From Chrysochromulina parva (lineage: Eukaryota; Haptophyta; Prymnesiales; Chrysochromulinaceae), in the NCBI GenBank assembly GCA_002887195.1, contig PJAB01000120.1:1-40038 (forward strand): DNA of 40,038 bases. Direction: 5' to 3'. The position numbers and the translations under genes were made by a program. The notes below the pieces were generated by a model, which saw nothing but the letters and a program-made list of their open reading frames with translations, had not been told where the DNA came from and did no database searches. This document shows positions 1 through 40,038 of the stretch, piece after piece (within the stretch, counting starts at the first letter, position 1; every line of letters starts with the position of its first letter).

Positions 1-784
1 TGGGCTCGGTTGGGATGTATAGTGTTAACGAACACGACGTCCCCCCCAATGCCTCAGAAACCCCATTGTAGTCAGCTTCCGCGCCACCGTGCGCGGCCAT
101 AGGTCATGGAAGTTCCCCTGTGCTGTAGCGAGTCCTCTCAAGTGCGGTGAGCGGACGAGCGCGAGGGCATCGAAGATGGGCATATGGGCCAGTGTGGCAT
201 CACTGTCGTGAAAACTGTCGGAGAGTCGTGTCGTGAACTGGTCCGAGGACGTCCCGCGGCGCGCGCTCCTCTTGCTGCTGCTGTGAAACAACCAAAAAGG
301 TTCTTGCGACCAACAATTGTAAAAAAGATTCTATTTACGCATCCCACATGCGTTCACGGCGGGTGCGACGCCTTGCCATGCGTATCGCGTCTCTCGGAAG
401 CAAGAGTAGAGACAACAGACAAGAGTGCACGGCAGGAAGTCGGGGCCTTGCGCTCCTGTGTGTGGGCACGTGTAAACGCGTTTAAACATATCTTCCAAAA
501 CGCGTAAACGCGCGCACTCACCCGCGTATATACGCACCCGACCCGACGCTGCGTTTACGCCATGGTTTACGCCGGGACGCGACGAACGTCATGCACGTCG
601 CAGCCAGGAGAGTGACAGCCACCGGCCACGGCCCACGCGCCCACACATGAACACGACATGACGACGAGACGCACGCCCAGGAAGGCGCCCTCCATGAGAT
701 GCGAGCGGCGAGGCGCGCCACATTCACAAGTCGTGTTCACACGAGCGGCGAGGCGCGTCACACGGCACTTGTGCACCCACACGA
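1..784. other. Non-coding flank with CGTAAAC-type motifs
   Basis: I see no convincing gene here: open frames are short and have no recognisable domains. The stretch from about 471 to 573 holds several copies of a GTAAACGC/GCGTTTAC motif in both orientations. Around 705-765 a phrase containing CGAGCGGCGAGGCGCG occurs twice. The region may be upstream or downstream sequence of a gene outside the window. Confidence 0.5.
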
Positions 785-922
785 GTCACGACACATGCAC
801 AGACACATTCCTCCGGCCCAGCTGAGTGTGTCTGTGCGTCTCACAGACACACTGGCCAGCTGAGTGGACTGAAGACGTGACGAATATGGCGCCCGCAACG
901 GCGCTCCTGGGCGCGGATAGGC
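785..922 (-). pseudogene. Inverted partial copy of the 3' end of the F-box-like gene
   Basis: Read on the minus strand, this segment matches the last part of the plus-strand F-box-like gene (about 7155-7272). A 28-nt stretch (856-883) is identical to 7191-7218 in inverted orientation. The similarity continues on both sides with substitutions and small indels. In the coding frame it gives PIRAQERRC, GRHIRHVF and SPLSW, against PIARERRC, ERHLRHVF and SPLSW in the gene, with an in-frame 3-nt indel, then stops at 841-843. It could be a pseudogene fragment, the last exon of a paralogue, or one arm of a dispersed repeat that also supplied the end of the F-box-like gene. Confidence 0.6.
825..853. 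repeat. Perfect 12-bp inverted repeat (hairpin)
   Basis: AGTGTGTCTGTG (825-836) and its exact reverse complement (842-853) are separated by the 5-nt loop CGTCT. A direct repeat of CAGCTGAGTG flanks it. It lies inside the inverted copy of the F-box gene tail, where the full-length gene lacks this hairpin, so it looks like a local insertion or duplication in the fragment. Confidence 0.7.
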
Positions 923-963
923 AATACAGCTCTCACCACGCTTTAGGTCGCCGTGATGGGCGC

Positions 964-3900
964 TCACCACGCTTGGAGGCGTGAGCGTAGAGGCGCCGTG
1001 ATGGGCGCGAGCGGCCGGTTCTGCGCGAGCGGCTCGCGCCGGCGAGCTTTGCCCTCGGTCGGCGCAGAGCGCGCGTCGCGCCGTGCCGGTGCGCTGCGGT
1101 AGGCAGTTCCAGGCGGTGGAGGTGGGCGCGATCGAAGCGAGCGAGGCCGAAGCGCCCCAGGCTCAAGTTCCCCGGCCGCGCCCGCATATGAGCAGTAGGA
1201 CGAACTGTGCAGCCTGGCGCCGTCCTGGGCGCCGTCCTCGTCCTCGCTGTCGAGGGGCGACGCGTGGCGCGGCCGGAGCGCCTCGAACTCGTTCAAGACC
1301 GTCCATCGGGGCGCCGTCCTGGGCGCCTCGAACTCGTCGAGCAGTGAGATCAGGCTGTGCGCGTCCGCCGCCGCCGCCGCCGCAGTCGTGACCAGGTGTG
1401 CCACCTTCTCTCGACGCCTGTCGTCAGGTGAGAGCGACTGCGCCTCGTCCTCCTCGGCGTAATGAGCGTAATGAGCGTCATGAGGTGACGGCGACCGTGC
1501 CTCGTCAAAGGCGACGTCGTCGTCGGCGGCGTCGTCGTCGTCGGCGTCGGCGTTGGCGTCGGCGTCCATCTCGTCGACGAGAGCGAGAAGGCCGCCGAGC
1601 TCGTTACCACCCCAAACCTCCACCGAGGGTCCGCTCAACACGACGCCTTGCATACACGGCTCGGCGGCGGCGCAGTCGGCGGCGGCGGCGGCAGCAGCAG
1701 TGCGGCTCGGGCGGACGGGTGTCACGTCAATGGTTGGTGGACGTGGGCCGAACGTTACGCGGCCGGCCGTTGGCGGCGCAGCGGGGGCGAAGGTGGCTGG
1801 GCCGGCGCGACGGGCGGTGATGGCCTTGATGGCCTTGATGGCTCCGTCGGACGGGTCCGTGTCAGTGATGGCCTTGATGGCGGTGATGGCTTCGTCAGCG
1901 GGGTTGGCGTCGGGATTGGCAGATGCCCAGGCGGCGGCGATCACGGCGGGGTCAAAGGCCGCCACAGGTACTGGCGGCGTGGTCGTCGCCGGCGGCGTCG
2001 TGGTCGGTGGCGGCGGCGGCGTGGCCACCGGCGGCGTCGTGGTCGTTACCGAGGGTCCTGGGCTCCGAGCGTCGTGCTGAGCTCTTCCTGGGCTCCGAGC
2101 GTCGTGCTGAGCTCTTCGCTGCCACGCGCCGGCGACACGGCCGGAAGCGGCGGCGGCGAAGGCGGCGGCGGCCGCGGCGGGCGAGGGGCGGCAGTGCGCG
2201 GCGGGGCTCGCGGGGATTGCAGCCGATGGAGCACTCCTATCCGCCCGGGACGGCGCCGCGGAGCTGAGCTGAAGCAAAGGGCTGTGCCATGCATGCATGC
2301 ATGCATGAAGGCCTCCCGGACTCGAGCTGGCGCCGTGCTGAGCACTTGCATGCATCGGCTCCAGATGGGGCGCGCGCGGCCGGCCAGGCATCGATGCGCT
2401 CGGCACGGCGCTCAGCCGTGGCTCCCGCATCGCCACGGAGGGGGGCGCACCTTCTGGCGAGAAGATCATCACGGGAGGCATGGGCCCGCCGCCGCGTCGG
2501 CCCACGCCCTCGCCGCCGCCGCCGCCGCCGCCGCTACTGAAGCCGCTACTGAAGCCGCTCTCGCGGCCGCTGCTGAAGCCGCTGCTGAAGCCGCTCTCGC
2601 GGCCGCCGTCCTCGCAGATCGTGGATGGCCGCCATGCTGGGCACGAGACCCCACTGAGGCGGAGCGTCGGTTGGCGACACGGCGGCTGCCTGGGCGTCAC
2701 CGGAGCTGTGGAAGCGAGGGGGCTCTCGTCGTGCTTCCAAATCGGGCAAGTATCCGACCGATCGTAGTAGCCGTTGAGGGGGCTCTCGGACGTGCCACGT
2801 GGCATCTCGTCGGGGAAGCCGCCGCCGTGGTAACTGCCGCGGTAGACGGTGCCGCCGCTGTCGACGGTGCCGCCGCTGTACGAGCTGCCTCCGCTGCCGA
2901 GCAAGCCGCCGCCAAAGTCGCCACTGTCGCCACTGTCGCGGGTTGAGAGCATATTCTTCTTCCAATGCCGGACCATTACTGGCTCGTTCTGGGCGCCGTG
3001 ATGGGCGCCATCGGGGCCGCTGAGCTCGTCGTACGAGATGGCTCCGAGATGATTGGCGCCGTTGGCTCCGCTGAGCTCGTCGCGCGGGGATGCGGCGGCG
3101 GCGGCGGTGGTGGTGGTGGCGGGGGCGTAGGTGACGGCCGCGGAGATGGCGGCAGCGGCGGCGGAGATGGCGCCGGCAGCGGCGGCGTCGGGTTCGGGCT
3201 GCTCGAGGCGCTCACGGCGCAGCAAGCTCATGGCCACCTCCTGTATCGGGGATGTCGACTTGTCCGCCACCGACCCCCCAGCCGCCGAACCCCCAGCGAT
3301 TGACCCCGTACCGGCTCCTCGGCGTCCTGGCAGAGGCATGCGCCCGTCTGCGCCGGGCCCCACCGGTGACGGGGCCGCGGGGAGGGCGAGCCTCGGCGCT
3401 GGTGTCGTCGCCATCGGTGTCGTCGTCATCATCGTCGTCGAGCGTGGCGCCGTACTGGGCACCGCTGCCTCGTGGGGATGCGGTGGGGCTGCGAGTATCG
3501 GCACGGACAGCATCGGCGCTGAGAGCATCGGCGCTGAGAGCATCGGCGCTGAGAGCATCGGCGCTGAGAGCATCGGGGCTGAGAGCATCGGCGACAGCGG
3601 AGAGGTCGCCACCGGCCGGCTGAGCGGCGGTGGCGCCGCCACGGCGGTAGCCCGGCCTCGGACTCCGAAGACTTGCTCTGTAACGGTCCACATGCGCTCC
3701 GCCCACTCGAGACGGCTCGCCTGTAGCCCCGCGAGGCCGCCGACGCCACTGCCGCCACTGCCGCCGACGCCACTACCGAGTGCGTTCGCGCTGTCCTGGG
3801 CACTCGGAGGTGCGAACGCCCTGTCGGGAGGTGTGAACGCGCGAGGCGGAGCCACGGAAGGCGTGCCGAGGGGTGGCGGTGGCGCCACGCCCGGGGGCAG

Positions 3901-5664
3901 GGGCGCCGCCGCCGCCGCCCATAGACTGACAGCTGCTGCCGGGGAGGGGCGCCCGGCAGCAGCGCCAGAGGGCGGCACAGCCCCGCAGTGACGTGGCGCA
4001 TGCGGCGCCGTCCCGGGCGGCGCCGTCCCGTGCGTCCAGGACCGCGGCGGCGCGCTCAGCGACGGCGGCGGCGGCGCCCCTGCCGACTGCAGCACGCTCA
4101 AGGCCGGCGGCGCGTCCACGTCGGGGGCCCCGTGCGTGTGAGGCTCCCGCAACGCGCGCCGTGCTGGGCGCAAGGTGGGCGTGGCCTCGCTGTCAGCAGA
4201 CACGGCTGGAGCCGCCGCAAGGGACGCTGGGCGCTGTGCTGGGCGCTGCGGCGCTGCCCGCCGAGAAGGCGCTGCCGTCGGTTGTGTCGCCATCGGAAGT
4301 GGAGCTATCGGAAGTGGTGGCGGTGCTGGAGGCGGTGCCGGAGGTGCGGACAGTATTCCCACCCGCACCGGCAACGACTGCAACGGCAATGCCTGCGCTG
4401 GCGGCGCCTGTGGCGACAGCAACGTCTGCGCGGGCAGCTCCATTGGCGTCCCCTCGGGCAGCTCCTCCACCAACGGGTGGGGAGGTAGTTCCTGGTACCT
4501 TCCTGGTAGTTCCTGGTGCCTTCCTGGTAGTTCCTGGTACGGGCAGGGCCATAGGGGCTCGTCCGTAGGCGCCGCGGCGGGCGGGGCGGCTAGCCCGGCG
4601 GCGGGGTCGCTCTCCCTAATTTGGCAGGTGGGGTCGCTCTCCCTAATTTGGCTCGGAGCGCGGGGCTGAAGAGCGGCCATCGCCGCGAGGACGGCAGCCG
4701 CAGTGTGCACCTCCGTCGGCGCCGTGGTGGGCACTTCAGCTCCCGGCCGCGGCGCTCTCCCATTCCTGATGGGCGTGGCTGCGACAGCCGTTGGGCGCGG
4801 GGCGAAGGTGACGCTCAGCGCTCGCGGTGCGGCGTGCGGAACCGCCAGGCCACTCGGGAGCGCGGCGGGCAGGAGCGCGGCGACGCGGCTGCCCGCCGAC
4901 GCAGCCGCCGACGCAGCCGCCGACTCAGCCGCCGACTCAGCCGCCGTGTCGCAAGGGCCGCAGGCGTCGAGCGTGATCGGCGCCTCCTCGTCTGACGACG
5001 ACGAGCAATCTGGGCCGAGCGAGGATGTGACGCGCGCGTGTGGCTTCGCGGGCGACTCGTCTGAGGAGTCAGAGTCAGGCCCCAGCGAAGCCACGCACTG
5101 CGCGTGATTGCCGCCGCCTGCGCGACAGTTGCACGCCGCGGCAGCGCACGCTGAGGCGGCACGCGGGAAGCGCTCTCGGAGGCGCTGCATGACCTCGGCG
5201 CGTGAGTTGTGCACCGGGGTGGCGCGCACAGGGAATGCTGTGGCCGCATGGGACGATCGAAGGCGCTCGATAGCCTCGGCGCGTGAGTTGTGCGCGGGCG
5301 CGGCGCGCGCAGTGGCCGATGCGCCTGCCCCGGACGATGCTGGCTGCTCTGCAGCGGCCTCGACGAGCGGCGCCTGTGCGCCACTGTTCTCCACTGCGGC
5401 CGTATCCGAGACGGTCTCGCCCCGCGCGGCGAGGCTGCTCTGATATGTCTTGAGCAGGCCCAGGGAGTGGCGGAACTTGGAGCGAAGCTCGACCGTCTCC
5501 TGAATGATTTGGCTGTTCTGCGAACGCAGATTGAGCAGCTTGCTCTGGTACTCGCGCCGTTCCGCGGTCGCCGAGGCGCCTTCGCGCTTGGCGCGCACGA
5601 GCTCGCGCAGCAGGTTGCTGATCTTGGCCTTCTCCTCGTCGCGGAGGTCGGCGAGTGTCGCCAT
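964..5664 (-). CDS. Giant Ala/Pro-rich disordered protein with N-terminal coiled coil (1566 aa)
   Basis: I do not recognise this protein. The ATG at 5664 (MATLADLRDEEK) is preferred over an in-frame ATG at 5775 because the charged helical region begins there and the divergent neighbour then has a normal promoter spacing. The first 85 or so residues are a charged, heptad-like coiled coil ending near LLKTYQSSL. The remaining 1450 or so residues are low-complexity: Ala, Pro and Ser runs, tandem repeats such as MLSAP (six in-frame 15-nt units at about 3500-3590), QELPGR, SGFSSG and AITAIK, acidic Asp/Ala tracts, and a basic Pro-rich C-terminus. The frame stays open for 4.7 kb although the DNA is rich in repeats, which supports it being coding, but high GC also lengthens chance frames and small introns could be hidden. 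A scaffold or phase-separating role is conceivable but not shown. Confidence 0.6.
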   Translation of the reverse strand: MATLADLRDEEKAKISNLLRELVRAKREGASATAERREYQSKLLNLRSQNSQIIQETVELRSKFRHSLGLLKTYQSSLAARGETVSDTAAVENSGAQAPLVEAAAEQPASSGAGASATARAAPAHNSRAEAIERLRSSHAATAFPVRATPVHNSRAEVMQRLRERFPRAASACAAAACNCRAGGGNHAQCVASLGPDSDSSDESPAKPHARVTSSLGPDCSSSSDEEAPITLDACGPCDTAAESAAESAAASAAASAGSRVAALLPAALPSGLAVPHAAPRALSVTFAPRPTAVAATPIRNGRAPRPGAEVPTTAPTEVHTAAAVLAAMAALQPRAPSQIRESDPTCQIRESDPAAGLAAPPAAAPTDEPLWPCPYQELPGRHQELPGRYQELPPHPLVEELPEGTPMELPAQTLLSPQAPPAQALPLQSLPVRVGILSAPPAPPPAPPPLPIAPLPMATQPTAAPSRRAAPQRPAQRPASLAAAPAVSADSEATPTLRPARRALREPHTHGAPDVDAPPALSVLQSAGAPPPPSLSAPPRSWTHGTAPPGTAPHAPRHCGAVPPSGAAAGRPSPAAAVSLWAAAAAPLPPGVAPPPPLGTPSVAPPRAFTPPDRAFAPPSAQDSANALGSGVGGSGGSGVGGLAGLQASRLEWAERMWTVTEQVFGVRGRATAVAAPPPLSRPVATSPLSPMLSAPMLSAPMLSAPMLSAPMLSAPMLSVPILAAPPHPHEAAVPSTAPRSTTMMTTTPMATTPAPRLALPAAPSPVGPGADGRMPLPGRRGAGTGSIAGGSAAGGSVADKSTSPIQEVAMSLLRRERLEQPEPDAAAAGAISAAAAAISAAVTYAPATTTTAAAAASPRDELSGANGANHLGAISYDELSGPDGAHHGAQNEPVMVRHWKKNMLSTRDSGDSGDFGGGLLGSGGSSYSGGTVDSGGTVYRGSYHGGGFPDEMPRGTSESPLNGYYDRSDTCPIWKHDESPLASTAPVTPRQPPCRQPTLRLSGVSCPAWRPSTICEDGGRESGFSSGFSSGRESGFSSGFSSGGGGGGGEGVGRRGGGPMPPVMIFSPEGAPPSVAMREPRLSAVPSASMPGRPRAPHLEPMHASAQHGASSSPGGLHACMHAWHSPLLQLSSAAPSRADRSAPSAAIPASPAAHCRPSPAAAAAAFAAAASGRVAGAWQRRAQHDARSPGRAQHDARSPGPSVTTTTPPVATPPPPPTTTPPATTTPPVPVAAFDPAVIAAAWASANPDANPADEAITAIKAITDTDPSDGAIKAIKAITARRAGPATFAPAAPPTAGRVTFGPRPPTIDVTPVRPSRTAAAAAAADCAAAEPCMQGVVLSGPSVEVWGGNELGGLLALVDEMDADANADADDDDAADDDVAFDEARSPSPHDAHYAHYAEEDEAQSLSPDDRRREKVAHLVTTAAAAAADAHSLISLLDEFEAPRTAPRWTVLNEFEALRPRHASPLDSEDEDGAQDGARLHSSSYCSYAGAAGELEPGALRPRSLRSRPPPPPGTAYRSAPARRDARSAPTEGKARRREPLAQNRPLAPITAPLRSRLQAW
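3495..3593 (-). repeat. 15-nt in-frame minisatellite encoding (MLSAP)n
   Basis: The unit AGCATCGGCGCTGAG on the plus strand is repeated about six times nearly perfectly, encoding MLSAP units in the giant disordered protein. The near identity of the copies suggests recent slippage or unequal exchange. Confidence 0.9.
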
Positions 5665-5868
5665 GTGGCCGGTGGCGGCAATCGGGCGACAATGCCGGTA
5701 AATTTGCTCGCGCCATCCATATTCGCACAACGCTCTAGAGCCTACGTCGTACGTGCCAAACTTGCTGCCCAGCATTCGCCCGGTGCGACGCCCGTTACTG
5801 CCTTATCGGGCGTCCCTGGCGAGTCGAGTCCACGAGTCCCAATGGGCGTGCGGGCGCGCACGGCGGAG
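5665..5868. promoter_or_regulatory. Divergent promoter region
   Basis: About 200 bp separates the two ATGs of the divergent genes. I see no clear TATA box. The two in-frame upstream ATGs (5775 minus, 5842 plus) mean the true space may be smaller. It is called a shared promoter by position only. Confidence 0.45.
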
Positions 5869-7278
5869 ATGGCTGACGTGCGCTTCGCTCTGCGGCGCTT
5901 AGCTAGTCTCAAGCGAGAACAACTCGAGGAATTCGTGATCAAAGCGGCTAAGGAGCTCAAGCGCAAATCCGAGGCCGCAGAGTGTCTCAACGCAGCCCTC
6001 GCCAATGCGTCTCCTGTGCCTGTTTGGGCTGCTTGCGATATTCTCCTGGACGCGGACTTGTGTGCGGCAATCATCTCTTATCTGGACGTGAGCGACAGCT
6101 CGGCTGCTTCTGTGTGCCATTTGTGGCACCGCGAGTGGCGAGAAATGCTTGTGCGCAGAAAAGTGATGAGGGAAACTTCATGGAGACTGAAATGCAATGG
6201 ACTGCCTCGTTCCTTTCTGAAGCTGCCAGATCATCTGCTGATTTATGAGCCGGACCGCCTGGTGATGTACACTGAGAACGGTCCCGTAGATGCATTCAAG
6301 CTTGAGCACAATCTCAGTCCAGCTGAGGTCGCTCATTACTGCTGGTATAGCGACTTCGCTCTGGGTGACGATGGCTGTGTGTTCCACTTTGACGAACTTT
6401 CGTTGAAGCTCAGAAGGCTGCGGCAAAACCAGACAGATGGTGTTTTGGAGGAGGATGTAGCCGTCAACCTTCGCACACTGACCGACAAAGACCGTGAGCT
6501 AGAAGGTAACGGCATCGGACGCCATCGAAACCTAATACTACTCGAGGGCACGCTCTACGTTTTTCGAGAGCTGCTCGTGGAGGCATTCGATGCGAAGACG
6601 CTCGCCACGTTGCCGGCCCGTGGCTTCCATCTCAACGGCGAGTTCTCTCGGCTGCCAGTCGGGAAGTTTGAGCCGTCTCAGCTGCTTTTGATCTTCACCT
6701 TCGATTTGGACTTTAACCGATTTGGAATCGCTGCCGTGAGTCGTAGCGGTGAGATGGTTCAACTCCCCGAGCGCCCTGAGATGGAGTTGGACTCGTGGAT
6801 GCCCTTTGCTTGCGACGTGTGCGACGATCGACTGTACGTTCTGAATTACAATCGTTCACATAAGAGTGGTGTGGAATTGCACTCGCTCACGCTTGATGGA
6901 CGTCCTACACAGTCCGCGCTGAAGCTCACGTGTTGGGTCGTGGGGGAATCTTGGAGGGAATTTGACTGGACTTTCGCTGACTTCCAACTGCTCGCATCGC
7001 CTCAAGGTATCTACATCTTGGACATTGAAGAAAAGGAGATGCGAAGGGTCATTCTCGGCGGCAAGGAGGGCAATGATTTCCTCGATTCCTCAAGTAGAAT
7101 ATCCCTTGCGCCTGGTCAATATAATTGTCTTGGAGCTACTTGGCGAGGTGCGCCGCCTATCGCCCGGGAGCGCCGTTGCGAGCGCCACCTTCGTCACGTC
7201 TTCAGTCCACTCAGCTGGGCTGTGGCGGTCAGTGGCCAGTGTGAATGTGTGAATATGTCTGTTCACGATGTTTCGTGA
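5869..7278 (+). CDS. F-box-like protein with probable beta-propeller C-terminal region (469 aa)
   Basis: The ATG at 5869 (MADVRFALRR) is chosen as the likely start; an in-frame ATG at 5842 would add nine residues. Residues 1-45 are a charged helix. An F-box-like segment follows at about 48-90 (ILLDADLCAAIISYL, then SVCHLWHREWREM), a plausible SKP1-binding helix set. The rest contains repeated strand-like hydrophobic blocks with Tyr/Leu-Val patterns (LLIYEPDRLVMYTE, DDRLYVLNYN, QGIYILDIEE), suggesting a propeller-type substrate-recognition domain. By family logic it would be an SCF ubiquitin-ligase adaptor. The last 40 or so codons lie in sequence also found inverted at 785-922, so the C-terminus may derive from a repeat. 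No intron is needed. Confidence 0.75.
   Translation: MADVRFALRRLASLKREQLEEFVIKAAKELKRKSEAAECLNAALANASPVPVWAACDILLDADLCAAIISYLDVSDSSAASVCHLWHREWREMLVRRKVMRETSWRLKCNGLPRSFLKLPDHLLIYEPDRLVMYTENGPVDAFKLEHNLSPAEVAHYCWYSDFALGDDGCVFHFDELSLKLRRLRQNQTDGVLEEDVAVNLRTLTDKDRELEGNGIGRHRNLILLEGTLYVFRELLVEAFDAKTLATLPARGFHLNGEFSRLPVGKFEPSQLLLIFTFDLDFNRFGIAAVSRSGEMVQLPERPEMELDSWMPFACDVCDDRLYVLNYNRSHKSGVELHSLTLDGRPTQSALKLTCWVVGESWREFDWTFADFQLLASPQGIYILDIEEKEMRRVILGGKEGNDFLDSSSRISLAPGQYNCLGATWRGAPPIARERRCERHLRHVFSPLSWAVAVSGQCECVNMSVHDVS
7155..7272 (+). repeat. Right copy of the inverted repeat shared with 785-922
   Basis: This is the inverted partner of 785-922, including the 28-nt identical core at 7191-7218. 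It covers the last codons of the F-box-like gene. The pair flanks both divergent genes (about 6.3 kb), a geometry compatible with a mobile unit or with inverted gene duplication. Confidence 0.65.
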
Positions 7279-7686
7279 GCGAATCGTAGACTCCAGCGCT
7301 GCTGTGCAAGTGTGCGCTCTCGCCCATGGTCTGCGGACTGCGCCGATTTGCTACTGCTTGATACGATATATCGATATCTCGTGTCGCCGGTGATGCGGTG
7401 AATCTACTGTTTAGTCGGTCATCTTTCAGTATCGAGGTATGCCTATTATGGTTATGCGCATTGAGAAGGCTACAGTTAGGCTACAGTAAAGGTTACAGTA
7501 CCGTATTTCCCCCCGAAAAATAAACGAGGAGCGGCGACCGCCGGCGTCGTGCCGTGCGGTCCGCGAGTGCACAACTGCACACGGCAGGTATCGCATGTGA
7601 ACGGAAAAGTCGGAACACACGAGTCACATCCACCTAACGTCCATCACCTCTTGTTGCCCCTCTTGCAGAGGTGCGGTCTACCGCCT
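7279..7686. other. Convergent intergenic region
   Basis: This is the space between the 3' ends of the F-box-like gene and HAAO. It is less GC-rich than its surroundings. A GGCTACAGT-like phrase is repeated about three times at roughly 7468-7500, and there is an AAATAAA-type sequence near 7517. It probably holds both 3' UTRs; no gene seen. Confidence 0.5.
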
Positions 7687-8649
7687 CTAGTAGCGGTTCC
7701 GGTTGGCGCATGCCGTGCGATTGATCCACCGCTTGTTACCTCTCGGGTCGTTGGTGACCACAAGCCCACGCGAACCCGGCGCACGCGTCACAGCGTACTC
7801 GCGGTTCGCTGGCACCACAAGGCATGCGCCCTCCGCCATCGGCACGCACTCAGCTCCGAGCTCGACGCGCGCCTCTCCACGCAGCTGCAGCAGGAACGTC
7901 TCATGCTGCCAGCGCTGCCCGGCCTGCGTCGACGCCCCTCCCACCACGCGCACGTCAAACTCGCCGTCCGGGTGGCCTCCAAACAGATTGAGCGAGGTGC
8001 CGCTGTCGAGCTCGGCCGCGTGCCGCTCCAGCCAGCCGTCCAGGTTGAACGGTGGCGGCACGACCGTCGTCGTGTCCTGCGTGAGCGGCGGCTGCTCGAG
8101 CACGCTGCTCGTGCTCGGCACACGAGTGACCTTCTCCTCGGAGGCGTTGAAGGCGGCGATGATCGGCGCGAGATCCTTGCCGAGGTCATAGCAGTGGAAG
8201 TAGCGCTCCCACAGCACGTGCTCGCACGTGGCAAAGTCGGTGTAGAAGCGAATCCCGTCGGGCGGCTCGTGTTCGTATCGCTGGCGCTCGATGACGAGGC
8301 CGATCGAGCCCACCTCTGGCCGCTGCGGAGAGTGTGGGATGCGCGAGGGCAGGAGGTAAACGTCGCCCTCGCGGATTGTAACGAGCTCGCGCCGGCCCGC
8401 CTGCACGGTGGGCAGCTCCATGTTCCCGCGTAGCTGGTAGAAGAACTCGCTTCCCTCCTCAATGTGGAAGTCCTCTCGACGGTTCGGCCCGCCCACAAAC
8501 ATGACCGAGAGCTGATCGCGATGCATGAGCTTGTTCATGACGGGCGGCGCAAAAGACGCCTGGTTCTCGCGGATCCATGTGGCCATATGTATTGCACTGG
8601 TGGCATACTGGCGGCGCAGGCCGCGAAGGAGCTCTTTGCTCCGTCGCAT
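7687..8649 (-). CDS. HAAO: 3-hydroxyanthranilate 3,4-dioxygenase (320 aa)
   Basis: The enzyme opens the ring of 3-hydroxyanthranilate with O2 to give aminocarboxymuconate semialdehyde, the precursor of quinolinate in the kynurenine route to NAD. The N-terminal cupin has the family signature FVGGPNRREDFHIEEGSEFF; the Fe(II) ligands by alignment with the bacterial enzyme are His62, Glu68 and His106. A second, metal-free cupin lies in the C-terminal half (about 200-300). This is the two-cupin eukaryotic form, and it lacks the C-terminal CxxC zinc site of bacterial enzymes. It is about 35 residues longer than the animal protein, partly from a basic N-terminal stretch (MRRSKELLRGLRRQYATSAI) that could be an organelle presequence. 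The next Met (residue 22) begins MATWIREN, where cytosolic homologues would start, so the extension is uncertain. Confidence 0.95.
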   Translation of the reverse strand: MRRSKELLRGLRRQYATSAIHMATWIRENQASFAPPVMNKLMHRDQLSVMFVGGPNRREDFHIEEGSEFFYQLRGNMELPTVQAGRRELVTIREGDVYLLPSRIPHSPQRPEVGSIGLVIERQRYEHEPPDGIRFYTDFATCEHVLWERYFHCYDLGKDLAPIIAAFNASEEKVTRVPSTSSVLEQPPLTQDTTTVVPPPFNLDGWLERHAAELDSGTSLNLFGGHPDGEFDVRVVGGASTQAGQRWQHETFLLQLRGEARVELGAECVPMAEGACLVVPANREYAVTRAPGSRGLVVTNDPRGNKRWINRTACANRNRY

Positions 8650-8823
8650 CGCTCACGGGTAGACTCGAAGTGTGAACTAAGTGTGACATGGTGTGAACAA
8701 CCTTTTCCTCTCCGCAACCCCCTACCCCGCGACAGAATGAACGCACGTCGGGGGGCGACGGGCCGCCTCGCGCCTGCTGCCGGCGACGGCGTGAAAACTG
8801 TTCAAGTTCCATCCAAATAAGAC

Positions 8824-11800
8824 CTAAGACTGCACAGACCCAAGCAGGAGCCCCGCACACGTCTCGAAGGAGAGCGCCATGGCTGCCAAGGCTCGAGGCA
8901 GCGCCAGCGGCGCCCTCGCACTCTCCTCTACGCTCACCACGGCGCTCCAAGCACCGATCGTCTGGCGCAGCCGCACCAACAGGAAGGTGCGCTCGCCGCC
9001 ATCCACGGCCGAGAGCCGTGCGCAGAGGGGCGCGCTCGTGGAAAGGCAGCGGGCGAGCCAGGCTGCCACGCTCGCTGTGGCCTCCAATCGCGACACGAGG
9101 GACGCCGGCGTCGCAAAGTGCGCGGGGGCCGCCCTGAGGGCACCTCGGCGCAGCGTCGTCACACTCAGGTGTGCAAGCGCGGCCACTCGTGCCACCTCTG
9201 CCTCGCCTCGCTCGTGCGGGTGCGTCAACGGCCACTCGACCCACGCTGCCACCAGTGCGAGCGCCAAGGCTGACGCTTCGCCCTCGTCCTCGTCCTCGCC
9301 CTCGTCCTCTGCCTCGCCCGCCGCCTCGCCCGCCGCCTCCCCTCCGCCCTTGCGCCCCATGAGCGCCAAGAGCAGCGCGTGCATGAGCGCCGTGCTCACG
9401 TGCGGCCAAACCGCCTCGGCCGCCTGCGGCAGCGCCAGCAGCCGCAGCAGCACGCGCACGAGGAGGGATGCCCCTGCGTCCATATTAGGAAGTGCCATAT
9501 TAGGAAGTCGAACGGCCTCCGCCCCGGGGCCGCCCTCGTCGCGCGAGGTCGTCATCGTCGCTTCGGTAGCGGTCGCGACGGCCGCGGGCATTGCAAGGCA
9601 CTCGAGCGCACGCACGCACCCGACCAGCTGCGCGCCATCGAGACGCGCCGCAGCTTCGTCACTCGATAGCAGCCGCAGCAGCACTTCCGCATATGAGGGG
9701 AGGAGCCCCGCAGTCGCGGCCGCGGCAGCACGTGCAGGCTGGCCGAGGGTGCAGGCAAGCCAGGCAGGTAACCCGTGCTCATGGAGCAGCTGGGCGGCGC
9801 CCTCGGGCACAGCGGCCGCCGCCAGTAGCACGTGGACGCACGCACGGCGTGTCGGCATGTCGGCGAGTGGCGAGTCATGCAACGAGAGGAGCAGCTGCAG
9901 GGCGTGCCGGCGCTTGTACATGACGAGGTCCGCATCACTCACGAGAGAGCGCCCGAGCAGCTGCAACAGCCAGATGCGCTCCTCGCGCGCGCGTGGCCCT
10001 CCTCCATGGAAGGCCTCGAAGAACATGGGCACCTCGTCCAGCTTGAGGTACGGCCGACCCACGACGTATGCGTTGAGGGCGCGGTACTGCGGGTGCGTCG
10101 GACGCAGCAGCACGCGCAAGCCGTGTGCGACAAACTGTACCGTCACGCATGGCAGCTGGGCGTTGGCCTCGGTGACCGCGTCACGGAGCGACGAGAGGAG
10201 CCGGTAGACCTGGCGGCGCTCTACGAAGGACGGTCCGGTCTCGAGAAGGCTCATCAAGCGGCCGAGGCACTCGTACGCGAGCGCACGCACCGCAGGCGCG
10301 GCGGCGGCGAGGGCAGCGACGCAGAGCCCGACGCCCCCACGCTCCACCCACTGGCGCGCATCAATGGGCGCCGCGTTGAGCAGGTGGCGCAGCGCGAGCA
10401 ACGCGCCCAACGGATCACATCCGATCTCGCGCGATCTCCCGTGATCTCGCCCGCCTCCTCCCCCCGAGCGTCGGTACCGGTACGTTTCGTCAAGGAGGCT
10501 GCAGAGGGCAGCACCGCCGCCCACGACGGCGCCCACGGCAGCACCGCCGCCCACGACGGCGCCCACGGCAGCACCGCCGCCCACGACGGCGCCTACGGCA
10601 GCACCGCCGCCCTCGCCCTCGCCCGCTTGCCAGAGCGGCACCGCCGCTTGCTCGCGCGCCGTCGGCGCCGTCGTGGGCGGCACGAGCGCGCTCAGCGGGA
10701 AGGCGTCGGCCATCGCGTTCCACTCGTCGGGCAGTGCCCACTGCAGCGCCGCCACCTCATGCCTCATCAGCTCGACCGGTGCCCAAGACGGCGCGTCCGC
10801 ACGCGCGGAGGGCGCGCCCGCTACGGCGCCCCCATCGCGGGAGGCTCGACCGGCGCCGTCCTGGGCGCCGCCGTGGCTGGCGGCGAGGGCGCGGGCTCGC
10901 GAGATGTGCGCGGCGTGCGAGGCAAAGTCGGCGGCGTTGGCACTCTCAAAGCTCGGGAGCGGCATGCCGTGGGAGACGTGGGTCGCCAGCACCGCCCACA
11001 CGAGCGCGCGCGCCGTCCTGGGCAAGCACGTGCTCGCCTTGAGGAGCTCGCTCGCATTCTCGGGGCTGAGCGCGATGGGCGCATGGAAAGCGAGCACCCG
11101 CAGCAGCCGGAGCTGCTCGCGCGCCGTCTCGAGCAGCGCCGTGCCGCCTCCCTCCTCTCGCACGGGCGCACGGCGCACGCGCTCCAGCACGGTCACACCA
11201 TCGAGGACGCGCCCCGCGGCGTCGATGTACGTGGGCTGCGAGTCGAAAATGAGCCGTTGGAGCTGCGGCAGTAGCGGGCGCATCGTGCGGCCCGCGCTCG
11301 TCTCTTCAAAGATCGCGCGGGCGGTGTGCAGCATCGGCACGCTCGCGGCGGCGCGCACAAAGTCGCGCACCTCGTACAGGAGCGTCTCAGGCGGCTCGTC
11401 AAAGGCGCCCGAGGCTGCACGGGCGCGCAGCAGTGCAAGCACGCTCGCGCACACGGCCGCCACGTCGCGCTGCGTGGCGGCATCGAGCCGCACAGCGCGC
11501 AGGCTGAGCTCCGTCGCTGTTCGGATGTCGTCGAGGGCGAGACGCGTCGTGGTGAGCGGCGTGGGAGGCGCACGCCCGGCACGGCGCTGTGCGCGGCAGT
11601 CGGGGCAGTGGAGGAGCAGGGCGCACAGCGCGGCGGCCGCGGGCCTCGCGCGCTCCCCAGGGGCAGCGGCCGCCGCCTCGAAGAGCTGCTCAGCAAGGCT
11701 GGCGCACTCCGCAGCCGGGATGGGGCTTCGATCGCCGTCAAAGCTGATCAGCGCCCGCACGAGGGCTGAAGCGACCGACGCGACGTGTAATGCCTGCCGT

Positions 11801-14381
11801 CGGCTGGCAAGGCTCGCGCGGCCACCGTCGGCCTGCCACGTGTTCAGCGCCGTCGTGTTCACAGCCGCGCGTCCACTGTTCACAGCCGCGCGTCCGCTGT
11901 TCACAGCCGCCTGCCCGACCGCTCCGGCGGACTCGAGGGCTGGGCGGCAGCAGGTAGCGACCAGTTGGGAGAGCCACGCCGCCCGCATCCCCCGTAGCGC
12001 GTCCGCCACGGCGGCTGCGCTGGGCGGCACCTCGGTAGTCGCGGCACCGCCCCAGCGCAATGCGAGCGTCGCACGCAGCCACGCACCGACGAGTGTCACT
12101 CGAGCCATCGATCGAACCCTCGAGTGCTCTGCCAGCGGGGGCGTCGTGCCGGGCGCGCCCAACGGCTCACCCAGCCGGAGCGTCGTGCCGGGCGCGCCCA
12201 GCAGAAGCGCGCGGCACCCCTCACGGAGCGTCGCAGACGCCATCAACGCCGGCGCGAGCGTGCCGCCATCGTAGAGCGGCGCGCTGTGCCGAGCACCCTC
12301 GACGAGGCACGCCGCCACGTGTGGCGCGTCGGCACGGCTCGCGTCGTCGTGGGCACAGAGGAGCCCGTGCCACTCCAGCAAGGCGCGGAGCGCGTCGTCG
12401 TGGGCGTCGGCAGCACCCGCCGCCTCCTCCGTCGGCTTCGCCACCTCCGGTGCTTCCATGGCCTTGCGCTTCTTGCCACGCACACGAGGCTGTGGCGGCC
12501 CCTCGGCAACGACCGCCGCCTTCGCCGCCGCACCGTCCGAACCGTTCACACCGTCCGAACCGTTCACACCGTCCTTGGCCGCAGCCTCCGCAATGGCCGC
12601 TAGAGATGCGAGCAGCCTCGCGAGCAACGACGCATCGGAGCTCTGCTCCTCGGCCTCAACCTCCTTCCCCTCGTGCTGTGAATGTGAAGGCTCCTCGTCC
12701 TTGACCTCCGACGCCCAAGGCGAGCTCGCACACGCTCGGTGCAGCAGAGCGGCTGAGGGTGGATGTGCGGCGCCGATCGCACCGAGGCTGCGGCATAGGA
12801 AAGCGAGCACGCTTCGGCGCTCGGCATGGCGCTCCTCCTTGTCTTCGTCCTCGTCGGTGGCCATTGCCTCCTTGTCGTCGATGATCGCCGAGAGCTGTGC
12901 CAATGCACACGCGGCGAGCGGGCTGAGCCTTACGGGCGCACCTCCCATATTAGGGAGGCACCGCTGAGTCTGTGGGGAAAGTTCGGAGGCGCGATCGACG
13001 AATGCATGCAGCGAGCCAACGCACATGTGGAGCAGTGACGCGAGAGTCGCTGGATCGGCGGCGCTGCGCAAGCTGCGCAACCACGCCACCGTCTCGGCCG
13101 CCGGGCTCGCGCACAGATGCAGCGCCCCACACTGACGCAGCTGGTGGCCCAAATGGCACCAAAGGGGTGGGCGGAGTTCCAACGGCTGCGGCCGGCACGC
13201 GTGCTCGATGAGAGCTGTGAGCTCGGCAGCGGGGAGCAGCGTGACAATGTCCAGCGCCGGCCTCGTCGGCGCCGGTCCTTCGGAGAGCGTTACTGGTACC
13301 ATCAAGGGTTCACGCCAGGAGTGCGGCGCCTTGATTGCGCCTTGATTGTGCCTTGATTGCGCCCAATCGGACGCCCCGAGCGTCGGCTGCTCCCCTGCAG
13401 CACGCTGAGCGAGCCGCAGCGCATTGCAGAGCGTCACCGGAGGCAACGTGGTTCCACGAGCGCGCAAGAGCCTCTCCGCCATCCCGATCCCCTCGGCGGC
13501 CGTTGCGGGCAGCAGGCCTATGTACAGCTCGAGCGCCTCGAGGAGCCGCGCCTCGACCAATCTTGCGAGCTTGCTGCCGCCGCCGCCGCCGCCGCCGCCG
13601 CTGCCGCCGCCGCTGCCGGCCGCGCCAACCGCCATGCCGGCCGCCGTGCCAGCCACTTCGTCGTCCCTCTCCTCGGCCGCGCCAGATGCGTCCGGTACGC
13701 CACCGCTCGCACTGGCAATGCCGCTCAGGAGCACCTTCGCATCGGGCAGCCGCCGCTGCAGCTCCGCGCGGAGATGCCGCAAGCCGAGGCTGGCGGACCC
13801 AGCGGCGGCGGCGTAGTGAGCGGACCCAGCGGCGGCGTAGTGAGCAGACCCAGCGGTGGCGGCGGCGGCGGTGGCGTCGGCGTCGGTGGCGTCGGCGTTG
13901 GAAGCGGCAGAGGCGCGTGCGGCGAGTGGACGGACGAGGGCAGCGGCGAGGCGCGGCAGCAACGCGAGCAGTGCATTCGTCGCGTACAGCCGCACAAGGA
14001 AAGACGGATGTAACAGCGCCTTGGACCAAAACGGTCGGCCTAGGGCTCCGGGCAGCGCGGAATCGAGTAAGGCCGAGGCGGCAGCGGCGTCGGCGGGCGA
14101 GGCGGGTGGAGGCTGCTGCTCAGCCAAAGCATCGAGGGCCACCGCGGCGAGGCGCGACAAGAAGGCGAGCTGCGCAAACCAGCCACGAGAGCAGCGCGGC
14201 TCGCTCGCAGCAGAAGGGGCCGCCCGCAGGCGTAGGTATGAGGGGAGCAGCTGTGGAAGTGCCTTCAAGGTGGCAAGAAGCAGCCGTTGCTGGCGCCCTT
14301 GAGCGGTTGGCCGCAGCTCGAGCACGAGCTTGAGTACGGCGTCCTGCGCAGCTGCCCGTGAGCCGCCGCCGCCGCCGCCGC

Positions 14382-14423
<42 letters not shown>

Positions 14424-15147
14424 TACCAGCGCCGCCGCCGCCGCCGCCGCTTGCGGCGCGGGCGCGGTCGCCTTCGGAGCTGGTGCCTTCGCTGCCGCCG
14501 GCGCCCCGCCCCAGCCAGGCGGGCATGAGCGTGGTGCACACGAAGACCAGGTGGGCGTGCGCCGCATCCGCGACCGCACCGCCGCTTCCAAGGAGCGAGG
14601 CGATGGCCTCGAGGGTCCCAGTGCACGGCGCGAGCTTGGCGCGCACGGGCAGGTGGGTGGCACGTAGGATGCGCTCGTGCACCGCAGCGAGCACACGCAG
14701 CTGGAGGCCCTCTGGTACACGCGGGAGCAGCCTCAATGGTGCACTCGCGAGTCGGCGATGCTCGCCGCTCAGCAGGCGCAGCAGCACCGTTGGATCGTCC
14801 GTGCCGATCAATGCGAGTCCCAGAGCGACGAGCTGCGGGCTGCCACCGCCCGCCTCAGCCTCGCGCAAGCCGCGATCAATGCGCATGCCACTGCGCTCGA
14901 GCTCCTGAAGCAGCTCACGGGCCACGACCGCGTTGCTCGCCGCGAGCGATGCCAGCAGCGAGAGTGCCGCCGGGCGCAGCCGACGCTGGTCGCCCTCGAT
15001 GCACGCTATCAGCTTCTCGCGGTGTGTGCGCCACAGGCTGCCAGCCAGCTTATCCGCTGGAACGGGCTGCAGCTTGCGTAGCAGCAGTGCTGCTGTGCGG
15101 AAACATGGCTCTAGGGCAGAGCGGCCGCCAGTCGTGGCGCTGGACAT
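8824..15147 (-). CDS. URB1: URB1/Npa1-type nucleolar pre-ribosome assembly protein (2107 aa)
   Basis: URB1 (Npa1) is a very large helical-repeat protein needed for early 60S pre-ribosome maturation in the nucleolus. The N-terminal region (SLWRTHREKLIACIEGD onward) is a HEAT/armadillo-like helical array. The best match is the C-terminal NopRA1-type region (around residues 1560-1790), with HPQYRALNAYVVGRPYLKL, EVPMFFEAF, REERIWLLQLLGRSL and the following helices aligning with animal URB1. The length is close to the human protein (about 2270 aa). The ATG at 15147 (MSSATTGG) is the first ATG of the open frame. Long inserts of Gly, Ala and Glu/Asp, some encoded by tandem repeats, interrupt the helical array. 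The whole gene is one uninterrupted exon. It lies 174 bp from HAAO on the same strand. Confidence 0.85.
10500..10616 (-). repeat. 27-nt in-frame tandem repeat in URB1
   Basis: A unit beginning GCACCGCCGCCCACGACGGC is repeated about four times. It encodes VGAVVGGGAA-type repeats in a loop of the URB1 homologue. The unit length is a multiple of three, so the frame is kept. Confidence 0.85.
11850..11912 (-). repeat. 21-nt in-frame tandem repeat in URB1
   Basis: Three copies of a unit with GTTCACAGCCGCGCGTCC encode AAVNSGR repeats in the URB1 homologue. Frame is preserved. Confidence 0.85.
13568..13620 (-). repeat. GCC/CGC triplet run in URB1
   Basis: A short trinucleotide tract encoding poly-Gly with Ser within URB1. 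A longer one lies at 14360-14456. Both are in-frame coding expansions in predicted loops. Confidence 0.8.
14360..14456 (-). repeat. GCC-type triplet expansion encoding poly-Gly in URB1
   Basis: About 95 bp of nearly pure CCG/GCC triplets encode a glycine tract with Ser and Ala interruptions. It lies between helical repeats of the URB1 homologue. Confidence 0.85.
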
Positions 15148-15513
15148 CGTGGTTCCAGTCGGCGTGGTCCCGAGAGTCGGCGTGCGCGTCCGATAGCCTC
15201 TCGGCGACGTCGACACGAGTTTCGTCACAAAAGTAACGCAGTTGTCTCTCAGCTACGCTCATTGCGCGGGTCGCGGCTGTGACGCCGAAGTATAGAATGG
15301 AGCTAACTCCGTCTGCCCCTTGTGTCTCAGTGCGCGACGCGTCTTGTCCCACGCTACACTTCGCTACACCGTACACCCTCTACGCTCTAGACCCGTTACA
15401 TACAAGCAAGCCATCGACTAGCCTTTTCCAATACGTAGTACCGCCTTTTGTAGACGTCCGCGCACGTGCATTACAGATTCCTTAGCGAAAAAACATGCAC
15501 GGAACGATACGTG
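15148..15513. other. Intergenic region between URB1 and RING-CH genes
   Basis: The space between two minus-strand genes. It is noticeably more AT-rich than the coding DNA and should hold the URB1 promoter/5' UTR and the 3' UTR of the RING-CH gene. No ORF with recognisable features was seen. Confidence 0.5.
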
Positions 15514-16248
15514 TCATAGCAGCGTGCGCGCGCTCTCGCGTGCCGCGCGCGTTCTCGCTCGCTCGTGCTCGGGGTACCACACCCTAACCGCATAGTGCTT
15601 GACGAACAGGTGGTCGAGATGGTCGCCCGTCGAGTAGAAGAGGTCATAGGCGAGCCATGTTAACGCCGCGCCCGCCATCATGATCGAGATCGTCATGTAC
15701 AGCAACCCCACGATGCGCCACCAGGTCAGGTTTGTGAGCTCGAAGCTCCACCACTCACGTGACCAGAAGCTGACTCGCGGGTCGCGCGAGCTGCCCTTCT
15801 CGAGCACCGTGTAGCCCGACCATAGCATCACGCCCACCCCGGCGCAGCAGGTGAGCCATAGGGCGCCGAGCCAACTCAGGCGCCAATACGGGCTCATGTC
15901 CGCATTGACGAACGTCGAGTGGCAGACTCCACAGCGCATGATCATCCGGCTCGGCTGCTCGTCATCGTCCCAGGATCGCGCCGCCTCGAGCATGCGCCGC
16001 TGACAATTCAGGTGCATGGCCGTGCGGCGGCACGAGCACACGCCCGTGATCAGCGGCTCGCCGGGCTTGGGGCCTTCACAGCACAGGAAGCAATCGCTCA
16101 ACGGGCTCTCTGCGTCCTTTGGCGGCGGAGCGGGAGGATTGCTGACGAGCGCCAATAGGTCGAGCTGAGGCATCTGCGTCGATGAATGCGCCGGCGAGGC
16201 TTCGGCGGCTGAGGAGGCGACGGCGTCGGCCGACCTTTCGGGCAGCAT
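15514..16248 (-). CDS. RING-CH (MARCH-type) membrane E3 ubiquitin ligase (244 aa)
   Basis: Residues 53-109 form a C4HC3 RING-CH domain: Cys53, Cys56, Cys71, Cys73, His79, Cys82, Cys106 and Cys109, with the His in the fourth ligand pair that defines RING-CH. Two hydrophobic segments follow at about 123-145 and 178-203, the usual MARCH topology with both ends cytosolic. Such proteins ubiquitinate membrane proteins at the ER, endosomes or organelles. The N-terminal 50 residues are Ala/Pro/Ser-rich and probably disordered; the C-terminus is Arg-rich. The ATG at 16248 is preceded by an AT-rich AAATAAAT stretch on the minus strand. Substrate and compartment cannot be told from sequence. Confidence 0.9.
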   Translation of the reverse strand: MLPERSADAVASSAAEASPAHSSTQMPQLDLLALVSNPPAPPPKDAESPLSDCFLCCEGPKPGEPLITGVCSCRRTAMHLNCQRRMLEAARSWDDDEQPSRMIMRCGVCHSTFVNADMSPYWRLSWLGALWLTCCAGVGVMLWSGYTVLEKGSSRDPRVSFWSREWWSFELTNLTWWRIVGLLYMTISIMMAGAALTWLAYDLFYSTGDHLDHLFVKHYAVRVWYPEHERARTRAARESARTLL

Positions 16249-16560
16249 ATTTATTTGGATGCGACCATCGCATTCAAGTCAAGTCAAGTCAAGTCATTCA
16301 TTCACAACACACCAACACGCGCATACCAAACTCAAAGCGTTAAGGGCAACACCTCGCACACGTCACAGTCGCTTCATTCTCACTCACAAGTCAAGACAAG
16401 TCAAGTCAAGTCAAGTCAAGTCAAGTTCACAACACCCGTGTGTGAAGCAAAATGAAGACTTTTTTGTATTTGCGTTCTTGAATCTTAAGCAAATCTCCAC
16501 ACTGCTACGACTGGCACGCAAGAAACCTGGAGGGCAATTAATAATTCATTTTTAGGCACC
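16249..16560. repeat. AT-rich intergenic region with two (TCAAG)n microsatellites
   Basis: Two blocks of the pentanucleotide AAGTC/TCAAG occur at about 16273-16296 and 16386-16428, separated by about 90 bp of unrelated sequence. The surrounding DNA is clearly less GC-rich than the genes. It contains the promoter side of the RING-CH gene. Confidence 0.85.
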
Positions 16561-16936
16561 CTGTTGCTGTGTATGGGGACTATCAGCCGCCGCCTTTGCC
16601 GCAGCCGCTCGGCCCCGCAAGCGCGGGACTGCCGAGCATGTATCAGCAGCAGCCACAAACTAGCTCAGGCCTTCAGCCGACGCTGATGGCCGCGCTAAAT
16701 GCATGCCAGCACGCCGCCGCCAGCAGCCCACGAGCACAGTGGCCGCAGAACCTCCAGCAGGTGGGGCTGCCGCCCAAGCATGCGCCCAAGCATGGGCGCA
16801 AGCCACCTGGCTCAATAAAGGCCAGATGATCCGTACGGTGGTGTGACTTCAATCTCACGGGTGCGTGCCGAACCTCAACCCTTAGGTCTTCATCTGATCG
16901 CGTCTGATCTTGCTCGATTGTCTCTGATGGCCTTCC
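16561..16936 (+). other. Possible small Pro/Gln-rich exon or ORF remnant
   Basis: A plus-strand frame from about 16569 to 16829 encodes a Pro/Gln/Ala-rich stretch (YGDYQPPPLPQPLGPAS, then MYQQQPQT) ending GSIKAR-stop. It lacks an ATG at its beginning, and a TTTTTAG sequence before it (16549-16555) could be a splice acceptor, so it may be a last exon or a remnant. AATAAA occurs right at its end (about 16813-16818). No homology recognised. Confidence 0.25.
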
Positions 16937-18240
16937 TTGCCCCTCTCTGATCCTCTATCGTCTATGCCATTCCCTTACCAATCCCATGTGCAGGTAGCTG
17001 TGATTATGGAACTATCGTCAAACCTTCATAATCTCCTTCCAAGGCATACGCGCTCTGAGCTCGAGGAGCTGGTCATCTTGTGTTCAGAAATCGACCTGCG
17101 TACGTGCGTAGAGTTGGCGACTACAGCAAAAGCACTGCGAAGCTGCTGGTCAGTACGTGGCCGCACTTGGACAGCTACTGCCTCCTCAGTAGTGGAGTGC
17201 GCATGGTACCAAGGCGGTGACCGCCGTTGAGGCTGGCCGCTTCTCGAACGAACTCGACTACTTCAAAAGGTTCTTGATCCAGCAGCATCTTTCATCTTTC
17301 ACGCCTGTACACGATCAACGCGCGGAGCATGCTGACGTGCGACAGCCTCTACACCCTCGCTCGCGGCTTGCCTCAAGCAATCTTGATCACCAATCCGATC
17401 GTGTATGATGGGAATTGTGGCCAAGCTCTTTGCGTCCACAACAGGTCCTCATCTACGATTCCGCCGAAGAGCGCGCGATGCCCCTCAAGCAACAATGGCT
17501 GGACCGGTGCGTGCGTGTTGACAGTGGGAGAGCCGTGTTTCAGGCTCTCCCAGTGGGAGAGCCGTGTTTCAGGCTCTCCCTAGTCTCGAAGGACGAGCCT
17601 TTAGCGCGCCTGCAGTCGGCGGAGACGTGGGTGCGCGAGCACAAGGCCTTCCACCTCCAACGCGAAGCCAGCCCTCAGCGAGCTCTCTCTCGGGCACGCA
17701 TGCGGGGATGTACGACTACGCGCAGTTGTGCTCGTTCGTCGATCCCAAGCTCGACCCCCAGGAGCCGGACAAGATTGACGGATTCGTCCTCAACACCGGT
17801 TTGCTCTGGGGCGATCTCAAACAGGGTGGTTCCTCGCCGAGATCTTGGAACTCACCAAGTATTTGCGCATGGAGCTCTCGGCGCCGGCCATGGGCCTGGT
17901 TCATTGCGCGGACCGGTCCGAGGCGGCCGAGCTGCTGGTCCGTACGTGGCCGCACTTGGACAGCCTCCTCAGTAGTGGAGTGCGCATGGTACCAAGGTAC
18001 CTGGTCGACGAGTTGCGGAAGGAGCAACACGTCGAGCCGGCCGTCGTGAGCTCGATCATGACCGCTGACGGCTGGCTCGCACTCAAATGTCCGTTGCGAA
18101 GTACCGGCTCTTCTCGGCTGCGAAGTACCGGCTCTTCTCGGCCGACGACGTGCGCAAGATCATGAACTCGGGCGAATTCGAGGCCATCATGGCCGAGTAC
18201 ATGGAGTCGTGGGGACGGCGGGCGTGTCCGTCCCCTCTTA
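16937..18240 (+). pseudogene. Decayed protein-coding gene with frameshifts and internal duplications
   Basis: Protein-like stretches appear one after another in different plus-strand frames. They include ELEELVILCSEIDLRTCVEL, then ARSMLTCDSLYTLARGLPQA, then a block ending LCSFVDPKLDPQEPDKIDGF. A further block (FLAEILELTKYLRMELSAPA onward) is in another frame, with the change near 17820-17830. Last comes DDVRKIMNSGEFEAIMAEYM. A 29-nt tandem duplication (17522-17579) shifts the frame and a 24-nt duplication (18095-18142) keeps it. About 80 bp around 17140-17215 is repeated at 17935-18000 with substitutions. This pattern fits a pseudogene; an intron-rich real gene is a less likely alternative. 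I do not recognise the ancestral protein. Confidence 0.55.
17522..17579 (+). repeat. Perfect 29-nt tandem duplication
   Basis: Two identical 29-nt units, beginning CAGTGGGAGAGCCGTGTTTC, abut at 17550/17551. The length is not a multiple of three, so it breaks any frame running through. Each unit also carries the self-complementary pair GGGAGAGCC/GGCTCTCCC. Confidence 0.9.
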
Positions 18241-18421
18241 ATACGCGTCGCCCTCCCCTATTTCCTTTTCGGTGCGAATCTCATCAGACGATCCGGTACC
18301 ACCTTACAAAATCCCCTTTCCCCCCCCCTCCCCCCTCTTGCATGCTGGTTTTGGATGGGCATGCCGCACCAAAAGTTTGTCGAAATGAAACCGTCGAAGC
18401 CCAACACTCTTCTTTGTTTCC

Positions 18422-20654
18422 ATGGCGCCGAAGCGCGAGTTCGACGTCATCATCTACGGAGCGACAGGATACACGGGCGAGCAAGTCGCTCGGGCGCTCG
18501 GCGGGATGGCCGCGTCGGGCGGTTCATGGGCGTGCGCTCGCTGGGCCATCGCAGGCCGTTCCAAGGCCAAGCTTGAGGCGATGGCGACCAAGCATGGCCT
18601 CAAGCCCACAGGCGTTGTGGTGGCCGACGTGGGCGACTCCGGTTCGCTCACGGCCATGTGCGCACGCGCTGCAATCCTCATGAACGCCACCGGCCCATAC
18701 CGCTTCTACGGCGAGCCGGTCGTCACGGCGTGCATCGCGGCCAAGACCGACTATGTCGACCTGTGTGGCGAGCCCGAGTTCATCGATCGGTGCCTGCTTC
18801 GGCACACTGAGGCGGCCAAAGCGGCAGGCGTGATCATCGTGCACGCGTGTGCCTTTGACTCCGTGCCCGCAGACATTGGGACGCTCTTCACCGCGCTGCA
18901 GATGCCGCCGCCCAGCCTGTGCGCGCACGCCGACATGTACCACACCTTCTCCGTCGATGGGCCACTCGAGGGGGCGGCCGCTCACGCGACGACCTTCTAC
19001 GCGGCCGTGCACGGCTTTGGCGGCGCCAAGGAGACGCGTGCGCAGCGCAAGGAGCTCCTCGCCAAGCTCGAGGCCGAGGCACCTGGCTCGTCGGTGGGCC
19101 CCGTGCCCCTCGGCCCGCGTCTACGGGTCGCCACCGGACCCACGTACAAGGCGGAGCTGGGCCAATACGCGTTCCTCTTCCCTGGCTCGGACGTGGCCGT
19201 CGTGCGCACCTCGCAGCGCGCCCTCGCGCGCGCGCCGCGCAAGCCCGGCGAGCCCTACCTCACGCCCCAATTCGGCGCCTCGTTCTGCGTCGCGGGTGCG
19301 AAATGGGCGCTGGCCACGGCGGTGATGGGGCTGCTCTTCAATGTCCTGTCGGCGCGCAGCTGGGGGCGCAAGCTGCTGCTCAAGCATCCGAAGCTGTTCA
19401 CGCTCGGCGCATTCACGGACGAAGGGCCGTCCGAGGCCACCCTCGCTGCCTCCTCATGGAAGACTACCTTTTTTGGCAAGGGCTGGGCGCAAGCTTCAGC
19501 CGAGGCACCGCCGAAGACGGGCTTCGACGTGCTTGTGCGCACCTCGGTCTCGGGCCCTGAGCCCGGCTACATTGCCACGTCACTCATGTTCCTCGCCATG
19601 GCGCGCTGCGTGCTCGAGGACCGGCCGCTCCTGGGCGTGAGTGGCGGCGTCTTCACACCGGGCGCACTCGTGGGCTCGGGCGGCTCGGTCGGTGTGAATC
19701 GGCTCGTCGAGCGCCTCCGTCGGGTGGGCATCCGTTTTGAAGTCGAGGAGAAGCGCGCGATCACGCCCAAGCCGGGGCAAGGGGGCTCGCAGGCGGGTGG
19801 TGACGACAAGGCGCCGCAGCAGCAGCGGCCTGTGTGGCAGACCGCCCTCAATGCATGCGCGCTGTTCGGCTGGCTCGGTGTGCTGAGCTTCCTGTGCTGG
19901 GAGTGGGAGAGCGTGAGCGGCGCGTGGGGCTCGACGCTGCTCAGCACGACGCTCGCGCTCGAGGCCGTGTGTGTGTTTGAGCTCGCTCAGATCGTGCTCG
20001 GGACGGCGCGTGGCAATGTGTTCCTTGGGGCCATCGTGCGCGGCGTGCGCGCGATCAGTGCAATCGTAGTGCTCCCCGCTATGCCACACGCTCTCCCGAC
20101 CAAGATTGTGCTGCTCGCGTGGAGCCTGACCGAGGTGTGCCGCCGCCCGGTGATGGCCTCTGATGACCTCTGATGGCTTCGAATGGCCTCTCTGATGGCC
20201 TCTGATGGCCTCTGATGGCCTCTGATGGCCTCTGATGAGCCTCTCTAATGGCCTCTCTGATGGCCTCTGTTGGCCTCTGATGGCCTCTGTTGGCCTCTGT
20301 TGGCCTCTCTGAGGGCCTTCTGAGACCTCGCTGATGGCCTCCTCTGACCTCCTCTGACCTCCTCTGACCTCCTCTGGCCTCATCTGGCAGGTGTGCCGCT
20401 ACCCAATGTTCCTCGCGCCGGCGAGCCGATCCGCGCGCCGGCTGCGCTACCTGGCTCCCATTCTCACATTCCCACTCGGTGCGGGCGCCGAGGCGTACGC
20501 TGCGTACAGCAGCCTGGGCATGTTCACCGGCCGCTCGATGCTCTTGCGCGGCTGCGTGGCGATGGTGGTGCCCGTCAATGTGCTGCTGGGCGGCTTCTTT
20601 GGCTATCCCATGATTCTGGCCAAGGCCAAGGGGGCTCTTAAGCGTAAGGAGTGA
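18422..20654 (+). CDS. Fusion of saccharopine-dehydrogenase-like oxidoreductase and 3-hydroxyacyl-CoA dehydratase (658 aa, two exons)
   Basis: Exons are 18422-20134 and 20391-20654, joined in phase 0 (LTE|VCRYP). Residues 1-445 are an SCCPDH/trans-acting enoyl reductase family protein: Rossmann GATGYTG near the N-terminus, then DYVDLCGEPEF, HACAFDSVPADIG and GGVFTPGAL, as in the family. After a basic, Gln-rich linker, residues 472-655 match the membrane dehydratase of very-long-chain fatty-acid elongation (HACD/Phs1/PAS2), including the hallmark LLAWSLTEV and exon 2 LRYLAPILTFPLGAGAE. By gap-free alignment the catalytic Tyr is Phe598, while the catalytic Glu is kept (Glu605). Several hydrophobic segments suggest ER membrane anchoring. 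Dehydration and enoyl reduction are consecutive steps of elongation, so the fusion is functionally suggestive, but activity of the dehydratase half is doubtful. SCCPDH relatives can have other substrates. Confidence 0.88.
20135..20390 (+). repeat. 256-nt introner-like intron made of TCTGATGGCC repeats
   Basis: A GT-AG intron in the reductase-HACD gene. After the first 18 nt it is almost wholly a degenerate tandem array of TCTGATGGCC and variants (CTCTGTTGGC, CTCCTCTGAC). The first 18 nt (GTGTGCCGCCGCCCGGTG) match the first 18 nt of exon 2 (GTGTGCCGCTACCCAATG) at 14 positions, so the intron is bounded by a direct repeat whose left copy sits inside the intron. Splicing restores the conserved HACD sequence, which confirms the boundaries. 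Retention would give a stop after about 12 codons. Confidence 0.9.
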
Positions 20655-20734
20655 GGGCTCACATTGCAGGTAGTCCCTTGTTTTCTTTCCGTGGTGCAAA
20701 GCGTTGTACTGAGCACCACGTAGGAATTGATCTC

Positions 20735-21430
20735 ATGACCTCCTTGATGATGCTTGTCCCTGTGCTCGTGGCTTCAGCGGTACAAACGTGTCATCGCAGT
20801 GCTCCCATGTTTCTGCACGGTGCCTTCGGCCGCGCGACCACGCCATGGCGACGTGTCTCATCGCCGCCAATCGCTGAGGAGAGAGTGGCAGCCGATTCGG
20901 AGCTACCGCCGCAGGCCGCCGCCCAGGACAGCGCAGGTACGGACGAGCCTCCCGTGGAGCGTGCGGCAGAGGCTCCACTGCCGCTCGGTACGGCGGTGGC
21001 CGACCGCTCCGTCAGAGGGGCGGAGCGCAGCCGCAGCTTGTCCAAGTTTGGTGAGCGCCACCCGGGCGCGACGGACTGGCTGCGACGCGACGCGGGCGAG
21101 CTCGCGTGGCGCTCGCGGCTGCAGCGCGATTGGGCCGAGCAGGACGGGCAGGCGCTCGATCGCACCCTAGTACAGCTGGGCACGACGGCCGCAGACGAGG
21201 ACGACTGGCGCGTCGTCGAGTTCGAGGGCTTGCTCCGCCGAGAGCAGACCTGGCGTGCGCAAGTGTACCGCTGGTGGCTGGGCGTGTGGGATGCCTCGGG
21301 CGATGAGTACCTCTTCAAGCCGGGCGAGGACGACACGTTTGGCTGGCCGTACACGCGCCTTGATGGCACGCCGTGGGAGTCCGGCCCGCCGCGTGGCCTG
21401 GAGTCTGGGCGCGGGCGGCGACCGCCTTGG

Positions 21431-21469
<39 letters not shown>

Positions 21470-22573
21470 AACGAGGCGGTCGGTCGGAGGCGCCGGGCGC
21501 GCCGCGTCCTTCCGTCGAGCAGCAGGCCGCGCGCGTCGGCGGCGCCGCAATCGGCTCGGCGCCGGCGCACGGCCTCGTACTATGAGGAAGAAGATGAAGA
21601 TCGTGGTGCGGAGGACATGGTGTACGGAGGTCGCCCTCGACGGCTTGGCTCGTGGCAGCGGCGCGGGCGGTGGGGCGGAGGGCGCGGAGCAGGGGCGGAG
21701 GACGAGCCATTCGAGGAGGACGACGAGGACAATGCGGGGGTGAGCGAGGGGCTCGAGCGCGTCGCGGCGACTCTCGGCGGTACCCCCACGCGTAGGCGAC
21801 GTGACGGGCGCCGCTCAGCACGCGAGTACGAGGAGGAGGAAGAGGAGGAGGGCGACGACGACAAGGACGATGCCCCGAGGCGGCGATGGTTCGGGTGGGG
21901 GCTGCGAGAGCGCTGGCGGCGCTGGCGAAGCCGGGGCAGCGAGCGAGCCAACGACGCCCAGGACGACGCCCAATCAGCGCCCAGCCGACGCAGCGGCGGA
22001 CGCAACAGCGGTCGCAGCGGCGGCCGCAGCAGCGGCAGCGGCGGCCGCAGCAGCGGTCGCAGCGGCCGCGGCCGCGGCGGCGGCAGTGGCGGCAGCGGGA
22101 GCGCCTCGAGGACACCGCGCGCCGCCGTGAGCGTCTCCTCCAAGCAGAACGCGTACATCGACAGGCGGCTCGAAGTCCTGGCTGAACGGGTGGAGGATCG
22201 GCTGCGAGGATTGCGGGCAGAGGAGACGGAGTTACTCCGTCGGCGCGAAGAGGCGAGCGAGCGGCTGCGCGCGCTACGCTCGTCGATTGAGCGCACGGGT
22301 GAGGTTGTGCTCGAGGATCGAGATGCGGTGGAGACCAAGGCAGATCGCTCGCAATACCGCTCGCTCGAGGCCGTCGTGGCGCAGCTGAGATCGCAGCGAG
22401 ATCGCGCGTGGGACGCCATCGATGAGGCCGAGGCGCGCCTCGACGAGATCGAGGCTGCCAGACGCACCCTCGAGAAGCGCGGCATGAACGGAATACTCGC
22501 CATCGTCGAGGAGCGGCGCGCCGGCGTGTCGCCCGCGCTGCGCAACTACCTTGCGAAGCTGCTGGAGATGTGA
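20735..22573 (+). CDS. Probable secretory- or plastid-targeted disordered coiled-coil protein (612 aa)
   Basis: I do not recognise the family. The ATG at 20735 opens with a hydrophobic signal-like segment (TSLMMLVPVLVASAV), followed by a basic Ser/Thr/Arg-rich stretch that could be a plastid transit peptide. Residues about 100-210 are a Trp-rich globular-looking region (FGERHPGATDWLRRDAGELA; WRAQVYRWWLGVWD; FKPGEDDTFGWPYTRLDGTP). The middle holds acidic (GAGGAC)n-encoded Asp/Glu tracts alternating with Arg-rich and Gly/Ser/Arg repeats. The last 150 residues are a heptad-rich coiled coil (RRLEVLAERVEDRLRGLRAE). It begins only 80 bp after the stop of the fusion gene, on the same strand, so its promoter must be very short or overlap that gene. 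Confidence 0.7.
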
Positions 22574-23049
22574 CGAGTGACAATCAAACTGTCACATGCC
22601 GAAGGGGGGGAAGCAGATTCCCAGCGCACACGACGGGCGACCAGTCGCACTTTATGTACGCGTTCCGTCGCTGTACCGACAGTTCCGTGTCGTTTCACGA
22701 ACATGTGGAGAAACCGCCGAAAGCAAAACCGACTATTTTGGCATTCGGGCCGAACAGTGACGAGTTATCGAGTACCGGAGGTAAAGTTTATGAAGTTTGT
22801 ACCGGTACCGGTTGCAACCGGAGCATGAACCGGAGGGTTCAGGGTACTGACCGGGGGGGCTGTGAACCATTCAAGACAGAATCTGGTTGGGCACGCAGGA
22901 TTCGGTGTAGGACGGCGAAGGCCCCTTGCGCTGGATGAGGTGTCGGTGGGCCTCAAATGGGAGATACTTTCGTATCGCGAATGACGAAATCGCACATGGC
23001 GCAATCAAGCGGCCCGGCGACGGGGACCGAAACCTTCAAATCCCCTTCA
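22574..23049. other. Intergenic region before the PsbP-family gene
   Basis: No gene recognised. ACCGGT-rich sequence (GTACCGGTACCGGTTGCAAC around 22799-22818) forms a short palindromic cluster. The frame of the PsbP-family gene is open upstream to an ATG at 22957, so part of this may be coding if that start is used. Confidence 0.45.
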
Positions 23050-23859
23050 ATGGCAAGGGAGACAATGGCAAGGGAGACGACGTGTGGGCGGCTACTCTTG
23101 CTTCTGGCGCTGGCAGCTCACTCCGATGCGGTTCCACCGCGCGCAACTCTCGCCAGGCAACTCACTTTCACAATGCCCTGGCCTAATATGCCGCGGCGGG
23201 CCCTGCTGAATTCGGCCACCGCCGCTGCCATACTGAGCCATTGCCGTCCGCCAGCCGCCGCAGCAGGTGCCTCCGCGGCCGTGTTCGCGCAGCGATTCTC
23301 CGTCGCTGGCAACATCTCGCCGCTGCCGCCGCTCGGGCAGTACAGTCGCTACGAGGATCAGCTTTCATCGCCCAAGGGTGCCAAGGCGCTCTCGCTCACG
23401 ATGCACTTTGACTTCCCGCAGCAGTTTCAGCAGATTGGCCGCGCGCTAGGAGGAATCGCATTCGTCGACGGCAACTCGGGGCTGCGAGTCTTCGTGCTCA
23501 GGGCGCCGCTGCCCGGCACCGCCCTCGCCGAGACGCCGAAACAGTGGTTTGCCGAGTCGATCTTCAGCCCTGATGGGCAGCTGGTTCGCGAGGGAGTCGA
23601 GATCGACGCCTACAAGACGACGTCGGCCAAGATGATCGACGCGCCCGAGGGGGCCGCCACGGCGCGACGCCGCATCGCTCTCAAATATACCGTGATCACG
23701 CCGGCCAACCAGCGCGCGACGGATCGGTTCGCCTTTGCTGATGTCTACGAGGTTGAGGGCGTCGCGTACATCCTGTTCACCTCCGCCGGCGCCACCAAGT
23801 GGGAGGGCGGCGAAAAGGAGCGGTGCGAGCGCATTGCGGACTCCTTCTTTGTTGGTTGA
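23050..23859 (+). CDS. PsbP-family thylakoid lumen protein with tripartite targeting (269 aa)
   Basis: The C-terminal 190 residues fit the PsbP fold used by photosystem II and by PsbP-like/PsbP-domain proteins: a start near YEDQLSSPKGAKALSL, a central ITPANQRATDRFAF, and a closing VAYILFTSAG, ERCERIADSFF, as in PsbP C-termini. The leader is informative. An ER signal (CGRLLLLLALAAHSDAV, about residues 12-28) is followed by a basic transit-like stretch. A second hydrophobic segment then begins with twin arginines (MPRRALLNSATAAAIL, Arg49-Arg50) and ends in an Ala-rich cleavage-like site, as for Tat import into the thylakoid lumen. This supports a secondary plastid. The start is uncertain among in-frame ATGs at 22957, 23050 and 23065; the latter two come from a 15-nt duplication (MARET twice). 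Which PsbP subfamily it belongs to is not resolved. Confidence 0.85.
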   Translation: MARETMARETTCGRLLLLLALAAHSDAVPPRATLARQLTFTMPWPNMPRRALLNSATAAAILSHCRPPAAAAGASAAVFAQRFSVAGNISPLPPLGQYSRYEDQLSSPKGAKALSLTMHFDFPQQFQQIGRALGGIAFVDGNSGLRVFVLRAPLPGTALAETPKQWFAESIFSPDGQLVREGVEIDAYKTTSAKMIDAPEGAATARRRIALKYTVITPANQRATDRFAFADVYEVEGVAYILFTSAGATKWEGGEKERCERIADSFFVG

Positions 23860-24273
23860 GCGCGCGCTGCGCAAAAGCATGTCGTTCTCAACATTCACAC
23901 ACGTGTTATCGACGTCTCGATCGCGTCGTGTACCGCAACACGTGTTCGTAAACGTAATCGAATAACCGACGGTCGGAGAGGAACTTGAAGCGGATCGAAT
24001 GTTAACTCGCACAAAAGTCTGAGGCCATGATTTCAGGCTTTTCATTACTACTATAGAGAGTATTGATGAATTACAGTAATGGGAATCCAGCACCGACGTT
24101 GAGTCACAGTTCCGCCATCCGGACCTTTACGTAAAGACCTTGCGACTGCCCTTTTTGTGAGCTTACTGTACGGTCCCTACACCCTGTGCTGCCTTCGTGG
24201 TTTTGAGATGCATGTATTCGTGTTTAACGACAATTCACACGCAACTTGAGCGCGCCACTCAGAGTTTTGCACA
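23860..24273. other. AT-richer intergenic region
   Basis: Space between two plus-strand genes with lower GC content than the genes. I see no ORF, RNA gene or strong repeat. Confidence 0.5.
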
Positions 24274-24966
24274 ATGGAGGCATCCGACTGCCTTCCGGGC
24301 CGTTCTGTCGGTGGACTCGCCGGAGTCAAGCTCAGGTTCCGACCGCAGCTCTTCTGGCAAGAGCTTTTGCCAGAGCACGTGGTGTCGTCGAGACATCTTC
24401 AATTCAATTGCGACATGGCCACCGGCCGAAACTATGCGCGGCTTCCGTCCGAGACGTCGTACAGCGCGCACGGAGAGTACGCATTCTCGATGGCTCACGC
24501 TGTGCCCGACGCCGATGCCGACCCCGCCGCCGCCACGCATGTGGCACGAGCGCTCCGTGAGGCGGCCACGTTCCAGGAGAGCCTCACACCGCTGCGACAC
24601 TTGATCTCGTCGTGCTACTGCACGCGTGACACATTAGCCGAGGCGCTGACCGAAGTCGCTCGCCAGGGGAACATCGAGGGGTGCGAGCTGCTGCTGCGTG
24701 CTGGAGCTGATCCTCGGGCGACGCCGCATGGCAAGACGGCGCTGCACGTTGCCGTCGAGGAGGGCCACGAGCCAGTGGCACATGCGCTCGCCAAGGCCGA
24801 CCCAAGCACGATCGCCATCGAGTGCTACGGCTGCACGCCAGTGAAGCTGGCGCGCGAGCGTGACATGGCCGGCCTTGCGAGGCGGCTCGAGGCGCACGCG
24901 CAGGAGGCGTTGAGCGCGCGCGCGATGGCCACTGATAAGCCCCCGATTGCCCTGAGCCACGGCTGA
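24274..24966 (+). CDS. Small ankyrin-repeat protein (230 aa)
   Basis: Residues about 118-185 make up roughly two and a half ankyrin repeats: AEALTEVARQGNIEGCELLL, then AGADPRATPHGKTALHVAV and EEGHEPVAHALAKADP, followed by a degenerate repeat (YGCTPVKLARERDMAGLARR). Ankyrin repeats mediate protein-protein binding. The N-terminal 115 residues have no recognised domain, and the ending is short and basic-polar. The ATG at 24274 is the first in frame. Partner and pathway cannot be told. Confidence 0.8.
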   Translation: MEASDCLPGRSVGGLAGVKLRFRPQLFWQELLPEHVVSSRHLQFNCDMATGRNYARLPSETSYSAHGEYAFSMAHAVPDADADPAAATHVARALREAATFQESLTPLRHLISSCYCTRDTLAEALTEVARQGNIEGCELLLRAGADPRATPHGKTALHVAVEEGHEPVAHALAKADPSTIAIECYGCTPVKLARERDMAGLARRLEAHAQEALSARAMATDKPPIALSHG

Positions 24967-25646
24967 CGGCTGAGACGACAATCATGTTCAGGGTTAGGGC
25001 GGCCGATTGTCAGAACACATAGGAATCGACTCGATCGCCTGTTGGGCGCTCGAAGCACTACACGCTCTACTATGTACGCGCTGTCGCTGATGACACGTAT
25101 CTGTGGCCATTTAACGTGAACGTGATCGTGGACGTGATGACACGTATCCGATCTTGACGAAATAGAATTGAATAGTTTTAGCTTTTAGGTACAAGGATTC
25201 TTGATTCTTGACGTCCTGAGACAGAGTTTGAGTACACGTAGCGCGACGCGACGAACACCCGAACACCGGGGGGGAACACCAGCGACCCCTGCTTGTGGGG
25301 AGTCCTAGTAATACATATCGGGAGCTCCGACGGCGTTTTGTTCGAGATTGTTCATTCTTTCCCAACATAAAAACTTGCATCTTCTGCATCGTAACATCTT
25401 CCGACGGCATCCATCCCGACAAAGTCTACCAGGGGAACCGGACTGTGAGAGTGCCGACCAGCGCGAACGGCCTGCTGCTGCACGCCGGCGCGGTTTGCCT
25501 GGCAGCCTGCCTGGACCGTCCAGCCTGCTGCCTGAGCCTTTGCGCCACCGTTTGGCTTCCCGCTCAAGCTGACGGCGGTGTCGCCCGGACGCTCACATTG
25601 CAGGTCGCAGAGCAACAGGCCTGGAAACTTGACCCTCTGCGTCGGA
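24967..25646. other. Intergenic region upstream of the CELF-like gene
   Basis: The left part is AT-rich, the right part GC-rich with CTG/CCTGCC-rich sequence at about 25465-25545 that may be 5' UTR or an unrecognised upstream exon. A 15-nt phrase GCTCACATTGCAGGT near 25588 also occurs near 20656 between two other genes. I see no supportable gene. Confidence 0.4.
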
Positions 25647-28467
25647 ATGGACAGCCCTCAGTCACCGCCCACCTCTGTGGGCGATGCTGATGATCCTACA
25701 AAGACACCCTTCAAACTCTTCGTGGGGCAGGTGCGGCACAGCCACTCTCGGCCGCAGTGGCAGCAGCGATCGCAGCATGCCTACGCACGAGCCCTCTGCG
25801 CTGCGACGGCCTCCACGCATGCCGGCCGCGGCGCCCACCCGCCCTGGGCGGCCTTCTCGCATGCCGGGCGCGCCACCCACCCGCCCCGGCCGCGGCGCGC
25901 AGGTTCCAGTCTCGATGACAGCCGAGCAGCTGCACCCGCACTTCGAGCCCTTTGGCCACATCGAGGAGGTGAGCATCATTTTGGACAAGGCGACTCAGAT
26001 GTCGCGCGGCTGCGGCTTCGTGACCTTCTCGACGGAGGAGGCGGCGCGCGCGGCGATCGACGCGCTGAGCGACCAGCTAGTGCTCAACGGTAAGCCGCTC
26101 GTCGTGAGATGGCCTGAGATGGTCTCTGATGGCTTCTGATGGCTTCGGATGACTTCGGATGACCTCCGATTGCCTCCCTCATCAGGCAAGCCGCTCGTCG
26201 TCAAGTTTGCCGAGGGACTCCGTCAGAAGATGGAGACCCGTCTGGTGGTGACCAACGTGCCTCTTGAGACGACCGAAGCTGACCTGAGCGAGCTCTTCGG
26301 AGATCACGGTGAGGTGAAGCAGGTGCAGATCACGCGGCGGTTGGATGACAGTTCGTTGAAGAGCAACGCCGCGCTCGTGCGCTTCGCCAGCCGCGCGGAC
26401 GCCGTCGCCGCGTGCGCCGCCCTCAATCACACGAGCACGCTGCCCGGCGCGCAGCAGACACTCAGCATCCAGTTTGCCGAAACGCGCGAAAGTGCCCCAA
26501 CGAGCCCTGTGTCCAACGGCTGTGCGACGGCCGGGCATGTGCCCTCCGCCACCGCCACCGGCCACAAGAGCGCCGTCTCGGGCGGTGGCGTCGGCGCCGT
26601 GCCTACGAGGCACTCGGCCATGCCCACGGGCTATGGCGCCCGAGACGGCGCGACCAACGGCCGGTCGATGGCCGCGCACATGGGGATGGGTCCAACGGTC
26701 ATGGGCACCTCGATGGGCATGGGGCCGTATGGGATGAGCGGTGGCCACATGGGCAGTGCTGCCCACGTGAGCGGTGGCAGCGCCGGCGGCGCGGCGGTGC
26801 CTCCCGCGGGCCCCCTCGGCCTCAACTCCCTCGGCTTCAAGATCTTCGTGGGGATGATCCCGTACTCGACGGGCGAGGCGGAGATGTACGCGCTCTTCGG
26901 ACAATTTGGGCCGCTCGCCGAGGTCTTCATGATGCGAGAGAAGGACGGGCGCTCGAAGGGGTGCGCCTTCATTCGCTACTACACCCAGGAGGCGGCCAAC
27001 CAGGCGTGCATGCAGCTCCACGGAACGTTCGCGCTGCCCGGCGCGGCGCGCCAGATGGTCGTCAAGTTTGCAGAGCCCTTCGAGCCCCGCAACCCGAACC
27101 GCGCGGCGGCGGCGGGCACGTACGGGGGGCAGATGAGTCCGCCGGGAGGGGCGGGGGGGATGGGGCGCTACGGCGACGCAGCCGGCGCAGCCGGCGGCGG
27201 CGGGCAGATGGGGCAGATGAGCTTACCGCCGCACATGGGAGTGCACGGCATGTCGTACGGCATGGCGCCGTACGGCATGGCGCCTCTGGGCCTCGGCGCT
27301 GACGGCGGCCAATGGATGGCGATGCACGGGCACAGTCGAGGGACTCTCCCTACGGGAGGGGGCATGATGGGGGGCGCCGTCGTTGGCGCGGTGATGGGCG
27401 GGCCCGGCGCCATGAACGGCATGAACGGCATGCACGCCGCGACGGTCGGGATGCACACGCCGATGGGGATGGTGCCGAGCATGGGCTTGGGGCCGATGGG
27501 CATGGGCGCATCGATGGGCATGAATCCCTACGGCGGTAACTCTATGGATCACATGCCCGGCATGCACGCGATGCCATACGGCGCGGGCGGATATGCCCAG
27601 CACGGCGCGGGCGGATATGCGCAGCACGGCTATTCGCAGCAGGCCTATGGCAGTACGTACTCGCCAGCGATGATGGATGGCACGCAGCTGCCGCCGCCGC
27701 CACCAGGCAGCAGCTGGGGCGCCGAGGCGCACTCGTGGGGCGCCGATGGCTCTGGCAGCCCAACCCATGACGACTCAAGCATGTACCATCGAGTCGGCGC
27801 CGAGATGGGCGGTGCCCGCTACGGCGCCAGCGTGCTGTACCCCCCTATGCAACGATATGCGAACGGCAAGGGGCACGGGCACGGCAACGGGACAGGCAGC
27901 GGGTTTGAGGGCCAGATGTCGGCGACGACGCACTCGGATCAGGCTGACTCGCCGTCGCAGGGCCAAGCTTGGGATCGTCTGCACGTGACGAACCTCCCGC
28001 GCACCTTCACAGAGGAGGACGTGGCGCAGCTCTTCTCTCAATACGGCGCGCTCGCGGAGGTGTTTCTCCAGAGGAAGAGTGATGGCTCTCCCAAGGGAAG
28101 CTTCTACGTCTCGTTCGCCACGGCCGCCGACGGGCACAATGCGGCCAAGGCGCTGAACAACTACACGCTGCCGTCGACCAACCGGCCGCTCTCGGTGCGT
28201 CCCTCGACTGCACGGCGGAAACCGGAGTCGCCTGAAGATCATCGGAGGGCAGCCGGACCTGAAGATAATCGGAGGGCAGCCGGAGTCGCCGTAGGCAAAC
28301 CGGCCGTGCCGCGCGCGGCGGCCATGGGGCCAGCGTGCGCGCCGCCGGTGGGTGGCGCGAAAGACGGCGAGGGCCTCGGCGCGGGCGGCAAGCCAGGCGC
28401 CCTGGCCGAACGCGCAATGCCCGAGGGCATCCTCGAGGCAGGGCCAGAGGACGTCCCCATCTCGTGA
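25647..28467 (+). CDS. CELF/Bruno-like RNA-binding protein with four RRMs (850 aa, three exons)
   Basis: Exons are 25647-25730, 25903-26089 and 26186-28467. The joins restore VGQ|VPVSMTAEQL and LVLNG|KPLVVKFAE, both conserved in CELF-type RRMs. RRM1 is at about 22-100 (RNP2 LFVGQV, RNP1 RGCGFVTF), RRM2 at 108-190, RRM3 at 308-390 (KIFVGM, SKGCAFIRY), and RRM4 at 688-768 (LHVTNL, KGSFYVSF). A 300-residue Gly/Met/Tyr-rich low-complexity linker separates RRM3 and RRM4. Animal CELF proteins have three RRMs with a long linker before the last and act in splicing, translation and mRNA decay by binding U/G-rich RNA. The arrangement here is similar with one extra domain. Alternative starts upstream are possible. 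Confidence 0.88.
25731..25902 (+). other. Ordinary 172-nt intron 1 of the CELF-like gene
   Basis: Phase-0 GT-AG intron between VGQ and VPVSMTAEQL. It is GC-rich, contains two related copies of about 45 nt with CGCATGCCGG and CACCCACCCGCC phrases, and does not share the TCTGATGGCC array of the other introns. Confidence 0.85.
26090..26185 (+). repeat. 96-nt introner-like intron 2 of the CELF-like gene
   Basis: Phase-1 GT-AG intron. Its first 16 nt (GTAAGCCGCTCGTCGT) match the first 16 nt of the next exon (GCAAGCCGCTCGTCGT) with one difference. The rest is a short array of GATGGCCT/TCTGATGGCT units ending CTCATCAG. Same sequence family and same structure as the intron at 20135-20390. Confidence 0.9.
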
Positions 28468-29013
28468 GCATCCCATGGCGATGAACTCGCAAGATCGCGG
28501 GAGATCGCCATGGGTGGCTTCGAATGGATCGGCGGCGAACCTAAGGCGAACCTTATAAGGCGAGGGGCAGAAGGCGCGTGGGCACGACGTGCTGTTCTGT
28601 GGAGAGTGAATCGGATGACGATCCTTTCACAGCCCTGCCTCACACTGCGTGTGGCAGATGAGACAGGGCCAGACGAGATGCATGACGAGATGGAAGATGG
28701 AGGGCCATGCTGGTCGAGGGCGAGAGGGGGTGAGTGGAGCGGGGCCTGCATGTGGTCAACTTTTCTAATAAGGTAAAACCGGCAACATACGACGAACGCA
28801 CCATGGAACACGCACACGGTCTCTACACACGACACGACATCTCGCACTCGAAGAGGTCGGGAGACGGGACCGTGCCACCGGCTGCGCGGCGCGCGCGCGC
28901 GCGCCGCGCGGTCTGTGGAATTTTTGTGCTGATCTGTGAACGTTGTCTTTTCGTGTTGGTATGAAGACGGCAGGGCGTCGACCGGCCTCTTTGGGCCCTC
29001 GGCAGCCGTCGTG
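28468..29013. other. Intergenic region before the CaMKK-like kinase
   Basis: Contains a run of alternating G and C at about 28884-28913 that is self-complementary and could extrude or form Z-DNA. No gene recognised. The kinase frame is open to a GTG at 28936, but the first ATG is at 29014. Confidence 0.45.
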
Positions 29014-31230
29014 ATGGGCCAACTCAACAGCCGGAGCTTCCAAGTATGGTGCGGCATCTCCTGCGACAACAACCGAATGACGACTGTGCTCACCGAGCTC
29101 GGCCATGAGGCCCACGACTCGCACGCGGCTGACTCAGCAGCCGGCATGCCGCGGGCACTTGCGGCGGCAGGTGTTGCAGCACGGTACAGCGGGGCATATG
29201 GCAGCACAGGCAGCACGATGAGCGTCGGGAGCTCAGTCAATGGCGGTGCTCGCGACGATGGGCCAACCAGCCTTCTGAATGGTGGCGGCGGCCTCTTTTA
29301 CCGCAAGCTGCACGTGATCGGGCGCGGCCGCTTTGGCACCGTGCGGCTGTGCGAGCGCACCGACGGCGAACTGTTCGCGCTCAAGACCTTCCGCAAGCTG
29401 GAGATCGCGAAGCAGCGCCAGTGGGACCCTTCCACAGGCGGCTACCGCAGCATGCTCGAGGCTGTCGGCAACGAGATCGCCGTGATGAAGAAACTGCGCC
29501 ATCCAAATGTCGTCAGGCTGCATGCAGTCATCGACGATCTCGCGGCAGAGAGATTGCACCTCGTGATGGACTACGTGTCCGGTGGGACGCTCATGGGCGC
29601 GCCGCACCCGGGCGGGCGCACCTGGTCGGCGCTCAGCGAGGAGCGCGCTCGTCAGCGCTTCCGCGACATCCTGAGCGGGCTCGCGTACCTCCATATGCAC
29701 GGCGTTGTGCACCAGGACCTGAAGCCCGACAACATCCTGCTTGCCGCCGACGGGCGCGCCATGATCGCCGACTTTGGCGTCGCGCGCATGCTCGTACCGG
29801 TAGGCGAGCGGCGCGCCGCGTGGCGGCGCGATCTCGAGGAGGAGATCGGCGTGATCAGTACACTCCTGCAGACGCTCAAGCCGGCATTGGCGCCCGGCGC
29901 GGCGCTCATCCCGGCAGCGGCGCCCGTCACGGCGTTGATACCGGCAGATGCGCCCGGAACGACGCTCAAGCCGGCGGCTGCGCCCGGTACGGCGCTCACG
30001 CCGGCCGAGGCGCCCGGCACGACGCTGCAGGGCGCGGTGGTGGCGCTCGAAAAACCGAGGGCAGCTGCGGCGCCGTCACGGGCGCCACTCAAAGCGAACG
30101 CAGCGATCGAGTCGAGTAGAGACGCCACCGCCAACTCCCGCGCAGGCAGGACGGCTGACGGGACGGCGGGCGGGACGGCCGACGGGGCGGGCGCCGCTAG
30201 TGCGGACGTACGTGCGTGGGCAGTCGCCGAGGCGCGCGCGACACTGCGACGTGCCTCGTCCGCGCTGCTCCTTGAGTCCTCGGACGGAACCCCAGCGTTT
30301 CGGGCGCCTGAGACGTACGTGCCTGGCCCTCATAATGGCTCCCAAGCCGATGTTTGGAGCTTGGGGGTGTGCCTGTTCGTGATGCTCTTTGGTCGGCTGC
30401 CATTCCCGCTGGCTGCCTCCGAGGCATCCTTGGTGGACGCACCGCACGCGACGAGCCCATGGCCAGCAAAGGGCGGTGCCGACGACGAGGACACCGGAGA
30501 CAAAGCGAGCGCTCGCGGCGAGTCCGCAGCCGAGGCCGCAGCCGAGGCCGCAGGCTTGGTGAGCTCAACGGAGTTGCTCATTTCCATAGCTGCGGGCGCG
30601 AGGCTGGGCGAGAGCGACAGCGACGACGACGACGGCGGCGAGGTGGCCATCTTGCCCGACGGGACAGTCACTGCCATCCGTGATCGTCCTCAGGATCCGG
30701 CATCGCTAGCCACCCTTGCGAGTCGCTCAACCTCCTTCCTCGGCGCCGCGGCCACCATCGAGCGCGCCATCTGCACCCAGCCACTCCGCTTTCCAACGGC
30801 AGGGGTGACGAGCGCGGCCGCCGCCAGCCCGTCGACCGGTGCCGTTTCGGCCGACGCCGTTTCGGGCGCTGCAGGCGCGCGCACCGACGGCGGGCCGCCT
30901 CCGACGGCACCGGTTTCGTCACTCGCTAAGGAGCTCCTCGCGCGCATCCTTCACAAGGAGCCTTCACAGCGCGCCACGCTCGCGGAGATGGCGGCTCATC
31001 CTTGGGTGACTCGCCATGGCGCAGAGCCGCTGCCGCTGCAGTACGCGAGTACACGGCTGCGCGCCTCACCCGAGGAGGTGCACTCGGCCATCTCAGTGCG
31101 CACGCCCGGCCTCGATCTCGCGGGCGGCCACTGCAAAGCAGTGGCGACGACTGCGGAGCCAATGCTGCGCAGGCTCCGCTCGCTCGATGACGCTCGTTCG
31201 ATGGTCACGGCGCCGGCGCGCTACCAGTGA
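29014..31230 (+). CDS. CaMKK/SNF1-activating-type Ser/Thr protein kinase with large activation-segment insert (738 aa)
   Basis: CaMKK-type kinases phosphorylate the activation loop of AMPK/SnRK1 and CaM kinases. Kinase motifs: glycine loop GRGRFG (103-108), Lys124, Glu154, catalytic loop HQDLKPDN (233-240), DFG (253-255), and GTPAFRAPE (425-433). The group assignment rests on WDPSTGGYRS after the VAIK region, TQPLRFP, and especially the subdomain XI phrase HPWVTRHGAEPLP, identical over most of its length to animal CaMKK. About 160 residues of Ala/Pro repeats (PGTTLKPAAA type) separate DFG from APE, and a second insert of more than 100 residues (with Asp-rich DSDDDDGG) lies before LRFP. The Arg of HRD is Gln. 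The start MGQLNS fits an N-myristoylation context (Gly2, Ser6), suggesting membrane association. Confidence 0.88.
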   Translation: MGQLNSRSFQVWCGISCDNNRMTTVLTELGHEAHDSHAADSAAGMPRALAAAGVAARYSGAYGSTGSTMSVGSSVNGGARDDGPTSLLNGGGGLFYRKLHVIGRGRFGTVRLCERTDGELFALKTFRKLEIAKQRQWDPSTGGYRSMLEAVGNEIAVMKKLRHPNVVRLHAVIDDLAAERLHLVMDYVSGGTLMGAPHPGGRTWSALSEERARQRFRDILSGLAYLHMHGVVHQDLKPDNILLAADGRAMIADFGVARMLVPVGERRAAWRRDLEEEIGVISTLLQTLKPALAPGAALIPAAAPVTALIPADAPGTTLKPAAAPGTALTPAEAPGTTLQGAVVALEKPRAAAAPSRAPLKANAAIESSRDATANSRAGRTADGTAGGTADGAGAASADVRAWAVAEARATLRRASSALLLESSDGTPAFRAPETYVPGPHNGSQADVWSLGVCLFVMLFGRLPFPLAASEASLVDAPHATSPWPAKGGADDEDTGDKASARGESAAEAAAEAAGLVSSTELLISIAAGARLGESDSDDDDGGEVAILPDGTVTAIRDRPQDPASLATLASRSTSFLGAAATIERAICTQPLRFPTAGVTSAAAASPSTGAVSADAVSGAAGARTDGGPPPTAPVSSLAKELLARILHKEPSQRATLAEMAAHPWVTRHGAEPLPLQYASTRLRASPEEVHSAISVRTPGLDLAGGHCKAVATTAEPMLRRLRSLDDARSMVTAPARYQ

Positions 31231-31396
31231 GCGCCTCGATGATGCTAGAGGTTACAGAGCCGTACAGCACACACAGGGTTAGAACATCACACAGCGTAAG
31301 AACATCATCCATCATGGCGTAAGAACATCACACACAGGGTGCCTGTGACACTGCTCACTCTGCAATTATGAGAGTACAATGTGTAGCGACCAGCCA
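31231..31396. other. Short convergent intergenic region with GTAAGAACATCA repeats
   Basis: Between convergent genes. A phrase close to GCGTAAGAACATCA occurs two to three times between 31277 and 31335. Probably overlapping 3' UTRs. Confidence 0.5.
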
Positions 31397-31672
31397 CTAG
31401 GCCTTGGACTTGCTGCTGGGAGCGGTGAGCACCAGGATGCCGGCTGCTGAGATCCCGCAAAGCATGGTGACGAGCGCTCCAAATTGGCGGGCTCGCCGGC
31501 GCTTCTCGGGCTGGTCCTGGCACAGGAAGTCTGTACACCCAAGCACGCCGCCCCAGAGCCCGAGGCAGCCGCCAGCGGCGAAACTGGCATACATCAAGCG
31601 AAGCACCGTCGGCAGTTCCACCACACGGGACACGTCGACGCGGACAGGAAGTGAAGCTAAAGGGGAAGCCAT
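31397..31672 (-). CDS. Small two-transmembrane protein (91 aa)
   Basis: Not recognised. The ATG at 31672 opens a 91-residue frame with two hydrophobic helices, about 23-46 (Gly-rich, LMYASFAAGGCLGLWGGVLG) and 64-84 (FGALVTMLCGISAAGILVL), joined by a short charged loop (QDQPEKRRRARQ) that would lie on the cytosolic or stromal side. The tail is SSKSKA. Two clean helices with a positively charged loop in a GC-rich genome make a real small membrane protein more likely than chance, but no family supports it. Confidence 0.5.
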   Translation of the reverse strand: MASPLASLPVRVDVSRVVELPTVLRLMYASFAAGGCLGLWGGVLGCTDFLCQDQPEKRRRARQFGALVTMLCGISAAGILVLTAPSSKSKA

Positions 31673-32465
31673 GTGTCAGCACAATTGATGTGTGAATTTA
31701 ACAGTGTAAGGAAAGGTGTGAACATGGGGTCACTTGCGGAGGCAAGTGTGATGACAAGGCCGCTAACAACGCAGGCCATATTCTCGCCCAAACTTGAAAC
31801 TTGTAACTTGTGTGCACTCCGTGTCTCCGTCGGAGTTTCCGTTATTGGTTTCCGTGTGTTCGGGTTAGGCTTAAGGGTTAGGCGTCGCGATCGAGGCGAC
31901 ACCATCGCGTATTACGGTGCGCGCGCTGCGCTTTTGAGGCGCTTGGTCAGTGTGATCAAAGAGGTAACTTTTCCGTTAGTCTTTCACGACCCCTCACCGG
32001 TTCACCGCGTTTATCGACGTGTTGCCACCTGCATCACTCGGAGTTGTGAAAAGCGAGCACCCCTTGGGGAAAATACCATGGGGAAATACATGGGGAAAAC
32101 ATGGGAAGACGGAAAAGCACCCCACACGTACACCGGGGGAGAGGAAGCCGGCAGCCGCGGGACAAAAAGAGGGTAGCCGGAACGCGCTACGCGGAGCCGG
32201 AGGTGCAAATTCCGGTCGAACAGGAGCGAGGAGGCCGTCGGGGTCGGCGTTGGTAGCCGAGCCGTCGGGAAAGCGGGTCGAGAGATCTCGCTCGCGACCG
32301 CTCACGGTCGCCTCTCTACTGACACGCCCATGCACACGCTGGCTCCGCATATGCCCAGAGCTTTACATGTATCACGCTTGCCCAACTGGACATCGAATTA
32401 TACTGTATTATCGGGGTCTGAATGACCCGCCATCGGATCGTAACCATGGACGGATGGAGACTTAG
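31673..32465. other. Intergenic region
   Basis: About 790 bp with lower GC content. It includes GGGTTAGGC-like repeats around 31861-31890 and CATGGGGAAA repeats around 32078-32105. No supportable gene. Confidence 0.5.
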
Positions 32466-32482
32466 CTATTCTCCAAGCATAG

Positions 32483-32519
<37 letters not shown>

Positions 32520-33755
32520 CTCGTCCTCATCGTCGTCCTCCCCCTCATCGTCCTCTATCAACTGCGAGTTGGCGAGTGTGAGTTGCTCGATGACCTCTAC
32601 GAACTTGCCAGGATTGGCCGCCCTTTCAGCTTCCACAACTTCCATGCAATCGTCCCATCCTTGGTTCAGAAATCGCAGGCATGAACGGTGAGCTCTGAAA
32701 AGCTTCACGTCAAGGCCTACTGCAGCGCACGCCCAACAACTTGCGCCCGTGTGCTTCGACTCGCCACAATGTATCGGCCTACCACGGCCGAATTGCAAGG
32801 GCAGATTACGCAGGATGCGCCGAAACTGCTCTTCAGATGAGATCCCCTCGTAAGTATTGATCTTGAGCACGAGACACGCGCATCGCTGATGGCAGCAGTA
32901 GTCTGACTTGCACTCGAGCGAAGACTCGACAGGAAGGTCCTCGAGATGCGTGGGCGCAAGGAGACCGTTTGGCGACCAGCGGTGCCCACGCATCTCCAGC
33001 GGGAGCGTCTGGAGCACGGACGGTGGGATCCCGTGCTCCTCATCCATCTGATCGTCGAGAAAGTCTTCACGCGTGCTATACCGCCTCAGCGAGACGCCAC
33101 CGTAACGGCTCCCTTGCGGTGCCAGCACTGCATAGTGCGTTTGGTCCTCTACCTCGTCCTCCTCCTCCTCGCCATCCTCGCCAGATGGCACGTAGTCGAG
33201 GTCGCTGTCCCGATCCTCTACCTCTGCTGCCTGAACAATCGACCATACGGGCAACTGCTCGCTGAAACAGTTGCTGATAGCTCGGTCAACATGTTGTAGG
33301 CGCACGTGGTAGCAATCGAACGGGCTTGGCCGAGAGCAGCTGCCATCTAGATCACTCTCTAAGTGACATATTGCGAGCTCGATTATCTTTTCTAGCATTG
33401 CATCGCCCTCGCAGCTTCTCAATGCAACGTATAGCTTCTCCAGGGCGGCGAACTCGAAGACGAGGTGTTCAGCAGATATATAAAAGTTCGCACTCTCATA
33501 CACCTTCTTCACGAACTCAAGAGTCATGGACCAGCCTACGCCCATGCAGCGGGCGAGCTGATGAATTGGACTCTCTGTTGAAATCTCCACGACATCACCA
33601 AGACCTACTGAACGTGCCTCAAACAGCAATTGCCGGACTGCAGCAAGCCACCATTCGTTGTCACGGCGTGCGCAGCCGACGCGCGCAACGTCGCGCACGC
33701 ACATTTTTCGCAGTACAGCGACGAGCAGGTCCTGCGGCAGCGTCAGGAGAGTCAT
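32466..33755 (-). CDS. F-box-like protein with acidic repeats (429 aa)
   Basis: The ATG at 33755 opens directly into an F-box-like motif: MTLLTLPQDLLVAVLRKMCV followed by RDVARVGCARRDNEWW (residues 1-40). After an alpha-helical middle there are two acidic tracts, at about 190-205 (EDGEEEEDEVED) and at the C-terminus (DEDEDEDEDEDAMLGE). A Cys/His-rich section lies at about 285-370 (CKSDYCCHQRCAC, CGESKHTGASCWACA), which may bind metal. By family logic it is an SCF substrate adaptor, but no substrate domain is recognisable. The C-terminal acidic tail is encoded by a (GTCCTC)n run at 32485-32540. Confidence 0.75.
32485..32557 (-). repeat. Hexanucleotide-type run encoding Asp/Glu tail
   Basis: TCCTCG/GTCCTC units on the plus strand encode the Glu/Asp tail of the F-box-like protein. 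A similar GAGGAC run occurs at 21431-21472 in the coiled-coil gene on the other strand. Confidence 0.85.
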
Positions 33756-34204
33756 CGGCGCGCACGCACACGTCGCTCTGTTCCACACGAAATCGACGAA
33801 CAAAACTAAAAGTTGGAAACGGCAAGTGTGAATTGGTCACAAATGATATGAAAGTCCTCTGACTCGCCACACTCGCCTGTCGATTAAATACGAAGTTAGC
33901 GAGAGTGGCCCAATGGGAGTTGCCGGTGGCCGGGCGCCGCGAATTTGCTATTTGGCCCCCACAGGTCCACGGGCCGGAGCGCCTCCGCTAGGGATACTAT
34001 GTATGTGTGATCCTGCATGCCGTGCGGATCGAAATGAATACCGTGAACGAGATACGACACCGGCCGGGCGAGGGCGCGCGCCCTGTCGCCTCACGCCCGC
34101 GATCGTGTTGTGCTGATAGTCGGCGCGAGGCGCGTGCGAATATAAGGTGCGATTACGTGACGTTCTGAGCTGATCTTTTCTCTACTAATGGGCGGCAAAA
34201 AACT
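33756..34204. other. Intergenic region
   Basis: Between two minus-strand genes. No RNA gene, array or convincing ORF seen. Confidence 0.5.
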
Positions 34205-34786
34205 TCAACAAGCGCTTGGGCCCTGCTCGCTCGCCGAGCGCATCATGGCGCAAAAGTGGCCGTAATCTGAGAAGGCGAGCACCCGGGACAGCAGCTTATC
34301 GCCGCGCGGATCGCCGCCATATGTCTGCGCGTACTCGAACACGGTAGACGCGTCGCAGTTCAGCTCGGTAAGCGCCGACTGAATCGCTTGCTCGACGAGC
34401 GCGCAGTAGTCGTGGTGTATGTTAGTCCACTCCAGCAAGTGCTCGCCGCTGCCAGGTCGGTAGTCGACGAATGCGTTAGCGTTCGCGTCAACGTAATCCT
34501 GTATGTCCCACGCCCGATCGATAGCCTGGAGGATTTGGTGCAGCGCCGCTTGCAGAAAGCCCGTGGCCATCGACCTCACCATGGCCTGCATGCCTGCGAG
34601 CTGCGCTGGAGTCACGTTTTCATTCGGATCGTTCGGCGGTATGCCCAAGTGCACGGTGAACGCCTCGCCTTCGCACACGTTGGCCGGCAGCAGAACCTCG
34701 TAGCGGATGCCGTCCACGGTCACCGCAACTGGATCACCCTCTTGCACGCCGGCCGGACACAGCACCTCGACAGTGCCGCCCGACAT
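34205..34786 (-). CDS. BART-like domain protein with N-terminal P-x-G-V repeat module (193 aa)
   Basis: Residues about 75-185 resemble the BART domain of ARL2-binding protein and CFAP36-type proteins: an all-helical unit with FVDYRPGSGEHLLEWTNIHH, DYCALVEQAIQSALTEL, and LLSRVLAFSDYGHFCAMM, where the last segment mirrors the conserved LLxFTDFxxFKxMM. Such domains bind ARL2/ARL3 GTPases. The first 50 residues hold two related strands (VLCPAGVQEGDPVAVTV and VLLPANVCEGEAFTVHLG), a Pro-x-Gly-Val-x-x-Gly-x-x-Phe module of unknown function that I recall from other algal proteins. The match to BART is moderate, without computation. Confidence 0.6.
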   Translation of the reverse strand: MSGGTVEVLCPAGVQEGDPVAVTVDGIRYEVLLPANVCEGEAFTVHLGIPPNDPNENVTPAQLAGMQAMVRSMATGFLQAALHQILQAIDRAWDIQDYVDANANAFVDYRPGSGEHLLEWTNIHHDYCALVEQAIQSALTELNCDASTVFEYAQTYGGDPRGDKLLSRVLAFSDYGHFCAMMRSASEQGPSAC

Positions 34787-34982
34787 CTTTGCAAAAGCGC
34801 CGTCTTAAGCGTTTCTCTCTACTGCCAATGTCGAGAAGGCGAGTGGTGCCGTCGAGAACACCGGCACGTTGATTTAAGATTAGTAATTTGTTATCCATCA
34901 GCACGAGCCACTTCGCACGATTCCGCGCACCCGTTATTCGTACAGCAGATCTCCCCACACTGCTGCGGCGCCGGCGAGAGCC

Positions 34983-36738
34983 TCACAGCAGCCTCAGTTT
35001 GGTAGGGCCGAGCTTGGGCATCCGCTGGTAGATGTTTGTGAGGCTGGCGAGCTGGCGTGGCACTACTTCGAAGGCAAGCCGACGCCACACACCGCTGTTC
35101 TCGGACACGTCCTCTCCCCGTGCCCGGGCGAAGCACTCCCCTTCGGCGCGTGTGAGCCTCGCCGTGCGCGACGTGAGCGGCTGGCGGTCGTCCGAGGGAT
35201 CGAGCTGGCGGCATCGGAAGCACGGCACCTGCTGCGCACTGATCGGCTTGCGAAGCTCGGCCTCGCTGACGCCAAAGGCTCCGGCGCGCCCCACGCGCTC
35301 GTCGGCGCCAAAGAGCCGCGTGAGCTGCGGAGCAGAGGGTCGAAATCAATGGCAATCAATGTCCACCATCAAGGGCCATCATCGGTCGCGATCATCAGTG
35401 GCCGTCATCAGGGGCCATCATCGGTAGCATTCATCAGTGGCCGTCATCAGGGGCCATCGTCGGTAACATTCATCAGTGGCCGTCATCAGGGGCCATCATC
35501 GGTAGAGCATTCATCAGTGGCGGTCATCAGGGGCCATCATCGGTAGAGCATTCATCAGTGGCGGTCATCAGGGTTGGCCTGCATCAGCAATGCGTGCCTG
35601 TGTGGACCGGACGACCCAAAAGAGAATGGCGGTCATCAGGGGCCATCATCGGCCTGCATGCAATGCGTGCCTGTGTGGACCGGACGACCCAAAAGAGAGA
35701 ATGCGCTCGCCGGTATTGGAAGGCCTCGGGGCTGCCGAGCGCAATCGAGGGCATCGCGAGCATCGTGAAGCACATCATGTCCGGGCAGTAGTGTGACGGC
35801 CAGATGAAGTTGGCGTTCCACGCGAGATACAATCTCGTCCACTCGAGATCCGCCTCCTGGGTGAGGTCCGGCCTGAAACGGCCGAGGGGCGCGAGGAGCA
35901 GCGCCATGCCCGCTCGCGCATTATCGGGCCAGTAGGCGAACGAGAGGTTGGAGAGCACCGCCTCGCAGATGTTCAGCCGCATGATGTCGTTGAGCACGTC
36001 GCTCAGGGCCGCCATCGCGGCGCCAGTCGCGCCGCCCCGAGCACTCAAGCGTCGAAGCTCCTCGAAGGCGTTGATCGAGGCGAGCACGGACTCGCCCTTG
36101 AGGGCGAGGAAGAAGCCCATGAGTGCATCGCGTGCCGAGTGCGGCCTGCTGCGCCCAGCCGTGCTCGCCTTCTGTCGCTCGACGGCGCGAGCGTACAGCG
36201 CCTCGTACCACCTCGCAATCAAACGGTGCCCATCATGGTCCAAGGCGAGGAGCGCTTCGAAGAGGACGATGCTGGCGACGAGGCGACGGCAGAGCGCACT
36301 GAACGATAAGCTGTGCTCGTCGCGCGGTACGATGCCAAAGTACACGCTCTCGTGGAATCGCTCGTTCCCAAGCGTCTGCTCCACCATGAATGCAAAGCTC
36401 GGAAGCGCCTCCAGCACCAAAGGCAACTCGTTGCACACGAGCGACGTGACATCGACAGACTCGTTCTCGTAGAAAAAGGTCGGCAGCAGCGTGCTCGGGT
36501 GCACGAGCGACGGCTCTGGAGTGGAGATCTCCTTTTGCAGGTGCATGTCCTCGAGAGCTGTGCGCAAGTCGGCAGCGGAGAGCCTAACCTTTCCATCGTC
36601 ATCCAAAAGCTCGCTCGCCGTGAGTAGGCGCTCAAAGATAGCGCGCGCTGCCGGCTCGACACGTCCCAGATGATACGTGCTTGATATTATAATTGCGCTC
36701 GCAGCCTCGACGAGCAGGAGGCCAGCGACGAAGCGCAT
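34983..36738 (-). CDS. Unknown protein with N-terminal signal-anchor-like helix (about 463 aa, two exons)
   Basis: Proposed exons are 35689-36738 and 34983-35324, phase 0, with AHSLFW joined to LTRLFGADERVG. I do not recognise the family. The N-terminus (MRFVAGLLLVEAASAIIISS) is a signal peptide or anchor. A degenerate EF-hand-like loop (LLDDDGKVRLSA) follows, lacking standard residues at positions 1 and 12. The body is helical and well mixed in composition (SLSFSALCRRLVASIVLFEA; YLAWNANFIWPSHYCPDMMC), like a folded domain and unlike the low-complexity proteins nearby. Exon 2 has a CFRC motif. The donor is the least certain point because the 42-nt repeat starts at the exon edge, so the join could shift by some codons. 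Confidence 0.6.
35325..35688 (-). repeat. 364-nt intron with tandem 39-41-nt repeats and an internal 42-nt duplication
   Basis: On the host-gene strand it carries CTGATGGC-related units like the introns at 20135, 26090 and 37171. They are organised here into about five higher-order units of 39-41 nt (35384-35574) containing CATCAGTGGC and CATCAGGGGCCATC on the plus strand. A second repeat (35587-35628 and 35660-35700) contains GTGTGGACCGGACGACCC; the copies differ by a 2-nt indel. The acceptor CCGCAG is clear, the donor GTCGTC less so. Confidence 0.75.
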
Positions 36739-36888
36739 CACGCATTTGCGAAAAAGCGGCCCAACACGCGGCGTGAATGCATGTGTGAACTGTGTGAATG
36801 TTGGTTTCTGTAATTTGGGAAACGCCGTGCATTTTGGAATGCTCCACGACGCGTTACATTTATGAACGTCATGTCACGGGAAAATAAG

Positions 36889-38281
36889 TCACCAGCCGGA
36901 CCTGCGCTTACGCACGGCGTCACCGTCGCACACCATTGGCGACAACTCGGACTCGGCCCCGCTGCCGCCGCCGGCCAGTGCCAATCCTCGCATCTTGGTA
37001 CTGCTGCTCTCCCTCTGCGCTGCTAATCCCGCCTCAAACTGCCTCAAGCGCACGTACGTCGAGCGCCACTCGTTGATGCCGCCCCAGTTCTCGGTCACAA
37101 CGGACAGGCTCGCAAAGACCTTTTCAAACGTGTTGCTCAGTTGGACGAGCGTGCCGAGGGTGATCCTCTCCTATAGGTCAGTTTCATCCCATGCTTCGTC
37201 AGTACCGAAGGGGAGCTCGATCACGGCAACCATCCGTGTGCCATCAGTATGCCATCAGTGTGCCATCAGAGGGCCATCAGAGGGCCATCAGAGGGCCATC
37301 AGACGGTCATCAGCGAGGCCTCAGTGGCGCATCAGCATGCAATCTAAGGCGCCTCACCTTGGGATCCGTCGCGAAGAGCAGAGGCGCGACGAGCACATAC
37401 GGAGCGAGCTCCATCACGGTGTTGAAGCTGTCAAGCCACAGGTTGAGAGCAAAGAAGCTCTGGAAGAGCGCGCCGTAGTTGTGCACGACAGCCACCCACA
37501 GGCGCGGGAAGTAAGAGGCGGGCGACAGTAGCAGGGGCGGGCTACCGTCCTCCCCTTTCTGGTCGTCCACTTCACAGATGGCCTCCGGCGTCGTCTCGAG
37601 CACTACGAGATCGCGGCGTAACTCGGCCTCGACGCGCTGGTTGGCTACTTCGAGACCGACCAACCGACGGCCTACGAGCATGGCGACGCCGAGCCCGAGT
37701 AGCGCGCCGAGCACCGCACACACGAGCATCCACATACGACCACAGCGTGCCACCCACGGCGGACCCTTGACGCGTTCGCCAAGGGAGATGAGGATGGGCG
37801 TGAAGGCGGCGAGCGTGCACATGGAGTTGAGCACGACGGACGAGTACGTATCGATGCCCTTGGCAAAGCGCTGCGTGTCCTCGTGCAAGCGTTGCGAGGC
37901 GCCCTCGATGGGCGTCTTGTTGGGATCCCACTTGTTGATGTACGACTGCATGAGCGCCATCCGCCACTGCAGCGACCAGGTCGAGCGAATCCAGCGCGCG
38001 GCTGGGTGGATAATTATGGCTGGCGCGATGATGCGCAGGAAGGAGACGAGCTGATGCCAAACTTTGAGCTGCGACTCCGCGAGCGCCGCGTCGTCTACAG
38101 CCGTTGTGTTCATCAGCAGCGAGCCGGAGCTCTGCAACGTGTCATAAAAGGACGTGTACCAGCCATTGACTGCGAACTTAATGTACGCCGAGAAGAGGGC
38201 GTGGCCGGCGATGATCAACAGGCCTGACCAGGCAAAGGCCGCCTCGGAGAAGCTGGCGGAGAAGAAGAATTCGCGAAGCAT
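36889..38281 (-). CDS. SbmA/BacA-like membrane transporter (401 aa, two exons)
   Basis: Exons are 37358-38281 and 36889-37170, phase 0 (ATDPK|ERITLGTLVQ). The family contains proton-driven bacterial peptide importers (SbmA, BacA) related to the membrane half of peroxisomal ABCD transporters. Signatures: FAVNGWYTSFYDTLQ (36-50), IEGASQRLHEDTQRFA (125-140), TLAAFTPILISLGERV (156-171), GLEVANQRVEAELRRDLV (209-226), and in exon 2 ITLGTLVQLSNTFEKV, each aligning with the E. coli protein. The length fits SbmA (406 aa), though the N-terminus before FAVNGWY is shorter. There is no nucleotide-binding domain, so it is the ATPase-free type. The tail ends in a basic KRRSGW. A bacterial origin by transfer is plausible, but it is now intron-bearing. 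Confidence 0.88.
37171..37357 (-). repeat. 187-nt introner-like intron of the SbmA-like gene
   Basis: On the host strand it starts GTGAGGCGCC, then contains about eight units of CTGATGGCCC/CTGATGGCAC, and ends CCTATAG. Unit sequence and orientation relative to the gene match the introns at 20135-20390 and 26090-26185. The direct repeat across the intron is weak (GTGAGG against GAGAGG). Splicing restores the conserved ITLGTLVQL segment, which fixes the boundaries. Confidence 0.85.
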
Positions 38282-38452
38282 GTTGAGCAGAGCGAGAAGC
38301 TACCACATCTGACCGAGCCCACCAACAAACAAGATGCTCGAAAAAGGACCTTGGCTGTGAATTGGCTGTGAAAGGACTCATTCACTACACACCACCTTCC
38401 TCCTCTACTTAGTTACTTGTACACCTCACACACCTCACGTCCATAATCAGGT

Positions 38453-39115
38453 TCAGCCCCACCACGCAGGCCTCACAACGCCGTGCGCGTGCTGCGGTAG
38501 CGACGGCGGCGCGCGATAGGGGCTCGAGCAATACTGGCGTGGCACCGCGTACGTCAGGCCTGCGGTGGCGGGATCGCGGGCGGGCGGCGTGCGCACGGGC
38601 CGCTCCCTCAGTGCCCCTCGCTCCGCCAGCCTTATCTCGCGGAAGTTCGAGGGAGTGCCCGCTGTGGGGAGCGCAACGCGCACGCCTCCAAACTCGCGGA
38701 CGCGACGCTCACGCTCGGCGGGGGCGAACATCGCGTTGCGCGATCGGTACGCGGGCGAAGCGGGCGAGCTCACGCAAGCAAAGTCGGGCAAATCGAGCGG
38801 CGCAAAGAGCTTCTCGCTCCACGCCTGAACAACACTGGGCGGCGGCACCGAGACGTTGGCACGTAACGCCTTGGTCGATCGCGCGCGTCTAAAGATTAAG
38901 GAGTCGACCTCGGCCTGCATCGATGGCGTGAGCAGCAAGCCTGGTGAACTGGAAGAGGAAGCGTGGTGGGCTTGAGGCGGTGTGGGCTGGGCATCGGCCT
39001 GATGCTGAGGCGCACTGCGGTGCTTCGGCGGAGTCTGAACCAGCATAGTAGATCTCGCACCGATGCGCCAACGCCGCTGCACGGATTCGATGGCGGTGTC
39101 GTCCATCCCCCCCAT
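38453..39115 (-). CDS. Unknown disordered protein (220 aa)
   Basis: An ATG at 39115 opens a 220-codon frame ending RPAWWG-stop. It is Pro/Ser/Arg-rich with short possibly structured pieces (LLTPSMQAEVDSLIFRRARS; VVQAWSEKLFAPLDLPDFA; GTPSNFREIRLAERGALRER). No family is recognised. It may be an adaptor-like or cytoskeletal disordered protein, and real coding status rests mostly on frame length and on its varied composition. Confidence 0.5.
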   Translation of the reverse strand: MGGMDDTAIESVQRRWRIGARSTMLVQTPPKHRSAPQHQADAQPTPPQAHHASSSSSPGLLLTPSMQAEVDSLIFRRARSTKALRANVSVPPPSVVQAWSEKLFAPLDLPDFACVSSPASPAYRSRNAMFAPAERERRVREFGGVRVALPTAGTPSNFREIRLAERGALRERPVRTPPARDPATAGLTYAVPRQYCSSPYRAPPSLPQHAHGVVRPAWWG

Positions 39116-39510
39116 GAATGGCGAGGAATTGCAAGCGGCCGACGGAGTCCCGCGGTGCAGCTCACGATCGTCGGCCCGAAGACTTGCAGGGAGTCGAGGG
39201 AGTCGACCTTCGTCCAGCGTGAAGAGGGCTGTGCCGAAGCAAACAGTTTATTTCCAATTTTGTCAAGTTGTTTTCGAAGGCGGTCGGGCAGCTCTCGTCG
39301 GTGTCGTGTGTGTCGTCGGCACCGGTATATCGACTGGCCAAATCATCAGCATGCTTCAAGTAATTCGATGTGACGAACCTGTGTTCCATATGTGCACCCG
39401 ACTTGGCTGGGCGTGCTGCGGCGTGAGGGCGACTGGGCAAGCGGCGCGCTTCCGCGAGGGCTGGAAGGCTTCGAAAGTCCCGTCGCCCTTGGAATCACAG
39501 CCCCGTCACA
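39116..39510. promoter_or_regulatory. Divergent intergenic region
   Basis: 395 bp between two divergent ATGs, with lower GC in the middle. It would hold both promoters. No specific element recognised. Confidence 0.45.
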
Positions 39511-40038
39511 ATGCGTACCGCCCTTGTGGTTCTCATTCTGATCCAAGCTGGAGCTGAATTGAATCCAACAACATTTGACATGGCCGACCTGGACGACAAC
39601 CCCAACGCCACCTGTGTGCCGCCGGATGCCTTCGTCCAGCTGCACATGCACAATGCGCGGATCGTGCGCTCAAACCTGGGCGGCCAAGGCGGTCTCTGCT
39701 CGAGAAACGCCTCCGACTGCGACGAGGCCTACAACAACGTCACCACCCCGCACAACATCCTCATCCGCAACATCGGTCTCAACGTGATGAGTCGGTATCA
39801 TCAGCCTGCAGGCGCGATCTCCGGGGGTGAGGTCGTGGACCTGCTCATCACGAACCTCACGACGTATCGATCTTGGGCGCCCAACGAGAACGGACTCGTC
39901 GTCAGAAACGGGGTGAAAGAGTTCGCCCAGATCAACCTGCTCGCGCCGCGCAGAGCACAGCAGACGAACAGCTGGAACACAGAGATGACTTTCGTCGAGC
40001 TCAAGTTTGAGTTTGTCACGATGAACTCTACTACAGGC
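39511..40038 (+). CDS. Secreted or surface protein, 5' part only (at least 176 aa)
   Basis: The ATG at 39511 starts a clear signal peptide (MRTALVVLILIQAGA) and the frame stays open to the window end. The mature part has several N-glycosylation sequons (NAT, NAS, NVT, NLT, NST), a short Cys pair region (LCSRNASDC), and strand-like blocks (NILIRNIGLNVMS, EVVDLLITNLTTY, TFVELKFEFVTMNSTTG). The blocks suggest a beta-sandwich extracellular domain. I cannot name the family. The gene continues past the right edge. Confidence 0.75.
   Translation, partial: MRTALVVLILIQAGAELNPTTFDMADLDDNPNATCVPPDAFVQLHMHNARIVRSNLGGQGGLCSRNASDCDEAYNNVTTPHNILIRNIGLNVMSRYHQPAGAISGGEVVDLLITNLTTYRSWAPNENGLVVRNGVKEFAQINLLAPRRAQQTNSWNTEMTFVELKFEFVTMNSTTG

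Follow-up and report, generated by a model that had tools for sequence, protein, structure and literature searches.

Chrysochromulina parva carries a family of short introns that are probably (at a probability of about 0.77) very short introners, in which a repeat-bodied element inserted into exons and duplicated 14–32 bp of the target. Hundreds or more of these short sequences seem to have moved into genes, where they turned into introns that can be spliced out. Introners are a known kind of element; this family stands apart by the 14–32 bp duplication, where 3–9 bp is described, the lack of clear inverted ends, and the minisatellite body. Among the publications listed, as judged by title and start of abstract, none was on a minisatellite-bodied introner. 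The origin of new spliceosomal introns is a long-standing question, and in this family the long duplications often mark the target site, the donor, and the acceptor to the base, making single gains readable. The family, with its about 900 exact and about 3,300 near copies and its long duplications, suggests that insertion took a route different from cut-and-paste, and a strand-biased intronic minisatellite is explained without a splicing-enhancer role.

Array-bearing introns in the window

The window, that is, the whole stretch of 40,038 nt analyzed, contains four introns with tandem arrays and one array of the opposite orientation:

1818..1890, + strand: counter-example array with a 9-nt period, its unit antisense to a predicted minus-strand open reading frame
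20133..20143, + strand: upstream copy of the 11-bp direct repeat AGGTGTGCCGC of intron a, containing the GT donor
20135..20390, + strand: intron a, 256 nt, exact GT-AG, in a saccharopine-dehydrogenase-like/PTPLA fusion gene
20389..20399, + strand: downstream copy of the 11-bp repeat AGGTGTGCCGC, starting at the AG acceptor
26089..26105, + strand: upstream copy of the 17-bp direct repeat GGYAAGCCGCTCGTCGT (16/17 identical) of intron b, containing the donor
26090..26185, + strand: intron b, 96 nt, exact GT-AG, in a CELF-type RRM gene
26168..26185, + strand: conserved 3' module GATTGCCTCCCTCATCAG of intron b
26185..26201, + strand: downstream copy of the 17-bp direct repeat of intron b
35325..35688, - strand: intron c, acceptor exact at 35325, donor uncertain (the gene finder places a GC donor at 35670)
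37171..37357, - strand: intron d, 187 nt, exact GT-AG, with an 11-nt period array, in an SbmA/BacA-like transporter gene

An earlier note had described the four introns as consisting largely of one 10-nt unit. The arrays are real and all of the CTGATGRCC type, but there is no strict single 10-nt unit, the periods ranging from 10 to 39 nt (10 in intron a, 10/20 in b, 13/39 in c, and 11/22 in d); the intron boundaries given there are exact except for the donor of intron c. The window contains 12 exact occurrences of the unit CTGATGGCC versus 0.55 expected, a count reached in 0 of 100 shuffles, with seven occurrences in intron a, three in intron d, and two elsewhere (16683 and 16924); introns b and c contain unit variants only. 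The array forms the body of intron a (about 20150–20386), and intron c combines a 39-nt higher-order unit with a tandem duplication of about 70 nt on its 5' side. The exon join of intron a, TEV|CRYP, agrees with the relatives P0002, P0003, P0006, and P0012, and the PTPLA domain spans it; likewise, the RRM domain spans the join of intron b, N|GKPLVV. The repeat flanking intron a scores 9.8, above the 95% null of 5.1, that of intron d (AGGTGAGG/AGGAGAGG) is weak and falls below the 95% null, and for intron c the repeat-score search against the null found none. Such insertion-indicating direct repeats were absent from the earlier note.

A conserved 3' module defines the family

The part that defines the family is a common 3' end, GATTGCCTCNCTCATCAG, which includes a branch-point-like CTGAT and the acceptor. 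The introner family proposed in the earlier note is supported in its minisatellite-like body and its sense orientation in introns, but its conserved module is this 3' end and not the tandem unit. Intron b is the only one of the window's four to carry the canonical tail, which it shares with hundreds of other places in the genome; introns a, c, and d lack it, intron a ending in CTGGCAG. The 45-Mb genome contains 903 exact copies of the 3' module (484 + 419) and 3,349 copies with at most two mismatches, with 0 for the reversed control in both cases, and GY directly follows the module in 698 of the 903 exact copies. A variable body of 10-nt period sits upstream of the module; near-identity is limited to the 3' end, and the bodies differ between copies. 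The copies, exact and near, sit in unrelated genes (among those translated); near-identical introns at many non-homologous positions are characteristic of introners.

Tandem repeats are common in the window (107 rows), which would be compatible with minisatellites that merely happen to lie in genes. However, the excess of CTGATGGCC units, the number of exact tails versus the empty reversed control, and the tracking of the gene strand make chance, already discounted in the earlier note, a negligible prospect.

All 22 pairs of tails located up to 120 bp apart are on the same strand, compared to 17 of the 19 pairs at 121–5,000 bp and eight of the 13 pairs more than 5 kb apart. Considering that the neighboring tails within 120 bp invariably share the strand, tandem duplication is common. 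Folding of four introns to look for a shared RNA structure gave z-scores of -1.34, 0.16, -0.90, and -0.20, the unit pairing with the tail in two of them. We also considered a viral vector for the tail: 12 viral contigs contain a single match each, seven of the 12 are nearly one identical sequence, and none has the 10-nt array in the 60 nt upstream; these matches were judged unrelated.

Direct repeats at the splice junctions

Among 51 distinct copies in the fetched DNA, 24 have a long direct repeat that starts at both splice junctions and exceeds the 99th percentile of the null (n = 248; 99th percentile, score 11; maximum, 18); given this maximum, the lowest repeat scores are not secure one by one. 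In the repeat-flanked copies, the upstream repeat copy supplies the donor. Subtraction of eight tandem copies and of the tandem-like L050 from the 24 leaves 15 non-tandem copies, with repeats of 14–32 bp (median 25). The repeats of L046, L049, and L059 are exact across 25–26 bp. A second tail lies inside or close to seven of the 15, so that their repeats may not date from insertion; the eight copies without another tail nearby have repeats of 14, 17, 25, 25, 26, 27, 27, and 32 bp. In an unrestricted search, the donor after the first repeat base in the 15 copies was GT in 12 and GC, GA, and CC in one each. A gapped repeat search yielded 17 GT, eight GC, and one GA among 26, which is no free test of the donor because only these three dinucleotides were admitted. 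Repeat scores above the 95% null were found for 8 of 24 array introns versus 3 of 46 other introns. The 27 of the 51 copies that have no flanking repeat above the 99% null may owe this to age, to another donor position, or to another mechanism. Repeat length and element length, compared for a minimum-intron trade-off, gave a Spearman coefficient of -0.40 (p 0.14, n 15).

These repeats bear on a cut-and-paste origin, whereby the family would be a MITE-like DNA-transposon introner with the short inverted ends CTGATGA...TCATCAG. Introners of the cut-and-paste type have been described, and, in the accessible part of that report, one from Symbiodinium carries the 3' site and takes the 5' site from the duplicated target (PMC9860276). 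TCATCAG is indeed the reverse complement of CTGATGA, and several copies start near a CTGATG. However, every 10-nt unit starts with CTGATG, and therefore the apparent inverted ends come for free; moreover, start points vary, and some copies (e.g., L029) begin with other sequence. Instead of the fixed duplication of 3–9 bp expected of a DNA transposon, and described in the same part of that report, the repeats vary between 14 and 32 bp, both in the 15 non-tandem copies and in the eight without a second tail. We regard this origin as unlikely.

Somewhat less doubtful are local events, namely, staggered-break repair or exon tandem duplication capturing a slippage-prone minisatellite, as proposed for Daphnia introns. 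The variable repeat lengths and the frequent tandem duplication fit such events, as does some microhomology at the 5' junction, which sums to 26 over 15 copies versus a shuffled mean of 6.7 over 16 (0 of 2,000 shuffles reach 26). This set includes the tandem-like L050 and omits L054, which is too short, and L050 and L028 together contribute 14 of the 26; the signal is suggestive only. An identical 18-nt 3' end that recurs at hundreds of sites, in contrast to the inserts without a common source expected from break repair, requires copying from a common source, and the Daphnia repeats are 4–12 bp long in the part of the source available (PMC4202315).

Sense orientation and predicted splicing

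The earlier note had the unit always in sense. This holds for all four introns of the window and, in a larger sample, for 20 predicted introns with at least three sense units, compared to none with antisense units, but not for the array at 1818–1890, which is apparently a coding repeat in an exon. Unit clusters lie mainly inside introns (22 of 24, all sense); that none is intergenic carries little weight because the finder assigns just 13% of the sampled bases to intergenic DNA. Genes were modeled with this home-made finder, in which the weights of the splice sites favor the sense strand; it was run with penalties of 10 and 14, of which 14 was used, and an earlier run that over-called introns (2,487) was set aside. 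Pfam domains cross the junction in eight of 10 spliced translations tested, all sense; these proteins were picked because of their long open frames (7 of the 18 copies printed), and the scan covered sense translations. The continuous domains suggest spliceable insertions that leave the coding sequence intact. A coding-strand score, in place of which the Pfam domains were relied on, was weak, being right for 120 of 144 training pieces; of 50 flanks on each side, it indicated sense for 39 downstream and 30 upstream.

Four of five introns carrying the unit, as claimed in the earlier note, is a local proportion: across 17 stretches of 10 kb picked without regard to arrays, at least two units were found in four of the 31 predicted introns of 40–600 nt, a share that may be low because all of these stretches come from the 20 largest contigs, which may be poorer in copies than the rest. 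The other 27 sampled introns lack the unit, an outcome that the earlier note had named as counting against its proposal; thus, this is one family among introns and not the rule.

The branch-point consensus is CTRAY, and the array unit holds a motif resembling it. The arrays could accordingly be splicing enhancers or branch-point arrays, formed when selection drove the expansion of a useful CTGAY unit within ordinary, old introns, as the sense-only arrays of the sampled introns would permit. This reading leaves unexplained the flanking repeats, which other sampled introns lack, and the recurrence of one 18-nt tail at hundreds of positions, and we consider it very improbable. The enhancer role that the earlier note had allowed for is not needed: because the element carries its own 3' splice site together with a branch-point-like motif, it would be spliceable only when inserted in sense, which alone could account for the strand bias.

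A proposed insertion route and comparison with known introners

Under the introner reading, the mobile unit would be about 30–60 nt long and consist of a variable number of related 10-nt units followed by the 3' module (C)TGATTGCCTCNCTCATCAG, which includes both CTGAT and the AG acceptor. It would insert into exons, mostly at N|GGY, duplicating 14–32 bp of target (median 25), and the upstream target copy would provide the donor, usually GT, along with a good part of the shortest introns. Because that copy supplies the donor, the intron would equal the target copy plus the element, and splicing would restore the original reading frame. Arrays would lengthen later by slippage. The shared 3' end, the flanking repeats, the sense orientation, and the domains continuous over the join are all read from the sequence; splicing of the introns in vivo is predicted.

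Target-primed reverse transcription of SINEs and LINEs leaves variable, longer target duplications, with a fixed 3' end and a variable 5' extent. The family shares the variable-length duplications and the constant 3' end, although this is weak evidence because the constant end was the criterion for selecting copies and is needed for splicing. Unlike SINEs and LINEs, the present element is much shorter, with no poly(A) tail seen, and no partner LINE sharing its 3' end turned up in a check that covered two of the five weak places at which a reverse transcriptase domain (RVT_1) was detected in the assembly. In those two (on contigs C34 and C103, 1.2-kb stretches read), no tie to the tail was seen, and neither contig has an exact tail among the 100 matches listed (reaching C189). 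Insertion could be target-primed in the manner of SINEs, starting from an RNA with CAUCAG at its end, or proceed by copying into a long staggered break; either would fit better than cut-and-paste. A more specific and tentative version is a retro-introner: the intron RNA itself, excised or shortened and likewise terminating in CAUCAG, would be copied into an exon nicked ahead of GGY, with the first copy of the 14–32 bp target duplication becoming the new 5' splice site. If so, the family would preserve a readable target-primed footprint, and spliceosomal introns would breed introns without a DNA transposon.

In the accessible text of Gozashti et al. 2022 (PMC9860276), introners have duplications of 3–9 bp, often with inverted ends; duplications are present in 49 of 130 families and inverted ends in 72 of 177, others having neither. 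Where a footprint is seen, it mostly matches DNA transposons; propagation through RNA is suggested for some introners, and the mechanisms are said to remain obscure. The present family resembles those introners, as far as they are described there, in the similar introns at many unrelated positions, exon insertion, rare GC and GA donors, and one splice site being carried while the other comes from the duplicated target (as in the Symbiodinium example), and differs in the long duplications, the lack of clear inverted ends, and the 10-nt tandem body. The hosts given in that text are aquatic protists, including a metagenome-assembled genome of the haptophyte Chrysochromulina, the introner of which duplicates 4 bp and brings the 5' site with it, opposite to the present family. 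Direct repeats of variable length at both ends are shared with the neo-introns of Daphnia pulex, attributed to staggered-break repair; in the available part of that paper (PMC4202315), the repeats are shared with the adjacent exon, and there is no description of one copied family whose 3' end is constant. Amoebophrya introners are likewise repeated introns bounded by direct repeats, but, in the portion of the report available (PMC7789003), these are 3–5 nt long and accompanied by inverted repeats of 8–20 nt and largely non-canonical splice sites.

Relatives and a possible empty site

On the basis of one HSP90, the host is probably a prymnesiophyte haptophyte. Proteins of relatives read through the sites of intron a and of intron b (P0243), although these may derive from transcripts. 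The end of intron b also occurs in P0242 (81% identical), and one further place in the window concerns this relative:

26887..26919, + strand: possible empty site, encoding YALFGQFGPLA once

P0242 has this peptide twice, round a 17-residue insert, a pattern that, as read from a protein, could reflect a newly gained intron, left unspliced, with a duplication of 33 bp. This apparent new intron, absent here, has other sequence and is unlike the array family.

A 3' module defines the intron family

The earlier note proposed an introner (intron-generating element) family with a minisatellite-like body, always in sense. The phenomenon it described was the right one, for partly the wrong reason: it is the 3' end that characterizes the family, not the ~10-nt CTGATGRCC-type unit. 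Alignment of one window intron (intron b) against introns from fetched genome stretches revealed a conserved 18-nt tail, GATTGCCTCNCTCATCAG, ending in the AG acceptor. In the 45.07-Mb assembly (2,199 contigs; the window is C120), the exact tail occurs 903 times (484 on the forward strand and 419 on the reverse; none in the reversed control), 698 times with GT or GC directly after it, and 3,349 matches were found with at most two mismatches. The unit doublet CTGATGGCCNCTGATGGCC has 1,027 matches (578 + 449; reversed control, 0). Among 51 distinct copies, each within two mismatches of the tail, position -19 is T in 80% and -20 is C in 73%; the commonest base accounts for 29-67% at -21 to -35 and generally less beyond. 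The body upstream has a periodicity of 10 nt (identity of 0.43 for a lag of 10 and 0.34 for a lag of 20). The tail starts with CTGAT, its A lying 16 nt from the last base, which we take to match the branch-point consensus CTRAY. At one locus (L048; C40, about 2003-2112), a 23-nt tandem unit contains the entire 3' module (GCCACTGATTGCCTCCCTCATCA).

The spliceosomal-type introns of the window mark its host as a eukaryote. The host is probably an uncultured prymnesiophyte haptophyte, as suggested by one gene on one contig of a possibly mixed assembly: among the best 120 matches listed, its HSP90 shares 80% identity with the proteins of Prymnesium parvum (98% coverage) and Emiliania huxleyi (49% coverage in one alignment) and 70% with a Pavlovales protein, while closer matches reach 97%.

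Array introns of the window and their genes

All four array introns reported previously are genuine at the sequence level. The canonical tail GATTGCCTCNCTCATCAG is absent from the 3' ends of introns a, c, and d. Three further introns predicted by the gene finder carry at most one unit, so that not all predicted window introns belong to the family.

Introns of the window
20135-20390, +, intron a: splits a saccharopine-dehydrogenase-like/PTPLA fusion gene between TEV and CRYP
26090-26185, +, intron b: splits a CELF-type RRM gene between N and GKPLVV
35325-35688, -, intron c: acceptor clear, donor uncertain
37171-37357, -, intron d: within an SbmA/BacA-like transporter gene
34787-35228, -, predicted intron, at most one unit
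36808-36933, -, predicted intron, at most one unit
6088-6222, +, predicted intron, at most one unit

At the intron a site, TEVCRYP is uninterrupted in four of six fusion homologues (P0002, P0003, P0006, and P0012; P0001 excluded) and continuous as TEIFRYP in P0007 and TELCRYP in P0009; some of these may be transcripts, so they confirm the join rather than absence of the intron. The reading frame of P0001, from an environmental contig (98% identity), enters the beginning of intron a, which indicates that a near relative or strain also has this intron. The fusion of the saccharopine-dehydrogenase-like NADP domain with PTPLA (18401-20654, +) also occurs in environmental and transcriptome proteins.

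On the 5' side of intron c (35588-35698, -), a ~40-nt piece is repeated at ~70-nt spacing, and the donor may have been duplicated along with it. Degenerate units at 16880-16993 (+), CTGATCGCGTCTGATC to CTGATGGCCTTCC, followed by GTGCAG|GTAGCTG, look like a decayed array intron.

Flanking direct repeats, splice sites, and coding continuity

Direct repeats start at both ends of intron a (AGGTGTGCCGC) and intron b (GGYAAGCCGCTCGTCGT). Against a null in which each pair of flanks came from two different copies (n = 248; 99th percentile 11.0, maximum 18), the ungapped repeat from the acceptor G scored above the 99th percentile in 24 of the 51 tail copies. Eight of these 24 stand in tandem, repeat and intron together, and L050 is tandem-like too; in the 15 non-tandem copies, repeats measure 14, 17, 18, 19, 21, 22, 22, 25, 25, 26, 27, 27, 27, 29, and 32 bp and introns 43-223 nt (eight within 43-81 nt). 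A second tail lies inside the intron or within ~130 nt in seven of the 15; the other eight are L028 (14 bp), L046 (25), L047 (27), L049 (26), L056 (27), L058 (32), L059 (25), and window intron b (17). When gaps were allowed and donors limited to GT, GC, and GA, old copies were added, among them L044, L052, and L053. In a separate comparison, flanking repeats exceeded 95% of the null in 8 of 24 array introns, including those from three stretches chosen for arrays, versus 3 of 46 other introns.

The donor starts the upstream repeat copy and the acceptor ends the element. The two bases following the first base of the repeat, left unrestricted, are GT in 12 of the 15 non-tandem copies and GC, GA, and CC in one each. 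Spliced translations were made for 18 of the 51 tail copies, picked for repeats or open frames; in five (L049, L029, L047, L055, and L051), the frame was judged by eye to be short or dubious on at least one side. In a Pfam scan of seven of the 18 and three window genes (sense translations only), a domain spans the junction in eight of ten proteins (U-box, TPR, chromo, Fn3-like, PolyA_pol, PTPLA, RRM, and SbmA_BacA), the RRM barely so (domain to residue 61, join at 58/59); the other two have domains away from the junction.

Tandem repeat-plus-intron copies, ~44-90 bp apart, occur in L024 (C16:24001-34000), C43:45696-45984, C140:13625-27415, and C154:27026-27167, and could yield nested or alternative splicing and repeat-length micro-exons.

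P0242, an environmental protein found by protein search (81% identity to the window RRM protein), begins with the translated end of intron b, MTSDDLRLPPSSG, as in the window genome, which makes intron b older than their split. Within its RRM, two copies of YALFGQFGPLA bracket a 17-residue insert, where the window encodes a single copy (26887-26919). This could be an unspliced intron, with an insert of 51 nt and 33 bp of duplicated sequence, the window preserving the empty site. The insert is unlike the array family in sequence. A 7-residue word is repeated in 5 of 271 retrieved proteins, and the four besides P0242 look like domain or low-complexity repeats; the duplication is thus best treated as a single-case lead.

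Orientation and distribution

In gene models from a simple Viterbi finder (20 stretches plus the window; three stretches, L013, L014, and L024, sited on known arrays), 20 predicted introns contain at least three sense units and none at least three antisense units. Of 24 unit clusters, 22 are wholly or mostly intronic, every one in sense, and two are exonic (L025, sense; window 1818-1890, antisense); none is intergenic, although the finder labels only 31,367 of 240,038 bases as such. The finder's splice-site weights could favor the sense strand, so the Pfam result carries more weight. Of the 31 introns of 40-600 nt predicted across the 17 stretches not selected for arrays, four contain at least two units.

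Independently of the finder, for the first 100 of the 903 exact tails, neighbors share a strand in 17 of 19 pairs at 121-5,000 bp but in only 8 of 13 beyond 5,000 bp, as expected if orientation tracks the host gene. At up to 120 bp, 22 of 22 pairs are same-strand. Copies are clustered: of the first 189 contigs, 46 carry these 100 tails, ten of them on C140, and L024 has 10 array clusters within 10 kb on a single strand. The largest 189 contigs carry 100 of the 903, by rough estimate fewer per base than elsewhere.

Mobility and comparison with known introners

By sequence, this is a dispersed exonic element whose 3' module is fixed; in many copies it lies between long duplications of variable length, which contain the donor. 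A transposase is the least probable means of movement; duplications varying from 14 to 32 bp count against a classical one. RNA copied by target priming would suit a fixed 3' end and variable 5' extent, although the fixed end, being both the selection criterion for copies and a splicing requirement, limits the weight of this point. The main alternative, copying of the element into long staggered breaks during repair, is slightly more probable than a transposase. We tentatively favor target-primed or RNA-templated movement (probability roughly 0.45). The assembly has five weak reverse-transcriptase places; the two that were read are RVT_1 domains (30.0 and 28.7 bits; cut-off 29.6) in open frames of more than 2,600 codons (L073, C103:29901-31100; L074, C34:41001-42200); among the matches listed, the exact tail is absent from C103 and C34. 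An introner survey considers RNA propagation possible for some families (PMC9860276).

This introner family is real and unusual. In the portions of the sources available, duplications are 3-9 bp, in 49 of 130 surveyed families, and 4 bp, without inverted ends, in a Chrysochromulina MAG family (PMC9860276); repeats are 4-12 bp in Daphnia introns (PMC4202315) and 3-5 nt in Amoebophrya introners (PMC7789003), whereas those of the present family span 14-32 bp. Flanking repeats of introns of many kinds average 11.4 bp (PMC11782384, available part). The open-licence text available yielded no description of a tandem-unit introner or of a family with 14-32 bp duplications; it does place introners in mirusvirus as well (PMC12768974).
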